Below, piece after piece: positions 1 to 64,000 of a DNA stretch of 64,000 nt (position 1 is the stretch's first letter; every line of letters starts with the position of its first letter). A model generated the notes under the pieces. It saw only the letters and a list, made by a program, of their open reading frames with translations, did not search any database and had not been told where the DNA came from. Source of the stretch: Sulfuricystis thermophila (lineage in GTDB: Bacteria; Pseudomonadota; Gammaproteobacteria; Burkholderiales; Rhodocyclaceae); assembly GCF_004323595.1 (NCBI RefSeq), contig NZ_AP019373.1:1178001-1242000 (forward strand). Direction: 5' to 3'. The position numbers were made by a program, and so were the translations under genes.

Positions 1-119
1 ATGGCGACGATGCGTACTCGCTCGCCCACTTGGGCCATCATCAGTGGATAGGCCTTTTCGCCAATGGCTTGCCGTCCCGCCAGCGCCGAGTTTGGGTTTC
101 GTGCCATCGTGGCATCCAT
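1..119 (-). CDS. FeoA-like iron transport protein, N-terminal fragment (runs off the left edge)
   Basis: A minus-strand reading frame starts with ATG at 119, two bases after the stop codon of the outer-membrane protein gene, and stays open to the window edge (39 codons). Residues around 27-39 read PLMMAQVGERVRIVA, which resembles the start of the small SH3-like FeoA domain that assists the FeoB ferrous-iron permease. The first 20 residues are unusual for FeoA and contain a copy of the 25-bp interspersed repeat (residues about 8-17). The tight spacing to the gene upstream and the iron genes behind it support an iron-uptake role. Only the N-terminus is visible, so the family call is moderate and feoB cannot be checked. 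Confidence 0.5.
   Translation of the reverse strand, partial: MDATMARNPNSALAGRQAIGEKAYPLMMAQVGERVRIVA
69..93 (-). repeat. 25-bp interspersed repeat, copy 1
   Basis: This copy matches the family core TCGGCGCTGGCGGGACGGC read on the minus strand. It lies inside the FeoA-like frame and is translated as NSALAGRQ, a frame not used by the other copies. Confidence 0.8.
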
Positions 120-121
120 GC

Positions 122-820
122 TCAGAACTCCCAGGCAAAGCCGACCTGCCCGAAACTGCGGTCGTTGCCCCGCCCGATGGCGCCGGAGAGCTTGAAGCCT
201 TCGAAAACCTCATAGCGCAGGCCGAGCGCCTTGTCGGGGCGAACATGTTCTTCGCCGAAGATTTCCGCCGTCAGTTTCAACTTTTCGGCGAGCGGAAACT
301 CGTAACCCAGTCCCCAGGTGCCGACACGATCGCTCTCACCTTGCGCCTCGATACGCTTGCTGCCGAGGTTGAAGTGGGCGACCTGTCCATCCGCGAAGCG
401 ATGGCTGGCAAGCCCCGTCAAGGCATATTCGCGCTCGGTGTATTTCTCGGCATTGGCGCGATCGTTGATCCGCGTGCGACCGAGATCGAGCTTGACACCG
501 AGTGACCAGCCGGTCTCATTCTGAAGCGGCACCCATTTGAATCCGATGCCGCTACCGGTCATGCGGGTCGAAGGATCGGGTTCGCGGTCATTGGCGCGTG
601 AGACGGCAAGACCGATTTCCAAATGCTCGAGCGGCGCGAAGCCGAATACTGCTTCGCCGCCGCGCGTCTTGTGATCGCGCGCGAGCGCCCCCTCGATCTT
701 CAGGCCACCGGCACCGAGTGTGCCGGCGTCATCGACCTGCATCGGCGGTTCGGCGAATGCGGACAAACAGGGTAGGAGGAAAACGAGACTACTGCGACGG
801 ATCGTGCGTACGAAAGACAT
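122..820 (-). CDS. Putative outer-membrane beta-barrel protein
   Basis: The 232-residue product begins with a signal peptide (RRSSLVFLLPCLSAFAE; cleavage expected near residue 23). Alternating polar and hydrophobic stretches follow, and the chain ends in phenylalanine (GQVGFAWEF), the usual C-terminal signal for insertion by the BAM machinery. No named family is recognised. A strong ribosome-binding site (GGAGG) sits 8 bases before the ATG. It lies between hemP and a FeoA-like gene on the same strand, so a role as a porin-like component of an iron-responsive locus is reasonable but inferred. Confidence 0.7.
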   Translation of the reverse strand: MSFVRTIRRSSLVFLLPCLSAFAEPPMQVDDAGTLGAGGLKIEGALARDHKTRGGEAVFGFAPLEHLEIGLAVSRANDREPDPSTRMTGSGIGFKWVPLQNETGWSLGVKLDLGRTRINDRANAEKYTEREYALTGLASHRFADGQVAHFNLGSKRIEAQGESDRVGTWGLGYEFPLAEKLKLTAEIFGEEHVRPDKALGLRYEVFEGFKLSGAIGRGNDRSFGQVGFAWEF

Positions 821-896
821 GGCAATACCTCCAAAAAGTCATAAAAATCTTATGGCTGGCTTGCCATGCCCGATGCATGACTGGCTGGCTCGTGGA

Positions 897-1082
897 TTAC
901 TTGGTCAGGATCAGCTTGTTCTGGCGCGTGAGCCGCAAGCGGTAGATTTCACCTTCGTGTCGGATGAGGATCTCTTTGCGCCCGGCGAAAAGCTCACGGC
1001 TGTCGATATATCCCTCCCACGCCCGGTTGCCTTGGTGCGGGAGGGATTTTCCGCGCGGCTCATTTCCATCCGACGCGGTCAT
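897..1082 (-). CDS. hemP: Hemin uptake protein HemP
   Basis: The small basic protein (61 residues from the ATG at 1082) ends in YRLRLTRQNKLILTK, the hallmark C-terminus of the HemP/HmuP family. Members are Fur-controlled and are needed for normal expression or function of heme-uptake receptors. The chosen start overlaps the 3' end of the iron-binding protein gene by 23 bases. A longer start at 1121 is possible but would add 13 atypical residues. No heme receptor is visible here, so its partner must lie elsewhere or be the barrel protein downstream. Confidence 0.8.
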   Translation of the reverse strand: MTASDGNEPRGKSLPHQGNRAWEGYIDSRELFAGRKEILIRHEGEIYRLRLTRQNKLILTK

Positions 1083-2079
1083 AGATTTTCTGTGCCAGCG
1101 CGGCGTTTTTTGCCAGCTCAATGATCGGCAGCGTGTCGGCCTTGAAACTGCCCAGCGCAGCGAGCGCGGGATTGTCGGTCTTCACGTTGGTTGCGGCCGG
1201 CCACTCGTTGTTGCCGTCGGCAAAATAGCGCTGCGCTTCGTCCGAGGCAAGGTAGTCGAGGAATTTCTTCGCCGCTTCCTTGTTTGGCGCCGTCTTCAAT
1301 ATGCCGCCGCCCGAGATGTTGATGTGCACACCGGTCGTCGCCTGATTGGGCCAGACGATGCCAATGGCCTCGACGACCTTCCTGTCATCGGGCTTGCCTG
1401 AGCGCATCAGACGGGCGAGGTAATACGAATTGGAGATCGTCACGCCGCACTCGCCGGCGGCCACCGCCTTGATCTGGTCGGTATCACCTCCTTTCGGCGT
1501 CCGCGCGAAGTTGGCGACCACCCCCTTGGCCCATTCCTCGGCCTTTTTCTCGCCATGGTGGGCGATCATCGAGGCGAGCAGTGACAGGTTGTAGGGATGG
1601 GCGCCGGAACGCATGCAGACCTGGCCTTTGAGTTTCGGCTGGGCGAGGTCTTCGTAGTTCTTCACGTCCTCGGCTTTCATCGTCGCTTTGTTGAAGACGA
1701 TCACCCGGGCACGGGTCGAGAAGGCAGCCCAGTCCTTGGAGCGCAGATGGGCGGGAATGCGCTCTTCGATCACCTTCGACTGCAGCGGCGCGAATAGACC
1801 CAGCTCGTCGGCCTTCGCCAGCCGCGCGGCATCGACGGTGATGAAGACGTCCGCCGGGCTCATCGCGCCTTCATTCTTGATGCGTTCGAGCAACTCATCT
1901 TCCTTGGCTTCGATGCGGTTGATCTTGATCCCCGTCTGCTGCGTGAAGTTGTTGTAGAGCGCCTCGTCCGTCTGGTAGTGGCGTGCGGAGTAGAGGTTCA
2001 ATTCCTTGTCGGCCGCCAGTGCCGTGGATTCGGCAGCGACTGCTGCAGTGAGGGTGAGGATGAGGAAAGCATGGCGCAT
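1060..2079 (-). CDS. fbpA: Fe(3+) ABC transporter periplasmic binding protein
   Basis: The 339-residue protein starts with MRHAFLILTLTAAVAAES, a Sec signal peptide, after a GGGAG ribosome-binding site. The mature part (DKELNLYSARHYQTDEALY) is typical of FutA/FbpA transferrin-like ferric-iron binding proteins, including a YSARHY segment that carries metal-ligand tyrosine and histidine positions and a C-terminal lobe with SNSYYLARL. It would capture ferric iron in the periplasm and pass it to an inner-membrane FbpBC permease. No permease or ATPase genes accompany it here, so it is an orphan binding protein or works with a distant transporter. A candidate Fur box lies 46-64 bases upstream of the start. 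Confidence 0.9.
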   Translation of the reverse strand: MRHAFLILTLTAAVAAESTALAADKELNLYSARHYQTDEALYNNFTQQTGIKINRIEAKEDELLERIKNEGAMSPADVFITVDAARLAKADELGLFAPLQSKVIEERIPAHLRSKDWAAFSTRARVIVFNKATMKAEDVKNYEDLAQPKLKGQVCMRSGAHPYNLSLLASMIAHHGEKKAEEWAKGVVANFARTPKGGDTDQIKAVAAGECGVTISNSYYLARLMRSGKPDDRKVVEAIGIVWPNQATTGVHINISGGGILKTAPNKEAAKKFLDYLASDEAQRYFADGNNEWPAATNVKTDNPALAALGSFKADTLPIIELAKNAALAQKIYDRVGWK

Positions 2080-2124
2080 GACGAAACTCCCGATGGTTGA
2101 TGGAAAAAGAATGGAACAGCAAAC

Positions 2125-2143
2125 GAGAACAATTATCAATAAC
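2125..2143. promoter_or_regulatory. Candidate Fur box
   Basis: The sequence GAGAACAATTATCAATAAC agrees with the 19-bp Fur consensus at about 13 positions by eye, including the central ATTATC-like part. It lies between the start of the minus-strand iron-binding protein gene and the plus-strand oxidoreductase gene, where it could repress the iron cluster. Binding has not been shown. Confidence 0.5.
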
Positions 2144-2221
2144 ATTGGCGGCAGTGTCAAGCAAGCGAGTGCATCCCACAGGTCGATGGCTATAATCGAC
2201 CGCACAAAAAAGGAGTGGAGC

Positions 2222-3214
2222 ATGACGTTCAAGGCATTGCTGATACGGCAGGAGGATGGCCGCGTGACGGCCGGCTTCGAGCAGATGACTGAGCCCGCGC
2301 TCGATCCGGGCGAGGTGACGATCCGCGTCCTCTGGTCCGACGTCAATTACAAGGACGCGCTCGCCGCGACCGGCGCCGGCAAGATCATCCGGCGCTTTCC
2401 CTGCATCGGCGGCATCGATCTCTCCGGGGTGGTGATCGACAGTCAAAGCCCGCAATTCCGCCCCGGCGACGAGGTGCTGGCGACGAGCTTCGACATCGGT
2501 GTCGCCCATCATGGCGGCTATGCCGAAATCGCCCGCATGCCGGCCGCATGGGTGCGCAGGATTCCGGCGGGGCTCGATGTGCGCAGCGCGATGGCGCTCG
2601 GCACGGCCGGCTTCACTGCCGGGCTGGCAGTGGCGCGCATGGAGCACGACGGTTTGCGTCCGGACAAGGGCCCGGTGGTGGTCTCGGGCGCGACCGGTGG
2701 TGTGGGCAGCATCGCGATCGAGATCCTCGCCAAATCCGGCTACGAGGTGTATGCGCTGACCGGCAAGGCCGAGGCGACCGATTATCTGAAGGCGCTTGGC
2801 GCCCGCGAAGTGATCTTGCGTTCCAGTCTCGACCTGAGTCGGATCCGGCCGCTCGAAAAGGCGCAATGGGCGGGAGCGGTCGACAATCTCGGCGGCGAAG
2901 TGCTGGCCTGGATGGCGAGCACGATGAAGCAGGGCGGCACGATTGCCAGCATCGGTCTTGCCGCCAGCATGGAACTCAAGACCACCGTCGCGCCGTTCAT
3001 CCTGCGTGGGGTATCGTTACTCGGTATCGATTCCGGCTACATCGGCGAGCCGTGGCGCAGCGAAGTCTGGCGCCGGCTGGGCAGCGATTGGAAACCCGAG
3101 AAGGTCATCCATCAGGTGCGCGAAATCGGCTTCGATGAGTTGCCGAGTGTGTTCGACGATTTTCTGCAGTCACGCGTGACCGGCCGCATCGTCGTGCGTA
3201 TCCAGAATCCATGA
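2222..3214 (+). CDS. acuI: Acryloyl-CoA reductase / YhdH-type MDR oxidoreductase
   Basis: The 330-residue protein belongs to the zinc-free medium-chain dehydrogenase/reductase branch that includes AcuI and YhdH. AcuI reduces acryloyl-CoA to propionyl-CoA with NADPH. The N-terminus (MTFKALLIRQEDGR) is characteristic, and the Rossmann glycine motif VSGATGGVGSIA lies near residues 152-163. The start at 2222 is chosen because AAGGAG precedes it at good spacing; longer in-frame starts run into the divergent promoter. The gene sits 19 bases before prpE. Together they point to removal of toxic acrylate or acryloyl-CoA and feeding of C3 units into propionyl-CoA. Exact substrate is inferred. Confidence 0.85.
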   Translation: MTFKALLIRQEDGRVTAGFEQMTEPALDPGEVTIRVLWSDVNYKDALAATGAGKIIRRFPCIGGIDLSGVVIDSQSPQFRPGDEVLATSFDIGVAHHGGYAEIARMPAAWVRRIPAGLDVRSAMALGTAGFTAGLAVARMEHDGLRPDKGPVVVSGATGGVGSIAIEILAKSGYEVYALTGKAEATDYLKALGAREVILRSSLDLSRIRPLEKAQWAGAVDNLGGEVLAWMASTMKQGGTIASIGLAASMELKTTVAPFILRGVSLLGIDSGYIGEPWRSEVWRRLGSDWKPEKVIHQVREIGFDELPSVFDDFLQSRVTGRIVVRIQNP

Positions 3215-3233
3215 CAACCAGAGGGAAAGGAAA

Positions 3234-5129
3234 ATGATGAAATACGCTGAGTTCCATCGGCGTTCGATCGAGGATTGCGACGCATTCTGGGGCGAGCAGG
3301 CGCAACTCGTCGACTGGCAGACGCCGCCGCAGAAGATCTGCGATTACAGCCGGCCACCATTCGTCAAGTGGTTCTCGGGCGGGACGACGAATCTCTGCCA
3401 CAACGCTGTAGACCGTCATGCCGCGAAGCGGCCCAATGACCGCGCCCTGATCTATGTGTCCACCGAGACGAACGAGGAACGCATCTATTCGTTCGCCGAA
3501 TTGAAGCAGGAAGTGATGCGCATGGCGGCCGTCATGCAATCGCTTGGCGTGCAAAAGGGCGATCGTGTGCTGATCTACATGCCGATGATTCCCGAAGCCG
3601 CGTTCGCGATGCTCGCCTGCGTGCGCATCGGCGCGATCCACTCCGTGGTGTTCGGCGGCTTCGCTTCCGGGTCGCTGGCCACTCGTATCGATGACGCCAA
3701 GCCAAAATTGATCGTCTCCTCGGATGCCGGCATGCGCGGCGGGCGTGCCGTGCCCTACAAGCATCTGCTCGATGAGGCGATCAATCTTTCCGCAGCCAAG
3801 CCCGAAAAGGTGCTGATGGTGGACCGCGGCATCGACAAAGGTTTCAACAAAGTCGCCGGCCGCGATGTCGATTATGCCGAGCTGCGTGCGCAGCACATGG
3901 ATGCCGAAGTCCCCTGCGTCTGGCTCGAATCCTCCGAGCCGTCCTACATCCTCTACACCTCCGGCACCACCGGCAAGCCCAAGGGTGTGCAGCGCGATAC
4001 CGGCGGTTATGCCGTCGCGCTCGCTGCCTCGCTCAAATACATCTACACCGGCTATGAAGGCGAAACCTATTTCGCCACCTCGGACATCGGCTGGGTGGTG
4101 GGGCACAGCTACATCATTTACGGGCCGCTGATTGCCGGCATGGCGACGGTGATGTACGAAGGCACGCCGATCCGGCCCGATGCCGGCATCTGGTGGAGCC
4201 TGGTCGAGAAATACAAGATCAATGTCATGTTCTCGGCGCCGACGGCGATCCGCGTGCTCAAGAAGCAGGATCCGGCCTATCTGCACAAATACGATCTCTC
4301 CTCGCTCAAGCATCTGTTCCTCGCCGGCGAACCGCTCGACCAACCGACGCACGAATGGATCATGAACGAATTGAAACTGCCGGTGATCGACAACTACTGG
4401 CAGACCGAGACCGGCTGGCCGATGCTCTCGGCGGTGCCTGGGGTGGAAAAGACGCCGATCAAATTCGGCTCGCCGTCATTCCCCGTCTTCGGCTATGACC
4501 TACGCATTTTCCGCGAGGACGGCACGGAGTGCGGCCCGAACGAAAAAGGCATCGTCGGCGTCGTGCCGCCGCTGCCGCCGGGCTGCCTGTCGACGGTGTG
4601 GGGGCAGGATGAACGCTTCGTCAGCACCTATTTCAGCCTGTTCAAGGAACCGCTGGTCTATTCGTCGTTCGACTGGGGCATCAAGGACGAGGAGGGTTAC
4701 CACTTCATCCTCGGCCGTACCGACGACGTGATCAACGTCGCCGGCCACCGTCTCGGCACGCGCGAAATCGAAGAAGCGGTGCAGGCGCATCCGGCAATCG
4801 CCGAAGTGGCGGTCGTCGGCGTCAATGATCCGCTCAAAGGCCAAGAACCAGTCGCCTTTGCCGTCGTCAAGGATGCCGCGAAGATCGCCACGCCGGAACT
4901 CAAGGCTGCCCTCGAAGCCGAGGTGAAGAAGACCGTCGATGGCCTGCTCGGCGCGATCGCCCGGCCGAAGCATGTGCATTTCGTCACCGGCCTGCCGAAG
5001 ACGCGTTCCGGCAAGATGCTGCGGCGCTCGATCCAGGCGCTGGCCGAGGGCCGCGATCCGGGCGATCTGACGACGCTGGACGACCCAACGACGCTGGAAC
5101 AGATCCGTCAAGTGCTCGTTCAAGGCTGA
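3234..5129 (+). CDS. prpE: Propionyl-CoA synthetase
   Basis: The 631-residue product is a full-length adenylate-forming acyl-CoA synthetase of the PrpE/Acs group, activating propionate with ATP and CoA. The phosphate loop YTSGTTGKPKGV is at about residues 241-252, and the C-terminal catalytic lysine lies in KTRSGKMLRR (about K594). In this family that lysine is the usual target of regulatory acetylation by Pat-type enzymes, and a PatZ-like gene occurs at 50.8-53.5 kb. The gene follows acuI closely after an AGGGAAAGGA ribosome-binding site. An ATG two codons later is an alternative. A strong hairpin follows the stop. Confidence 0.92.
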   Translation: MMKYAEFHRRSIEDCDAFWGEQAQLVDWQTPPQKICDYSRPPFVKWFSGGTTNLCHNAVDRHAAKRPNDRALIYVSTETNEERIYSFAELKQEVMRMAAVMQSLGVQKGDRVLIYMPMIPEAAFAMLACVRIGAIHSVVFGGFASGSLATRIDDAKPKLIVSSDAGMRGGRAVPYKHLLDEAINLSAAKPEKVLMVDRGIDKGFNKVAGRDVDYAELRAQHMDAEVPCVWLESSEPSYILYTSGTTGKPKGVQRDTGGYAVALAASLKYIYTGYEGETYFATSDIGWVVGHSYIIYGPLIAGMATVMYEGTPIRPDAGIWWSLVEKYKINVMFSAPTAIRVLKKQDPAYLHKYDLSSLKHLFLAGEPLDQPTHEWIMNELKLPVIDNYWQTETGWPMLSAVPGVEKTPIKFGSPSFPVFGYDLRIFREDGTECGPNEKGIVGVVPPLPPGCLSTVWGQDERFVSTYFSLFKEPLVYSSFDWGIKDEEGYHFILGRTDDVINVAGHRLGTREIEEAVQAHPAIAEVAVVGVNDPLKGQEPVAFAVVKDAAKIATPELKAALEAEVKKTVDGLLGAIARPKHVHFVTGLPKTRSGKMLRRSIQALAEGRDPGDLTTLDDPTTLEQIRQVLVQG

Positions 5130-5132
5130 ATC

Positions 5133-5165
5133 CTGGCGGGACGGCGACTTGTGCCGTCCCGCCAG
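5133..5165 (+). terminator. Perfect 13-bp hairpin after prpE, built from inverted repeat copies
   Basis: CTGGCGGGACGGC at 5133-5145 pairs perfectly with GCCGTCCCGCCAG at 5153-5165 around a 7-base loop. It lies 3 bases after the prpE stop and so probably ends or stabilises that transcript. There is no T-run directly behind it. The right arm is part of a full copy of the 25-bp repeat and the left arm is a truncated inverted copy. Confidence 0.6.
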
Positions 5166-5175
5166 CGCCGAATTT
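5151..5175 (-). repeat. 25-bp interspersed repeat, copy 2
   Basis: This intergenic copy on the minus strand is paired head to head with a truncated copy at 5133-5150, forming the palindrome after prpE. Confidence 0.85.
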
Positions 5176-5201
5176 GCAGGGCTGCCCGGGGCGTGGTGCG
5201 T

Positions 5202-5975
5202 CTATCGATTGCGAAACTTCGGGGCGCGTTTTTCCAGAAAGGCGGCCATGCCTTCCTTCTGGTCTTCGAGTGCGAAGGAAGCGTGAAAAGTGCGCCGCTC
5301 GAATAGCAGACCTTCGGCGAGCGAGGTCTCGAAGGCGCGATTGACGGATTCCTTGATCATCATCAGCACGGGCAGGGAGTAGCCGGCGATCGTTTGTGCT
5401 ATGGCAAGGGTTTCGTCGATCAGTTTCTCGGTCGGGAAGATCCGCGCGACCAAGCCGCAGCGTTCCGCTTCGACGGCGTCCATCATGCGCCCGGTGAAGC
5501 AGAGATCCATCGCCTTTGCTTTGCCGACGGCCCGCGGCAAACGTTGCGTGCCACCGGCGCCAGGCAGGGTGCCGAGCTTGACTTCCGGCAAGCCGAACTT
5601 GGCGTTTTCGGCAGCATAGATCGTGTCACACATCAACGCGAGCTCGCAGCCGCCGCCGAGCGCATAACCTGCTACCGCGGCGATGACCGGCTTGCGGCAG
5701 GCTTTTAGGCGTTCCCAGTTGCGGGTGATGAAGTCCCCCCGGTAAGCGGCCATGTAGTCGAAATCCTTCATCGCACGGATGTCGGCGCCAGCGGCGAAGG
5801 CCTTGTTGTCACCGGTGAGGACGATGCAGCCGATGTCGTCGTCGGCCTCGAAGTTGGCAAGCGCGCTGCCGATACCTTCAATGACTTCGTCATTGAGGGC
5901 ATTCATGGCGGCGGGGCGGTTGATGCGGATCAGACCCGCCTTGTCATGGGTCTCGCTGATGATGCTTTGGGACAT
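5202..5975 (-). CDS. Enoyl-CoA hydratase (crotonase family)
   Basis: The 257-residue protein is a short-chain crotonase that hydrates trans-2-enoyl-CoA to 3-hydroxyacyl-CoA. Both catalytic glutamates are in their family motifs: GGGCELALMCD and FGLPEVKLGTLPGAGGTQRL. The oxyanion-hole segment KAFAAGADI is also present. The start at 5975 is preferred over a longer one because GGAG precedes it and MSQSIISETHDKAG is a typical N-terminus. It converges with prpE and diverges from tpiA. Its chain-length preference cannot be read from sequence. Confidence 0.9.
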   Translation of the reverse strand: MSQSIISETHDKAGLIRINRPAAMNALNDEVIEGIGSALANFEADDDIGCIVLTGDNKAFAAGADIRAMKDFDYMAAYRGDFITRNWERLKACRKPVIAAVAGYALGGGCELALMCDTIYAAENAKFGLPEVKLGTLPGAGGTQRLPRAVGKAKAMDLCFTGRMMDAVEAERCGLVARIFPTEKLIDETLAIAQTIAGYSLPVLMMIKESVNRAFETSLAEGLLFERRTFHASFALEDQKEGMAAFLEKRAPKFRNR

Positions 5976-6064
5976 GGGGTTCTCCGGTTGAAGGCAAAAT
6001 TGACGTGCTCGGAAAGCCGTCACTATAATGCGCGCCTCTCAATCCCGCTGAAACGGAACCGAAG

Positions 6065-6814
6065 ATGCGCAGGAAATTCGTCGCCGGTAACTGGAAGATG
6101 CATGGCAGCTTGAAAAGCAATGCCGAATTGCTCCGCGACGTGCGAACGGGTGTCGCCACATTCGATATCGATATTGCCGTCTGCGTCCCCTATCCGTACC
6201 TCGCCCAGGTCAATGAATTGCTCAAGGGCAGCAATGTGGCCTGGGGCGCCCAGGATGTTTCCGAACATGCCCAGGGTGCTTATACCGGCGAGGTCAGTGC
6301 CGCGATGCTCGTCGATTTCGGCTGCAAATATGTCATCGTCGGTCACTCCGAGCGGCGCACCTATTACGGCGAAAGCGATGCAATCGTCGCCGCGAAAACC
6401 GAGGCTGCACTCAAGGCGGGGCTGATCCCGATCGTCTGCGTCGGCGAGACCCTCGAAGAACGCGAACGCAATGTCACGGCTGAAGTGGTCACACGTCAGC
6501 TCGACGCCGTCATCGCTCGCTGTGGCGTTGCTGCACTGGCCAATGCGGTGGTGGCCTATGAACCGGTCTGGGCAATCGGCACCGGGCGCACTGCGACGCC
6601 AGCCCAGGCTCAGGAAGTCCATGCATTGATCCGTGCCCGCGTGGCTCGCGAAGATAGGGCGGTCGCTGATGGCCTGCGCATCCTCTACGGTGGCAGCATG
6701 AAGCCCGGCAATGCGCAGGAGTTGATGGCTCAACCCGACATCGATGGTGGCCTGATCGGCGGCGCGTCGCTGGTGGCCGCCGATTTCGTGGCCATCTGCG
6801 CGGCGGCCCGTTAA
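6065..6814 (+). CDS. tpiA: Triosephosphate isomerase
   Basis: The 249-residue enzyme interconverts dihydroxyacetone phosphate and glyceraldehyde 3-phosphate in glycolysis and gluconeogenesis. All catalytic residues are visible: lysine in GNWKM (K11), the electrophilic histidine in IVGHSERR (about H94) and the base in [11 protein letters not shown] (about E166), followed by the flexible phosphate-gripping loop. The phosphate motif [10 protein letters not shown] is near the C-terminus. It is followed after 9 bases by secG, the common order in betaproteobacteria. Confidence 0.97.
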
Positions 6815-6823
6815 GGAAAATCC

Positions 6824-7180
6824 ATGAATATTCTCTTCACCATCACACTCACCGTGCACATCATCGTCGGCCTTGCGGTGATCGGTCTGGTGCTGATTCA
6901 GCATGGCAAGGGCGCCGACATGGGCGCGGCGTTCGGCAGCGGTGCATCGGGCAGCCTGTTCGGGGCGACCGGCTCGGCGAATTTCCTCTCGCGCTCGACC
7001 GCGGTGCTGGCGGCGATATTCTTTCTCACCAGCCTTTCGCTGGCTTATATGGCCAGTCAGCGTCCTGCGACGGCAGGCACGAGTGTGACTGATACCGTCA
7101 AGACCGAATCGGTCGTCCCTGCGGCCCCGGTTCAGCCCGATGTGCAGGACGATTCGAAGGCGAAAAATATTCCGAAGTGA
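6824..7180 (+). CDS. secG: Preprotein translocase subunit SecG
   Basis: The 118-residue inner-membrane protein has two transmembrane helices (about residues 5-24 and 52-75) flanking the conserved motif QHGKGADMGAAFGSGASGSLFG, typical of SecG. SecG joins SecYE to stimulate SecA-driven protein export. The C-terminal tail is proline- and valine-rich and poorly conserved, as usual. It sits between tpiA and tRNA-Leu, upstream of the nuo operon. Confidence 0.95.
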   Translation: MNILFTITLTVHIIVGLAVIGLVLIQHGKGADMGAAFGSGASGSLFGATGSANFLSRSTAVLAAIFFLTSLSLAYMASQRPATAGTSVTDTVKTESVVPAAPVQPDVQDDSKAKNIPK

Positions 7181-7284
7181 GGCCAAAAAAGAGCGGAATG
7201 CAGTTAAAATCCGCGTGCTGATGAAGATGCGGAGCTTGCCAGCAGCGGCGCGCGTGATTTGAGCTGCTGTGGCAGGTTCGAAAA

Positions 7285-7369
7285 GCCGACGTGGTGGAAT
7301 TGGTAGACACGCTATCTTGAGGGGGTAGTGGCGAAAGCTGTGCGAGTTCGAGTCTCGCCGTCGGCACCA
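7285..7369 (+). tRNA. tRNA-Leu (anticodon GAG)
   Basis: The 85-nt gene folds as a class II tRNA with a long variable arm. The acceptor stem GCCGACG pairs with CGTCGGC, the anticodon stem CTATC/GGTAG encloses TTGAGGG, giving anticodon GAG, and CCA is encoded. It lies between secG and nuoA and may be co-transcribed with them. Confidence 0.97.
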
Positions 7370-7423
7370 GACAACAGGGCAGGGGCAGTGACCATGAAGC
7401 GGTTGGCTACAGGGGCTTGTTGA

Positions 7424-7804
7424 ATGCTGGAAAACTATTTCCCGGTACTGGTATTCATCGTCGTTGCCCTGATCTTCGGCTGCGTGCCGATCATCATCGG
7501 GCGTCTCGTCGGCCCCCATCGCCCGGATCCTGAAAAACTCTCCCCCTACGAATGCGGCTTCGGCGCCTTCGAGGATGCGCGCATGAAGTTCGATGTGCGT
7601 TACTACCTCGTCGCCATCGCGTTCATCATCTTCGATCTGGAAGTCGCCTACATGTTTCCCTGGGCGGCGATCTACAAGGAATTCGTCGGCGCCGAAAATG
7701 CAGTGGTGCGGACCTTCGGTTTCGTCGAGATGTTCATCTTCATGGGTATTCTCGTCGTCGGTTTCGTCTGGGCCTGGCTGAAAGGCGCCCTCGACTGGGA
7801 GTGA
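7424..7804 (+). CDS. nuoA: NADH-quinone oxidoreductase subunit A
   Basis: The 126-residue protein has three predicted transmembrane helices and the family motif [23 protein letters not shown] split over the loop between helices 1 and 2. It belongs to the membrane arm of complex I next to the quinone site. It opens the 14-gene nuo operon; the stop is 4 bases before nuoB. Confidence 0.97.
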
Positions 7805-7808
7805 GCAA

Positions 7809-8285
7809 GTGAGCATCGAAGGTGTCTTGCAGGAAGGCTTCGTCACCACCACGCTCGACAAGGTCATCAACTGGACACGCACCGGCTCCCTCTGGCCGAT
7901 GACGTTCGGCTTGGCCTGCTGCGCGATCGAGATGATCCACACCGGGGTGTCCCGTTATGACCTCGACCGCTTCGGTGTGGTCTTCAGGCCGAGCCCGCGT
8001 CAATCCGATGTCATGATCGTCGCCGGTACGGTCACCAACAAAATGGCCCCGGCGATGCGTCGCGTCTATGACCAGATGGCCGAACCGCGCTGGGTGATCT
8101 CGATGGGTTCCTGCGCGAACGGCGGCGGCTACTACCATTACTCGTATTCCGTGTTGCGGGGTTGCGATCGGGTGATTCCGGTCGATATCTACGTGCCGGG
8201 TTGTCCTCCCACGCCCGAGGCACTGCTCTACGGCATCATCCAACTGCAGAACAAGATCAACCGGACCTGCACCATCGCCCGCTAA
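7809..8285 (+). CDS. nuoB: NADH-quinone oxidoreductase subunit B
   Basis: The 158-residue subunit carries cluster N2, the last iron-sulfur centre before quinone. The paired cysteines LACCAIEM (about residues 37-38), the GSCANGG cysteine and [10 protein letters not shown] give the four ligands. The start is a GTG at 7809 after GAGTGAG. It works with NuoD at the quinone-binding pocket. Confidence 0.97.
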
Positions 8286-8318
8286 TTCCCCGTCGTTTGC
8301 GAAATCTCTGAAATCATC

Positions 8319-8948
8319 ATGAGCGCCAAGCTGGAACGGCTGTGCAATCGCCTGAACGAAATCTTCGTCGGGCGCATCCAGAATCTCACCTTGGCAGGCG
8401 GCGAGGTTACGTTGGAAGTCGCTGCCGCTGACTATTTCGAGGTCGCCAAGACGCTGCGCGATCATCCGGAGCTGCGCTTCGAGCAGTTGCTCGATCTGTG
8501 TGGTGTCGATTACGTGACCTATGGCCGGACGGACCTCGTCGATTTCAGCGCCGGACGTTCGCCGCGCTTCGCCGCCGTCAGTCATTTGCTCTCGCTGACC
8601 CATAACTGGCGCTTACGGTTGCGTGTTTTTGCGCCGGATGATGCGTTTCCGGTGGTCGCTTCGCTGACGCCGCTGTGGAGCAGCGCCAACTGGTTCGAGC
8701 GTGAGGCCTTCGATCTGTTCGGCATCATGTTCGAAGGCCATGACGACCTGCGGCGCATCCTGACCGATTACGGTTTCGTCGGCCATCCGTTCCGTAAGGA
8801 TTTCCCGGTGCATGGCTATGTCGAGATGCGCTACGACCCGGAACAGCGTCGCGTGGTCTATCAGCCCGTGACCATCGAGCCGCGTGAGGTGACGCCACGC
8901 ATCATCCGCGAAGAAAACTATGGAAAGGTGAGCGACGACCGTGGCTGA
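8319..8948 (+). CDS. nuoC: NADH-quinone oxidoreductase subunit C
   Basis: The 209-residue subunit is the 30-kDa hydrophilic component of the connecting module of complex I. The signature [15 protein letters not shown] is present around residues 128-142, followed by RRILTDYGF. It is separate from NuoD here, not fused as in Escherichia coli. Its last 8 bases overlap the nuoD start. Confidence 0.96.
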
Positions 8949-10194
8949 GATCAAGAACTATACGGTCAACATGGGGCCGCAGCATCCGGCGACGCACGGG
9001 GTGTTGCGACTGGTGCTCGAACTCGATGGCGAAGTGGTGGTGCGTGCCGATCCGCACATCGGTCTGTTGCACCGCGCCACCGAAAAGCTGATGGAACATC
9101 GCACCTGGGTGCAATCCCTGCCCTATATGGATCGGATGGATTACACCTCGATGTTCATCAACGAGCATCCCTTTTGTCTCGCCGTCGAAAGGTTGCTGGG
9201 CATCGAGGTGCCGATCCGCGCGCAATACATCCGCGTGATGTTCGACGAGCTGACGCGCATCTTCCACCATCTCTTCAACCTCGGCACGCACGCCCTCGAC
9301 ATCGGCGCGATGGCGATGGTGTTGTACACCTTCCGCGAGCGCGAGGACATCCTCGACATGCTCGAAGCAGTCTCCGGTGCGCGCATGCATGGCGCCTATT
9401 ACCGGCCGGGTGGGGTGTATCGCGATTTGCCGGACAGCATGCCCAAATACACGGTCAACAAGTTCAAGGACGAGAAGACCGTCAAGGAGCTGAATGCTGC
9501 GCGCGAAGGCTCCATGCTCGATTTCATCGAGGATTTCACGAACCGGTTGCCGCGCTATCTCGACGAATACGAAACTCTGTTGACCGGCAACCGCATTTGG
9601 AAGCAGCGCACCGTCGGCATCGGCGTCGTCTCGCCTGAGCGTGCGCTACAACTCGGTTTCACCGGGCCGATGCTGCGCGGTTCGGGTATCGCCTGGGACC
9701 TGCGCAAGAAACAGCCCTATATGGTCTATGACCGGCTCGATTTCGACGTGCCGGTCGGTGTCAATGGCGATTGCTACGACCGTTACCTCGTGCGCATGGA
9801 AGAAATGCGCCAGTCCAACCGGATCGTCAAGCAGTGTGTCGACTGGCTGCGCAAGAACCCGGGTCCGGTGATGGTCGACAATGTCAAGGTGGCTCCGCCG
9901 AAGCGCGAGAAGATGAAGGCCAACATGGAAGAGCTCATCCACCATTTCAAGCTCTTCACCGAAGGCATCCATGTGCCGCCGGGCGAGACCTACGCCGCGA
10001 TCGAGCATGCCAAGGGCGAGCTGGGGGTGTACATGATTTCGGATGGCGCCAACAAACCCTACCGCGTCAAGGTGCGCTCGCCCGCTTTCCAGAACCTGTC
10101 GGCGATGGACGAAATGGCGCGCGGCCACATGATCGCCGACGTGGTCACCATCATCGGCACGATGGACATCGTGTTTGGCGAAGTGGACAGATAA
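8941..10194 (+). CDS. nuoD: NADH-quinone oxidoreductase subunit D
   Basis: The 417-residue 49-kDa subunit forms the quinone-binding cavity with NuoB. The conserved [15 protein letters not shown] is at residues 10-24, with the histidine that contacts the quinone headgroup. Translation starts at a GTG inside the end of nuoC (8-nt overlap), which suggests coupled translation. Confidence 0.96.
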
Positions 10195-10197
10195 GTC

Positions 10198-10671
10198 ATG
10201 TTGAGCGAAGCCACGCTGCAGAAAATCGATCGCGAAATCGCGAAATACCCGTCCGACCAGAAGCAGTCGGCGGTCATGGCTGCCTTGCGACTCGCCCAGG
10301 AGGAAAAAGGCTGGCTGGCGCCCGAGACCATCGCCTTCGTGGCGAAATACCTCGGCATGGCCGAAATGGCGGTCTATGAGGTGGCGACCTTCTACAACAT
10401 GTACGACCTGGCGCCGGTCGGCAAATACAAGATCACGGTGTGCACCAATCTGCCCTGCGCCCTGTCGGGTGGCGTACATGCGGCCGACTATCTGAAAGAG
10501 AAACTCGGCATCGACTTCAACGAAACCACGCCCGATGGCAAGTTCACGCTCAAGGAGGGCGAGTGCATGGGAGCGTGCGGCGATGCGCCGGTAATGCTCG
10601 TCAATGATGTGCGTATGCGCTGTTTCATGACGCCCGAGGAAATCGACCGGCTGCTCGCGGAGTGCAAATAA
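10198..10671 (+). CDS. nuoE: NADH-quinone oxidoreductase subunit E
   Basis: The 157-residue thioredoxin-fold subunit binds the [2Fe-2S] cluster N1a. Ligand cysteines are in CTNLPC (about residues 81-86) and CMGAC (about 122-126). It belongs to the NADH-oxidising module with NuoF and NuoG. The nuoF ATG follows its stop codon directly. Confidence 0.96.
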   Translation: MLSEATLQKIDREIAKYPSDQKQSAVMAALRLAQEEKGWLAPETIAFVAKYLGMAEMAVYEVATFYNMYDLAPVGKYKITVCTNLPCALSGGVHAADYLKEKLGIDFNETTPDGKFTLKEGECMGACGDAPVMLVNDVRMRCFMTPEEIDRLLAECK

Positions 10672-12039
10672 ATGGCGATTCTCGACAGCATCAATCCGAC
10701 TCTCACCGCCGGCTGGCACCAGCCCGACGTGCGCGATCTGAACCGCGATAGCGGCTGGCATCTGCAGGATTACGAAGCGCGGGGCGGTTATCAGGCTTTG
10801 AAAAAACTGTTCGCCGAACAGATGACCCCGGAGCAGGTGATCGCGGAGGTGAAGGCTTCGGTCTTGCGCGGCCGCGGCGGGGCGGGTTTCCCGACTGGCC
10901 TCAAATGGAGCTTCATGCCCAAGAATGCCACGGGCGAGAAATACCTCGTCTGCAATACCGACGAAGGCGAGCCCGGCACTTTCAAGGATCGCGACATTCT
11001 GCGTCTCGATCCGCATGCGGTGATCGAGGGCATGATCATCGCCGGCTACGCGATGGGGGCGAACCGCGGCTACAACTACATCCACGGCGAAATTTTCGAG
11101 CTTTATCAGCGTTTCGAAGCAGCGCTCGACGAGGCGCGCGCCGCCGGCTATCTGGGCAAGAACATCCTCGGCTCGGGCTTCGATTTCGAGCTCTATGCGC
11201 ATCACGGCTGGGGTGCCTACATTTGCGGCGAAGAGACGGCGCTGCTCGAATCCCTCGAAGGCAAGAAGGGTCAGCCGCGTTACAAGCCGCCTTTTCCCGC
11301 CAACGTCGGTCTCTACGGCTGTCCGACGACGATCAACAACACCGAGTCGCTCGCCTCGATCCCCTGGATCATCCGCAATGGTGGCCATTCGTTCCTCGAT
11401 CTTGGCAAGCCGAACAACGGTGGTACCAAGCTGTTCTCCGTCTCGGGCCACGTCAATAAACCCGGCAACTACGAAGTGCCGCTGGGCACGCCGTTTGCCA
11501 AGCTGCTCGAGATGGCCGGTGGGATGCGCGGCGACAGGAAGCTCAAGGCGGTGATTCCCGGCGGCTCCTCGGCGCCGGTGCTGCCGGCCGAGATCATCAT
11601 GGAGTGCACGCTCGATTACGATTCGATCGCCAAAGCGGGCTCGATGCTTGGTTCCGGTGCGGTGATCGTCATGGATGAGACGGTTTGCATGGTCAAGGCG
11701 CTCGAACGGCTGTCGAGGTTCTATCACGAGGAATCCTGCGGGCAATGCACGCCCTGCCGCGAAGGAACGGGCTGGCTCTACAAGATGATCCATCGTATCG
11801 AGCATGGCCAAGGACGGCCGGAGGATCTCGAGCTGCTCGACGACGTGGCGAAGAACATCATGGGCCGGACGATCTGCGCGCTCGGCGATGCCGCGGCCCT
11901 GCCGGTGATCAGTTTCGTCAAACACTTCCGCGATGAATTCGCCTATCACATCGAACACAAGCGCTGCCTGGTGCCGCCCGAGGTGCAGCGGGCGGGCAGT
12001 ACCTTCCACACGCGATTGATGGCGGGGGCGACATGCTGA
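10672..12039 (+). CDS. nuoF: NADH-quinone oxidoreductase subunit F
   Basis: The 455-residue subunit binds NADH, FMN and cluster N3. The nucleotide and FMN site motif [13 protein letters not shown] is at about residues 66-78, and the [4Fe-4S] ligands are in [15 protein letters not shown] at about 352-366. It starts immediately after the nuoE stop and overlaps nuoG by 7 bases. Confidence 0.97.
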
Positions 12040-14366
12040 ACATCGAAATCGACGGCAAGCCGCTGCAGGTCAATCCGGGCACGACGGTCTTCGAGGCCGC
12101 GCGCTCTGCCGGCATTTACATCCCGCATTTCTGCTATCACAAGAAGCTCTCGATTGCTGCAAACTGCCGCATGTGCCTGGTGCAGGTCGAGAAGGCGCCC
12201 AAGCCGATGCCGGCCTGCGCGACCGTCGTCACCGAAGGCATGAAGGTGTTTACGCACTCGCCGCTGGCCGTCAAGGCGCAGCGCGATGTGATGGAGTTTT
12301 TGCTGATCAACCATCCGCTCGACTGCCCGATCTGTGACCAGGGCGGCGAATGCCAGCTGCAGGACCTCGCGGTCGGCTATGGCGGCGGGCACGCGCGCTT
12401 CCAGGAAGAAAAGCGCGTCGTCAGCAACAAAGACCTCGGTCCGCTGGTGGCGACCGACATGACGCGTTGCATCAACTGCACGCGCTGTGTGCGCTTCACC
12501 CAGGAGATCGCGGGTTACATGGAGCTCGGCCAGGCCTATCGCGGCGATCGCGCCGAGATCATGCCTTTCCTCGGCCAGACGCTCGATTCGGAACTTTCTG
12601 GCAACGTCATCGATCTCTGTCCGGTCGGGGCGCTGACCTCGAAGCCGTTCCGCTTTGCGGCGCGCACTTGGGAGCTGTCGCGGCGCAAGTCGGTCAGTCC
12701 GCATGACGGCCTGGGCAGCAATCTGATCGTGCAGGTGCTGCATGACAAGGTGAAACGCGTGTTGCCGCGCGAAAACGAGGCGATCAACGAGTGCTGGCTC
12801 TCCGACAAGGAACGTTTTTCCTATGAGGCGCTCAACGGCGAGGAACGACTGACGCGCCCGATGGTGAAGCAGGGCGGCCAGTGGCGCGAAGTCGAGTGGA
12901 ACGCCGCGCTCGATTACGCCGCGCACGCATTGCGCGACATCGCCCGCGATCACGGCGCCGACTCGCTCGGCGCCCTCGTCAGCCCCCATGCGACGTTGGA
13001 AGAAATGGCATTGGCGGCGAAGCTGATGCGCGGACTGGGTTCCGACAATCTCGATTTCCGCCTGCGCCAGAGCGATTTCAGCCTCGATGGCCAGCGAGCC
13101 GGTATCCCTTGGCTGGGCATGAAGATCGCCGAGATCGGCGCGCTCGATCGCGTGCTGGTGGTCGGCAGTTTCCTGCGCAAGGATCATCCGCTGATCGCCC
13201 AGCGCCTGCGCCAGAGCGCGAAGAAGGGCGCCCAGGTGTCGATCCTGCATGCGGCCGACGACGAGCTGTTCATCAAGCTCTTCGCCAAATCGATCGCCGC
13301 GCCGGCGCAGCTGCCGACGCTGTTCGCCGAAGTCGTCAAGGCGGTAGCTGAACTCAAGAATGCTCCGCTCGGTGCCGAGTTCGCAAAAGTCGGCGCTGGT
13401 GAGACGGCACGCAAGATCGCTGCCAGCCTCGTCTCCGGCGCGAACGTCGGCATCCTGCTCGGCAACTTCGCCCAGCAGCATCCGCAGTCAGCGACGCTCG
13501 AACGTCTCGCCCAGCAGCTCGCCGGACTGCTCGGCGCGAAATGGGGTTTCCTCGGTGAGGCGGCCAACAGTGTCGGCGGCTATGTGGCCGGCGCCCATCC
13601 CCGCCAGGGAGGGCTGAATGCCGCGCGACTGATCGCCGAGCCGCGCAAAGCCTATTTGCTGCTCGGCGCCGAACCCGAACTCGACTGCGCCGATGGTGCG
13701 GCGGCGTTGGCCGCGTTGCGTCAAGCGAAGAGTGTCATCGTGCTCTCGCCGTTCAAGTCGCAGGCGGCATTCGAGTATGCCGACTGCCTGCTGCCCGTCG
13801 CACCGTTTACCGAGACTTCCGGCACCTTCGTCAATACCGAGGGCCGCGCGCAGAGTTTCCATGCCGTCTGCAAGCCCTTGGGCGAGACACGGCCGGCCTG
13901 GAAGGTGCTGCGCGTGCTGGGCAATCTGCTGGATCTCGCCGGCTTCGATTACGCGAGTTCGGAAGAGGTGCGCAATGAAGTGCTCGGCGGCGCAGACGAA
14001 TTCGTCACCGGTCTCGACAATGCCGTCAAACCAGGTACCTATGAGTTTTCCGCCGTCAGCCAAGGGCTGCAGCGCATCGCCGATGTGCCGATCCATTTCG
14101 CCGATCCGTTGGTGCGCCGCGCGCCGAGCCTCTTGGCCACCCATGATGCCGCGCCGCCGACGGCGCGCATGAACGCCACGACGCTGGCGAAACTGGGACT
14201 GGCCGACGGAGACGGAGTGAAAGTCGGCGCTGGCGGGACGGCAGTCGATCTCGTCGCCCGGCTCGATGCCGGCGTGCCGGACGAGTGCGTGCGTATCGCC
14301 GCGGCCCATGCGACGACGGTGGCGCTCGGTCCGCTGTTCGGCACCCTGAACGTGGAGCGCGCATGA
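12033..14366 (+). CDS. nuoG: NADH-quinone oxidoreductase subunit G
   Basis: The 777-residue subunit carries several clusters of the NADH module. The N-terminal ferredoxin part shows [15 protein letters not shown], then the N5-type motif [14 protein letters not shown] and the [10 protein letters not shown] set. A molybdopterin-oxidoreductase-like domain follows without cofactor role. Two copies of the 25-bp repeat are translated inside it, as KVGAGETA at about residues 452-459 and KVGAGGTA at about 730-737, both in the weakly conserved C-terminal half. Its stop overlaps the nuoH start (ATGA). Confidence 0.96.
13386..13410 (+). repeat. 25-bp interspersed repeat, copy 3 (in nuoG)
   Basis: The plus-strand copy is read in the frame giving KVGAGETA. 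It differs from the core by T and A substitutions in the second half. Confidence 0.85.
14220..14244 (+). repeat. 25-bp interspersed repeat, copy 4 (in nuoG)
   Basis: The plus-strand copy matches the core exactly and is translated as KVGAGGTA, 48 codons before the end of nuoG. Confidence 0.9.
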
Positions 14367-15439
14367 TGGAAGCCCAGTTCCTGCAATTCTTCCAATCCGC
14401 CCTCGGCAGCGCCTGGCCGACGGTAGCCCCCATCTGGCCGGCGATCTGGGCGTTGCTGAAGATCGTCGCCGTGCTGGTACCGGTGATCGTTTCGGTCGCC
14501 TATCTGCCCTATTTCGAGCGCAAGGTGATCGCCTACATGCACGTGCGCATCGGTCCGAACCGCGTCGGGCCAATCGGTCTACTACAGCCGATCGCCGATG
14601 CGCTGAAACTGGTGTTCAAGGAAATCGTCACGCCGACCAAGGCCAACAAAGCCCTCTATTTCACCGGCCCGATCCTGGCGTTGGCGCCTGCGCTGGTGGC
14701 CTGGGCGGTGGTGCCGTTCGACGACGGCAAGGTGATCGCCAACGTCGATGCCGGCGTGCTCTACCTGCTCGCGGTGAGCTCGCTGGGCATCTACGGCATC
14801 ATCGTTTCCGGCTGGGCCTCGAACTCGAAATATGCCTTCCTCGGTGCGATGCGTGCCGGCGCGCAGATGATTTCCTACGAGATCGCGATGGGCATGGCCT
14901 TGATCACCGTACTGATGGTTTCGAACAGCCTCAATCTCGGCGACATCGTGCATGCCCAGGCCAAAGGCCGCTTCGCCGACATGGGGCTTGGCCTGTTGTC
15001 CTGGAACTGGCTGCCGCTGTTGCCGATGTTCGTGATCTACCTGGTTTCCGGCGTCGCGGAAACCAACCGGGCGCCGTTCGACGTCGTCGAAGGGGAATCG
15101 GAAATCGTCGCCGGCCACATGGTCGAGTATTCGGGCATGGCCTTCGCGCTGTTCTTCCTCGCCGAATACGGCAACATGATCCTGATCTCGGCGCTGACCT
15201 CGATCTTCTTCCTCGGCGGCTGGCTGTCGCCGGTGGGTTTCCTGCCCGATGGTCTGGGCTGGCTGGTGCTGAAGATCTCGTTCCTGCTATTCCTGTTCCT
15301 CTGGTTCCGCGCCTCCTTCCCGCGTTACCGCTATGACCAGATCATGCGGCTGGGCTGGAAGGTCTTCATTCCCTGGTGCATCGTCTGGATCCTGCTCGTC
15401 GGTGTCTGGATGATGTCGCCGCTCAACATCTGGAACTGA
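14363..15439 (+). CDS. nuoH: NADH-quinone oxidoreductase subunit H
   Basis: The 358-residue, eight-helix membrane protein forms the entrance of the quinone channel. The conserved loop [18 protein letters not shown] is at about residues 60-77, and the acidic loop [15 protein letters not shown] at about 233-247. The start at 14363 overlaps the nuoG stop by 4 bases (ATGA). A start further upstream would run deep into nuoG. Confidence 0.96.
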
Positions 15440-15444
15440 CCACC

Positions 15445-15933
15445 ATGGGTGCGCTCAAGGACTTCATCGGCGGCTTCCTTCTCAAGGACTTCCTTGCCGG
15501 CATGGCGCTGACCGGGCGCTATCTGTTCGCCCGCAAGATCACCGTCCAGTATCCGGATGAGAAGACGCCGCAGAGTTTCCGTTTCCGTGGCCTGCATGCC
15601 CTGCGCCGCTACCCGAACGGCGAGGAACGTTGTATCGCCTGCAAGTTGTGCGAGGCGATCTGCCCGGCGATGGCGATCACCATCGAATCGGCCGTGCGGG
15701 AAGATGGCTCGCGGCGCACGACCCGCTATGACATCGATCTGACCAAGTGCATCTTCTGCGGTTTCTGCGAAGAGGCCTGCCCGGTCGATGCCATCGTCGA
15801 AACACACATCTTCGAATATCACGGCGAGACGCGCGGCGATTTGTATTACACCAAGCAGATGCTGCTGGCGAACGGCGACCGCTACGAGGAAGAGATCGCC
15901 CGGCGTCGTCAGCTCGATGCGCCTTACCGGTAG
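15445..15933 (+). CDS. nuoI: NADH-quinone oxidoreductase subunit I
   Basis: The 162-residue ferredoxin-like subunit binds clusters N6a and N6b through [12 protein letters not shown] (about residues 60-71) and [12 protein letters not shown] (about 99-110). It passes electrons to N2 in NuoB. The start at 15445 follows CTGACCACC and lies 5 bases after the nuoH stop. Confidence 0.96.
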
Positions 15934-15942
15934 AGCGCGGCC

Positions 15943-16584
15943 ATGGAATTCAAGACCTTCATCTTCTACATGTTCGCGGCGATCATGCTGTTCGCCGCGC
16001 TGCGGGTGATCACCGCCCGCAACCCGGTGCATGCCGCGCTCTATCTGGTGCTGGCATTCTTCAACGCCGCCGGCATTTGGATGCTGCTGCAGGCGGAATT
16101 TCTCGCCATCCTGCTCGTGATGGTCTATGTCGGCGCGGTGATGGTGCTGTTCCTGTTCGTCGTCATGATGCTCGATATCGACCTCGACCGCCTGCGCCAT
16201 CGTTTTTGGAGCTATCTGCCGCTCGGCGCGATGATCGGCGTGCTGATGGTGGTCGAAATGAGCCTGGTACTCGGCGGCAAATACTTCGGTGTCGAGGCGC
16301 TGCCCGGTCAGACCCTGCCCGATGGCTACAGCAATACCCGCGAACTCGGGCGTCTGCTCTACACCGAATACGTCTATCCGTTCGAGCTGGCCTCGGTGAT
16401 CCTGCTGGTGGGCGTCATCGCCGCCGTGCATCTCACCCTGCGCCGCCGTAAAGACACCAAGTATCAGAAGCCGTCGACGCAAATCCATATCCGGCGCGAG
16501 GATCGCGTGCGGCTGGTGAAGATGGCGGTCGAAAAGGACACGCCTGTCGAACAAGCAGCGGAGACGAAGGAGGGCGGGCAATGA
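15943..16584 (+). CDS. nuoJ: NADH-quinone oxidoreductase subunit J
   Basis: The 213-residue membrane subunit has five predicted helices. The segment [19 protein letters not shown] in helix 3 is the conserved pi-bulge region that gates proton transfer. The soluble C-terminal tail is extended and charged. It overlaps nuoK by 4 bases. Confidence 0.95.
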
Positions 16585-16898
16585 GTCTGACGACCCTTTC
16601 GCTTTCCCACTATCTGATCCTCTCGGCGATCCTGTTCGCGATCAGCGTGGTCGGCATCTTCCTCAACCGCAAGAACCTGATCGTATTGTTGATGGCGATC
16701 GAGCTGATGCTGCTATCGGTGAATCTGAACTTCGTCGCCTTTTCCCATTATCTGAACGACCTGGCCGGGCAGCTCGCGGTGTTCTTCATCCTCACCGTCG
16801 CCGCGGCCGAGGCCGCCATCGGTCTGGCCATCCTCGTCGTGCTGTTCCGCAACCTGTCGACCATCCACGTCGATGATCTCGACAGCCTGAAGGGATAA
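16581..16898 (+). CDS. nuoK: NADH-quinone oxidoreductase subunit K
   Basis: The 105-residue, three-helix membrane subunit contains the two conserved glutamates of the proton path, in [11 protein letters not shown] and in [13 protein letters not shown]. The start overlaps the nuoJ stop (ATGA). Confidence 0.96.
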
Positions 16899-16904
16899 GG
16901 GGAA

Positions 16905-18920
16905 ATGAAACTGCTCTACCTCATCGTGCCGCTGGCGCCGCTGATCGGCGCGATCATCGCCGGCCTGTTTTCCAAAACAGTGGGCCGCAGCGGTGCCCAT
17001 TGGGTGACGATCCTCGGCGTGACGGTCTCCTTCATCGCCTCCCTGTTGATCTTCCGGGACGTGATGGCTGGCCATACCTTCAACGGCGATGTCTATACCT
17101 GGCTCGAATCGGGCGGCCTAAAGCTCTCGATCGGCTTTCTGATCGACCCGCTCACCGCGGTGATGATGATCGTCGTCAGCTTCGTCTCGCTGATGGTGCA
17201 CATCTACACCATCGGCTACATGGCGCATGACGAAGAAAACTGGCCAGCCGACAGCCGCGCCGGCACGAACAGCTATCAGCGCTTTTTCGCCTACATCTCG
17301 TTGTTTACCTTCTCGATGCTGATGCTCGTGATGAGCAACAACTTCGTGCAGCTGTTCTTCGGCTGGGAGGCGGTGGGCCTCGTCTCGTATCTGTTGATCG
17401 GCTTCTGGTCGGTGCGCCCTTCGGCGGTGTATGCGAACCTGAAGGCGTTCCTGGTCAACCGGGTCGGCGACTTCGGTTTCCTGCTCGGCATCGGTCTCGT
17501 CGCTGCCTATGCCGGCAGCCTCGATTACGCGACGGTGTTCGGCAAGGCGAAAGATCTGGCCGCGATGACCGAAGCCGTCACCGGCTGGCCGCTGATCACC
17601 GCGATCTGCATCGGCCTGTTCATCGGCGCGATGGGCAAGTCGGCGCAGTTTCCGCTGCATGTCTGGCTGCCCGATTCGATGGAAGGCCCGACGCCGATTT
17701 CCGCGCTGATCCACGCCGCGACGATGGTGACCGCAGGCATCTTCATGGTCTCGCGCATGTCGCCGCTGTTCGAGCTCTCCAACACGGCACTTTCCATGGT
17801 GATCGTCGTCGGTGCGATCACGACGCTGTTCATGGCGCTGATCGCGATCGTGCAAACCGACATCAAGCGCGTCGTCGCCTACTCGACGCTCTCGCAGCTC
17901 GGCTACATGACGATGGCGCTGGGCGCCTCCGCCTACTCGGCGGCGATCTTCCACCTGATGACACACGCCTTCTTCAAGGCGGTGCTGTTCCTCGGCGCCG
18001 GCTCGGTGATCATCGCGATGCACCATGAACAGGACATGCGCAAGATGGGTGGTCTGCGCAAATACATGCCGATCACCTATGCGACCGTGCTGATCGGCGC
18101 GCTCGCCAACGCCGGTCTGCCGCCGTTCGCTGGTTTCTTCTCGAAGGACTCGATCATCGAGGCGGTGCATCTCGCCAACGTGCCGGGCGCAGGCTTCGCC
18201 TATTTCTGCGCGCTGGCGGCCGTGTTCGTCGGCGGCCTGTATTCCTTCCGCCTCGTCTTCTTCGCCTTCCACGGCAAGGAGCGCTTCCGTGAAGCGCATG
18301 GTCACGGCGAACATGGGCACGGTCATGGTCATGGCGCAGTGCATGAGCCGCACGAATCGCCCAAGGTCGTCACGGTGCCGTTGATCCTGCTGGCGATCCC
18401 GGCGATCGCCTCCGGCTGGGTGATCGGCACGATGCTCTATGGCGGCTGGTTCGGCAATGCGATCTTCATCGATAGTGCCGCACATCCGGGCATGGCAACG
18501 ATGGCCGAGGAATTCCATGGCGTCATGGCGATGATCGCCCATGGCGTGACGACCCTGCCTTTCTGGCTGGCCATCGCGGGGGCCGGCCTGGCAGGGTATC
18601 TCTATCTCGTGCGGCCGGAGCTGCCGGCGGTGATCAAACGGAAATCCGGCATCCTCGCCACGATCCTGGAAAAGAAATACGGCTTCGACGAATTCAACGA
18701 ATGGTTCTTCGCCGGCGGCGCGCGTGCCATCGGCCGCCTGCTCTGGAAAGGCGGTGATCAGACGCTCATCGACGGTGTGGCGGTCAATGGTTCGGCGCGC
18801 CTGGTCGGCTGGTTTGCCAGCGCCGTGCGTCTGATCCAATCCGGCTACATCTATCAATATGCCTTCTCGATGATCATCGGTGTCTTCGTGCTGCTGACCC
18901 TCTGGATGAACCGAGCCTGA
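16905..18920 (+). CDS. nuoL: NADH-quinone oxidoreductase subunit L
   Basis: The 671-residue distal proton-pumping subunit is an antiporter-like protein with 14 or more helices and a long lateral C-terminal helix. The conserved core GWEAVGLVSYLLIGFW is at about residues 149-164, and the broken-helix lysine region KSAQFPLHVWLPDSMEGPTP at about 246-265. A histidine-rich loop with repeated GHG units lies at about 464-485, between the channel core and the lateral-helix part. Confidence 0.96.
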   Translation: MKLLYLIVPLAPLIGAIIAGLFSKTVGRSGAHWVTILGVTVSFIASLLIFRDVMAGHTFNGDVYTWLESGGLKLSIGFLIDPLTAVMMIVVSFVSLMVHIYTIGYMAHDEENWPADSRAGTNSYQRFFAYISLFTFSMLMLVMSNNFVQLFFGWEAVGLVSYLLIGFWSVRPSAVYANLKAFLVNRVGDFGFLLGIGLVAAYAGSLDYATVFGKAKDLAAMTEAVTGWPLITAICIGLFIGAMGKSAQFPLHVWLPDSMEGPTPISALIHAATMVTAGIFMVSRMSPLFELSNTALSMVIVVGAITTLFMALIAIVQTDIKRVVAYSTLSQLGYMTMALGASAYSAAIFHLMTHAFFKAVLFLGAGSVIIAMHHEQDMRKMGGLRKYMPITYATVLIGALANAGLPPFAGFFSKDSIIEAVHLANVPGAGFAYFCALAAVFVGGLYSFRLVFFAFHGKERFREAHGHGEHGHGHGHGAVHEPHESPKVVTVPLILLAIPAIASGWVIGTMLYGGWFGNAIFIDSAAHPGMATMAEEFHGVMAMIAHGVTTLPFWLAIAGAGLAGYLYLVRPELPAVIKRKSGILATILEKKYGFDEFNEWFFAGGARAIGRLLWKGGDQTLIDGVAVNGSARLVGWFASAVRLIQSGYIYQYAFSMIIGVFVLLTLWMNRA

Positions 18921-18933
18921 CGGAACCGACGCA

Positions 18934-20406
18934 ATGAGTTCTCATCTCCTTAGCCTGGCCATCTGGGTGCCGATCCTCGGCGCCTTCGTGGTGTTTGCCG
19001 CCGGCAATGCGCACAACCTGGCGCGCTGGGCGGCGCTGATGACCGCCATCGCCGGTTTCGCCGTGACCCTGCCGCTGTATGCCGGTTTCGACGTCACCCA
19101 GGCGGGCATGCAGTTCGTCGAGCAGCGCCCGTGGATGCCGCGTTTCAACATCGAATATTTCCTCGGCGTCGATGGCATTTCCCTGCTGTTCATCCTGCTC
19201 AACAGCTTCATCACCATCCTCGTGGTGATCGCCGGCTGGGAAGTGATCAAGGAAAAGGTGGCGCAATACATGGGCGCCTTCCTGATCATGTCCGGCGTGA
19301 TGAACGGCATCTTCTGCGCGCTCGACGCGATGCTGTTCTATGTCTTCTTCGAGGCGTCCTTGATCCCGATGTACATCATCATCGGCATCTGGGGCGGGCC
19401 GAATCGCGTCTATGCGGCCTTCAAGTTCTTCCTCTATACACTGCTCGGCTCATTGCTGATGCTGATCGCGCTGATCTACCTGTTCCTCGCCTCCGGCGGC
19501 AGCTTCAACCTGCTCGACTGGCACCAGCTGAAGATCGGCATGACCCCGCAGCTCCTGCTGTTCCTCGCCTTCCTGGCGGCCTTTGCCGTGAAAGTGCCGA
19601 TGTGGCCAGTGCATACCTGGCTGCCCGATGCCCACGTCGAGGCCCCGACCGGCGGCTCGGTGGTGCTCGCGGCGATCATGCTGAAGCTCGGCGCCTATGG
19701 CTTCCTGCGTTTCTCGCTGCCGATCACGCCGGATGCCAGCCACTATTTCGCGCCGCTGATCATCGCGCTGTCGCTGATCGCCGTCATCTACATCGGTTTC
19801 GTCGCGCTGGTGCAGGCCGACATGAAGAAGCTGATTGCCTATTCGTCGATCTCGCACATGGGCTTCGTCACGCTGGGTTTCTTCATCTTCAACCCGCTAG
19901 GTCTCGAAGGGGCGCTGGTGCAGATGATTTCCCACGGTTTCGTCTCGGCGGCGATGTTCCTGTGCGTCGGCGTGATGTACGACCGCATGCATTCGCGTCT
20001 GATCGCGGATTACGGCGGCGTGGTGCATCGCATGCCGAAGTTCGCCGGTTTCTTCATGCTGTTTGCGATGGCGAACGCCGGTCTGCCCGCAACTTCCGGC
20101 TTCGTCGGTGAGTTCATGGTCGCTCTGGGCGCGATCAAATACCATTTCTGGATCGGCTTTGCCGCCGCGACGACCCTCGTGCTGGGGGCGGCCTACACCC
20201 TTTGGATGTACAAGCGTGTGATCTTCGGTCCGGTCGGCAATGCGCATGTCGCCGAGCTTACCGACATCAACGCGCGCGAGTTTCTGTTCCTGGCGGCACT
20301 GGCGCTCTGCGTGCTGGCCATGGGCGTCTACCCATTCCCGTTCACCGAAGTGATGCACGCCTCGGTGGATAACCTGCTCAAGCACGTCGCGGTGAGCAAA
20401 CTCTGA
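18934..20406 (+). CDS. nuoM: NADH-quinone oxidoreductase subunit M
   Basis: The 490-residue antiporter-like membrane subunit translocates protons. The helix-5 glutamate is in FFEASLIPMYIIIG (about residue 142), and the channel lysine is in AVKVPMWPVHTWLPDAHVEAP split around residue 225-245. It follows nuoL after 13 bases. Confidence 0.96.
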   Translation: MSSHLLSLAIWVPILGAFVVFAAGNAHNLARWAALMTAIAGFAVTLPLYAGFDVTQAGMQFVEQRPWMPRFNIEYFLGVDGISLLFILLNSFITILVVIAGWEVIKEKVAQYMGAFLIMSGVMNGIFCALDAMLFYVFFEASLIPMYIIIGIWGGPNRVYAAFKFFLYTLLGSLLMLIALIYLFLASGGSFNLLDWHQLKIGMTPQLLLFLAFLAAFAVKVPMWPVHTWLPDAHVEAPTGGSVVLAAIMLKLGAYGFLRFSLPITPDASHYFAPLIIALSLIAVIYIGFVALVQADMKKLIAYSSISHMGFVTLGFFIFNPLGLEGALVQMISHGFVSAAMFLCVGVMYDRMHSRLIADYGGVVHRMPKFAGFFMLFAMANAGLPATSGFVGEFMVALGAIKYHFWIGFAAATTLVLGAAYTLWMYKRVIFGPVGNAHVAELTDINAREFLFLAALALCVLAMGVYPFPFTEVMHASVDNLLKHVAVSKL

Positions 20407-20432
20407 TCAACCTGGCGGCGACGAGATAAACG

Positions 20433-21908
20433 ATGCTCAACCATTTCATCACGCCCGACCTCTACCCGGCCGCAGCGGAGCTCTTCCTCGCGGCCATGGC
20501 CTGCGTCATCCTGCTGGTCGACGCGATGCTTTCTCCCGCGCGCCGCTGGCTGAGCGCGGCCCTGACCTTGCTCACGCTTTTTGGCTGCCTGCTTATCACT
20601 TATCGGACGATGGATGGCCAGGTGGTGCTGACGTTCAGCAACATGTTCGTCGATGACCTGTTCGGTGATTTCCTGAAGATCCTGCTCTATCTGGCAGTGA
20701 TCGTCGTGATCGTCTATAGCCGCGACTATCTGGTAGCGCGCCGTCTCGACAAGGGCGAATACTACGTCCTGGTGCTGTTCGCGACGCTCGGCATGATGGT
20801 GATGATTTCCGCGGCGAGCTTCCTGACCATCTATCTCGGGCTGGAATTGCTTTCGCTGTCGTTGTATGCGCTCGTGGCGATCGATCGGGATTCGCCGCGC
20901 GCCACCGAGGCGGCGATGAAATACTTCGTCCTCGGCGCCCTGGCTTCCGGCTTGCTGCTCTATGGCATGTCGATGGTGTATGGCGCAACCGGCACGCTGG
21001 AGATCGGCGGCGTTGCCCAGGCGCTGCACTTGGGCGTCGCCAACAAGACAGTGCTGGTCTTCGGCCTGGTGTTCATCGTCGCTGGGTTAGCTTTCAAGCT
21101 CGGCGCCGTGCCCTTCCACATGTGGGTGCCCGATGTCTATCAGGGCGCGCCGGCGCCGATCACGCTGCTGATCGGCTCGGCCCCGAAACTGGCTGCTTTC
21201 GCGATGGCGATGCGCATGCTGGTGTATGGCCTGTTCGAGCTGGCCGAGCATTGGCAGAGCATGTTGATGCTGCTGGCGGTGCTGTCGATCGCGCTTGGTA
21301 ACCTGGTCGCGATCGCCCAGACCAACCTCAAGCGCATGCTGGCCTATTCGGCGATTTCGCACATGGGCTTTTTGCTGCTGGCGCTGACCAGCGGCGTGGT
21401 CGGTCCCGACAAGCATTTTGCGCTGAACGCCTACAGCTCGGCGATGTATTACGTGGTGGCTTACGTGCTGATGTCGCTCGGCGCCTTCGGCACCGTGCTG
21501 CTGCTGTCGCGCGCCGGCTACGAGGCCGAGCACCTCGACGATTTCAAAGGGCTCAATCAGCGCAGCCCGTTGTTCGCTGCGGTGATGCTGGCGGTGATGT
21601 TCTCGATGGCCGGCGTGCCTTTCTTCGTCGGCTTCTTTGCGAAATTCTCCGTCCTGCTTGCCGTCATCGATGCCGGCTATCTGTGGGTGGCGATTTTCGC
21701 GGTGTTGTTCTCGCTGATCGGCGCTTTCTACTACCTGCGCGTCGTCAAGTACATGTACTTCGATCCGCCGGCGGATGTTGCGCCCTTGGAGGCGGGCTTG
21801 GACATGCGCTTCCTGCTCGGCGTGAATGGCGCTGCCATTGCGTTGTTCGGCATTTTCCCGGACGCGCTGGTGTCGATGTGCACCTACGCCCTGTTGCGTT
21901 CGCTTTAA
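20433..21908 (+). CDS. nuoN: NADH-quinone oxidoreductase subunit N
   Basis: The 491-residue antiporter-like subunit is the last standard complex I gene. The motif [16 protein letters not shown] is at about residues 134-149, and the conserved [19 protein letters not shown] at about 215-233. It completes nuoA-N in canonical order, with C and D separate. Confidence 0.96.
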
Positions 21909-21942
21909 TTCTGCGCCGCAGTCGCGTCGCGCCGGCGCAGAC

Positions 21943-22620
21943 ATGAGATTGCTCAAATCGATCGCGCTGTTCATCGCGATCGTCTTCGCCCTGTTGGCAA
22001 TCCCCTTGCTGTTCATCTCCGGTGGCGAGCGAGCGCCAACCGATGACGAGGCTAAATTGCCCTGGCGCATCGAAACATTGCCCGGTGGCGGCTCGCGCGT
22101 CTTTGGCCTGACGCTGGGCGAGAGCATACTGGAGGATGCTTACCGGCAGTTCGGCACCGATGTCCAGATTGCCCTGATCGCTGCCCAAGGGGAGTCCGGC
22201 TCGGTCGAGGCTTATTACGACAGCGCACACGTCGGCCCCATTACCGGGAAGATGATCCTGACACTGGAAACCACGCCAGCGGAACGTGAAGCCATGCTGA
22301 AGCGCGCGGTCAAGGCTGAGGTGACGGAAAACGCGTCGCGGCGCATCACGCTTGCCGATGCCGATCTGCAGGAACTGCGCCGGGCGCGCATTGCCGGCAT
22401 CACTTTCATACCCGCGGCGAATCTCACCGAGGATGTCGTCATGCAACGCTTCGGTGCGCCCAGTGAAAGAATTCGTCTCGACGCAAACATCAGCCATTGG
22501 CTCTATGCCGACAGGGGGCTCGATATCCGGATCGATGCCAAAGGCAAAGAGGTGCTGCAATACGTCGCGCCAGCCAATTTCGCCCGCTTGCGCGACCCGT
22601 TGCTGGCCGCCGCGCGCTAA
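21943..22620 (+). CDS. Membrane-anchored protein of unknown function at the end of the nuo operon
   Basis: The 225-residue product has one N-terminal hydrophobic segment (residues about 5-24, LLKSIALFIAIVFALLAIPL) that is a signal anchor or uncleaved signal peptide. A soluble domain of about 200 residues follows, with a basic-acidic mix and no cysteine. The chosen ATG lies 34 bases after nuoN; longer in-frame starts would run back into nuoN. I do not recognise a family. Position suggests co-transcription with nuo and perhaps a role near the respiratory chain, but that is only positional inference. Confidence 0.75.
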   Translation: MRLLKSIALFIAIVFALLAIPLLFISGGERAPTDDEAKLPWRIETLPGGGSRVFGLTLGESILEDAYRQFGTDVQIALIAAQGESGSVEAYYDSAHVGPITGKMILTLETTPAEREAMLKRAVKAEVTENASRRITLADADLQELRRARIAGITFIPAANLTEDVVMQRFGAPSERIRLDANISHWLYADRGLDIRIDAKGKEVLQYVAPANFARLRDPLLAAAR

Positions 22621-22625
22621 ACCGC

Positions 22626-22922
22626 TCAGGATGCTTTTTCGCCCGCTTCGTGCTGGGCTTCGTAGCTCGAGGGACTGACTCCGGCGCGCGCCAGGAATTC
22701 GCGCAGATGCTTGATGTCCTGCCGTCCGAACACGCTGCCTTGATGCGGATGATGGAGGAAATACTCGTGGCGGTTCAGCACCACGCGAAACCGAGCACCA
22801 TGTACCGGCTCCACGCTTGCGCCCAGGTGATGGAGCAGTGATTCGATCTCGCGCCAGTGGATGTTGCCGCTCGGTGGATCCTGAAACAGGCTGCGCAATA
22901 GATGAAGATGTTTGTGGCTCAT
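22626..22922 (-). CDS. HicA-like small protein
   Basis: The 98-residue protein resembles the HicA mRNA-interferase fold: SGNIHWREIESLLHHLGA, a variable strand, then HPHQGSVFGRQDIKHLREFLARAGV. HicA toxins use a histidine in a G-S/T-H-like motif; here the candidate is in the EYFLHHPHQG stretch. No HicB antitoxin is adjacent, since the neighbours are the nuo operon (5 bases away, convergent) and tRNA-Ser. Such solitary HicA-like genes are common, and many may not be toxins. Confidence 0.6.
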   Translation of the reverse strand: MSHKHLHLLRSLFQDPPSGNIHWREIESLLHHLGASVEPVHGARFRVVLNRHEYFLHHPHQGSVFGRQDIKHLREFLARAGVSPSSYEAQHEAGEKAS

Positions 22923-22937
22923 GATTTCGACCCATGC

Positions 22938-23026
22938 TGGCGGAGGCGGTGAGATTCGAACTCACGAGGGGGGATGCCCCTGGCGGTTTTCAAGACCGCT
23001 GCCTTAAACCACTCGGCCACGCCTCC
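22938..23026 (-). tRNA. tRNA-Ser (anticodon TGA)
   Basis: The 89-nt class II tRNA has acceptor stem GGAGGCG/CGCCTCC, anticodon stem GCGGT/ACCGC around CTTGAAA (anticodon TGA), a long variable arm and encoded CCA. A near-identical copy of its 5' half lies about 240 bases upstream on the same strand. Confidence 0.97.
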
Positions 23027-23089
23027 AAACTCCAAACGACGAAAACTACTGGCGGTTTTAGTTCCGGCATAACGCGCTACGCGCATTAG

Positions 23090-23235
23090 GGAAACACTCA
23101 ATAAGTCTGCTGCGCGACCGGATGGCTGTGTTGCGCGGTGCTCGGATGCTCGCCTATCACTTTGATATGTCTCGCATCCTGCGCTCCGTGCGCCTTGCCC
23201 TCCGGCCGCTCGCGACGACTTCTTCAGCGTTTCCT
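23090..23235. mobile_element. Short inverted-repeat element, family A, copy A3
   Basis: This 146-bp element has imperfect terminal inverted repeats (GGAAACACTCAATAAGTC versus GGAAACGCTGAAGAAGTC) flanked by a TTAG direct repeat, which fits a 4-bp target duplication. Its interior (CTGCTGCGC ... TGCGCGGTGCTCG ... CTGCGCTCCG ... CGCTCGCGACGA) is shared with the elements at 27558 and 61680. It encodes no transposase. Confidence 0.75.
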
Positions 23236-23265
23236 TAGCCTTCACTAGCGCGCCCCGCTTGCGCC

Positions 23266-23299
23266 AAGACCGCTGCCTTAAACCACTCGGCCACGCCTC
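23266..23299 (-). repeat. Duplicated 5' half of tRNA-Ser
   Basis: This stretch repeats the tRNA-Ser gene from base 2 of the acceptor stem to the anticodon loop with at most one base difference. It ends abruptly there and cannot fold into a tRNA. It resembles a leftover attachment site from integration at the anticodon loop. Confidence 0.8.
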
Positions 23300-23313
23300 T
23301 TAACCGGAGCGGA

Positions 23314-23658
23314 TTATAGCCCGCCAAGTGGCGGCAACCCGTGGCGGCGCCGGGCTTCGTCGCAGGCTTCGTCGCCGATGCCGAGTGCGGAGAACGGGGC
23401 GAAATCGCGACAGGCCGCCGGACGCCGTTCGTAGATCGTGCAGCGGACGCTTTCCCCGACGACTCCGGCCAAGGCGATGCAGCGTCCCGGCAGGTCGGGA
23501 TGTTCGCGCATGCAGGCGGTCGTCGGCGTGTAGGGTTCCGTCATCCCGTCGGGCACCCAGCCCGAAGGGTGGCTGGCCAGCTCGACGCGGGGGAGGGTGA
23601 CGCGGTAAGTCGCACAACAGGCGCCGCATTGGCAGCAGACCGAGGGAGAGGCTTCCAT
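23314..23658 (-). CDS. YkgJ-type cysteine cluster protein
   Basis: The 114-residue protein has the metal-binding cysteine pattern of the YkgJ/UPF0153 family: CCQCGACC near the N-terminus, a further Cys in RCIAL, and CTIYERRPAACRDF. These proteins are thought to bind a zinc or iron-sulfur centre; function is unknown. The start at 23658 (MEASPSVCCQCG) is preferred because an upstream ATG adds 15 residues that overlap the tRNA-Val promoter. Confidence 0.8.
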   Translation of the reverse strand: MEASPSVCCQCGACCATYRVTLPRVELASHPSGWVPDGMTEPYTPTTACMREHPDLPGRCIALAGVVGESVRCTIYERRPAACRDFAPFSALGIGDEACDEARRRHGLPPLGGL

Positions 23659-23692
23659 GGCGCGAGGGTAGCAAAAAATGTTGTCCGCCGCA

Positions 23693-23721
23693 TTGCACAG
23701 CAAACGCGATTCGTCTAGAAT
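23693..23721 (+). promoter_or_regulatory. Sigma-70 promoter of tRNA-Val
   Basis: TTGCAC at 23693-23698 and TAGAAT at 23716-23721 are separated by 17 bases, close to the housekeeping consensus. The tRNA begins 14 bases after the -10 box. Confidence 0.75.
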
Positions 23722-23734
23722 GCGCGGCTCGTTC

Positions 23735-23811
23735 AGGCGGTTAGCTCAGCTGGTTAGAGCGCCACGTTGACATCGTGGAGGTCGTTGGTTCGATTCCAAT
23801 ACCGCCTACCA
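23735..23811 (+). tRNA. tRNA-Val (anticodon GAC)
   Basis: The 77-nt tRNA has acceptor stem AGGCGGT/ACCGCCT, anticodon stem CCACG/CGTGG around TTGACAT (anticodon GAC), and encoded CCA. It has its own promoter upstream and a terminator directly after it. Confidence 0.97.
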
Positions 23812-23817
23812 GACACG

Positions 23818-23850
23818 AAAAAGCCGTCCCGTATCCCGGGGCGGCTTTTT
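23818..23850 (+). terminator. Rho-independent terminator after tRNA-Val
   Basis: AAAAAGCCGTCCCG pairs with CGGGGCGGCTTTTT (one G-U pair) around a 5-base loop, ending in a T-run. It could act in both directions and also serve the convergent metY gene. Confidence 0.85.
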
Positions 23851-23887
23851 GCTTTTGGGCGACTCGCAAAGCGGCGCCGAAACGGTC

Positions 23888-25159
23888 TTACGCTGCTGCG
23901 AGCGCCTGCTCCAGATCGGCCTGCAAATCGTCGATGTGCTCAAGTCCAATCGACAGCCGCACCATGTCTTCCGAGACGCCGGCCTTTGCGAGCTCTGCCG
24001 GTGAGAGCTGGCGGTGGGTGGTGCTGGCCGGATGGCAGGCGAGGCTCTTGGCGTCGCCGATATTGACCAGGCGGGTGATCAGCTTCAGCGCATCCTGGAA
24101 GCGGGCGCCGGCCGCAGCACCTCCCTTGACACCGAAGGTCAGGATACCCGAGGCACGTCCGCCCATGTATTTTTGCGCCAGCGCATGTTCGGGGTGGTCG
24201 GGCAGACCGGCATAGCGCACCCAGCCGACTTTCGGATGGTTCTTCAGGAAGTTTGCGACGGCCAACGTGTTCTCGCAGATGCGATCCATGCGCACGGCCA
24301 GGGTCTCGATGCCCTGCAGGATCAGGAAACTGTTGAACGGCGAGATCGCCGCGCCCATGTTCCGAAGCGGCACGACGCGCGCGCGGCCGATGTAGGCGGC
24401 GGGGCCGAGCGCCTCGGTATAGACGACACCGTGATAGGAAACGTCGGGCTCATTGAGGCGCTTGAATTTCGCCTTGTGCTCGGCCCAGGGAAACTTGCCG
24501 GAATCGACGATCGCGCCGCCGATGCTGGTGCCATGTCCGCCGAGATACTTGGTCAGTGCATGCACGACGATGTCGGCGCCATGCTCGAACGGGCGGCACA
24601 GGTAAGGCGTCGGCACGGTGTTGTCGACGATCAGCGGCACGCCGGCGGCGTGCGCTACTTCGGCGAGCGCGGCGATATCGACGACGTTACCCAAGGGGTT
24701 GCCGATCGATTCGCAATAAACCGCCTTGGTGTGAGCGTCGATGAGCGGCTTGAAACCGGCCGGATCGCGGTAGTCGGCGAAGCGCACCTCGATGCCGTAT
24801 TGCGGCAGCGTATGGGCGAACAGGTTGTAGGTGCCGCCATAGAGCGTACCGACCGAGACGATGTTGTCGCCGGCCTCGGCGATGGTCTGGATCGCATAGG
24901 TGATCGCCGCCATGCCGGAGGCGAGCCCCAGCGCGCCGACGCCACCTTCCAGCGCCGCCAAGCGCTGTTCGAGCACGGCGGTGGTCGGATTCATGATGCG
25001 TGTGTAGATGTTGCCGGCGACCTTCAGGTCGAACAGATCGGCGCCGTGCTGGGTGTCGTCGAAGGCGTAGGAAGTGGTTTGATAGATCGGCACCGCCACC
25101 GCCTTGGTGGTCGGGTCCGGGCTGTAGCCGCCGTGCACGGCGAGCGTTTCGATTTTCAT
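23888..25159 (-). CDS. metY: O-acetylhomoserine sulfhydrylase (Cys/Met metabolism PLP enzyme)
   Basis: The 423-residue protein is a full-length member of the MetY branch (O-acetylhomoserine aminocarboxypropyltransferase), forming homocysteine from O-acetylhomoserine and sulfide. N-terminal KIETLAVHGGYSPDPTTKA is typical, and YTRIMNPT supplies phosphate-contact residues. The PLP-binding lysine is in HALTKYLGGHGTSIGG (about K206). The start at 25159 is chosen by homology; a longer frame would cross the intergenic repeat copy. Confidence 0.92.
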   Translation of the reverse strand: MKIETLAVHGGYSPDPTTKAVAVPIYQTTSYAFDDTQHGADLFDLKVAGNIYTRIMNPTTAVLEQRLAALEGGVGALGLASGMAAITYAIQTIAEAGDNIVSVGTLYGGTYNLFAHTLPQYGIEVRFADYRDPAGFKPLIDAHTKAVYCESIGNPLGNVVDIAALAEVAHAAGVPLIVDNTVPTPYLCRPFEHGADIVVHALTKYLGGHGTSIGGAIVDSGKFPWAEHKAKFKRLNEPDVSYHGVVYTEALGPAAYIGRARVVPLRNMGAAISPFNSFLILQGIETLAVRMDRICENTLAVANFLKNHPKVGWVRYAGLPDHPEHALAQKYMGGRASGILTFGVKGGAAAGARFQDALKLITRLVNIGDAKSLACHPASTTHRQLSPAELAKAGVSEDMVRLSIGLEHIDDLQADLEQALAAA

Positions 25160-25205
25160 GGACGTCCCCCTCTGGTCTTGATGATCGAAACGTAATTGTG
25201 GCGTA

Positions 25206-25230
25206 AAACTCGGCGCTGGTGGCACGGCAT
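25206..25230 (+). repeat. 25-bp interspersed repeat, copy 5 (intergenic)
   Basis: This plus-strand copy lies between the divergent metY and dinG starts, so it may overlap one of the two promoters. It has two or three changes from the core. Confidence 0.8.
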
Positions 25231-25253
25231 GCGTGCTACCATGCCGCGCCGTC

Positions 25254-27236
25254 ATGCCCGCCCAAGCCGATCTGGAGAAGATTTTCGCCGCCGACGGCCC
25301 GTTCGATCGGGCCATCAGCGGCTATCGGCCGCGCCGGCAGCAGATCGCGATGGCGCGCGATGTGCAGGCCGCCATCGCGGCCAATCAGGTGCTGGTCGCC
25401 GAAGCCGGCACCGGCACCGGCAAGACTTTCGCCTATCTGGTCCCGGCGCTGCTCTCGGGCGGCAAGGTGATCATTTCTACCGGTACCAAGACGCTGCAGG
25501 ATCAGCTCTTCAACCGCGACCTGCCGACGGTGCGCGAGGCGCTCGGCGTGTCGGCGAGCATCGCACTGCTGAAGGGCCGCGCCAACTATGTCTGCCACCA
25601 TCACCTGGAACGCGCGCTCTCCGCCGGCAAGCTCGCCTCGCGCGCCGAGGTTGCGCATCTGCACAAGATCGCGCGTTTCGCCAAGATCACGGCGACGGGC
25701 GACAAGGCCGAATGTGCCGATGTGCCGGAAGATTCCGGCGCCTGGGGCTTGGCCACCTCGACGCGCGAGAACTGCCTCGGCCAGGAATGCGCCTATGTCA
25801 AGGAATGCTTTGTCATCGCTGCGCGGCGCGAGGCGCTCGCCGCCGATGTCGTCGTCGTCAATCACCACCTTTTCTTTGCCGACGTGATGCTCAAGGACGA
25901 CGGCATGGGTGAGCTCTTGCCTGCCTGCAACACGGTGATCTTCGACGAGGCGCACCAGTTGCCCGAAGTGGCGGGTCTCTTTTTCGGCGAGAGTGTCGGC
26001 ACGGGACAGATCCTCGATCTGGCGCGCGATGCGAAGCTCGAAGGCATGGCCGCCGCGAAGGATTACCCGCCCTTGCAGGAAGCGGCGCAGACGCTGGAAA
26101 AGGCGGCCAAGGATCTGCGCCTGGCTTTCAAGCATGAAGGCCGTCTCGCAATCGCGCAATGGCTGCAACATCCACAGGCCATCGCGGCGCTGGAGCATCT
26201 GCAAAAGAGGCTCGATGAGCTCGGCCGCCATCTCGAAGCCCAGGCGGGACGCTCGGAAGGACTGGCCAACTGCCTGCGGCGCTGCGGGGAGCTGATCCTG
26301 TCGTTGCGGAACTGGCAGACGGCGAAAGTCGGCGCTGACGGGACGGCACCGGCTGATGTGGCGGAGAGGGATGAGCAGAGCGCCGTGCGCTGGGTCGAAG
26401 TGACGACCTATGGCGCCACGTTCAATCTCACGCCATTGTCGGTCGCCCCGCTGTTCAGGAAGCAGCTCGAGGGCCATCCGCGCGCCTGGATTTTCACCTC
26501 CGCCACGCTCGCCGTCGGCGAGGATTTTTCCCACTACCGCAATGCCTTGGGCCTCGCCGAGGCAATGACCGCTCGCTGGGACAGCCCGTTCGACTATCCG
26601 AACCACGCCTTGCTCTATTGTCCAACCGGCATGCCGGATCCGAACCATGCCGATTATTGCGATGCGGTGGTCGAAGCCTGCTGGCCGGCGATCCGGGCAG
26701 CAGGCGGCCGGGCTTTCGTGCTCTGCACGAGCTTGCGCGCGATGCGCCGCATCCACGAGCTGCTGGCCTCGCGCATCGCGGCGGCACGGCTCGAGATGCC
26801 GCTCCTGCTGCAGGGACAGCGCCCCAAAGCGGAACTGCTCGATACTTTCCGGCGACTGGGCAATGCGGTGCTGGTGGCGAGCCAGAGTTTCTGGGAAGGC
26901 GTCGATGTGCCGGGCGAGGCGCTGTCGCTGGTGGTCATCGACAAGCTGCCGTTCGCGCCGCCCGACGATCCGGTGCTCGCGGCGCGCATCGACATGCTCA
27001 AGCGTCAGGGCCGCAACGCCTTCTTCGAGGTGCAGCTGCCGCGCGCGGTGATCAGCATGAAGCAGGGTGCCGGCCGGCTGATCCGCTCGGAAACCGACCG
27101 TGGTGTGCTGATGGTCTGCGATCCACGCCTGGTCGACAAACCTTACGGCCGGCGCATCTGGCAGAGCCTGCCGCCGATGCGGCGCACGCGCGAGATCGGT
27201 GAGGTCGCGGCGTTTTTCGAAAATCCGGAGAACTGA
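25254..27236 (+). CDS. dinG: ATP-dependent DNA helicase, DinG/YoaA family
   Basis: The 660-residue superfamily 2 helicase has Walker A ([13 protein letters not shown], about residue 50), a DEAH box ([11 protein letters not shown], about residue 229) and C-terminal motif VI with [14 protein letters not shown]. Cysteines in NYVCHHH and in [13 protein letters not shown] supply the [4Fe-4S] cluster typical of XPD-like helicases. It probably unwinds damaged or R-looped DNA. A repeat copy is translated as KVGADGTA at about residues 358-365, between conserved motifs. The start at 25254 ([11 protein letters not shown]) is favoured over an ATG seven codons earlier. sugE begins right after its stop. 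Confidence 0.9.
26325..26349 (+). repeat. 25-bp interspersed repeat, copy 6 (in dinG)
   Basis: The plus-strand copy is read as KVGADGTA, followed by an acidic linker ([11 protein letters not shown]) that looks dispensable. Confidence 0.85.
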
Positions 27237-27237
27237 C

Positions 27238-27558
27238 ATGGCATGGATCCTCTTGCTGCTGGCCGGCCTGTGCGAGGTCGCCTGGGCGATCGGGCTCAAA
27301 TACACCGATGGCTTCACGCGCCCGGTGCCATCGCTGCTGACGCTGGCGGCGATGGTGGCGAGTGTCGTGCTGCTCGCCCTGGCGATGAAGTCGCTACCGG
27401 TCGGTACCGCCTATGCGGTATGGGTCGGCATCGGCGCGGTCGGCACGGCGATCTTCGGCATCGTGTTGTTCGCCGAACCGGCGAGCGCCGGGCGGCTCTT
27501 GAGCCTCGCGCTCATCGTCGCCGGCATTATTGGTCTCAAGCTCGCCACACCGCACTGA
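27238..27558 (+). CDS. sugE: Small multidrug resistance transporter, SugE/Gdx type
   Basis: The 106-residue protein has four transmembrane helices and the SugE signature: [20 protein letters not shown], with the essential membrane glutamate near residue 13. In this subfamily many members export guanidinium (Gdx), others quaternary ammonium compounds. It begins one base after the dinG stop. No guanidine riboswitch is visible because the gene has no own leader. A family A element begins exactly at its stop codon. Confidence 0.9.
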
Positions 27559-27704
27559 GAGCTTGTGAAAAATTCTGCTGCGCTTGCCATCTTGGGGTCG
27601 GGCGGTGCTCGCCATCCTCATGTATGTCCATATACATTCCGGTGGCTGCGCTCCGGCCTCCCCCAACCTGGCTGCGCTCGCGACGAATTTTTTTCACAAG
27701 CTCT
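27558..27704. mobile_element. Short inverted-repeat element, family A, copy A1
   Basis: This 147-bp element begins and ends with AGAGCTTGTGAAAAATTC and its inverted form, an 18-bp terminal repeat with one length difference in the A/T run. A CTGA sequence flanks both sides if the end is drawn one or two bases in. It shares interior blocks (GCGGTGCTCGC, GCTGCGCTCCGG, GCTCGCGACGAAT) with copies A2 and A3. It carries no gene and occupies almost all of the gap between sugE and the next gene. Confidence 0.8.
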
Positions 27705-27725
27705 GATTCGGAATACACTCGGCGC

Positions 27726-28814
27726 ATGAAACTCTCCGACCTTCCTGCCGACCTGTTGGCGGCGCGCCCACACCTGTTCTCGCCTGCAAGCGTTGCCGTG
27801 ACGGCGGCGGATCACGCACGCATGCGCGAAGTGATCTTGGCGGTGGAGGAGGTCGTCGCGCTGAAACTCGGCGCTGACGGCACGGCACCTTCCGCCAGCG
27901 GCGTCTTCATGGGCTACGACTTCCATCTGACGCCCGAGGGCCCACGACTGATCGAGATCAACACCAATGCCGGCGGCGGCCTCTTGGCGGCATTGCAGGC
28001 CGAACGCGACGACGTGCTGGCCGCCTATGTCGAGATGTTCCGCAGCGAATGCGGCAAGCGCGAACTGCGCATGGTCGCTATCGTCGACGAAACGCCTGAG
28101 CAGCAATATCTCTACCCGGAGCTCGTCGGCTTCCGGCAGCTCTTCGAAGCGCACGGCATCCGCGCGGCGATCTGCGCGCCCGAGGCGCTGATGATCTGTC
28201 ATGGCGGACTGTGGTATTCCGACGGCGTGACCGAGACGCGCATCGATCTCGTCTATAACCGGCTGACCGATTTCACGCTCGATTTGCCCGAGTCGGTGGC
28301 GCTACGGCTCGCCTGGCTGCACGAAGACACCGTGGTGACGCCGAACCCGCAGATCCATGCCCTGTATGCGGACAAGAAGAACCTCGTCGCGCTGACCGAT
28401 CCGGCCCAGTTGGCCGAGTGGGGGGTGCAGGAACAGACGCGGCGCATATTGATGAATGGCATTCCGCGCACCGAGGCGGTGACCGTAGCGTGCGCCGAAG
28501 ACCTCTGGAACCGCCGCCGCGGGCTGTTCTTCAAGCCGGCGATGGGCTTCGGTTCGAAGGGCGCCTATCGCGGCGACAAGCTCACCAAGCGCGTCTTCGC
28601 CGAAATCCTCGCCGGCGATTACGTCGCGCAGGCGTATGTGCCGCCCTCGACCGTGCCCGTCGAAGTCGATGGCCAGATGAGCGAGCTCAAGGCGGACATC
28701 CGCAACTATGTCTATCGAGGCACCGTGCAACTGGTCACCGCCCGGCTCTATCAGGGCCAGACGACGAACTTCCGTACCCCGGGTGGCGGTTTCGCGAAGG
28801 TGATCGAACGATGA
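27726..28814 (+). CDS. Unknown protein with ATP-grasp-like features
   Basis: The 362-residue protein has EINTNAGGGLLAAL near residues 79-92, a central FKPAMGFGSKGAYRG segment (about 272-286) and an ADIRNYVYRG segment near the C-terminus. Lysine-glycine-rich nucleotide loops and paired acidic residues of this kind recall ATP-grasp ligases such as glutathione synthetase, but the assignment is tentative. A repeat copy is translated as KLGADGTA at about residues 47-54. The start at 27726 lies 22 bases after the family A element. Its stop overlaps the mobB start (ATGA), so it probably belongs to the molybdopterin operon. Confidence 0.7.
   Translation: MKLSDLPADLLAARPHLFSPASVAVTAADHARMREVILAVEEVVALKLGADGTAPSASGVFMGYDFHLTPEGPRLIEINTNAGGGLLAALQAERDDVLAAYVEMFRSECGKRELRMVAIVDETPEQQYLYPELVGFRQLFEAHGIRAAICAPEALMICHGGLWYSDGVTETRIDLVYNRLTDFTLDLPESVALRLAWLHEDTVVTPNPQIHALYADKKNLVALTDPAQLAEWGVQEQTRRILMNGIPRTEAVTVACAEDLWNRRRGLFFKPAMGFGSKGAYRGDKLTKRVFAEILAGDYVAQAYVPPSTVPVEVDGQMSELKADIRNYVYRGTVQLVTARLYQGQTTNFRTPGGGFAKVIER
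27864..27888 (+). repeat. 25-bp interspersed repeat, copy 7
   Basis: The plus-strand copy is read as KLGADGTA inside the ATP-grasp-like gene, next to a loop preceding MGYDFHL. Confidence 0.85.
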
Positions 28815-29308
28815 AAGTGTTTGGTTTCGCCGGCTATTCCGGTTCCGGCAAGACGACGCTGATCGAAAAGCTGATCCCGCGCTTCACCGCGCGCGGCCTC
28901 AGGGTCTCGCTGATCAAGCATACGCATCACGATTTCGATGTCGACCAGCCCGGCAAGGATTCCTGGCGGCACCGCCAGGCCGGCGCCAGCGAGGTGTTGC
29001 TCACCTGCGACAAACGCTGGGTGCTGATGCACGAACTGCGCGGCGCGCCCGAACCTTCGCTCGACGAGCAACTCGCGATCCTCTCGCCCTGCGATCTCGT
29101 GCTGGTCGAAGGCTTCAAACAGACGCCGATCTCGAAGCTCGAAGTGCATCGCCCCGCCCATGGCCGGCCGCCGCTGTGGCCGGAGAACAACAGCATCGTC
29201 GCCGTGGCGACCGATGCCCGGATCGACTGCCCGCTGCCGGTGCTGGATCTGAACGACCCCGATGCGATCGCCCGTTTCATCCTCGATTTCCTGGAACGCC
29301 CATGCTGA
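28811..29308 (+). CDS. mobB: Molybdopterin-guanine dinucleotide biosynthesis protein B
   Basis: The 165-residue GTP-binding protein has the P-loop GYSGSGKTTLIEKL at residues 8-21 and SLIKHTHHDFDVDQPGKDS, characteristic of MobB. It assists guanylylation of molybdopterin. It overlaps the upstream gene by 4 bases and moeA by 7. MobA is not in the window. Confidence 0.93.
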   Translation: MKVFGFAGYSGSGKTTLIEKLIPRFTARGLRVSLIKHTHHDFDVDQPGKDSWRHRQAGASEVLLTCDKRWVLMHELRGAPEPSLDEQLAILSPCDLVLVEGFKQTPISKLEVHRPAHGRPPLWPENNSIVAVATDARIDCPLPVLDLNDPDAIARFILDFLERPC

Positions 29309-30522
29309 GTTACGAACAAGCCCTCGAACACTTGCTCGCCGCCGCCACCCCGGTCACGGAAATCCGGCGGCTGCCGCTGGCCGCGGTGCGCGGCCGCTTT
29401 CTCGCCGAACCGCTCATCTCCACGGTGATGGTGCCGCCGCTCGACAACAGTGCGATGGACGGCTATGCCGTGCGCTGTGCCGATGTGCCGCAGGCAGGCG
29501 TCATCCTGCCGGTATCGCAACGCATTCCCGCCGGCAGCGTGGGTGCGCCCTTGCAGCCCGGCACCGCAGCGCGCATCTTCACCGGCGCGCCGATCCCGCC
29601 CGGCGCCGATGCGGTGGTGATGCAGGAATTTTCCGAACACGTGCCGGATGGCAAGGTGATCATCAATCAGGCGCCGAAAGCAGGGCAGAACATCCGCCGC
29701 GCCGGCGAGGACATCGCTGCGGGAAGCGAAATCCTGCCGGCGGGCGCACGCCTCGGCCCGGCCGAAATCGGCCTGGCCGCCTCGGTCGGCGTGGCCGAGC
29801 TGCCAGTGCGGCGGCGGCTGCGCGTCGCGCTATTGTCGACGGGCGACGAGCTCACCGAGCCCGGCCAGCCGCTGCCCGCCGGCGGCATCTACAACTCGAA
29901 CCGCCACTTCCTGCGCGCGCTGTTCGAAACCTTCGGCTGTGCCGTCACCGATGCCGGCCACGTGCCCGATACGCTGGAGGCCACACGCGCGGCACTGCGC
30001 GAAGCCGCCGCAGCACACGATCTGATCGTCACCTCGGGTGGCGTCTCGGTCGGCGAGGAGGATCACGTCAAACCCGCCGTCGAGGCGGAAGGCGCGTTGT
30101 CGCTGTGGAAGATCGCCATCAAGCCGGGCAAGCCGCTCGCGTTCGGCCATGTGCGCAAAGTCGGCGCCGAGGGAACGGCAGAGTCCACCGCCTTCATCGG
30201 TCTGCCGGGCAATCCAGTGTCCTGCTTCGTGACCTTTCTGCTCTTCTTGCGCCCCTATCTGCTCAAGCGCATGGGCGCCGCGGTCGTCGTGCCGGTCGCG
30301 CGCGAGCTCGTTTCCGCCTCCGCCTGGACGAAACCCGAAGACCGGCGCAGCTTCCTGCGGGCGCGGATCGCTGCCGATGGCCGCGTCGAGTTGTATCCTA
30401 ATCAAAGTTCCGGCGTGCTGACTTCCTGCGTCTGGGCCGACGGCCTGGTCGACACCCCAGCCCAGCAGACCTTCGCGCCGGGCGACACGGTGCGTTTTCT
30501 CGCTTTCTCCGACCTGTTGTGA
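29302..30522 (+). CDS. moeA: Molybdopterin molybdenumtransferase
   Basis: The 406-residue MoeA inserts molybdate into adenylylated molybdopterin. Signatures include PPLDNSAMDGYAVR (about residues 45-58), TGAPIPPGADAVVMQE, LSTGDEL and TSGGVSVGEEDHVK. A diverged repeat copy (KVGAEGTA, about residues 286-293) lies before FIGLPGNPVS. It is the third gene of the cofactor operon. Confidence 0.95.
   Translation: MLSYEQALEHLLAAATPVTEIRRLPLAAVRGRFLAEPLISTVMVPPLDNSAMDGYAVRCADVPQAGVILPVSQRIPAGSVGAPLQPGTAARIFTGAPIPPGADAVVMQEFSEHVPDGKVIINQAPKAGQNIRRAGEDIAAGSEILPAGARLGPAEIGLAASVGVAELPVRRRLRVALLSTGDELTEPGQPLPAGGIYNSNRHFLRALFETFGCAVTDAGHVPDTLEATRAALREAAAAHDLIVTSGGVSVGEEDHVKPAVEAEGALSLWKIAIKPGKPLAFGHVRKVGAEGTAESTAFIGLPGNPVSCFVTFLLFLRPYLLKRMGAAVVVPVARELVSASAWTKPEDRRSFLRARIAADGRVELYPNQSSGVLTSCVWADGLVDTPAQQTFAPGDTVRFLAFSDLL
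30157..30181 (+). repeat. 25-bp interspersed repeat, copy 8 (in moeA)
   Basis: This is the most diverged copy (about four changes in the second half), translated as KVGAEGTA. Confidence 0.6.
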
Positions 30523-30526
30523 TGCG

Positions 30527-30772
30527 ATGACTCTCAAAGTGCTTTATTTCGCCAGCTTGAGCGAAGCGATCGGCCTTGCTGCCGAAACCATCGACCTGCC
30601 ACCCGGTGGCACGACCGTCGGCGCGCTGCGCCAGACCCTCGGCGCACGCCATCCAGCGCTGTTGACCACGAAGAACCTGCGCGCTGCGGTCAACCGACAG
30701 ATGTGCGGCTGGGAAGCGCCTGTCGAGGATGGCGACGAAGTGGCCTTTTTCCCACCCGTGACGGGAGGCTGA
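30527..30772 (+). CDS. moaD: Molybdopterin synthase sulfur carrier subunit
   Basis: The 81-residue ubiquitin-like protein ends in the required diglycine (FFPPVTGG), which is thiocarboxylated to deliver sulfur to precursor Z in the MoaD-MoaE synthase. It sits 4 bases after moeA and 1 base before moaE. Confidence 0.95.
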   Translation: MTLKVLYFASLSEAIGLAAETIDLPPGGTTVGALRQTLGARHPALLTTKNLRAAVNRQMCGWEAPVEDGDEVAFFPPVTGG

Positions 30773-30773
30773 G

Positions 30774-31265
30774 ATGTCCGAAGTCAGCGTCCAGCAAGCC
30801 GATTTCGACGTCGGTTCTGAAATCGCGGCATTGTCGGCCGACGACCCGGAAGCCGGCGCGGTGGCGAGCTTCGTCGGCCTCGTGCGCGCCGACAAGCTCT
30901 GTGCGCCGGAAGTCGGCGCTGGCGGCACGGCACAGGTCGCCGCGATGACCCTCGAATACTATCCGGGCATGACCGAAGCCGCGCTCGCCGAGATCGTCGC
31001 CCAGGCCAAGGCCCGCTGGCAGCTGAAGCGGGTACGGGTGATCCATCGCGTCGGCCGGCTGCTGCCTTCTGAGCACATCGTCTTCGTGGGTGTGAGCTCG
31101 TCGCATCGCCACGACGCCTTCGCTGCCTGCGAATTCATCATGGATTACCTGAAGACCCGCGCGCCGTTCTGGAAAAAGGAAGAAACCCCGGCCGGCAGCC
31201 GCTGGGTCGATGCGCGCGAGAGCGACGATCGGGCCGCCGCCCGTTGGGAAGGGAAGGAGACGTAG
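30774..31265 (+). CDS. moaE: Molybdopterin synthase catalytic subunit
   Basis: The 163-residue large subunit converts precursor Z to molybdopterin. Conserved parts are FVGLVR, LEYYPGMTE, HRVGRLLPSEHIVFV and the C-terminal KTRAPFWKKE with the catalytic lysines. A repeat copy encodes EVGAGGTA at about residues 46-53, in a loop that is longer than usual for MoaE. It converges with the phasin gene, one base apart. Confidence 0.95.
   Translation: MSEVSVQQADFDVGSEIAALSADDPEAGAVASFVGLVRADKLCAPEVGAGGTAQVAAMTLEYYPGMTEAALAEIVAQAKARWQLKRVRVIHRVGRLLPSEHIVFVGVSSSHRHDAFAACEFIMDYLKTRAPFWKKEETPAGSRWVDARESDDRAAARWEGKET
30909..30933 (+). repeat. 25-bp interspersed repeat, copy 9 (in moaE)
   Basis: The plus-strand copy is read as EVGAGGTA in an expanded surface loop between the first helix and MTLEYYPGMTE. 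Confidence 0.85.
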
Positions 31266-31266
31266 G

Positions 31267-31761
31267 CTATTTCGCGGCTTTGGCCATCCCGGCCACGCTC
31301 GCCGTGGTGGCCTGGGCGATCTGCTCGAAGGCGCTGTTCGCGCTCGCCATCGCCTGCTGCATCATCTCGAGCAGGTTCGGTGATTGGCCCGGCAGCGTCT
31401 TCAGGAAACCCTGGAAGGCATCGGCCATCTCCTGACTGCCGGAGGCGAGTTGCTCGGTGAGGAGCCGGGCGAAGGCGGCACGCGACTCGTTACCGATCTC
31501 GGCCACCTGCTGCGCGACGGCCATCATCTTGCGCGTGGTCTCCTGCGCGTATTCGGCGCGCAGCCGCATCACCTCCTGCGCGTCCTTCGCGGCGGCCAAC
31601 GCGCGTGCGTTGGCGACGCCATCGTCGAACAGCTCGCGCGCCAGCTCGTTTTGCAGTGCCAACACGCGCTGCGAATTCTCGATCGACAACTGCGCCAGAT
31701 GCATCGCCGCTTCCATGTTCCTGCGGTTGAGTTCGCTGAATTGCTCGTTCGTGCCGGCCAT
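31267..31761 (-). CDS. phaP: Phasin family protein
   Basis: The 164-residue, alanine- and glutamine-rich, largely helical protein matches the phasin family that coats polyhydroxyalkanoate granules: NMEAAMHLAQLSIENSQRVLALQNELARELF split over residues 15-45, with a methionine-rich tail. An element of family B ends 28 bases before its start codon, so its promoter must lie in or beyond that element. Confidence 0.88.
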   Translation of the reverse strand: MAGTNEQFSELNRRNMEAAMHLAQLSIENSQRVLALQNELARELFDDGVANARALAAAKDAQEVMRLRAEYAQETTRKMMAVAQQVAEIGNESRAAFARLLTEQLASGSQEMADAFQGFLKTLPGQSPNLLEMMQQAMASANSAFEQIAQATTASVAGMAKAAK

Positions 31762-31789
31762 GATTCCGCTCCCTTTCCGTTCTGTTCAA

Positions 31790-31993
31790 CCCAGATTGTC
31801 CATTGGAACGCGAGCGGGTATCAAAAGCGAGGGCGAGCAGGTTTGCGTCACCGCGACGAGCCAATAACCCTGTCTGGCGATACGCGGGGGCGCAAAGATG
31901 CCACCCGCAGCGTGAAAACCGCCGCGTAGGGCAATGAAATGATCGTATCGAATGCTCATGGCGAATCAGCCCGCTCTCAATGGACAATCTGGG
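31790..31993. mobile_element. Short inverted-repeat element, family B, copy B1
   Basis: This 204-bp element has terminal inverted repeats CCCAGATTGTCCATTG (16 bp, perfect) and is flanked by TTCAA on both sides (31785-31789 and 31994-31998), a 5-bp target duplication. No coding sequence is seen. The interior shares GAGGGCGAG, TTTGCGT and GCGACGAGCCAATA with copy B2 in opposite orientation. It fills most of the 307-base gap between phaP and the CoA-transferase gene; the rest of that gap shows nothing else clear. Confidence 0.85.
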
Positions 31994-32068
31994 TTCAAAG
32001 ACCTCCGCATCGACAGCCTAGCATGTCCGGCTGACGGCAATCTGACCGAAATCAAAAACTTGCGAGAT

Positions 32069-33670
32069 TCACCCGGCGAGCCCCATCCTGCCATGCTCGA
32101 AGATGCGGGCGTCCATCATGGCAAGCGGGGTGCGGATGAGCGGGCGGAAATCCATCCGGGCGAGGATGTCGCGCTCGAGATCGATCCCCGGCGCGATCTC
32201 GGTCAGTTCCAACCCTTCCGGCCCGAGCCGGAACACGCAGCGCTCGGTGATGTAAAACACCTCCTGACCGCGCCGCAGGGCCTGTTGGCCACTGAAGGTG
32301 CGATGCTCGACCTGCGGCACGAACTTCTTTTCGCGGCCTTCTTTGACGATGCGCAGGCGACCGTCCGCGACGGCGATTTCCAGCCCACCGGCGGTGAAGG
32401 TGCCGACGAAGACGACTTTGCGCGCAGTCTGCGAGATATTGATGAAGCCGCCGGCGCCATTGAGCCGCGGGCCGAACTTGCTGACGTTCAGATTGCCCTC
32501 GCGATCGACCTGGGCGAGCCCCAGAAAGGCGATGTCGAGTCCCCCGCCGTCGTAGAAATCGAACTGGCAGGGCTGATCGATGATCGCCTGGGTGTTGGTC
32601 GCCGCGCCGAAGTTGAGGCCGCCGGCGGGAATGCCGCCGATCACGCCCGGCTCGGCGGTCAAGGTCATCCGGTCGTTGATGCGCTCCTCGGCGGCGACGG
32701 CGGCCACGCCCTCTGGCATGCCGATGCCCAGATTCACCACCGCGCCGGGGCTTAGCTCCAACGCGGCGCGCCGGGCGATGATCTTGCGCTCCGACATCGG
32801 CAGGGGCGGAATGCTCGACAACGGCACCTTGAGCTCGCCCGAGAATGCCGGGCTGTATTGCTCGATGAAGGTCTGCATGTGGTATTCGGGCTTTTCGGCG
32901 ACGACCACGCAATCGACGAGGATGCCCGGAATCTTGACGTGGCGCGGATTCAGCGAGCCGCGTGCGGCGACGCGCTCGACCTGGCAAATGACGATGCCGC
33001 CGCAGTTGTGCGCCGCCATTGCGATCGCCTGCGCCTCCAAGGTCAGTGCTTCCTTTTCCATCGTCACGTTGCCTTCCTCATCCGCAGTCGTGCCGCGGAT
33101 CAGCGCCACGTCGATCGGAAAGGCCCGATAGAACAGATACTCCTCGCCATCGATCTCCATCAGCCGCACCAGCTCGCGGGTGGTCTTGTCGTTGAGCTTG
33201 CCGCCGCCGAAGCGCGGGTCGACGAAGGTGCCCAGACCGATGCGCGTCAATGTGCCCGGCTTGCCGGCGGCGATGTCGCGGAACAGATGCGAGATCACCC
33301 CTTGCGGCAGATTCCAGGCCTCGATGCGGTTGCCGACGGCGAGCTCCTGCATGCGTGGCGCCAGGCCCCAATGGCCGCCGATCACGCGCGCGACGAGGCC
33401 GTCATGGCCGAGGTGGTTCAAGCCGCGCGCCTTGCCATCGCCTTGGCCGGCGGCATAGACCAGCCCGATGCCACGCGGCGCGCTTTCTTCCAGATAGCGC
33501 TCTTCGAGTGCGACGGCGAGGTTTTCCGGAAAGCCGATGCCGACGAAGCCGCCGGTGGCGATCATGTCGCCATCGCGGATCAGGCCGACGGCTTCGCGCG
33601 CGCTCACCACCTTGCCGCTCTTGCGGGCATGCAGGGCTGCCAGTTCGGGGTGTCTCGTTCTGACGGTCAT
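32069..33670 (-). CDS. Acyl-CoA:acetate / propionate CoA-transferase (class I)
   Basis: The 533-residue protein joins the alpha and beta halves of a class I CoA-transferase in one chain, as in propionate CoA-transferase Pct and YdiF. The N-terminal half has the glycine loop [12 protein letters not shown]. The catalytic glutamate is expected in [16 protein letters not shown] in the second half. It exchanges CoA between short-chain acids. The start at 33670 has a strong GGGAGGA site. It may feed C3 and C4 acyl-CoA into polyhydroxyalkanoate, given the phasin gene downstream. Confidence 0.9.
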
Positions 33671-33715
33671 GGATCCTCCCTCTGCCGTGATTATGCGCCG
33701 ACGGCTCACCCGCGC

Positions 33716-34087
33716 TCATTTCCTGATGAGGATCACGCCCGGAAGATTTTCGAAGTGGGTATCGCAGGTGAGCAAGTCCACCCCTGATTCGCGGGCGGTC
33801 GCATACACCACGGCATCGGCCGTCGCCAGTTTGTATTGGCGATGCAGGTCGGCGGCCTGGAGCGCAAGGCGCGTGTCGAGCGCCACGACGATGCATTTTT
33901 GCGTGTAGGCGATCATCTGGTCGGCGGCTTCTTCGCTGACCTCCCTGACGAGCCATTTCGCCAGTTCCAGTTGCACGATGGTGGGCACGATGCATTGCGT
34001 CCGGTCGGGAATTTCCTGCGCCAGGCGGTCGCACAACGGGCTGCCCACCAGCCACTCGATCCAGACCGAAGTGTCGATGACCCGCAT
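33716..34087 (-). CDS. vapC: VapC-type PIN-domain toxin
   Basis: The 123-residue PIN ribonuclease begins MRVIDTSVWIEWLVGS with the first catalytic aspartate at D5. It has VPTIVQLELAKWL with the acidic residue of motif 2, and TADAVVYATARESGVDLLTCD with the later aspartates. All four expected acidic positions appear present, so it should be active against RNA. The start overlaps the antitoxin stop by one base (TGATG). Confidence 0.9.
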   Translation of the reverse strand: MRVIDTSVWIEWLVGSPLCDRLAQEIPDRTQCIVPTIVQLELAKWLVREVSEEAADQMIAYTQKCIVVALDTRLALQAADLHRQYKLATADAVVYATARESGVDLLTCDTHFENLPGVILIRK

Positions 34088-34299
34088 CAGAAGCGGTCTT
34101 GCCGGTCGCGGTAGCCTTCGGTGTTGGCGCCTTGCGCCAGACCGGCGAGCTGCTCCAGTTCGGGCACCGGCATGAGCAGCACGCCTTTGCCCTTGGGAAT
34201 GAAGACGAACTCCTGTCCGGCCTCCCAGTGCAGATCGTCACGGATGGCCTTGGGGACGGAGATTTGATATTTGCTGGATAAGGTGGCGGTCGCGGCCAT
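34087..34299 (-). CDS. vapB: AbrB/MazE-fold antitoxin of the VapBC pair
   Basis: The 70-residue protein starts MAATATLSSKYQISVPKAIRDDL, a classic SpoVT/AbrB swapped-hairpin DNA-binding domain. The C-terminal tail (ELEQLAGLAQGANTEGYRDRQDRF) would bind the toxin. It lies directly upstream of vapC in the same operon and probably autorepresses it. Start chosen at 34299 by the domain boundary. Confidence 0.88.
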   Translation of the reverse strand: MAATATLSSKYQISVPKAIRDDLHWEAGQEFVFIPKGKGVLLMPVPELEQLAGLAQGANTEGYRDRQDRF

Positions 34300-34408
34300 G
34301 GCTTTACTCTTTACCTTGTGTTGATCGATCACAGATTGGTAAAAGTATAGCAAGCCCGCCTGCCGGCTGAAAACCGCCGACAAATCCCTAAAAAAATAAC
34401 CTGCCCGC

Positions 34409-35602
34409 TCATGCGCTTCGCTGCACGCCGCGCGAGCGGCAGAACGCGACGAACGCCGCCTCATCCAGCGGCCGGGCGATGAAATAGCCCTGTGCGATGT
34501 CGCAGCCCATCGTGGCGAGCGCATCCCAGTCGCCTTGCGTCTCCACGCCTTCGGCCACGGCCTTGAGCTTGAGACCATGCGCGAGCGCGAGGCTCGCCTC
34601 GACGATCACGTGCGCGGTCGGATGCTCGCCGCAGCCGGTGACGAAGCCCTGATCGATCTTCAGTTCCGTGAACGGCACCCGCGCCAGTTGCGCGAGGCTG
34701 GCAAAGCCGGTGCCGTAATCGTCGATCGACAGGCCAAAACCCTTCATGCGCAGCCGGGTGAGGTTCTCCAGCGCCGGCGCCAGCGCCGTCATCGCCGCGG
34801 TCTCGGTCACTTCCAGCACCATCTGCTCCGGCTCCAGGCCGCAGCCGGTGACGGTCGCAAGCACCCGGTCGGCCAGGGTCACGTCGTCGAGGCAGGCAGT
34901 GGAGAGGTTCACCGATAGCACAAGCTCCAGCCCGGCCTCCTTGAAGCGCCGCGCCGCATGGGCGGTCTGCTCCAGCATCGCGAAGGTCAGCGCATCGATC
35001 TTGCCGGCCTGCTCGAGCGTGAGGATGAAGCCGTAGGGCGAGACGATGCCTTTTTCCCGATGTCGCCAGCGCGCCAAGGCTTCCGCGCCCACCACGGCGC
35101 CGGTCTTCATGTCCACTTTGGGCTGGAAGAAGGGCACGAATTCGCCATTGGCGATGCCGGCCTCGATCTCGGCCAGTGCGAAACTCGGTGCTGGCGGCGC
35201 GGCACGGCGCGGCCGCGGCTGTTCGCGCACCGCCAAGAGTTGCGCCAGATGCACGCGCGTGACCGGCTTTTCCAGCACGCCCAACAGGCGCACGCCGTAG
35301 GCATCGGCCATCTTCGCCACCGAGCCCAACAGCGCCGGGTCCAGCGCGCTGGCGATGATCACCGGCACGTCGGGCAGCCGCTCGCCCAGATGACGGATGA
35401 AGGCCATGCCGTCCATCTCAGGCATGTCGAGATCGCAGATCACCAGCTCGGGCGCATGGCCGGCGTCCAGCAGTTCCAGCGCCGCCTGGCCGTTGGCCGC
35501 TTCGAGCACGTTTTGCGCGCCCAACGCGGTGAGCAGCCGGGCGAGGATACGGCGCTGGAAGTCGTGGTCTTCGACGATCAGGATGGAAGAGAGGCGGTTC
35601 AT
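34409..35602 (-). CDS. Response regulator with c-di-GMP phosphodiesterase (REC-EAL)
   Basis: The 397-residue protein has an N-terminal receiver (LIVEDHD, phospho-aspartate in VICDLDMPEMDG, lysine in LEKPV) and a C-terminal EAL domain. The EAL active-site set is complete: EALARW, LSVNLS, LEVTET, IDDYGTG, LKIDQGF, AEGVET and QGY. It should therefore hydrolyse c-di-GMP under control of phosphorylation. A repeat copy encodes RAAPPAPSF in the linker between the two domains (about residues 133-141). It is the last gene of the kinase operon and overlaps the preceding one by 4 bases. Confidence 0.92.
   Translation of the reverse strand: MNRLSSILIVEDHDFQRRILARLLTALGAQNVLEAANGQAALELLDAGHAPELVICDLDMPEMDGMAFIRHLGERLPDVPVIIASALDPALLGSVAKMADAYGVRLLGVLEKPVTRVHLAQLLAVREQPRPRRAAPPAPSFALAEIEAGIANGEFVPFFQPKVDMKTGAVVGAEALARWRHREKGIVSPYGFILTLEQAGKIDALTFAMLEQTAHAARRFKEAGLELVLSVNLSTACLDDVTLADRVLATVTGCGLEPEQMVLEVTETAAMTALAPALENLTRLRMKGFGLSIDDYGTGFASLAQLARVPFTELKIDQGFVTGCGEHPTAHVIVEASLALAHGLKLKAVAEGVETQGDWDALATMGCDIAQGYFIARPLDEAAFVAFCRSRGVQRSA
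35181..35205 (+). repeat. 25-bp interspersed repeat, copy 10 (in the REC-EAL gene)
   Basis: The copy lies antisense to the gene and is translated as AAPPAPSF in the interdomain linker. Confidence 0.8.
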
Positions 35603-36666
35603 GGCGCAATCTCCGGCGGCATGGGCGGCGGCAGCGCCTCCCGCAGCTTGCTCAGCACCGCTGCGCGTTGGCCGGGTTTGACGATGAAGCCGGCCACGCC
35701 GTGTTGCGCCGCGGCACGCACCGTTTCGGCGTCGGCATGGCCGGTGATGGCCAGATAGGGAATGCCAGCGAGCGCCGGCACGCGCTTGGCCGCCGCGATC
35801 AGTTCCAGACCGCCGATGCCCGGCATCTCCACATCGACCAGCACGGCGTCGGGCTTGAGGCGCGGCAGCGCCACCAGCGCGCCCTGCGGATCGGTAAAGG
35901 CGCGCACTTCGTAGCCGGCGGATTCCAGCATCGAGGCGAGCACTTTCAGATAGACCGGATCGTCATCGACGACCACCAGCCGCTGCGGCTGCTGCGCCAG
36001 CCAGGCAGCCGCCTGACTCAGTTGTGGCGCCACTGCGGCGGCGGTGTTGCGTGCCTCGGCCGAGCTGGCCACCAGTCGCCGTTCGGCCGGCGAGCAGGCC
36101 GCCTCGATCACTGGATGCAGTTCCGGTGCGGCCGCGACCAGCCGCTGGCGTGCGGCGGCCAGATCGGCGGCCACCGCTTCACTGGCTTGCGCCTGCCGCG
36201 TCAACGCGCCGTGCAGCGCTGAAGCGCCTGTTTGTGCAGCGGCGAGTTGCCGGCGCGCGGCCGCCGCCTGATCCTCGCCGCGCCGTGCGCCGGTCAGATG
36301 GCGGATGCTGATGGCCAGCCGGTGCGGATCGTAGAGCGGCCGGAACACCACATAATCGTCGAACACGCCGCGCCTGACCAGATCGTAGGCCAGATCGACA
36401 TCCTGCCCCTTGCACAGCAGGATCGACGGATGATCGCCGCCGGCAAAACCGGGTGCAGTGCGAAAGAGCTCCAGAAACGCGCGCTCGGCCAGCGCGAGGT
36501 CGACATGGGCGAACAGCAAGAGCGCCGGTGGCGCCTGCGCATAGCGTTTGGCGGCCCTCGCCCCATCCGTGAAGGCTTCGATGCGGAATCCACTGCCCTC
36601 GGCCAGCGCGCGTACTTCCTCGATCGCATCGGCATCGGCGAACAGCCAGGCGAGCGAGGCGGTCAT
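35599..36666 (-). CDS. Response regulator with degenerate N-terminal and intact C-terminal receiver
   Basis: The 355-residue protein has two receiver-like domains with an alanine-rich, probably coiled linker (about residues 130-220). The C-terminal one is complete: VVVDDDPVYLK, phospho-aspartate in LVDVEMPG, lysine in FIVKPG. The N-terminal one keeps the fold pattern but lacks the acidic pocket, the phospho-aspartate (AHVDL instead) and the lysine (FRPLY), so it is a pseudo-receiver. It has no output domain and may shuttle phosphate or act by protein contact. It overlaps the kinase gene and the REC-EAL gene by 4 bases each. Confidence 0.85.
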   Translation of the reverse strand: MTASLAWLFADADAIEEVRALAEGSGFRIEAFTDGARAAKRYAQAPPALLLFAHVDLALAERAFLELFRTAPGFAGGDHPSILLCKGQDVDLAYDLVRRGVFDDYVVFRPLYDPHRLAISIRHLTGARRGEDQAAAARRQLAAAQTGASALHGALTRQAQASEAVAADLAAARQRLVAAAPELHPVIEAACSPAERRLVASSAEARNTAAAVAPQLSQAAAWLAQQPQRLVVVDDDPVYLKVLASMLESAGYEVRAFTDPQGALVALPRLKPDAVLVDVEMPGIGGLELIAAAKRVPALAGIPYLAITGHADAETVRAAAQHGVAGFIVKPGQRAAVLSKLREALPPPMPPEIAP

Positions 36667-39600
36667 TCGTGCGCTCCTTGCAGCCGGGCCACCAGCCGCG
36701 CCCAGGCCTCATCGAGTTGGTGATAGCCGCGCGCGGCCGCTTCCCAGTCGATGTTGTTGCCGGCGGCTTCGAGCGCGGCGAGCAAGGCGGCCAGTTCCTG
36801 CGCGCCGATCGCGCGGGCGGAGGACTTGAGCTTGTGGGCGGCGCGGGCGAGATCGCGCGCCGCGCGTCTTTCGTAGGCCGCGCGAATCTCGGCGAGCGGC
36901 GCATCGGCATGGACAAAGAAGCTGTCGATCAGCTCGTGCTGCAACTTTTGTGAATCGCCCACCATGTCGGCGAGCACCGCCGGGTCGAACACCGGCGGCG
37001 CATCGGGATTGGCCGGCTCCGCCGCCGGCGGGGCGGCAAGCCCCGCGCTGGCTTCCAGCTCGGCCAGGTCCGCCTCGATCTCGCGCAGCCGCTCGGCGGC
37101 TTGGGCGAGGTCATGACGGCGGGCGGCTTCCTCGGCGCGCGCGGCACGCGCGGCCAGGCGCAGCGCGCCGACCATCTTCGCCGCGCCTTTGATGCGGTGG
37201 GCTTCGCGCGTGGCGGCCGCCGCATCGTCACGCGCGAGCGCCGCTTCCAGCTCGGCGAGATCGCGGCGGGTTTGGCTCACGAAATCGGCGAGGATCAGCC
37301 GTTCCTCCTCGGCGCCTTCGGCGAGTTGACCGAGTACCGCGCGGTCGAGCACCATGCCCGGATCGATGGGGATGGGCGCGCCGTTGTCGGCGGCGAACGG
37401 CAGCCAGCGGGCGAGCACGGCGCGTAGCGTGGCCAGTTCCGTGGGCTTCACCAGCACGTCGTCCATGCCGGCGGCGCGGCAGCGGGCCACTTCTTCGCCC
37501 ATCGCGGCGGCGGTCCAGGCGATGATCGGTGTGGGCTTGCGGCCTTCCTGGCGCTCGATGGCGCGCACCGCCTGCGCGAGCTCGAAGCCGTCCATCACCG
37601 GCATGTGCACGTCGGTCACGATCAGGCAGTAGTCGCCGTGTTTCCATTTCGCCAGCGCCTGGTTGCCGTTCTCGGCCAGTTCCACCGGCAGTCCCAGCAG
37701 CGCCAGCTGGCGCGCGATCAGCGCGCGGTTGGTGGGATGGTCGTCGGCCACCAGCACCGGCCGTCCGCCGCCGTCGAGCTGGCGCAAGGCCACGCTGGCG
37801 GTGGCGGGCGGGGGCGGCGCAGTCTCGGCCACCGGCAGGGTCAAGGTGACGAAGAAAGTGCTGCCGCGCGCCGGTGCCGATTCGACGCCGATCTCGCCGC
37901 CCATCAATTCGGCGAGCCGCTTGCAGATCGCCAGCCCCAGGCCGGTGCCGCCATAGCGCCGCGCCACGGTGTGGTCGGCCTGGCTGTAGCGCTCGAACAG
38001 CTGTTTCTGCACTTCGGGCGCGATGCCGATGCCGGTATCGCGCACCGAGAGCTTGAGCGTGACCTGGCCGTCCTGCTGGCCCAGCCAGTCGGCGCGCAGC
38101 TCGACATAACCTTCGGCGGTGAATTTGAGCGCGTTGGAGACGAAGTTCTGCAGAATCTGGCGCGCGCGCAGGCCGTCCATCACCAGCGCGCGCGGCAGGC
38201 GCGGATCGACGAAACTCATCAGCGAGATGCCCTTGGCGCTGGCCGTGGCCAGATGGGCGTCGCGCACGCCATCGATCAGCGCCGGCAGGTCTTCGGGCTC
38301 GGGCGAGAGCGTGAGCCGGCCGGCCTCGATCTTCGAGTAGTCGAGGATGTCGTCGATGATGCGCGAGAGCGCCTTGCCCGATTCGCGCGCGATCGCCAGC
38401 TGGTGGCGTTCCTCGTCCGGCAGCGGGGAGAGCGAAAGGAGCTCCAGCATGCCCAAGAGACCCGTGAGCGGCGTGCGGATCTCGTGGCTCATCGTGGCGA
38501 GGAAGTCCTGTCGCTGCACGAGCAACGCTTCCAGCTGCCGGGTGCGCTCGGCGACGCGCTGCTCCAGCTCGGCGTTGAGCCGGCGCAGGGCTTCCTCGGC
38601 CTCGACCTGGCGTGTGATGTCGAACAGCGCACCGTTCATCTCACCGTGAAAAAAATGCGCCTCGACGTGCAGCCAGACCATCCGGCCTTCGCGCCGCTGC
38701 CAGCGAAAGTCGCTGATCCACGCCCGTTGCTCGGCGATGGCGGCCATATACTCGCCGCGCACCCGCTCACCGTCTTCGGCGGGCAGGCTGTTCAACCAGC
38801 GATCCGGCTGGGCGATGAAGCTCTCGGCCGGCCAGCCGGTGAGTGTCTCGATCTGTGGGCTGACGAATAACGGCTGGCCTTGGCGATCGGCCACGAAGGT
38901 GGCGATCGGAAGATGATCGACGAGGTCTCGATACCGTTCTTCGGCCCGCTGCCAGCGCCGCACGATCCAGTCCGCCGCGAACGTCAATAGCAGCGTCAGC
39001 AACAGGCCCAAGCCAGCCACGGCAATCGGGAACCAGCGGTCCTGCACCGCTGGTTCCCAGTTGGGCAGCGCAGTGACCACCAGCGTCCATTCGGCGTCGG
39101 CGACCTTGATCGGCAACCGCGCCTGCAAGGGTAGATGCTGGGCGGCATGGGGCGCATCTTCTTCTGCGTGGGTGTCGAAGACCGGCGGGATCGCGCCGCC
39201 GAGCGGCGCCGTTGCCGGCCGGTCGTAGAGCTCCAGATCCAGCCCGGCATCGCTCGACGCGGCGATGGCCTGGATCAGCCGGTCGGGGCGGAAGATCAGC
39301 GCCACGGTGCCGGGAAGGATTTCCTCGGATTTGCCCGGCAGACGCGCCATCAGCGCGTAGTGCGGCGCTTGCGGGTATTCGTTGGCGAGCCGCTCGCTCA
39401 GCGCGAGCTCTGCCCTGGCTTCGAGCTGGGCGATGGCCTTGCGCCGCGGGCCTGGCAAGAGATCGAGGCCGAGAGCGGCCGGATTGAACGGATAGACATA
39501 TTCCACCAGCAGGTATTTCGCGCGTTCGCCGGCCGGCTTGGGCGCAGGCTGGAAAGGCTGCTCGCCCACCTCGGCCAGCGAGGCCGCCACCTGCCGCTGC

Positions 39601-39977
39601 CAGCCAGGAAGCTCTTGCGCGCGCAGATGGCGCGCGTAGCGGTATTCGACCGCCGCCGGAAAGCGCTCGGCGAGGTCGAGGCGAGCGACATAGGCGCGGA
39701 AATCGCGCCGGGTCACCTCATCCGAGGTGACGAACAAGCCGGCCAGACCGCGCAGCGTTTCTTCCTGCAATGCGAACTGCTGCTGCATCCGCGCGGCGAG
39801 CTGGCCGGCCTCGTGGCGCAATTCCTCGTCGAGCGTTTCCTCGACCCAGGCCTGCGCGCGCAGGAACAGCACGACGGTGGCGGCCAGCCCCACGATCAGG
39901 ACCAGCAGGGGCAAGAAGAGTTGCTGCTTCAGGAAACGTGCGCTCGCCATGACAGGTGAAACACTCGACGAAACCAT
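36663..39977 (-). CDS. CHASE-domain hybrid sensor histidine kinase with receiver and two HPt domains
   Basis: The 1104-residue inner-membrane kinase has a first transmembrane helix (about 17-36), a periplasmic CHASE sensor domain (about 60-230), a second helix (about 318-340) and a PAS domain (about 345-465). These are followed by a dimerisation domain with SHEIRTPLTG (histidine about 497), an ATPase domain with the GGTGLGLAI box, a receiver with TDVHMPVMDG (about D788), and two C-terminal HPt modules (AHRIKGAAKM and AHKLKSSARA). Two HPt domains in one chain are unusual and may serve the two downstream regulators separately. The ATG at 39977 or one at 39950 could be the start. Confidence 0.9.
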   Translation of the reverse strand: MVSSSVSPVMASARFLKQQLFLPLLVLIVGLAATVVLFLRAQAWVEETLDEELRHEAGQLAARMQQQFALQEETLRGLAGLFVTSDEVTRRDFRAYVARLDLAERFPAAVEYRYARHLRAQELPGWQRQVAASLAEVGEQPFQPAPKPAGERAKYLLVEYVYPFNPAALGLDLLPGPRRKAIAQLEARAELALSERLANEYPQAPHYALMARLPGKSEEILPGTVALIFRPDRLIQAIAASSDAGLDLELYDRPATAPLGGAIPPVFDTHAEEDAPHAAQHLPLQARLPIKVADAEWTLVVTALPNWEPAVQDRWFPIAVAGLGLLLTLLLTFAADWIVRRWQRAEERYRDLVDHLPIATFVADRQGQPLFVSPQIETLTGWPAESFIAQPDRWLNSLPAEDGERVRGEYMAAIAEQRAWISDFRWQRREGRMVWLHVEAHFFHGEMNGALFDITRQVEAEEALRRLNAELEQRVAERTRQLEALLVQRQDFLATMSHEIRTPLTGLLGMLELLSLSPLPDEERHQLAIARESGKALSRIIDDILDYSKIEAGRLTLSPEPEDLPALIDGVRDAHLATASAKGISLMSFVDPRLPRALVMDGLRARQILQNFVSNALKFTAEGYVELRADWLGQQDGQVTLKLSVRDTGIGIAPEVQKQLFERYSQADHTVARRYGGTGLGLAICKRLAELMGGEIGVESAPARGSTFFVTLTLPVAETAPPPPATASVALRQLDGGGRPVLVADDHPTNRALIARQLALLGLPVELAENGNQALAKWKHGDYCLIVTDVHMPVMDGFELAQAVRAIERQEGRKPTPIIAWTAAAMGEEVARCRAAGMDDVLVKPTELATLRAVLARWLPFAADNGAPIPIDPGMVLDRAVLGQLAEGAEEERLILADFVSQTRRDLAELEAALARDDAAAATREAHRIKGAAKMVGALRLAARAARAEEAARRHDLAQAAERLREIEADLAELEASAGLAAPPAAEPANPDAPPVFDPAVLADMVGDSQKLQHELIDSFFVHADAPLAEIRAAYERRAARDLARAAHKLKSSARAIGAQELAALLAALEAAGNNIDWEAAARGYHQLDEAWARLVARLQGAHE

Positions 39978-40003
39978 CCTCTATGGTTGTGTATGAGCCG
40001 GGA

Positions 40004-41524
40004 CTATAGCTCATAGCCGCGCTCCATGAAGAGGCGCAAACAGGCTTCGACCACGGCCGGATCAAAGAAGCGGCCCTTGTTCCGGGTCACCTCCTGCAAG
40101 GCCGGGAACACGCCGAAGCCCGGACGGTAAGGGCGGTGCGTGGCCATCGCTTCGACGACGTCGGCCACCGCGAGGATGCGTGCTTCGAGGAGGATCTCCT
40201 CGCCCTTCAGGCCGCGCGGGTAGCCCGAGCCGTCCAGCCGCTCGTGGTGCTGATGGACGATCTCCGCCACCGGCCAGGGAAAGTCGATGACCTTGAGGAT
40301 TTCCCAGCCCGACAGCGGATGGGTGCGGATGATCGCGAATTCGGCGTCCGACAGCTTGGCCGGACTGGCCAGTATCTCGGCCGGCACGCGCACCTTGCCG
40401 ATATCGTGCACGATGCCGGCCATGCGCAGCCCATCCACCTGCTCCCCGGGCAATCCCATCTCGGTGGCAATGGCTGCCGCCAGCTGGGCCACGCGGCGCT
40501 GATGGCCGGCGGTGTAAGGGTCGCGCATTTCCACCGTGGCGGCGATCGCGGCGACCGCATGGTCGAGGCTGTGGTCGAGCTTTTCCAGGATCCCCAGGCG
40601 CTCGGCGCGACCGCGCAGATTGGTGATGCCGTAGGCGAGATCGCCGACCAGCTCCGTCAGCAGGTCTATGACGTCCTCGGCAAAGCAATCGGCCCGTTCG
40701 CTGCCGACCCAGAGCACGCCCAGCCGATCGCCGTTCGCGGCGAACGGCAGCGCGGCGGAAGCCGCGACCCCCAGTCGCGTCATGGTTTCGATGAGGAGCG
40801 GATCGTTCTCGTCCTCCAGCCGCCGGAGGTCGGGACGACCCTGACCGAGGATGTCCCGTTCGATCGACTCCGCGCGCTGTGCGCCCACTTCGGCGACGAG
40901 GCGCGCTTCTTCCACGTTCAGTCCCGCCCAGCCGGCCGGCACCACGTGTCCGGCGCGCGGGCCGAGCATTGCGCAGGCAGACTTGAATTCGCCGTGCTCG
41001 ACCAGCACGCGGCACATCTCGCCGGAAAGCGCCAGCTCGTCCTCGGCGCGCACCAGCACCTGGTTGCAGCGGCTGATGGTGCGGTAGAGGCGCTGGATGC
41101 GTGCCACATGGTCTTCGGCCTGCCGTTGCGCGGTGATGTCGCGCAACACATGCAGCGAATACTGCGCAGTGCCTTGCGCGTCGCGCACCTCGAAGCCGCG
41201 CGAGAGAAAGCGGCGTTCTCCGGCGGTGAATTCCTCGCTGCTTTCGGAACGCCCGCCTTCGTGCGTCGCGCGACAACCGGGCAGGGGCCCGTCGCCACGC
41301 GGAAAAACCTCCCAGTAGAACTTGCCGACGGCCTCCGCCGGCGTCATCCCCGCCGCCTTGAAATAGGCGTGGTTGGCGAACCGCACCCGGTAATCGGGGT
41401 CATGCAAGAAGATCGGATCCTCGATCGCATCACACATCCTGTGCCAGATGTCGGGGCTCATGGGGATGCCTTCCAGAGGGCCGGCAAGGGCGGGTTGGTT
41501 TTCTTGTTGGCTAGCCGAGGACAT
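40004..41524 (-). CDS. PAS-GAF-HD-GYP c-di-GMP phosphodiesterase
   Basis: The 506-residue protein has a PAS domain (about 25-145), a GAF-like domain (about 155-320) and a C-terminal HD-GYP domain. The catalytic motifs are intact: HDIGKVRVP, the metal-ligand histidines in HPLSGWEIL and in HQHHERLDGSGYP. It should hydrolyse c-di-GMP in response to a cytoplasmic signal. The start at 41524 has a GAGAGG site; the frame continues upstream without a better start. It is transcribed toward the kinase operon and lies near the PilZ cellulose synthase locus. Confidence 0.9.
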   Translation of the reverse strand: MSSASQQENQPALAGPLEGIPMSPDIWHRMCDAIEDPIFLHDPDYRVRFANHAYFKAAGMTPAEAVGKFYWEVFPRGDGPLPGCRATHEGGRSESSEEFTAGERRFLSRGFEVRDAQGTAQYSLHVLRDITAQRQAEDHVARIQRLYRTISRCNQVLVRAEDELALSGEMCRVLVEHGEFKSACAMLGPRAGHVVPAGWAGLNVEEARLVAEVGAQRAESIERDILGQGRPDLRRLEDENDPLLIETMTRLGVAASAALPFAANGDRLGVLWVGSERADCFAEDVIDLLTELVGDLAYGITNLRGRAERLGILEKLDHSLDHAVAAIAATVEMRDPYTAGHQRRVAQLAAAIATEMGLPGEQVDGLRMAGIVHDIGKVRVPAEILASPAKLSDAEFAIIRTHPLSGWEILKVIDFPWPVAEIVHQHHERLDGSGYPRGLKGEEILLEARILAVADVVEAMATHRPYRPGFGVFPALQEVTRNKGRFFDPAVVEACLRLFMERGYEL

Positions 41525-41664
41525 GCGCGCCTCTCTTTCGGTGATGGTGCTCGATCGCAACCCTCGTTCGAAAATGGCATCGGTCAAGATGCAAACCTGG
41601 TCGCGATAACGAGCATTTTTTGACAATGATCGATCTGTTGCGGTTCCTGCCGCGGCAGCTTGAA

Positions 41665-41869
41665 CCCAGATTGTCCATTAGACCGTCCTGTGATCGGATG
41701 AGTGTGAGCAAGCCTTGTCATCCTGGACTGCGCGGGCTCTTCCGGTCTGCGGGCGGGCCCTTCGCGCCCGCGCTCCTCGCCAATAGACACCGCTATTGGC
41801 TCGTCGCGCACACGCAAATCGCCTCGCCCTCGCCTCGAAATCGCCTCGCGCCCTAATGAACAATCTGGG
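41665..41869. mobile_element. Short inverted-repeat element, family B, copy B2
   Basis: This 205-bp element has 17-bp terminal inverted repeats (CCCAGATTGTCCATTAG, one mismatch at the right end) and a perfect 5-bp duplication TTGAA at 41660-41664 and 41870-41874. It has no gene. It fills half of the 400-base gap between the divergent HD-GYP and clpB genes. The remaining upstream part (41525-41659) holds no other feature I can name. Confidence 0.88.
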
Positions 41870-41896
41870 TTGAAATGCGTTCGCATATCCCAATGT
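41870..41896 (+). promoter_or_regulatory. Candidate sigma-32 heat-shock promoter of clpB
   Basis: TTGAAA at 41870-41875 and CCCAATGT at 41889-41896, separated by 13 bases, resemble the heat-shock consensus (CTTGAA, then CCCCAT). The -35 box is the right-hand target duplication of element B2. A start about 6-8 bases after the -10 would give a short leader before the GGAG site and the ATG at 41927. Confidence 0.55.
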
Positions 41897-41926
41897 TACG
41901 CGTAGTGCCATTTTTGGAGACGAGCC

Positions 41927-44509
<2,583 letters not shown>

Positions 44510-44537
44510 TCATTGGCGATGTGAGGTAGGAGCAGAG

Positions 44538-44571
44538 GACGAGGCGGTCATCGCGCCGCCCCGTCTTCTTT
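44538..44571 (+). terminator. Terminator after clpB
   Basis: GACGAGGCGG pairs with CCGCCCCGTC (one mismatch) around an 8-base loop and is followed by TTCTTT. It lies between the convergent clpB and BcsS-like genes. Confidence 0.7.
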
Positions 44572-44582
44572 ATCGATCAGGT

Positions 44583-45305
44583 TCAGAAAGACCGGGTGAA
44601 TTCGAGACCGCCATAGGGTGAAGAGGCACTTCCTGTGGCGGTTCTGATCCCCGCCTTGAAGATCGTCATGGTCTTGCCGTCGAGCGGCAGGACGAAGAGC
44701 CCGCCCAACTGGGCCGCGTCATAATCGGGATCGCCGTGCAGGACCAGTTCTGCACCGATTCGCCGGCTTGCACCGATCGACTTGAAAATGCGCCCGCGCA
44801 GCCAGTAGGCTTCACGGCCGAAAGTGTAGCTGGCGCCCAGCAGTGCGCGCAAATCCGGCGCCAGTTGCGTTTCGCCTTCCAATTGGACAAACGGATTGAC
44901 TTTGCCACCACGGCTGGCGTTTTCAGGATCGTCGGGCGACAGCGACGTCTGTTGGTAGGCTGCTCCGACATAACCGGCCCACCAGCCTCTCTCACCGGCA
45001 CTTTGATAGCCGGCGGCACCTGAGACTCGCCAATAACGCGCGTCGATCGGCGAGCCTGACTTGTCGTATTGGTAAGTCCCTGCATCGAGCCAGGCCCGAT
45101 AGGCGAGTCCCGCACCCAAAGCATTGCTCGCGGCCTGGATTCCGCCCAGATAGAAATAACTGTTGTCCTTGGCAAACTCGAAGCCTGCCAGATTCAGTCC
45201 TTTGTCTGCACATGCCAACGAGGACGCCATGGCAAATCCAAGCGCGACGAGTGTTCGAATGCGGGCATTGCGTATGGAAAGAGAGAAAAGAAGAAGGCGG
45301 CGCAT
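44583..45305 (-). CDS. bcsS: BcsS-like outer-membrane protein of cellulose locus
   Basis: The 240-residue protein has an N-terminal signal peptide (cleavage expected near SLACA-DKG), a repeated beta-strand pattern (YFYLGGIQAASNALGAGLAYR, YWLRGRIF) and an aromatic C-terminus (EFTRSF). It resembles BcsS, a barrel protein found beside cellulose synthases in alpha- and betaproteobacteria. The start overlaps the stop of the upstream small gene by one base. Its role in cellulose secretion is presumed from context. Confidence 0.7.
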   Translation of the reverse strand: MRRLLLFSLSIRNARIRTLVALGFAMASSLACADKGLNLAGFEFAKDNSYFYLGGIQAASNALGAGLAYRAWLDAGTYQYDKSGSPIDARYWRVSGAAGYQSAGERGWWAGYVGAAYQQTSLSPDDPENASRGGKVNPFVQLEGETQLAPDLRALLGASYTFGREAYWLRGRIFKSIGASRRIGAELVLHGDPDYDAAQLGGLFVLPLDGKTMTIFKAGIRTATGSASSPYGGLEFTRSF

Positions 45306-45661
45306 CAATCGGGCTTTTCGGCAACAGGCGTTACTTCGTACAGGTAAATCGGTGAGACGGGACTCTGCAAAGCGCGCCCCGGGCCGATGCATACGAGGAA
45401 ATCCTCGGATCGCCGTCGGGTAAAGAAGCGGCCTTGAATCGACGTCCCTTCCGGAATCGGTTTGAATGTCAGAACGGCCTCCAGGCGATCACCAGTCATC
45501 GTGATGAGTCCAACCTCATCGGGGTGTTCCTGCTTTTCTTTGATTCGATAAAGCATAGCCGCCCAGTTCCTGGCTGCAAATTGAGAGGTGGGCGAAATAA
45601 TCCCCATTTTTTCGGCCATCCATTCGCTTGGCGTCGGGATGCGCTCTGTGAGCGTCAACAA
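45305..45661 (-). CDS. Small unknown protein between cellulose synthase and BcsS
   Basis: About 118 residues are read from a TTG at 45661, with no good ribosome-binding site. The same frame continues upstream through 18 sense codons (LKLFLYGSDLQWQLL and so on) to the TAG stop of the synthase gene, with no ATG or GTG. Either a rare start codon is used or the stop is read through. The N-terminal half is helical and the C-terminal half contains short strands (IPEGTSIQGRFF). I do not recognise a family. Position suggests a cellulose accessory factor. Confidence 0.6.
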   Translation of the reverse strand: MLTLTERIPTPSEWMAEKMGIISPTSQFAARNWAAMLYRIKEKQEHPDEVGLITMTGDRLEAVLTFKPIPEGTSIQGRFFTRRRSEDFLVCIGPGRALQSPVSPIYLYEVTPVAEKPD

Positions 45662-45715
45662 CTGCCATTGCAGATCAGAGCCATAGAGGAATAGTTTCAG
45701 CTGGTCGCGGTAATG

Positions 45716-47587
45716 CTAATCCTGGACGACGAACCGGCAGCCGATGGCCTTGACATAGCGTTGGTCCTGTCTGCCACCCTCGATGTGGCTGGTGATCTCG
45801 CCCAGAAATGGAATTGTTCCGGCCGGCAGGTAAATGATGCCGCGAATCGCTGCGCCGATGGGGGGCGGACTTACAAAGTTGCCATAAATCCTGCAGCCAT
45901 TCGAGGAGATGTCGTCGACCGTCATGAACCGCATCGGTTCATCGGCAAGAGAGACGTTGGCAGGCAAGGGAATCGGAAAGCGATACTCTTTGCGTCGGAA
46001 GCGCGACTGTTTCAGGGAAAACGCCACGATCGCCAAAGCCAGGGACAGGTTGACGGCTGCCCAGACGACATTCGCCACGACCCCAGAGAAGGGGAGATGA
46101 TGCCAGTAAAGAAATAGCGCGATTCCCACCGGAATGGCAGCAGCATTGAAGATCAACACCACGAGTTGGGGCGTCAGCAAACGCAACGATTCACTTCTCG
46201 GGGTTTGCTCCTTGGGAGTGACGAAGAAAGACAGTCGCTTTCTGAACAGCCCCAGAGTCGCCCAGGCAAAGCCAGCGAACCGCCCCATGTTGTATTGCTC
46301 GATGTACAGCGTATTGCCAAAACCTCGGCCGACTTCCTCGAAAACCCAAAAGTTCAGCAGGTAGTAAGGAATGAAATGCCAGAGAAACTCCGCACCGAGC
46401 GCGTTGATGGGCATCATCCCGGTGAATAGGACGATGACGGGGGCGACGTAAAAAATCGCCTTTTGCCAACCGTCGAAATAGGTGGACATCGAAGCGAAGT
46501 AGTTGAGCCTCTGAGCGAGCGTCAGACCGCGCGCGAACAAGACGCCTTCCTGCCGCCATACCTGCATGGCGCCCTGCCCCCAGCGAATGCGTTGCTTCAA
46601 AAAGGGCATGACGCTATTGGGGGCGAGGCCGAAGGCGAGGGACTCGGGGTGATAGACGGATTTGTATCCTGCTTTGTGAATCCGAAGCGAGGTGTGTAAA
46701 TCCTCGGTGACCGTGCCGGTCGCGAACCCTCCGACGTCATCGAGGGCCGAGCGGCGGATGACTGCACAACTACCGCAGAAAAAAGCAGCATTCCAATAGT
46801 CCTTACCGCGTTGGATGACCCGAAAGAAGAGTGATTGTTCGGTCCAGACCAGTTTGCGATTGGGGCGCCAGCGGTGTTGGTAGGAATCCAGATTGAAGAA
46901 ATCCTGCGGGGTCTGCACGAAAGCGACTTTTTCGTCCTGGAAATAGCCCAAAGTGCGAGTCAGGAAATACTTGTGTGGGGCATGGTCGCAGTCGAAGACG
47001 GCAATGAAATCCGCATCGCTGTGGCGCAGGGCGTTATTCAGATTACCGGCCTTGGCATCGGTGTTTTCTTGCCGGGCGAGATAGCGTACCCCGAGCTCCT
47101 GCGCCAAGGCGGCCATTTCAGGGCGATTGCCGTCATCGAGTAGCCAGGTCTCGTGGGGGTAATCCATGTGGATGGCGGCGACGAGCGTATTGCGTACCAG
47201 TTCCACGGGCTCGTTGTAGGTCGGAATGAAGACATCGACCTTGAACCCGGGCGGTGGCGGAGGCGAAATACGAATGCGCAGGCGCCAGGTCATGAAGAGA
47301 TGCAACAGTGTCGTGAGCATCCCGAACAGCTCTGCGCCATAGAGCAGAATGGAAAACCCTAAGGCCTGCTCGTTGAAGGTGTCGAGCCGCCAGGTCAGAT
47401 ACCAGGCAGCGACACCGAGAAAAATCACGACGAGCAGTGTTTGAAAACCGTTCAGGCTTTCGTATTCGATGGGTGCAGAAGAGATGGATCGGGCACCGGA
47501 CGGATCTATTGAGCTGTCAATTTCGTGGAGCAGATATTCGCCAGCCGATTCCCCAGCGCGTATCAATGGCGAGTCGTCTGGTTTCAT
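45716..47587 (-). CDS. bcsA: Cellulose synthase catalytic subunit with PilZ domain
   Basis: The 623-residue inner-membrane GT2 enzyme shows the processive signature: DDG (about 151), DCDH (about 199), TED (about 294) and QRIRW (about 332), with about seven transmembrane helices. The C-terminal PilZ domain has the c-di-GMP motifs RFRRKEYRF (about 530-537) and DISSNG (about 559), so synthesis should depend on c-di-GMP. It is shorter than the classical BcsA, and no bcsB, bcsC or bcsZ is in the window. The start overlaps the PEP-CTERM gene by 4 bases. The gene looks less GC-rich than its neighbours by eye. Confidence 0.88.
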   Translation of the reverse strand: MKPDDSPLIRAGESAGEYLLHEIDSSIDPSGARSISSAPIEYESLNGFQTLLVVIFLGVAAWYLTWRLDTFNEQALGFSILLYGAELFGMLTTLLHLFMTWRLRIRISPPPPPGFKVDVFIPTYNEPVELVRNTLVAAIHMDYPHETWLLDDGNRPEMAALAQELGVRYLARQENTDAKAGNLNNALRHSDADFIAVFDCDHAPHKYFLTRTLGYFQDEKVAFVQTPQDFFNLDSYQHRWRPNRKLVWTEQSLFFRVIQRGKDYWNAAFFCGSCAVIRRSALDDVGGFATGTVTEDLHTSLRIHKAGYKSVYHPESLAFGLAPNSVMPFLKQRIRWGQGAMQVWRQEGVLFARGLTLAQRLNYFASMSTYFDGWQKAIFYVAPVIVLFTGMMPINALGAEFLWHFIPYYLLNFWVFEEVGRGFGNTLYIEQYNMGRFAGFAWATLGLFRKRLSFFVTPKEQTPRSESLRLLTPQLVVLIFNAAAIPVGIALFLYWHHLPFSGVVANVVWAAVNLSLALAIVAFSLKQSRFRRKEYRFPIPLPANVSLADEPMRFMTVDDISSNGCRIYGNFVSPPPIGAAIRGIIYLPAGTIPFLGEITSHIEGGRQDQRYVKAIGCRFVVQD

Positions 47588-48372
47588 CTTGGCAAGCTGC
47601 TGGATACCGCAGAAGCAATGATTCGCGCATTTCTCAAATGCTTGAGGCGGGCTATCAGCATGAGCGCCAGAGCGACCGACAGCAGGACCAGTGCCGAGGG
47701 TTCTGGCAAGTCATGCAGAAGGATCGAGATGTTGTCCAATCCCCACGCTTCGTCCAGATAACCGCTCGCAGTGGTACCTTGCAGCCCTTCCCCGAAAAAG
47801 GAGAGGATGAGGCTGTCTGCCGAATGAGGGAAAGAGAGAGTCAGCCGATAGACGGCATCCATGACCTCGGCAGCGTCTTTACCAGAGCCCGGGATCCAAT
47901 CCCCGAAAGAGTATCCCAGCGAATATCTTTCCGCTGCCCCGGTCATTGGGCTGCATGGCGCAATGTCTCCGGGACAATAGGACTGCCCCGCAGGGTGGCC
48001 GTTGCTGAAAGATTCGAGGAATAGCAATGCCGAGTCTGCGCTTACGCCGAACCGGTCAGGGCCATATTCAATGGCTTCTCCATCCCACGAGCGCAGAAGG
48101 TAAAGATCGAAACTCAAAGTGATGGCATCATGAGTTGGCAGGCCAGCGAGGGAAAGCGAAGTGCCTGCGTTGGAAAACTCGCCGAGGAATCGCCGCCAGC
48201 CACCGTAATCCGGATTCGGAGCACTTTGTATGGTTCCTGCCGACCAACCCGGTACGCTTGCCCCGATGTCCCACTGGAAATCATGTGAGTAATAAGGCGT
48301 GGCCGAAGCTTGTGACATCAGCCCAAACAGGAAAAGGTACAGGATGTTTTGCAAATAACCGCGCAATTTCAT
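47584..48372 (-). CDS. PEP-CTERM sorted exported protein
   Basis: The 262-residue protein has a signal peptide (residues about 1-25, LYLFLFGLMSQASA) and a C-terminal sorting module LPEPSALVLLSVALALMLIARLK split as PEP motif, hydrophobic helix and basic cluster. That is the substrate signature of exosortase, which cleaves at the PEP box and links export to exopolysaccharide. The middle part (FDLYLLRSWDGEAIEYGPDRFG) looks like a beta-sandwich of the lectin type. The tail after the basic cluster is about 20 residues longer than usual. It is the first gene of the cellulose operon and has a GGAGG site. Confidence 0.8.
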   Translation of the reverse strand: MKLRGYLQNILYLFLFGLMSQASATPYYSHDFQWDIGASVPGWSAGTIQSAPNPDYGGWRRFLGEFSNAGTSLSLAGLPTHDAITLSFDLYLLRSWDGEAIEYGPDRFGVSADSALLFLESFSNGHPAGQSYCPGDIAPCSPMTGAAERYSLGYSFGDWIPGSGKDAAEVMDAVYRLTLSFPHSADSLILSFFGEGLQGTTASGYLDEAWGLDNISILLHDLPEPSALVLLSVALALMLIARLKHLRNARIIASAVSSSLPR

Positions 48373-48410
48373 TGTCTTGCCTCCATCGACGAACAGCTTG
48401 GCGAGATCAA

Positions 48411-48426
48411 AGCACAAAGCGTGCCA
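48411..48426 (-). promoter_or_regulatory. Candidate sigma-54 promoter of the PEP-CTERM/cellulose operon
   Basis: On the minus strand TGGCACGCTTTGTGCT has the invariant GG and GC dinucleotides exactly 10 bases apart and matches TGGCAC-N5-TTGC in all but one base. It lies 39-54 bases before the first start codon. In related bacteria PEP-CTERM genes are controlled by the sigma-54 activator PrsR. Confidence 0.65.
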
Positions 48427-48530
48427 CAAAAAACCTCAATCGATGTTCCCATTTTTCTGGAACAAAATGAAGGGGAAGTGTAAAGATTCTCGACACCGCT
48501 GTTTATAAAATCGACGGTCGTTGTCGAGTT

Positions 48531-49097
48531 TCAGACAGTATGATGATCTGGATGGGCTCGACAGCCGACGAGGTGGTCATTGACCAGTCCCGTCGCCTGC
48601 ATCAGTGCATAGACGATCGTCGGACCGACGAAGCGAAAGCCCCGCTGGGCAAGCGCTTTCGACATCGCTTGGGCGGTGGGCGTGAAGACCGGCACTTCGT
48701 CGGCAGTGCGCCAGCGGTTGATGACCGGCTTGCCATCGACGAACTGCCAGAGCAGTACCTCCAGACTCTTGCCTGCTTCGTAGAGCGCGAGGGTGGCGCG
48801 CGCATTGCCGATCGCGGCGTCGATTTTCAGACGGTTCCTGACGATGCCGGGATCGGCGAGCAGCCGCGCGACATCACGATTCCCATAGCGGGCGATTCTT
48901 TCAGGGTCGAAGCCAGAAAAGGCGCGGCGGAAGTTTTCGCGTTTCTTCAGGATCGTGAGCCAAGACAGACCCGCCTGCATGCCCTCGAGGATCAGGAATT
49001 CGAACAGCCGCCGCTCGTCGTGGCAGGGCACGCCCCATTCGCTATCGTGATAGGCGACGTAGAGCGGATCGGTTCCGCACCAGGGGCAACGGATCAC
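48531..49097 (-). CDS. tag: DNA-3-methyladenine glycosylase I
   Basis: The 188-residue protein matches Tag, which removes 3-methyladenine from DNA. It has the N-terminal zinc-site residues CPWCGTDPLYVAYHDSEWG (C4 and H17 by family), LEGMQAGLSW, FDGK-like FVDGKPVINRW, and a C-terminal GCRAHPDHH with the remaining ligands. The GTG at 49097 gives the usual length; an ATG at 49136 would overlap the upstream gene by 32 bases. Confidence 0.92.
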   Translation of the reverse strand: MIRCPWCGTDPLYVAYHDSEWGVPCHDERRLFEFLILEGMQAGLSWLTILKKRENFRRAFSGFDPERIARYGNRDVARLLADPGIVRNRLKIDAAIGNARATLALYEAGKSLEVLLWQFVDGKPVINRWRTADEVPVFTPTAQAMSKALAQRGFRFVGPTIVYALMQATGLVNDHLVGCRAHPDHHTV

Positions 49098-49104
49098 CGG
49101 GGAA

Positions 49105-49668
49105 CTACCAGTAACGCACCCGTCCGGTATCGACATGCACGAACTGTTCGCGCGGGTAGTAGCCGACGCCGCCCTGTTTGAGACCGATGGCTGCCTCCCG
49201 CAGATCATCGAGGGGCACGCCGGGCAGTCGAATGTCGATCGCCTTGCCGTCCATGTGCAGGCTGTGGCGGGCGACGCCGCCGCCGCGCGTGGCTTTCAGC
49301 GTGGCGTTGGTTTCCGGGCAGCGATAGCCGGAAATGACGTGATAGGGCTCGCTGCAGCCGAGTTCCCGTTGCAGGCGGAACAGCAGATCGAAGAGTTGCG
49401 GGTCGATGGTGCCAACTTGCCCGGAATAGTGATCGCGCAGGAAATGGTTGAGTGCCGTCAGCGCACCTGGCAGGTAGCGGTCATCGACGGCATATACGAT
49501 CGAGAGATGCTCGCCGGTGTGGGTATGGCGGAAAGCGAGGCTGCGGGCATTGGGCAGCGAGGCGAGCGCACGGGTTGCGAAAGGCAGCATCACACCGCTC
49601 AACATGATCCGGGCAGAGGTGCGCAGGAAGCCGCGGCGATGATGGATCCGCTGATTCATGAGGTTCAT
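49105..49668 (-). CDS. DUF882 murein endopeptidase (MepK-like)
   Basis: The 187-residue protein begins with a twin-arginine-like signal (HHRRGFLRTSARIMLSG) and carries an M15-type zinc peptidase domain: SGYRCPETNA, HSLHMDGKAIDIR with the HxxxxxxD ligands, and the final FVHVDTGRVRYW with the third histidine. Members cut peptide cross-links in peptidoglycan. It overlaps the L,D-transpeptidase gene upstream by 4 bases, which supports a joint role in L,D-cross-link turnover. Confidence 0.88.
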   Translation of the reverse strand: MNLMNQRIHHRRGFLRTSARIMLSGVMLPFATRALASLPNARSLAFRHTHTGEHLSIVYAVDDRYLPGALTALNHFLRDHYSGQVGTIDPQLFDLLFRLQRELGCSEPYHVISGYRCPETNATLKATRGGGVARHSLHMDGKAIDIRLPGVPLDDLREAAIGLKQGGVGYYPREQFVHVDTGRVRYW

Positions 49669-50816
49669 TCTAGCGCGTCGAGTCCGTAGATGTCCGGGAA
49701 GAAAGAGACTTTTCCCGGGTCATCTGCGACGGCGGTCAGGTAAACGATGATCACCGGCACGGGTTCGGGCAGTTTCACGATGCGCGTCTGGCCGCTTTGC
49801 ATCGCTTCGAGGATGCGTGGCTCATCCCAGGACGGATCGTCGTTCAGGACGAAACGCGCCAGGGCGACCGGCTCTTCGACACGGATGCAGCCATGGCTGA
49901 AGTCACGCCGCGCCTTGGCGAACAGGCGCACGGCTGGCGTGTGGTGCATGTAGATGTTGTCATGGTTCGGGAAAGCGAATTTGATGCCGCCCAAGGCGTT
50001 TTTCGGCCCGGGCCGCTGGCGCAGGTGCAGTCTGCCGCGCAATACCGCATCGAGGTTTTCTTCCGTCAGCGTCGTGATGGCTCCGCCGTGGCCGTCATGG
50101 AATTCGAAATCCTCCGCGACGAAATGAGCGGGGTCGCGGCGCAGCCGCGGCACCAGCTCCTTGCGTGCGATCGACGGCGGCACGTTCCAGTAGGGCCTGA
50201 ATTCGAGGTAGCGCATCTCCTCGACGAACAGCGGGGTGGGCGTCTTGTTGCGCGCGCTGCCGACGATGATCTTCATGCGGAGTTTCTCTTCGTTGCCCGC
50301 GTAGGCGCGCAAGACGAATTCCGGCACATTGACGAGCAGGTGGCGCGGCGCGAAGGGCAGTTGGTGCAGGCGTTCGAGGTTGAGCTCGATCTGCCGCAGC
50401 CGTCTGGCGGGTGGAACGTTCAAGGCCGCGAGGGTGTCCTTGCCGATCACACCGTCGGTTTCCAGCCCATGGCGTTTCTGGAAGGCGGTGACGGCGGCGA
50501 CGAGCTCGCCTTCGTAGCGGGCGGGAGGCGGTATGGCGGGCGAGAGGTCGCCGAGCGCGGCGAGCCGTCGCACCAGAATGGGCAGGCCGGCCCAGGGTTT
50601 GCCGGGTACCAGTTTGCGGGCACCCAAGGGTGGCAGGGGTTCGTTCCAGGCGGCCTGAACGGCCGGATCGGCGGCCAGTCGTCGGTAATGCGCCAGCGCG
50701 GCTTCGAGCCCGGCCTGCAGCGGATGCGCCAAGGCCAGGGTTGGCATCAGCAGTCCGGCCAGCCACACCAGCAGCCGACCGGCCACGCGAAGTCGGCGCT
50801 GGCGGGACGGCACCAT
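49665..50816 (-). CDS. L,D-transpeptidase, YcbB/LdtD type
   Basis: The protein has a signal peptide, a peptidoglycan-binding domain (VTAFQKRHGLETDGVIGKDTLAAL split near residues 105-130) and a YkuD catalytic domain with the cysteine in SHGCIRVEEP near residue 314. It forms 3-3 cross-links in peptidoglycan. At 383 residues it is shorter than E. coli LdtD. The ATG at 50816 falls next to repeat copy 12, which would encode VPSRQRRL at the extreme N-terminus. A GTG at 50783 (VAGRLLVWLAGL) gives a normal signal peptide and may be the real start. Confidence 0.9.
   Translation of the reverse strand: MVPSRQRRLRVAGRLLVWLAGLLMPTLALAHPLQAGLEAALAHYRRLAADPAVQAAWNEPLPPLGARKLVPGKPWAGLPILVRRLAALGDLSPAIPPPARYEGELVAAVTAFQKRHGLETDGVIGKDTLAALNVPPARRLRQIELNLERLHQLPFAPRHLLVNVPEFVLRAYAGNEEKLRMKIIVGSARNKTPTPLFVEEMRYLEFRPYWNVPPSIARKELVPRLRRDPAHFVAEDFEFHDGHGGAITTLTEENLDAVLRGRLHLRQRPGPKNALGGIKFAFPNHDNIYMHHTPAVRLFAKARRDFSHGCIRVEEPVALARFVLNDDPSWDEPRILEAMQSGQTRIVKLPEPVPVIIVYLTAVADDPGKVSFFPDIYGLDALE
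50789..50813 (+). repeat. 25-bp interspersed repeat, copy 12 (start of the L,D-transpeptidase)
   Basis: The copy matches the core exactly. It lies antisense to the gene, directly after the first ATG, or just upstream of the gene if the GTG start is used. Confidence 0.9.
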
Positions 50817-50818
50817 CG

Positions 50819-53515
50819 TCAGTTGAGCGTCAGCACGCCGCGCTTCAGTCCAGGATCTTCGGGATGGGGCGAGAGCACGAAGCCGAGGCTGGTGACGAAC
50901 TGGATCATGCGGCGGTTCTCGGCGAGGAAATCGCCGTTCATGTACTTGATGCCGCGCGAACGGGCGGTGTCGATCAGCACGCCCATCAGCCGGCGCGCCA
51001 GCCCCTTGCCCTGCCAGGCATCGGCGACGACGATGGCGAATTCGCAGGATTCGCCATCCGGATTCGTCGCATAGCGCGCGACGCCGACTTCGGTTTCCTT
51101 GCCGTCACTCTGCGTCGTTGCGACGAAGGCCATCTCGCGGTCGTAATCGATCTGCGTCAGACGCACGAGCTGCGCCGCCGAGAGTTCCTTCAGCGTGTTC
51201 ATGAAGCGGTAGTACTTGGTTTCCGGCGACAGGTTGCGCACGAATTCCTGCTCCATGTCGGCGTCTTCCGGCCGGATCGGCCGGATCGTCACCACTTGGC
51301 CATCGGGGGTCTGATATTCCGTGATCAGGTGCGACGGGTAGGGGTGGATCGCCATGTGGTCGTAGCGACCCGCGGTGAGCGGCAGGTTTTCGATCGCGAT
51401 GCGCGCATCGACCGCCACGGCGCCGTATTCGTCCACGATCAGCGGATTGATGTCCAGCTCCTGGATCCACGGCAGCTCGCAGACCATTTCGGAAACGCGC
51501 AGCAGCACGGCTTCGAGCGCCTCCATATTCACCGGTGGCATGTTGCGGTATTCGCCCAGCCGGGCAGCGATGCGCGTCGAGGCGAGCATGTCGTCGACGA
51601 GGAACTTGTTGAGCGGCGGCAGCGCGACGGCGCGTTGTGCGCAAAGGGCATCGCTGCGGACATCGCTGTCTGGGGTGCCGAAGACGATGGTCGGACCGAA
51701 GATCTGGTCGCGCGTCATGCCGACGACGAGCTCGCGTCCATTGGTTTTCTGGATCATCGGCTCGATCGCGATGCCGTGGATGATCGCATCGGGGCGGTGT
51801 TTCTTCACTTCCTCGATGATCTCGGTGTAGGCATCGCGCACGGCGGCGAGACTATTCAGATTGAGGCGCACGCCGCCCGAGTCGCTCTTGCTGGCGATCT
51901 GCGGCGAATCGACTTTCATCACCACCGGCAGGCCGATTTCCTCGGCGAGCACCATGGCCTCGGAGGGCGAGCGGGCGACGACGGTCTGCGCGATTGGGAT
52001 GCGAAAGGCGGCAAGAAGCGCCTTCGATTCCATTTCGTTGAGCACCTTGCGCCCTTCGGCGAGCGCGGTTTCGATCACCAGCCGCGCCGATTCGAGCCGG
52101 GGCGCGACATGGTCGGCGATCGAAGCCGGTGCCTGCATCAACAGCTGCTGGTTGCGGTAGTAATTCGAGATGTGCGAAAACAGTTCGACCGCCGGTTCCG
52201 GGGTGTGAAAGGTCGGGATGCCGGCGCCCCGCAGCAGCAGGCGCGCCTCATAGACCTGCTCGCCGCCCATCCAGCAGGTGACCACCGGCTTGTCGGATTT
52301 TTTCGAGGCTTCGATCACCGCGCGCGCCGACTGGGTCGGGTCGGTCATCGCCTGCGGGGTGAGGATCACCAGCACGCCATCGACGTTGTCGTCTTCGAGG
52401 CAGACTTTCATGGCTGCGGCATAACGTTCGGGTGTCGCATCGCCGACGATGTCGATCGGGTTGCCTTTCGACCAGGTCGGCGGCAACAGGGCATCGAGTC
52501 TTTCGCGCGCCGCGGTGCCGATTTCGGCGAGCGGGATGCCGATGTCGGCAGCGTAGTCGGCGGCCATCACGCCGGGGCCGCCGCCGTTGGTGACGATCAT
52601 CAGCCGGTTGCCGCGCGGCCGGAAATGCGAAAACAGCGCCTGGGCCGCGGCATACATCTGGCCGACCTTGCCCAGCCGCACCACGCCGGCGCGGCGCACC
52701 GCGGCATCGAACACGTCATCGGCACCGACCAGCGCGCCGGTGTGCGACAGCGCTGCCTGGCGTCCGGCCGGATGGCGCCCGACCTTGATCAGCAATACCG
52801 GCTTGGCGCGCGCTGCGGCACGCAGCGCGCTCATGAAACGGCGCGCGTTCTTGATGCCCTCGATGTAGAGGAAGATGCTCTCGGTACGCGGGTCGGCGAC
52901 CATGTAGTCGAGCACTTCGCCGAAATCGATGTCGCTTTCCGCGCCGAGCGAGACGACGTTGGAAAATCCCACCTTGTTCGGCAGCGCCCAATCGAGGATC
53001 GCGGTGCACAGGGCACCGGATTGGGAAATCAGGCCGATCGTGCCGGGATGCGCGCTGCCGTTGGCGAAGGTGGCATTGAGATTGCTGCCCGGCCGCATGA
53101 TGCCCAGACAGTTCGGACCCAGCAGGCGCACACGGTGGCGATGTGCGGAATCGAGCGTGGCGCGCAGCAGGTTCGCGCCGCGCGGGCCCATTTCGGCGAA
53201 ACCGCCGGAGATGATGATCGCGTTCCGGGTGCCGGCGCGGCCGCAGGCTTCGACGATGGCCGGCACCGTCTCGGCCTTGGTGCAGATCACCGCGAGATCG
53301 AGCCGCTGCGGAATGCTCTCGACCGAATCGTAGGCCTTCTGGCCATATACGAACTCGTGGCGTGGATTGACGAAGTAGAGCTTGCCGGTATAGCCGCCGT
53401 CGATGACGTTGCGGACCAGCGTGGAGCCGACCGATCCCGGTGTTTCCGAAGCGCCGACGATGGCGATGGATTGGGGCTCGAAGAGCGGGGTGAGATAATG
53501 TTTTTCGTCGTTCAT
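50819..53515 (-). CDS. PatZ-like protein lysine acetyltransferase (acyl-CoA synthetase-like plus GNAT)
   Basis: The 898-residue protein has an N-terminal CoA-binding domain (IAIVGASETPGSVG, residues about 14-27), a succinyl-CoA-ligase-like region (LIKVGRHPAGRQAALSHTGA), an ATP-grasp part (about 490-700) and a C-terminal GNAT domain (about 735-890, with DAWQGKGLARRLM). This layout is that of Pat/PatZ/YfiQ, which acetylate the catalytic lysine of acyl-CoA synthetases. PrpE in this window carries such a lysine. It ends 3 bases before the transpeptidase gene. Confidence 0.88.
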   Translation of the reverse strand: MNDEKHYLTPLFEPQSIAIVGASETPGSVGSTLVRNVIDGGYTGKLYFVNPRHEFVYGQKAYDSVESIPQRLDLAVICTKAETVPAIVEACGRAGTRNAIIISGGFAEMGPRGANLLRATLDSAHRHRVRLLGPNCLGIMRPGSNLNATFANGSAHPGTIGLISQSGALCTAILDWALPNKVGFSNVVSLGAESDIDFGEVLDYMVADPRTESIFLYIEGIKNARRFMSALRAAARAKPVLLIKVGRHPAGRQAALSHTGALVGADDVFDAAVRRAGVVRLGKVGQMYAAAQALFSHFRPRGNRLMIVTNGGGPGVMAADYAADIGIPLAEIGTAARERLDALLPPTWSKGNPIDIVGDATPERYAAAMKVCLEDDNVDGVLVILTPQAMTDPTQSARAVIEASKKSDKPVVTCWMGGEQVYEARLLLRGAGIPTFHTPEPAVELFSHISNYYRNQQLLMQAPASIADHVAPRLESARLVIETALAEGRKVLNEMESKALLAAFRIPIAQTVVARSPSEAMVLAEEIGLPVVMKVDSPQIASKSDSGGVRLNLNSLAAVRDAYTEIIEEVKKHRPDAIIHGIAIEPMIQKTNGRELVVGMTRDQIFGPTIVFGTPDSDVRSDALCAQRAVALPPLNKFLVDDMLASTRIAARLGEYRNMPPVNMEALEAVLLRVSEMVCELPWIQELDINPLIVDEYGAVAVDARIAIENLPLTAGRYDHMAIHPYPSHLITEYQTPDGQVVTIRPIRPEDADMEQEFVRNLSPETKYYRFMNTLKELSAAQLVRLTQIDYDREMAFVATTQSDGKETEVGVARYATNPDGESCEFAIVVADAWQGKGLARRLMGVLIDTARSRGIKYMNGDFLAENRRMIQFVTSLGFVLSPHPEDPGLKRGVLTLN

Positions 53516-53557
53516 AGGAGGTTAGACTTTTGGTCAGTCCCTCGAAATTTGCAATGA

Positions 53558-53572
53558 TGTTGCAGTGCAACA
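53558..53572. promoter_or_regulatory. Palindromic operator-like site TGTTGCAGTGCAACA
   Basis: A perfect 7-1-7 palindrome lies in the 81-base gap between the divergent acetyltransferase and methyltransferase genes, preceded by a TTGCAA half-like sequence. Its TGCA-rich form resembles sites bound by PhaR, the polyhydroxyalkanoate regulator, but the binding protein is unproven. Confidence 0.5.
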
Positions 53573-53596
53573 GGATACCACCAACAGCGAGACCAG

Positions 53597-54424
53597 ATGC
53601 AAGAAAAACACGCCATTCTCCCCGGTCAATCAACCGACCTGTTGAAAGAATTGCACATCCTGACGCGTGACGGGCAGCTCAATCAGGACAGCCGGCGCAA
53701 GCTCAAGCAGGTCTATCATCTGATCGGCTTCATCGAGCCGCTGATCCAGGAAACCGCCGCCCGGCAGCCGGAGGTGAATCTGGTCGATTTCGGCGCCGGC
53801 AAATCCTACCTGGGTTTCCTGCTCTACGACCTGTTTTTCAAAGACGGGCGGATCACTGCCTCGGTGCATGGCATCGAGGCGCGTAACGAGCTGGTCGAAA
53901 AAGCGTGTGCGCTTGCAGCCCGGCTGGGCTTTGCCGGCATGCGCTTTCATGCGCTGGATGCCGCGAATGCGGCCTCCTGTCCCGACCTGCCGCAGCGCAT
54001 CGACATCGTCACCGCGTTGCATGCCTGTGACACCGCGACCGACGACGCGATCCGCTTCGCGTTGAAGCGCCAGGCTCGATTCGTCGTGCTGGTGCCCTGT
54101 TGCCAAGCCGAGATCGCCGCGCTGTTGAGGAAACACAAGAGCCGGGCGCTCGCCAATCCGCTCACGGAACTATGGCGCCACCCCTTGCACACACGCGAAT
54201 TCGGCAGCCTCGTCACCAACGTGCTGCGCTGCCTGCAACTCGAAGCGCATGGCTACCAGGTGAGCGTGACCGAACTGGTCGGCTGGGAACACTCGCTGAA
54301 AAACGAGCTGATCGTCGCCCGGCGTACCGGACAGCCGGCGCGCCACCGCGGCGCACGGCTCAGGGAAATCCTCGCCTTTCTCGGCCTGGAAGCAGAACTC
54401 TCCGAGCGCTTCTTCTTGCCCTGA
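53597..54424 (+). CDS. SAM-dependent methyltransferase (Methyltransf_32-like)
   Basis: The 275-residue protein has the SAM motif VDFGAGKSYLGFLLYD near residues 63-78, a TALHACDTATDDAI segment and VPCCQAEIA. These are typical of the group related to TRM13 and GSTCD methyltransferases, so an RNA substrate is possible. The substrate is unknown. It starts with ATG at 53597 shortly after a palindromic site and diverges from the acetyltransferase. Confidence 0.8.
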   Translation: MQEKHAILPGQSTDLLKELHILTRDGQLNQDSRRKLKQVYHLIGFIEPLIQETAARQPEVNLVDFGAGKSYLGFLLYDLFFKDGRITASVHGIEARNELVEKACALAARLGFAGMRFHALDAANAASCPDLPQRIDIVTALHACDTATDDAIRFALKRQARFVVLVPCCQAEIAALLRKHKSRALANPLTELWRHPLHTREFGSLVTNVLRCLQLEAHGYQVSVTELVGWEHSLKNELIVARRTGQPARHRGARLREILAFLGLEAELSERFFLP

Positions 54425-54456
54425 GATTCACGCGCAGCTTGATTCGCCGGGATTTC

Positions 54457-54858
54457 CTACATCACGTTGGCGAGGAAAGCGCCCAGCCGCATGTCGGTGG
54501 TGAGGATGTGCTCCGTCAGCCAGCGTTCGAGGATTTCGATGTGCCGTTCCGTCATCTCGCCACCGCCTTGCAACAGCTCGCGTTGCAGTTCCTTGGCGGT
54601 GTCGATCAGTTCGCGGTGCTCGGCCTTGTGCGCCTCCATGTCCTTGTACTGGTACTTGAGCATCAGGCGCTCCTCGTGACTGAAATGCCAGACCGTGCAG
54701 TTGATCAGCTCGTCGAGCACTGCGGCCAGATATTCCGGCGTTTCCCGGTCTTTGACGGCGTGGTTGAGGGTGTTGAAAATGTCGACCAGTTTGCGATGGT
54801 CCTCATCGACTTCTTCGACGCCGATACTCAGGGTCTTGCTCCAGACGATGTCTTTCAT
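54457..54858 (-). CDS. Bacteriohemerythrin
   Basis: The 133-residue four-helix protein has the diiron ligands of hemerythrin: DEDHRKLVDIFNTL (His and Asp), WHFSHEERLML, and AHKAEHRELID, with a final EHILTTDMRLG. It binds oxygen reversibly and may supply or sense oxygen. The start at 54858 has a GGGAGAGG site. The N-terminal VWSKTLSIGVEEVD is typical. Confidence 0.93.
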   Translation of the reverse strand: MKDIVWSKTLSIGVEEVDEDHRKLVDIFNTLNHAVKDRETPEYLAAVLDELINCTVWHFSHEERLMLKYQYKDMEAHKAEHRELIDTAKELQRELLQGGGEMTERHIEILERWLTEHILTTDMRLGAFLANVM

Positions 54859-54935
54859 GATGCCTCTCCCAATGAGGTTCGAAGTGCCGTTTTTATCAGC
54901 ATAGCAATGATGAGCCTGCAAAACGAGGATTGCCG

Positions 54936-55652
54936 ATGCCGCGCATGACACTCGACCGGATGCTGCAATCGCAGGGTTTCGGCTCGCGCAAGACCTGCCG
55001 CGGCCTGATCGAGGCGGGCGCAGTGAAGATCGACGGAGAAATCATCGCGGACTGGCGTATCGAAATCGACACCGACGGGCTCGAATTCGAGGTGGATGGC
55101 CAGCGCTGGGCATACCGCGAGCATGTCTATCTGGCGCTCAACAAACCCGCGGGCGTCGAATGTTCGCGGCGGCCGTCCCATCATCGTGGCGTGCTCGCGT
55201 TGTTGCCCGACAATTTCACGCTGCGCAATGTCCAGCCGGTCGGCCGCCTCGACCACGATACGACGGGGCTCCTACTGCTCTCGGATGATGGCGCCTTCAT
55301 CCATGCCCTCACACACCCGAAGCGGCATGTGCCCAAGACCTACGTGGCGACGATCCACGAAGCCGCGACGCCGGAACTGATCGCCAAACTCCAGGCTGGG
55401 GTGAGGCTCGTCGACGCGCCGGATTTGCTGCGCGCCAAGGCGCGGCAAGTGAGTGAGTGTGAGATCGAGATCGTGCTCGAACAGGGCAAGTATCATCAGG
55501 TGAAACGCATGCTCGCCGCCGCCGGCAGCCATTGCGTCGCTCTGCGACGTATCGCGATCGGCGGCCTGACGCTCGAATCACTGGATCTGGCCGAAGGCGA
55601 GTGGTGTCATCTCGATGACAAACAACTGGAGAAATTGGTTCAACATGGCTGA
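54936..55652 (+). CDS. rsuA: 16S rRNA pseudouridine synthase, RsuA type
   Basis: The 238-residue enzyme has an N-terminal S4 RNA-binding domain (LDRMLQSQGFGSRKTCRGLI) and the catalytic aspartate in PVGRLDHDTTGLLLLSDDG (about residue 105). It isomerises a uridine in 16S rRNA, U516 in E. coli. The start at 54936 has GAGG 8 bases upstream and is preferred to a TTG two codons earlier. It overlaps the next gene by 8 bases. Confidence 0.9.
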   Translation: MPRMTLDRMLQSQGFGSRKTCRGLIEAGAVKIDGEIIADWRIEIDTDGLEFEVDGQRWAYREHVYLALNKPAGVECSRRPSHHRGVLALLPDNFTLRNVQPVGRLDHDTTGLLLLSDDGAFIHALTHPKRHVPKTYVATIHEAATPELIAKLQAGVRLVDAPDLLRAKARQVSECEIEIVLEQGKYHQVKRMLAAAGSHCVALRRIAIGGLTLESLDLAEGEWCHLDDKQLEKLVQHG

Positions 55653-56214
55653 AAAAATCCCTCCTGCCAATCCTTCACCATGGATCGTCCGCTTCGCGCC
55701 CTTGATTCCGGCCGACGGCGAGGTGCTCGATCTCGCCTGTGGCTACGGCCGCCATGCGCGCTATCTCGCGCAGCTCGGCTACCGGGTCGAAGCAGTCGAT
55801 CGGGATGCCGAGGCACTGGCGACACTGGTCGGGGTTGCCAACGTGACGACCCGCTGCGCCGATCTCGAAGGCGGCCCCTGGTCCTATTACAGCCGCGTCT
55901 TCGACGGCATCGTGGTGAGCCGCTATCTCTGGCGGCCCTTGTTTCCGCAAATTTTCAATGCGCTGGCCGAGGGCGGCGTGCTGATCTATGAGACCTTCAT
56001 GGAAGGCCAGCAGCTCTATGGCAAACCTGAGAATCCGGCGCACCTGTTGCGCCCCGGCGAGCTGCTCGAACTGGTCGGCAAACGCTTCACGGTGATCGCC
56101 TTCGAGCAGGGCGAGATCACGGCAGCGGATGGCGGCACGCAGGTGATCCAGCGTATTTGCGTGCGCCGAGGGCGACCCGTCAGGCTGCCCGAATGCGTTC
56201 CGCCAGCTGCCTGA
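55645..56214 (+). CDS. Class I SAM-dependent methyltransferase (unknown substrate)
   Basis: The 189-residue protein has the SAM-binding motif VLDLACGYGRHARYLAQLG (about residues 27-45) and motif II VEAVDRD. It resembles small TehB/UbiE-like methyltransferases. The start at 55645 overlaps rsuA by 8 bases, which suggests coupled translation. Its 3' end overlaps the convergent mnmH gene by 35 bases. Confidence 0.85.
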   Translation: MAEKIPPANPSPWIVRFAPLIPADGEVLDLACGYGRHARYLAQLGYRVEAVDRDAEALATLVGVANVTTRCADLEGGPWSYYSRVFDGIVVSRYLWRPLFPQIFNALAEGGVLIYETFMEGQQLYGKPENPAHLLRPGELLELVGKRFTVIAFEQGEITAADGGTQVIQRICVRRGRPVRLPECVPPAA

Positions 56215-57226
56215 TGCCGGCGGGGGATAGATCATCGGTGGCGAAGACCGGCGCGTCGGCATAGCGATAGTTCTTTTCCTGCGAGCGCTGGTAGAGCGGG
56301 TCGTAATGCTTCTCCAGCAGCGCCTCGACCAGCGTGCGGAAGTCGCCGGCCTGGATGAGCGCCTGCCAGTGCGCCAGTGTCTCATTGCTCTGCAGGCCGC
56401 GCAGACGGTCGAGTTGCTCGGCAAGCCAGTCGGGGCGGGCAAGGAAGTAGTCGTAGTCCCGCAGCAGAAAGTCGGCTCTGGTGGCACGGCACGCCTCGAT
56501 TTTGAGGCAGGGGGCGGCGCGCATCGCAGCGACCAAGGCATCCGGCAGCTGCAGCTTGCCGATGCGGCGGCTTTCGGCCTCGACGAACACCGGCCGCGCC
56601 GCATCGAAGCCTTCGAGCGCGCTCCATAGCCGTGTCTCGAACATCTTCTGCGACGGCTGGGAGGCTTCCGGCAGCACGCCCAGCACCGAGCCTTTGTGGG
56701 CGGCGAGCGCTTCGAGGTGCAGCACCTGGGCGCCGAGTTCGGCGAGCGCCTCGAGCAGACGGCTTTTCGCACTGCCGGTGGGGCCGGAGACGACGCGAAA
56801 GGAAAGCGTTGCCGGAAGTTCTGCGAGGCGCGCGACGACATGCCGTCGCCAGCCCTTGTAGCCGCCTTCGAGGCGGTGCGCGTCCCAGCCGATCTCGCGC
56901 AGGATGTGGGTGAAAGCGCCGGAGCGCTGGCCGCCGCGCCAGCAATAGACGAGCGGCCGCCAGCTCTTCGGCTTGGCGAGGAAATGCGCTTCGATCAGGG
57001 CGGCGATGTTGCGGGCGACCAGCACGGCGCCGAGTTTCTTCGCCTCGAAGGGGGAGACCTGCTTATAGAGCGTGCCGATGCGGGCACGCTCTTCGTTCGA
57101 GAGCACCGGGCAGCTGATCGCGCCGGGGATGTGATCCTCGGCGAATTCCGCTGGCGAACGCGCGTCGAGGATGGCGTCGAATTCGGCCAGTTGTGCTACC
57201 GTTGCGACCCCTTTGGTTTTCATCAT
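56180..57226 (-). CDS. mnmH: tRNA 2-selenouridine synthase
   Basis: The 348-residue protein joins a rhodanese domain (active cysteine in [11 protein letters not shown], about residue 95) to a P-loop domain ([12 protein letters not shown], about 145). It swaps sulfur for selenium in 2-thiouridine of the tRNA wobble base, using selenophosphate from SelD. A repeat copy is translated as CRATRADF near residues 245-252. The start codon is 4 bases from that of the divergent selD, so the two promoters lie inside each other's genes. Confidence 0.93.
56468..56492 (+). repeat. 25-bp interspersed repeat, copy 13 (in mnmH)
   Basis: The copy is antisense to mnmH, with about three changes, and is translated as CRATRADF. 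Confidence 0.75.
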
Positions 57227-57230
57227 CGTC

Positions 57231-58268
57231 ATGACCCTCAAGCTCACCCAATTCTCCCACGGCGGCGGCTGCGGCTGCAAAATCGCGCCGGCCGTGCTCT
57301 CGCGCCTGTTGGCCGCATCGCCGCTGCAAAGCGTGCCTGCCGATCTCCTGGTCGGGGTCGAGACGGCCGATGATGCGGCCGTCTATCGTCTGAACGACAG
57401 CCAGGCGGTGGTGGCGACGACCGATTTCTTCATGCCGATCGTCGACGATCCGTTCGACTTCGGCCGCATCGCCGCGACCAATGCCCTTTCGGATGTCTAT
57501 GCCATGGGCGGCCGGCCGCTCTTCGCGCTGGCGGTGGTCGGCATGCCGCTCGACAAGCTGCCGGAGGACGTGATCCGCCAGATTCTCGCCGGTGGCGAGA
57601 GTATTTGCGCCGAGGCCGGCATTCCGATCGCCGGCGGGCATTCGATCGATGCGCCCGAGCCGATCTATGGCCTCGTCGGCATCGGGCTCGTCCATCCCCA
57701 GCGAGTCAAGAAGAATGCCGGCGCAAAAGCGGGCGATGCGCTGATCCTCGGCAAGCCTTTGGGCATCGGCATTCTCTCCGCCGCGCTCAAAAAAGATGCG
57801 CTTTCGGATGAGGGCTATGCCGAGATGATCCGCTGGACGACGAAGCTCAACGTCACCGGCGCGCTGCTGGCCGAGCTGCCCGGCGTGCATGCGGTCACCG
57901 ATGTGACGGGCTTCGGGCTGGCCGGTCATCTGTTGGAGATCTGCCGCGGCTCGGGGGTTGCTGCACAGGTGGAATTTGCCCGACTGCCACTGATCGAGGA
58001 GGCGGTGCGGCATGTGCGCGCGGGCACATTCACCGGCGCCTCCGGGCGCAACTGGGCGAGCTACGGCAGTGCCGTCCTGCCAGCGCCGACTTTCGAAGAG
58101 TGGCAGCAGAAGATCGTCACCGACCCGCAAACGAGCGGCGGGCTGCTGGTCGCCTGCGCGCCGGAGAGTGCGGATGAGGTCTTGGCGGCTTTCCGCGCCG
58201 ACGGCTTCGAGCGGGCAGCGGTGATCGGCGCGTTTGCCGCTGGCGCGCCTTGCGTCACGGTCGTTTGA
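57231..58268 (+). CDS. selD: Selenophosphate synthetase
   Basis: The 345-residue enzyme makes selenophosphate from selenide and ATP. The N-terminal motif [12 protein letters not shown] carries the active-site cysteine (the position that is selenocysteine in some species) and the following lysine. [10 protein letters not shown] is the metal-binding part. Repeat copy 14 encodes AVLPAPTF at about residues 281-288. It supplies mnmH; no selA or selB is visible here. Confidence 0.95.
58069..58093 (-). repeat. 25-bp interspersed repeat, copy 14 (in selD)
   Basis: The copy lies antisense to the core orientation and is read as AVLPAPTF just before [16 protein letters not shown]. Confidence 0.85.
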
Positions 58269-58863
58269 GCAAAGGCGCGAGCGCAGCCCAGACATGATCG
58301 AGGAGCTTCGGCTGCGCCGCGGCCGTCGGATGCAGCCGGTCGGGCTGAAAGGCGCCGTCGTCGAGCGCGATCGGTTCGAGCAGGAAGGGAAGCAGCGCCG
58401 TTTTTTCCGCCTTGGCGATCTCGGCGAAGATCGCATGGAATGCGCGCGAGTAGTCCGGCCCGTAGTTGGGCGGCAGTTGCATGCCGACGAGGAGCACCCG
58501 GCTGCCGGCGGCTTTGGCTTGTCTGACCATCGCGGTGAGGTTCTCGCGCATCTGCGGCAAGGGCAGCCCGCGCAGGCCGTCGTTGGCGCCCAGCGCGAGG
58601 ATCACGATGCGCGGCTTTTGTTGCTTGAGCACTGCGGGCAGGCGCGAACGGCCGCCGGCGGTGGTCTCGCCGCTGATGCTGGCATTGACGACTTCCCAAG
58701 GCTGACCTTCGCTGGCCAGGCGCGCTTGTAGGAGCACCGGCCAGCTTTGCTCGCGGGCCATGCCGTAACCGGCCGAGAGACTGTCGCCGAAGACGAGGAT
58801 TTTTTCGGCGGCGTGGGCCTGGCCGATCAGCAGGCTGACGAAGAATGCGAGAATCCTGAACAT
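58255..58863 (-). CDS. tesA: Periplasmic GDSL esterase / acyl-CoA thioesterase I
   Basis: The 202-residue SGNH hydrolase has a signal peptide ([15 protein letters not shown]), the serine in GDSLSAGYG, the oxyanion residues GETTAGG and GANDGLRG, and the Asp-His pair in [10 protein letters not shown]. It hydrolyses thioesters and small esters in the periplasm. The 3' end overlaps selD by 14 bases, and its ATG shares the CATG at 58861-58864 with the divergent ABC gene. Confidence 0.9.
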
Positions 58864-59530
58864 GGACACGGTATTGGAAGTGGTCGATCTGGGCAAGGAC
58901 GTCGCCAGCGGCGAGTCTACCCTGACCATTCTCGACGGCATTGGTTTCACGATCGCCGCCGGCGAGTCGGTGGCGATCCTCGGTCCCTCGGGGTCGGGTA
59001 AATCGACGTTATTGGGGCTGCTCGCCGGCCTCGATCTGCCGACGCGCGGCCGGGTGCTGCTGGCCGGGCAGGACTTGGCCGCACTCGACGAGGATGCGCG
59101 CGCGGCTTTACGCGGCCGGCTGTTGGGCTTCGTCTTCCAGTCGTTTCAATTGCTGCCGGCGCTCACTGCGCTGGAAAACGTCATGTTGCCCCTGGAGCTG
59201 CTCGGGCTTGCCGAGCCGCGTGCCACGGCCGAGCAGATGCTTGCGCGAGTTGGTCTGGCCGACCGGCTCGGCCATTACCCGAAGCACTTGTCGGGCGGCG
59301 AACAGCAACGCGTCGCGCTGGCGCGCGCCTTCGCCGTGCATCCGCGGCTGTTGCTGGCCGATGAGCCGACCGGCAATCTCGATGCGGCGACGGGCCGCCA
59401 GGTGATCGACCTGATGTTCGCGATGAATGCCGAGCAGGGCACCACGCTGGTGCTCGTCACCCACGACGAAGCCCTCGCGCAACGCTGCGCGCGGCGTCTG
59501 CGGCTGGCAGCCGGACGGCTGGTATCCTGA
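58862..59530 (+). CDS. ybbA: ABC transporter ATP-binding protein, YbbA/LolD type
   Basis: The 222-residue ATPase has Walker A GPSGSGKST (about residue 42), the Q-loop FQSFQLLPALTALENV, signature LSGGEQQRVALARA and Walker B LLLADEPTGNLD. It resembles YbbA, encoded divergently from tesA in many bacteria. The usual FtsX-like permease (YbbP) does not follow; a small unknown gene does, so the permease must be elsewhere or is lost. Confidence 0.88.
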   Translation: MDTVLEVVDLGKDVASGESTLTILDGIGFTIAAGESVAILGPSGSGKSTLLGLLAGLDLPTRGRVLLAGQDLAALDEDARAALRGRLLGFVFQSFQLLPALTALENVMLPLELLGLAEPRATAEQMLARVGLADRLGHYPKHLSGGEQQRVALARAFAVHPRLLLADEPTGNLDAATGRQVIDLMFAMNAEQGTTLVLVTHDEALAQRCARRLRLAAGRLVS

Positions 59531-59554
59531 TCAACCTGAAGGAGGAGCAAAGCC

Positions 59555-59749
59555 ATGAGCCGTCCCGTCGACCCCGACCGATATCTGCGCCAGATCGCCG
59601 AACGTATGACCGCGACGCTGGAGCGGGAGGAAATGGAGGTGCTGCTCGACGAGCTGGAATATCTCTATGACGTCATCGATCCTGTGTTGCAGGACAGCGC
59701 GGAAACGCTGATGAAACAGTTGCGTCAGAAGCTCGGCTACGCCGCATGA
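59555..59749 (+). CDS. Small acidic helical protein, unknown
   Basis: The 64-residue protein has a strong AAGGAGGAG site and is predicted all-helical and acidic (TLEREEMEVLLDELEYLYDV). The stop overlaps the next start (ATGA). I do not recognise a family. Clear ribosome-binding site and gene coupling support that it is expressed. Confidence 0.7.
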   Translation: MSRPVDPDRYLRQIAERMTATLEREEMEVLLDELEYLYDVIDPVLQDSAETLMKQLRQKLGYAA

Positions 59750-60609
59750 GCGAAGCGCGCTGCTACGCTTTCCGGCGGCTCAATCCTTATCTGGGCGTGA
59801 CGCAGGTCGTCGATGGCAGCCACGGCCGCGGGGTCTCCGTCGATGGCGTCAATTGGGAGCTCCAGCTGCGGATGCGCTTGCCCGCCGGCTGGGGCTTTCT
59901 GAACCGGGGAGCCGTCGATACCGGCTATCTGCGCTTCGGCGTCTGGTCGAAAGCCGAGGGATTGGCGCGCTTTCCGCCGGCACGCAACGTCGATCCGAAT
60001 GCCGCGGAAAAATCCGCCGCTGCGTTGCTCGATGAAATCGGCGCGTCCCTGCCGCGCCTGCCGTTCCATCTCATCGACACGCTCGAATGCTGGCTCGTCG
60101 ATATCGTCCGCAAGCCGCTGGCGCTGCTCGCCAGCCTGAAGCCCGACGATCCATTGCCCGAGCGCAGCATACGCCGCTGGACGCCGCTGCTGCCGGAAGT
60201 CGAGCACGCCTCGAGCGACGATTTCTCACCGCTGACGCGGTGGGTCGCCGAACGCGCGCTGCCGGGCCCCTGCTGGATTGCACGCGATGCAGAGGGTAAC
60301 GGCACCCTCGTCAAAGGCATGAACGGAGAGCGCAAGACCTTCCCCGCCGCTGAGTTTCCCGAAACCCTCGTCGATCTGAGCGGTTGCCTAGATGATCGGG
60401 TCGGCGAACTGCATGAGGGCTACCTCACGGTGCTCGCCCCGCGACTCTTGATGCTGCCGCTCTCGGCTGCCACCCGCGCCCGTCTCGAAGTGCTGGCGGC
60501 ACGTCAGCCGACCGAGATCGCGCGCTTCTGGCGGCTTTACCCAGCCATCAATGACCGCGCCTTGCTCAATACCGCTCGGGTGCAGGCGCAGTTGATCGCT
60601 ACGAGCTGA
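59746..60609 (+). CDS. Protein of unknown function
   Basis: The 287-residue soluble protein (no signal or membrane segment) has an N-terminal beta-rich part (YAFRRLNPYLGVTQVVDG) with conserved-looking VDGVNWELQLR. The C-terminal part is rich in leucine and alanine, with a final helix (RLYPAINDRALLNTARVQAQL). I do not recognise it. It is translationally coupled to the small gene upstream and overlaps hpnE convergently by 11 bases. Confidence 0.75.
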   Translation: MSEARCYAFRRLNPYLGVTQVVDGSHGRGVSVDGVNWELQLRMRLPAGWGFLNRGAVDTGYLRFGVWSKAEGLARFPPARNVDPNAAEKSAAALLDEIGASLPRLPFHLIDTLECWLVDIVRKPLALLASLKPDDPLPERSIRRWTPLLPEVEHASSDDFSPLTRWVAERALPGPCWIARDAEGNGTLVKGMNGERKTFPAAEFPETLVDLSGCLDDRVGELHEGYLTVLAPRLLMLPLSAATRARLEVLAARQPTEIARFWRLYPAINDRALLNTARVQAQLIATS

Positions 60610-61972
60610 GAATCCTCCGTGCGACCGCGATACCGCTCCTGACTGCGCCTTCGAGCGTGGCGGGGTAATCGCCGGCGACGTAATCGCCGGCCAGCCAGAG
60701 ATTCGGGGAGGCGGTGGTGGCGGAAGGGCGCGCCAGGTTGGGCGTGCAGGCGAAGGTGGCGCGCTTTTCCTCGATCACGCGAATCTTCTTCGGCAGCACC
60801 AGACCCGGCAAGAGCGGCGCGAGCTGGCGATGGATCGCCCAGCCGAGCTGCCCGTGATCGAGCACCTGCCAGGGGCCGGCCCCACTGATGACGACCGAAA
60901 GAAGCCCCGCCGGCCCGCCCAACTGACCACGGTCGAACACCCATTGGCCGTGGCCGTTGGCCAGGCCGAGCATCGGAAAGGAAAGACGCACCGATTCCGG
61001 ATAGAGGAGGTAGATCGTGGCGATCGGCTGCCAAGACAGTTCCGGCAGCGCGATCTGCGGCGCCAGCGCCGGCAGGTGCCAGGGCGCGACGGCCAGCACG
61101 CGATGCTCGAAGTCGGCCAGCGTTTCGAGGCTGTCGATGCGTGTCGAGCGATGCACCTTGCCGCCGCGCGCTTCGATGAACCGCGCCGCCGGTTCCGGAA
61201 ACAGGCTGGAGAGATCGGTTGCCGGCAGCAAGAGGTCGGCTGCGCTGCGGTTTGCAGCCAGCGTGTCACGCAACACGTTGAGCAAGACCTGCGCCGAGGC
61301 TTCCCGTATCGGGGTGTTGAGCGCCGCGAGGCACAGCGGCCCCCAGAGAAAGCGGCGCAACACCGGCGGCTGGTTGGCGATCAGCCGACTGGCCGGGATG
61401 TCGCGGGGCAGGCGGAAGCGAATCTTGCTGAGCGCCCGCATCAAGCGCATCGCGGCGAATTTTTCTTGCCAGCGCAGCCCTTGCGACATCGCGAGTGCCC
61501 AAGCGAGGTGCAGCGGTGCGGGCAGCGGCAGGGCGGGCGCGGCGAGGCGGAATTCGCGGGGGAACTCCAGATAAAGCGGGAATCGGGCGAGTGCCGTCCT
61601 GCCAGCGCCGACTTTGTCGATCAGCCGCAGCGTTTCGCGGTAGGCGCCGACGAGGATGTGTTGGCCGTTATCGACAGTGAGAGCTTGTGAAAAATTCTGC
61701 TGCGCGGCCCGCTGGCTGCGTTGCGCGGTGCTCGCTCCCTCGCCTAACTCCATGTTATGTCTCGGTCGCTGCGCTCCGGGCGCCTTGCCATCAGCCCGCT
61801 CGCGACGAATTTTTTCACAAGCTCTAAGTCCATCGAGCGTCACCGCGCGGGCCCGGCCGCCCAGCGTGCGCGCGGCTTCGAAGACCTCGACGGCCACACC
61901 GGCATCGGCGAGCTCGACGGCGCAGGCGAGGCCGGCCCAGCCGCCGCCGACGACGGCTACGCGGCGAGCCAT
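60599..61972 (-). CDS. hpnE: Hydroxysqualene dehydroxylase, carrying an in-frame element insertion
   Basis: This FAD-dependent amine-oxidase-fold enzyme converts hydroxysqualene to squalene. It has the dinucleotide motif VAVVGGGWAGLACAVELA, then GGRARAV, and DNGQHILVGAYRET. Between TLDGL and TVDNGQ there are 49 extra residues (about 49-97), exactly the translation of a family A element. Repeat copy 15 adds KVGAGRTA at about 120-127. The reading frame is intact (457 residues). The C-terminal FAD part (LWLAGDYVAGDYPATLEGAV) is complete. Whether the enzyme works is not visible. The start overlaps hpnD by 16 bases. Confidence 0.9.
   Translation of the reverse strand: MARRVAVVGGGWAGLACAVELADAGVAVEVFEAARTLGGRARAVTLDGLRACEKIRRERADGKAPGAQRPRHNMELGEGASTAQRSQRAAQQNFSQALTVDNGQHILVGAYRETLRLIDKVGAGRTALARFPLYLEFPREFRLAAPALPLPAPLHLAWALAMSQGLRWQEKFAAMRLMRALSKIRFRLPRDIPASRLIANQPPVLRRFLWGPLCLAALNTPIREASAQVLLNVLRDTLAANRSAADLLLPATDLSSLFPEPAARFIEARGGKVHRSTRIDSLETLADFEHRVLAVAPWHLPALAPQIALPELSWQPIATIYLLYPESVRLSFPMLGLANGHGQWVFDRGQLGGPAGLLSVVISGAGPWQVLDHGQLGWAIHRQLAPLLPGLVLPKKIRVIEEKRATFACTPNLARPSATTASPNLWLAGDYVAGDYPATLEGAVRSGIAVARRILSS
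61591..61615 (-). repeat. 25-bp interspersed repeat, copy 15 (in hpnE)
   Basis: The copy is read with the gene as KVGAGRTA, a short distance after the element insertion. Confidence 0.88.
61680..61825. mobile_element. Short inverted-repeat element, family A, copy A2, inside hpnE
   Basis: This 146-bp element has terminal repeats AGAGCTTGTGAAAAATTC and its inverse, like copy A1, and the same internal blocks. It is open in the hpnE frame and adds a net 147 bases, so the frame is kept. Confidence 0.88.
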
Positions 61973-62790
61973 GTCTTCAACGCCAGCCAAGCCTTACGCG
62001 CCGGCGGCAGGAAGGTGCGGCGGTCGAGGACCAGAAAGCCGTCCCGTTCGATTTCGTCGAGCAGGGTCTGGTAGATTGCCGCCATCACGAGCCCGGGGCG
62101 CTGCGCCCTGCGGTCGAGGGCGGGCAGCAGCGCAAAGGCGCGGGCGTAGTGTTCGCGCGCCCGCTTTGCCTGGAACGTCATCAGCGCCTTGAATTCCGGG
62201 GTATGACGGGCGGCGAGGATGTCCCGTTCGGCGACGCCGTAACGCGCCAATTCGTCCTGCGGCAGGTAGATGCGCCCACGCCGCGCATCTTCGCCGACAT
62301 CGCGGATGATGTTGGTGAGCTGGAAGGCGATTCCCAGCGCATGGGCATATTTGAGCGTCTGCCGGTCTCGATAGCCGAAGATCTCGGCCGAGAGGAGGCC
62401 CACGACGCCGGCGACGCGATGGCAGTAGAGTTGCAGCCGGGCGAAGTCCGGGTAGCGCTCCAGCTCGAGATCCATGCGCATGCCGTCGATGATTTCGGCG
62501 AGCTGCTCCACGGGCAGGTCGAAACGTTTTCGGGCCTGGGCCAGTGCCAGGGTGACCGGATGGCTCGGCTGGCCGCCATCGAGGCTTTCGATCTCCGTGC
62601 GCCACCAGTCGAGCTTGGCGCTGGCCACCGCCGGCTCGTGGCATTCATCCACCACGTCATCGACTTCGCGGCAGAAGGCATACAGCGCATTCAAAGCCTG
62701 ACGGCGGGGCGCATCGAGCAGCCGGAACCCTGCCGTGAAGCTCGACGCGCTGGCTTTGACCTTCTCGGCGCAGTAATCGTCGGGGCTCAT
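61957..62790 (-). CDS. hpnD: Presqualene diphosphate synthase
   Basis: The 277-residue prenyl synthase converts two farnesyl diphosphates to presqualene diphosphate. It has the aspartate-rich motifs REVDDVVDE (about residues 40-48) and the second one in IIRDVGEDARRGRIYLP (about 165-181). The start at 62790 overlaps the hpnC stop by 4 bases (ATGA). Confidence 0.93.
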   Translation of the reverse strand: MSPDDYCAEKVKASASSFTAGFRLLDAPRRQALNALYAFCREVDDVVDECHEPAVASAKLDWWRTEIESLDGGQPSHPVTLALAQARKRFDLPVEQLAEIIDGMRMDLELERYPDFARLQLYCHRVAGVVGLLSAEIFGYRDRQTLKYAHALGIAFQLTNIIRDVGEDARRGRIYLPQDELARYGVAERDILAARHTPEFKALMTFQAKRAREHYARAFALLPALDRRAQRPGLVMAAIYQTLLDEIERDGFLVLDRRTFLPPARKAWLALKTWLAA

Positions 62791-63605
62791 GCGAATGCCG
62801 CCTTGAGGAATAGACGCGGCCAGTCCATGGCGCCGAGCAGCGGACGGCGCCGGAAAACATCGCAGCCGGCGGCTTCGATTTTGTCGAGGATCGCCAGCCC
62901 GCCGGCGATGATGGCGCGGATTTCCATGCCGATGCGGCCGGAAAGACTGCGGCCCAGTGCGGCGCCGCTCATCATCAGCGCCCGGGCGCGCTCGACCTGG
63001 AAACCCATCAGGGCGCGAAACTCGGCGCTGGCGAGACGGCACCGGAGCATCTCCTCGCTGACGCCGAAACGCGCCATTTCGTCCTGAGGCAAGTAGATGC
63101 GGCCGCGCGGCCCCTTGTCGAGATCGATGCCGACATCCTGCCAATGGTTGACGAGCTGCAGCGCGGAGCAGATCTTGTCCGAATGTTGCAGATTCTCGGC
63201 CGTGGCCGCATCGAACAGGTGGAGCAGCAGCCGGCCAATCGGATTCGCCGAGCGGCGACAGTAATCGAGCAATTCGTCGTAACTGGCGTAGCGATCTTTG
63301 ACGACATCCTGCTCGAAAGCCTCGAGCAGGTCGTAAAACGGCGCCAAAGGCAGAGCGTGGGCGGCGATGTGGCCGGCCAGCCGCTGGAAGAGCGGATGCG
63401 TGGCGGGCTCGTCGCGGCCGATGCGGTCGAGTTCGGCGCGGTAAGCTGCCAACCGGCGCAGGCGCTCGGCGGCCGGAAGACCGCCTTCGTCGGCGAAATC
63501 ATCCGCCGAACGTGCGAAGGCATAGATGGCCGTCACCGCCGGCCGCAGCCGGGCCGGCAGCAACAGCGAAGCAACGGGAAAATTCTCGTAGTGATCGACC
63601 GACAT
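62787..63605 (-). CDS. hpnC: Hydroxysqualene synthase
   Basis: The 272-residue protein is the HpnC partner that converts presqualene diphosphate to hydroxysqualene. Motifs are FARSADDFADEG (about 30-41) and HWQDVGIDLDKGPRGRIYLP (about 152-171). Repeat copy 16 encodes CRLASAEF at about 190-197, replacing a variable stretch before RALMGFQVERA. It is the first gene of the squalene operon; squalene-hopene cyclase is not in the window. Confidence 0.93.
   Translation of the reverse strand: MSVDHYENFPVASLLLPARLRPAVTAIYAFARSADDFADEGGLPAAERLRRLAAYRAELDRIGRDEPATHPLFQRLAGHIAAHALPLAPFYDLLEAFEQDVVKDRYASYDELLDYCRRSANPIGRLLLHLFDAATAENLQHSDKICSALQLVNHWQDVGIDLDKGPRGRIYLPQDEMARFGVSEEMLRCRLASAEFRALMGFQVERARALMMSGAALGRSLSGRIGMEIRAIIAGGLAILDKIEAAGCDVFRRRPLLGAMDWPRLFLKAAFA
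63018..63042 (+). repeat. 25-bp interspersed repeat, copy 16 (in hpnC)
   Basis: The copy lies antisense to hpnC and is translated as CRLASAEF, the same reading frame as in mnmH. Confidence 0.85.
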
Positions 63606-63641
63606 GAAGCACCAGTATAGTGGGATAGAATGACAGGTCGC

Positions 63642-63726
63642 GCGAGGGTGGCGGAATTGGTAGACGCACTGGATTTAGGTTCCAGCGCCGCAAGGCATAA
63701 GGGTTCGAGTCCCTTCCTTCGCACCA
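63642..63726 (+). tRNA. tRNA-Leu (anticodon TAG)
   Basis: The 85-nt class II tRNA has acceptor stem GCGAGGG/CCTTCGC with one G-U pair, anticodon stem CTGGA/TCCAG around TTTAGGT (anticodon TAG), and encoded CCA. A TAGAAT -10 box lies 11-16 bases upstream; the -35 is weak. Confidence 0.96.
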
Positions 63727-63770
63727 AGCCTTTCGCGCCAACTTTTTTCTGATCAAGTCAAGGATTTTTC

Positions 63771-64000
63771 ATGGAAACGACCCAGGAGACCTCTGTCCAA
63801 ACCGCTGCGCCGGCCGTCAATCCGCTGGAACGCCGCCTCGACATGGCCGTGACGCTCGGCGAGATCGAACGCGAAGTTGAACAGCAGTTGAAGCGCATCG
63901 CCAAGACCGCCAGGATGGCCGGTTTCCGGCCGGGCAAGGTGCCGATGAAGCTGGTGGAGAAGATGTATGGCGGCGAGGCGCGTTCCGAAGCACTCGGCGC
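63771..64000 (+). CDS. tig: Trigger factor, N-terminal part (runs off the right edge)
   Basis: The first 76 codons encode the ribosome-binding domain of trigger factor. The signature GFRPGKVP is at about residues 50-57, preceded by the typical LERRLDMAVTLGEIE and followed by EKMYGGEARSEALG. Trigger factor binds near the ribosomal exit tunnel and folds nascent chains. An extra N-terminal stretch (METTQETSVQTAAPAVNP) is alanine-rich. An AAGGA site precedes the ATG at 63771. The gene continues beyond the window. Confidence 0.93.
   Translation, partial: METTQETSVQTAAPAVNPLERRLDMAVTLGEIEREVEQQLKRIAKTARMAGFRPGKVPMKLVEKMYGGEARSEALG

What the first reader, a model, noticed from the sequence alone, without database searches (positions are those of the whole stretch)
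69..63042. A 25-bp interspersed repeat occurs 16 times and is translated inside at least 13 genes in at least five reading frames
Copies start at 69, 5151, 13386, 14220, 25206, 26325, 27864, 30157, 30909, 35181, 43478, 50789, 56468, 58069, 61591 and 63018. The common core is TCGGCGCTGGCGGGACGGC preceded by AAA plus G or C and followed by AC. Most copies differ from it at 0-4 positions, and all were found by eye. Fourteen are in coding sequence. None of the six frames of the core contains a stop codon. It is read as KVGAGGTA (8 cases), [28 protein letters not shown] and NSALAGRQ. Copies sit in linkers or variable loops (REC-EAL linker, ClpB middle-domain junction, MoaE loop). Unrelated genes sharing nearly the same DNA in different frames rule out protein-level homology. 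This looks like a DNA-level signal (for example an uptake-sequence analogue) or a very small mobile unit similar in behaviour to Rickettsia palindromic elements. I know of no description of this one.
Basis: seen in the sequence. Interest (0 to 1): 0.9.

Follow-up and report, generated by a model that had tools for sequence, protein, structure and literature searches.

The report
Possible third bacterial DNA-uptake signal family
A 25-letter DNA word scattered through the genes of this unnamed bacterium behaves like the 'take up my own kind's DNA' tags known from two other bacterial families, and its relatives use differently spelled versions of it, but uptake itself has not been tested.

Summary
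The core occurs 462 times (<=2 mismatches) in the 2.74-Mb genome, equally on both strands, against 2 for the reversed word. All 16 listed window copies are there.

It does not behave like an inserted element. Against an 88%-identical colinear relative, 41 of 55 aligned copies are shared and 9 differ by substitutions alone; the other 5 lie in gapped alignments, none a clean 25-bp empty site. Conserved blocks diverge 2.3 times less than flanks.

The decisive find is dialects. The motif is bipartite, AAA(G/C)TC-n12-ACGGC. This frame is enriched in 66 of 395 family genomes (10 of 68 genera), and letters inside or beside it differ by lineage: GGCGCTG, GGTGCTG, GACGCT, AGCCGT, AGTC; ends ACGGCA, ACGGCG, GCGGCG, ACGGTG. 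One ClpB loop holds a recognisable copy in 21 of 26 carriers, in the lineage's own spelling where that was determined.

This matches DNA uptake sequences, described as known from Neisseriaceae and Pasteurellaceae only (PMC12616744). Uptake and receptor are untested; no gene examined tracks the motif.

The parts
69..93 (-). copy 1, core 0 mismatches, outside called genes
5151..5175 (-). copy 2, core 0 mismatches, between convergent genes; with a partial opposite copy at 5127 it forms a 14-bp hairpin (fold z -4.3)
13386..13410 (+). copy 3, 2 mismatches, in NuoG-like gene 12033-14366, read AKVGAGETA
14220..14244 (+). copy 4, 0 mismatches, same NuoG-like gene, read VKVGAGGTA
25206..25230 (+). copy 5, 2 mismatches, outside called genes
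26325..26349 (+). copy 6, 1 mismatch, in helicase-type gene 25254-27236; relative G002 has a 5-mismatch version at the same place, same length
27864..27888 (+). copy 7, 2 mismatches, in gene 27822-28814 (no Pfam family at 1e-6)
30157..30181 (+). copy 8, 4 mismatches in the core, AAAG and ACGGCA intact, in MoeA 29302-30522; G003, G007, G013 and G017 have better copies at the site
30909..30933 (+). copy 9, 1 mismatch, MoaE loop
35181..35205 (+). copy 10, 3 mismatches, antisense in REC-EAL gene 34409-35602, between the two domains, read PPAPSF
43478..43502 (+). copy 11, 1 mismatch, ClpB loop; the orthologous loop carries other dialects in other lineages
50789..50813 (+). copy 12, 0 mismatches, between called genes 49665-50786 and 50819-53515
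56468..56492 (+). copy 13, 3 mismatches, AAA and ACGGCAC intact, antisense in rhodanese-domain gene 56180-57232; same-length replacement in G006, G021, G028
58069..58093 (-). copy 14, 1 mismatch, antisense in AIRS-family gene 57231-58268, read LPAPTF; same-length replacement in G006
61591..61615 (-). copy 15, 1 mismatch, in amine-oxidase-like gene 60599-61972, read KVGAGRTA
63018..63042 (+). copy 16, 1 mismatch, antisense in squalene/phytoene-synthase-family gene 62787-63605, read CRLASAEF; G002 has a same-length 6-mismatch version

Best explanation
The repeat is a DNA uptake sequence (or works like one): a 23-25 bp bipartite word, AAA-(G/C)-TC + lineage-specific middle + ACGGC, that a surface DNA receptor of the type IV pilus competence machinery would bind, so that DNA of the same kind is taken up preferentially. 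SHOWN: hundreds of strand-symmetric copies; constraint on the same DNA positions across hosts and frames; gain and loss mostly by substitution; lineage dialects in an almost unchanged frame; different dialects at one orthologous site; spacing more even than random; near-complete absence in one species nested among carriers and in another of a carrier genus. INFERRED: copies spread because DNA that happens to carry a good copy is taken up and recombined more often (drive through biased uptake), and are tolerated where the encoded peptide is harmless or just after stop codons. GUESSED: the receptor; the ComP_DUS-family minor pilin in the own genome's pilin cluster is the leading candidate.
For: Copy number and strand balance: 462 vs 2 control, 229/233. 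Logo of 89 copies has sharp ends, no conservation outside about 25 bp. Substitution, not insertion: 41 of 55 aligned copies shared, 9 differ without gaps, 4 with gaps of 1-9 bp, 1 with a gap >=10 bp, intergenic; 20 of 75 copies not aligned. Conserved blocks 48 changes in 828 sites vs flanks 646 in 4784. Dialects in a fixed frame; frame enriched (>=40) in 66 of 395 family genomes and 0 of 194 genomes of other families of the order. ClpB loop: recognisable copy in 21 of 26 carriers printed, 0 of 11 non-carriers printed. Loss: G006 sits inside the carrier genus in the ClpB tree; G210 keeps a decayed ClpB copy. Spacing CV 0.66, p 5e-5. 32 of 78 copies lie in the 14% outside genes, 19 of these 32 within 20 bp after a stop codon vs 12% expected. 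ComEC in 91 of 101 genomes, own included; ComP_DUS pilin in the own genome. A ~12-kb tract 96-99.8% identical between species otherwise about 89% alike indicates recent homologous exchange. Weak: zero copies in the 20-kb prophage-like stretch L106; by Poisson about 0.7 of 20 stretches would be empty anyway.
Against: No uptake, binding or transformation data. ComEC, GspH-family and ComP_DUS pilins are as present in genomes without the motif, and the one genome of 30 without a ComP_DUS hit, G102, is a carrier; the carrier G018 (83% complete) shows no ComEC. Density (about 1 per 4-6 kb) is several times lower than in Neisseria. Inverted pairs, common in DUS genomes, are not enriched: 4 of 35 intergenic copies vs 8% at random places. 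ComEA model: of 12 carriers 1 over the cut-off, 9 below it, 2 none. Three carriers (G102, G103, G040) have no ClpB copy. The MoaE loop looks like an insertion.
Confidence: 0.7

Rival explanations
1. A binding site of an intracellular DNA protein (chromosome organisation, segregation, recombination hot spot of the Chi kind, or a self-recognition mark for a defence system), with selection at each site rather than uptake-driven spread.
For: Even spacing, constraint on DNA positions and dialects would also follow from a co-evolving intracellular protein. No uptake data, and no competence gene tested tracks the motif.
Against: No strand preference in total (229/233); forward copies about equally dense in the first 1.17 Mb and the rest, if the capped list is the first 100 forward sites (inferred). 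Chi and KOPS are recalled as strand-biased along the replichore; the origin was not located. Patchy presence in 10 of 68 genera with losses inside genera suits a dispensable trait.
Confidence: 0.18
2. A very small mobile element inserted into genes, like Rickettsia palindromic elements or REP/REPIN units moved by a RAYT transposase.
For: The MoaE loop is longer where the motif is present; longer palindromic units built of inverted partial copies exist.
Against: Coding differences between close relatives are gap-free, with 4-6-mismatch versions in the relative; no fixed insert length; one site carries different dialects; no Y1-type transposase in 8 of 12 carriers searched, own genome included; three single copies folded no better than most shuffles (z -1.4 to 0.0).
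Confidence: 0.05
3. Protein-level repeat: a flexible GAGGTA linker peptide that spread by selection on the protein.
For: 22 of 46 coding copies read VGAGGTA.
Against: Five frames on both strands are used, 32 of 78 copies are outside called genes, and codon-shuffled genes keep 0.35 sites at <=1 mismatch vs 36 seen.
Confidence: 0.01
4. An overrepresented word kept by a mutational or repair bias or by an unknown DNA modification system, without a function as signal.
For: Overrepresented words of unclear function are known in general (recalled: HIP1).
Against: A bipartite 25-bp word with a free middle, dialects that change single fixed positions, and near-complete losses are hard to get from mutation bias.
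Confidence: 0.06

Closest known systems
DNA uptake sequence (DUS) of Neisseriaceae and its dialects
   Same: Many strand-symmetric copies in and between genes, lineage dialects differing at fixed positions, permissive placement, related genomes lacking it, minority copies of foreign dialects (PMC3630211 sections 6 and 11 read; here).
   Different: 25-bp bipartite word instead of 10-12 bp continuous; the DUS core CTG is not kept at one place in the AGTC and AGCCGT dialects; inverted pairs not enriched; 294-668 copies at <=2 mismatches in the same-genus carriers rather than about 940-5900 exact copies; uptake not shown. The ACGGCA end equals the reverse complement of TGCCGT in AT-DUS, which may be chance.
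Uptake signal sequence (USS) of Pasteurellaceae
   Same: Discontinuous word with AT and GC-rich blocks (PMC12616744 passages); starts AAAGT like the published AAAGTGCGGT (PMC2346458, part 1 of 3 read); copies in genes in both orientations.
   Different: Different bacterial class, different core, spacing and block order; the resemblance of the start may be chance.
Rickettsia palindromic elements
   Same: Short repeat translated inside unrelated genes in several frames (recalled).
   Different: Those are insertions of about 100-150 bp (recalled); here close relatives differ by substitution.
REP/REPIN sequences with RAYT
   Same: Short GC-rich word, some inverted pairs between genes (recalled for REP; here).
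   Different: 46 of 78 copies are inside genes; no Y1 transposase in 8 of 12 carriers.

Membership tests
Uptake sequences (DUS/USS type) | Enhances uptake of DNA by competent cells | not testable with these tools
   needs a transformation or uptake assay
Uptake sequences (DUS/USS type) | Hundreds to thousands of copies, both strands, far above chance | tested here: met
Uptake sequences (DUS/USS type) | Copies arise and change in place, not by insertion | tested here: met
   (of 14 differing sites 9 gap-free, 4 with gaps of 1-9 bp, 1 larger); MoaE loop an exception
Uptake sequences (DUS/USS type) | Lineage dialects with a conserved inner core | tested here: met
   AAA, TC and CGG kept in the eight consensus spellings
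Uptake sequences (DUS/USS type) | Enriched outside genes and near gene ends, often as inverted-pair terminators | tested here: inconclusive
   outside genes and after stops: enriched; inverted pairs: not enriched, though one window pair folds well
Uptake sequences (DUS/USS type) | Competence machinery present | tested here: inconclusive
   ComEC in the own genome, pilin cluster; ComEA in the own genome only below cut-off; DprA, PilQ and others not tested
Neisseriaceae DUS proper | Core 5'-CTG-3' in all dialects | tested here: not met
   the AAAGTCAGTC-n8-ACGGCG and AAAGTCAGCCGT dialects lack CTG at the place where the others have it
Neisseriaceae DUS proper | ComP receptor | tested here: inconclusive
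   ComP_DUS-family pilin present in 29 of 30 genomes, carriers and non-carriers; the one miss is a carrier
Rickettsia palindromic elements | insertion leaving a clean empty site in relatives | tested here: not met
   none among 55 aligned copies
REP/RAYT | Y1-type transposase in the genome | tested here: not met
   none in the own genome nor in 7 more of 12 carriers; present in 4
Chi-like sites | strand bias along the replichore | tested here: inconclusive
   none seen, but the origin was not located and the list is capped

The most novel reading that the evidence does not exclude
A third, previously undescribed family of uptake-sequence bacteria (Rhodocyclaceae), with a bipartite 'fixed frame plus changeable word' code: AAA-G-TC and CGG stay, while the middle and last letters switch together across the whole genome when the receptor changes. 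Eight consensus spellings are visible, which gives a natural series for reading out how a pilin recognises a DNA word.
Probability: 0.63. Interest if true: 0.92.

Novelty: new variant of a known kind. Interest (0 to 1): 0.85.

Why it matters
[quoted passage not shown] A third family would show that self-tagging of DNA is wider than those two families, would help test whether such systems arise repeatedly or share deep roots, and offers many dialects and natural losses in one family. Judging by record titles the nearest named relatives come largely from environmental samples (inference). The words would also mark which lineages have exchanged DNA.

Tried and rejected
Insertion by a mobile unit: rejected as the general mode. 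Protein-level repeat: rejected. ComEC, GspH-family pilin, ComP_DUS pilin and ComEA as genes that track the motif: none does in the genomes searched (101, 36: 61, 49: 30, 72: 16). De novo 11-mer search in samples of G006 (120 kb), G021 (120 kb) and G036 (100 kb) showed no uptake-like word among the top words printed (up to 14 each; G021's look like a short tandem repeat); in G028 it revealed a dialect, so G028, first counted as a non-carrier, is a carrier. Inverted-pair enrichment: not found. Copies outside the usable alignment (20 of 75 and 15 of 49) were left out of the comparison. In one search three of 40 rows are outside both counts (QR_Bin.30, L014 as a double of G102, and G170 with 27 frame matches and a degenerate loop copy). 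Literature: sequence strings 0 papers, 'DNA uptake sequence' with Rhodocyclaceae 0, open-access library only. Structure prediction was not run.
Full report
WHAT WAS CHECKED. All 16 listed copies are present at the stated positions. In the whole genome (one contig, 2,737,315 bases) the 19-base core occurs 462 times with at most two mismatches, 229 forward and 233 reverse, against 2 for the word read backwards. In 464 kb of own-genome sequence (window plus 20 evenly spaced 20-kb stretches) the counts are 25, 37, 16, 12 for 0-3 mismatches, then 32 at 4, against 0, 0, 1, 0 and 12 for the reversed word. Shuffling synonymous codons within each of 431 called genes leaves on average 0, 0.35 and 3.6 sites at zero, one and two mismatches, where 9, 27 and 10 are seen (20 shuffles). 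The count is not a product of codon use or GC content; three-mismatch coding sites (9 seen, 11.85 shuffled) are mostly chance.

ANATOMY. The logo of 89 copies runs AAA - G/C - TCGGCGCTG - GCGGG (loose) - ACGGCA - c, with no conservation outside about 25 bp. Of 78 copies with <=2 mismatches, 46 are in called genes and 32 outside, although only 14% of placements fall outside genes; 19 of the 32 lie within 20 bp after a stop codon where 12% would be expected. Coding copies use five frames very unevenly, 22/13/7/3/1/0, preferring the Gly-Ala and Pro-Ala readings (chi-square p 6e-9). In 364 contiguous kb the spacing is more even than random (75 copies, CV 0.66, p 5e-5). The sampled 20-kb stretch L106, without a copy, has phage-type genes (terminase, D5 primase, serine recombinase; 10 of its 29 called genes scanned); one empty stretch in 20 is itself no surprise (about 0.7 expected by Poisson), so this is weak support. 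Three single copies folded no better than most shuffles; the inverted pair at 5127-5175 did (z -4.3). My gene calls come from a simple codon model, so coding counts are approximate.

INSERTION OR REPLACEMENT. G002 is colinear and 88.3% identical over 313 kb. Of 75 own copies (<=2 mismatches) 20 fell outside the usable alignment; of the 55 others, 41 are shared, 9 differ by substitutions with no gap, 4 have gaps of 1-9 bp and 1 has a larger gap, which lies in poorly aligned intergenic sequence. From the G002 side: 49 copies, 15 unaligned, 33 shared, 1 with a small gap. No clean 25-bp empty site was seen. At 46 well-aligned sites the AAA block diverges 8.7%, TCGGCGCTG 6.3% and ACGGCA 3.6%, the loose middle 18%, the G/C position 30% and the flanks 16% and 11%; conserved blocks against flanks is 48/828 (5.8%) versus 646/4784 (13.5%), p 2e-11. 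With more distant relatives, sites in well-conserved protein stretches show same-length replacement (56468, 58069), but loops vary in length, and the MoaE loop is about 12 residues longer with the motif. Insertion is thus not the general mode, though single loops may have grown.

DIALECTS. The core is found in hundreds of copies in 17 of 18 other same-genus genomes (294-668; G006 has 1), and in three other genera among the 100 relatives (G019 484, G026 617, G055 485; G040 has 29, G058 13, the rest 0-9). Two more surprises followed. First, those three genera differ from the own genome at fixed positions: ACGGCG instead of ACGGCA and G fixed before TC, and one of them has GGTGCTG for GGCGCTG. 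Second, G028, first taken as free of the repeat, carries AAAGTCAGTC-n8-ACGGCG, with the two ends at the same distance (28 AAAGTCAGTC words in 180 kb, 23 of them followed by exact ACGGCG at that place). Searching the bare frame AAA(G/C)TC-n12-ACGGC in 395 genomes of the family gave 66 genomes with 40 or more matches, in 10 of 68 genera (16/19, 18/22, 1/1, 14/16, 1/2, 1/1, 1/1, 4/4, 9/9 and 1/6 of the genomes examined in each); no genome of any other genus exceeds 20. Of 194 genomes from other families of the order none reaches 40; G475 has 21, several spelled like known dialects and clustered, as if acquired. Further spellings: AAAGTCGACGCT(G/C)-n5-ACGGC (G102), AAAGTCAGCCGT-n6-ACGGC (G204) (majority of the places listed); within the own genus GCGGCG (G017, majority of 25 copies in 120 kb) and ACGGTG (G005, 8 of 10 copies in 55 kb). 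The frame search misses dialects that alter the frame, as G017 (12 matches) and G005 (30) show although they hold 346 and 385 core copies, so 66 is a lower bound. G040 has few copies in mixed spellings.

ONE SITE AS A ROSETTA STONE. The ClpB loop before LLRTQ was printed for 40 rows: 26 carriers, 11 non-carriers and 3 left out. In 21 of 26 carriers it holds a recognisable copy (the AAA block is broken or shifted in G001, G121 and G126). Where I had determined the spelling of the genome or its genus, the copy agrees: the T of G026, the GCGGCG of G017, the ACGGCA of G000 and G002, AAAGTCAGTC...ACGGCG in three genomes of the G028 genus, ACGGCG in G055, G157 and the G019 genus; for most other same-genus genomes the spelling was not worked out separately. 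Two carriers have a degenerate copy (G204, G169) and three none (G103, G102, G040). None of the 11 non-carriers has it; G210, a near-free species of the G028 genus, keeps a decayed version. Different spellings at one orthologous site need a process that pulls old sites to the current spelling, or repeated gain at a favoured place.

MECHANISM. This is the pattern described for the DNA uptake sequences of Neisseriaceae: dialects conserved within species, related genomes without any, permissive placement, minority copies of foreign dialects (PMC3630211, abstract and sections 6 and 11 read). Biased uptake of word-bearing fragments followed by recombination would explain accumulation by substitution and spelling switches after a receptor change. 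A sign of recombination between species is direct: twelve 1-kb windows between about 30 and 43 kb are 96-99.8% identical to G002, where the median over 316 windows is 89%. The own genome has ComEC and, in a cluster with GspH-family, PilW and PilY1 proteins, a 143-residue pilin matching Pfam ComP_DUS (1e-10). That pilin family is present in 29 of 30 genomes tested, carriers or not, and the one without a hit (G102) is a carrier; the sequence matches among solved structures are other pilins and pilin-like proteins (18 listed), so it is a candidate only.

AGAINST. No uptake experiment. No gene tested tracks the motif. Inverted pairs are not enriched, copy density is lower than in Neisseria, and the ComEA model is met over its cut-off in 1 of 12 carriers, below it in 9, and not at all in 2. 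An intracellular DNA-binding protein that co-evolves with its site could give constraint, even spacing and dialects too; the patchy presence and near-complete losses speak against an essential role but do not settle it.

MEMBERSHIP. It works like an uptake sequence; it is not Neisserial DUS (the CTG core is not kept), nor USS. The resemblance of the ACGGCA end to the reverse complement of TGCCGT in AT-DUS and of the AAAGT start to the USS AAAGTGCGGT (PMC2346458, first of three parts read) is noted and may be chance.

NOVELTY. Searches for the sequence strings gave 0 papers and 'DNA uptake sequence' with Rhodocyclaceae 0. In the listings of wider searches I recognised no title on uptake sequences of a further family; apart from the three papers named here they were not read. 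PMC12616744 (passages read) calls the two families the only ones known. The library is open access only.

Confidence was lowered slightly (0.72 to 0.70; novel case 0.65 to 0.63) because the prophage point is weaker than first written and the one genome without a ComP_DUS hit is a carrier.

Noticed in passing
window 31785-31998, 41660-41875; 27553-27706, 61675-61828, 23100-23224: At least two families of longer repeats (about 216 bp and about 150 bp) with many further copies in the genome sample; they look like non-autonomous mobile elements.
   Followed up: no
L097 9412, 12396, 16978; L101 18003; L103 6016; L143 5240: Units of about 63-82 bp, partly in tandem, made of inverted partial and full copies of the 25-mer that could fold into long hairpins.
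   Followed up: partly
window about 30000-43000: Twelve 1-kb windows 96-99.8% identical to relative G002 while the median is 89%: a recent homologous exchange of roughly 12 kb. Copies 30157, 30909 and 35181 lie in it.
   Followed up: partly
L106 (G000 1840001-1860000): Prophage-like stretch with two ParB-N/DNA-methylase proteins, terminase, D5 primase and serine recombinase, free of the motif.
   Followed up: partly
G475 contigs C45 and C67: A genome of another family carries 21 frame matches, several spelled like Rhodocyclaceae dialects and clustered on few contigs, possibly acquired DNA.
   Followed up: no
L211-L215 (G040): A separate overrepresented palindrome-like word TTCTATAGAAG in G040.
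   Followed up: no
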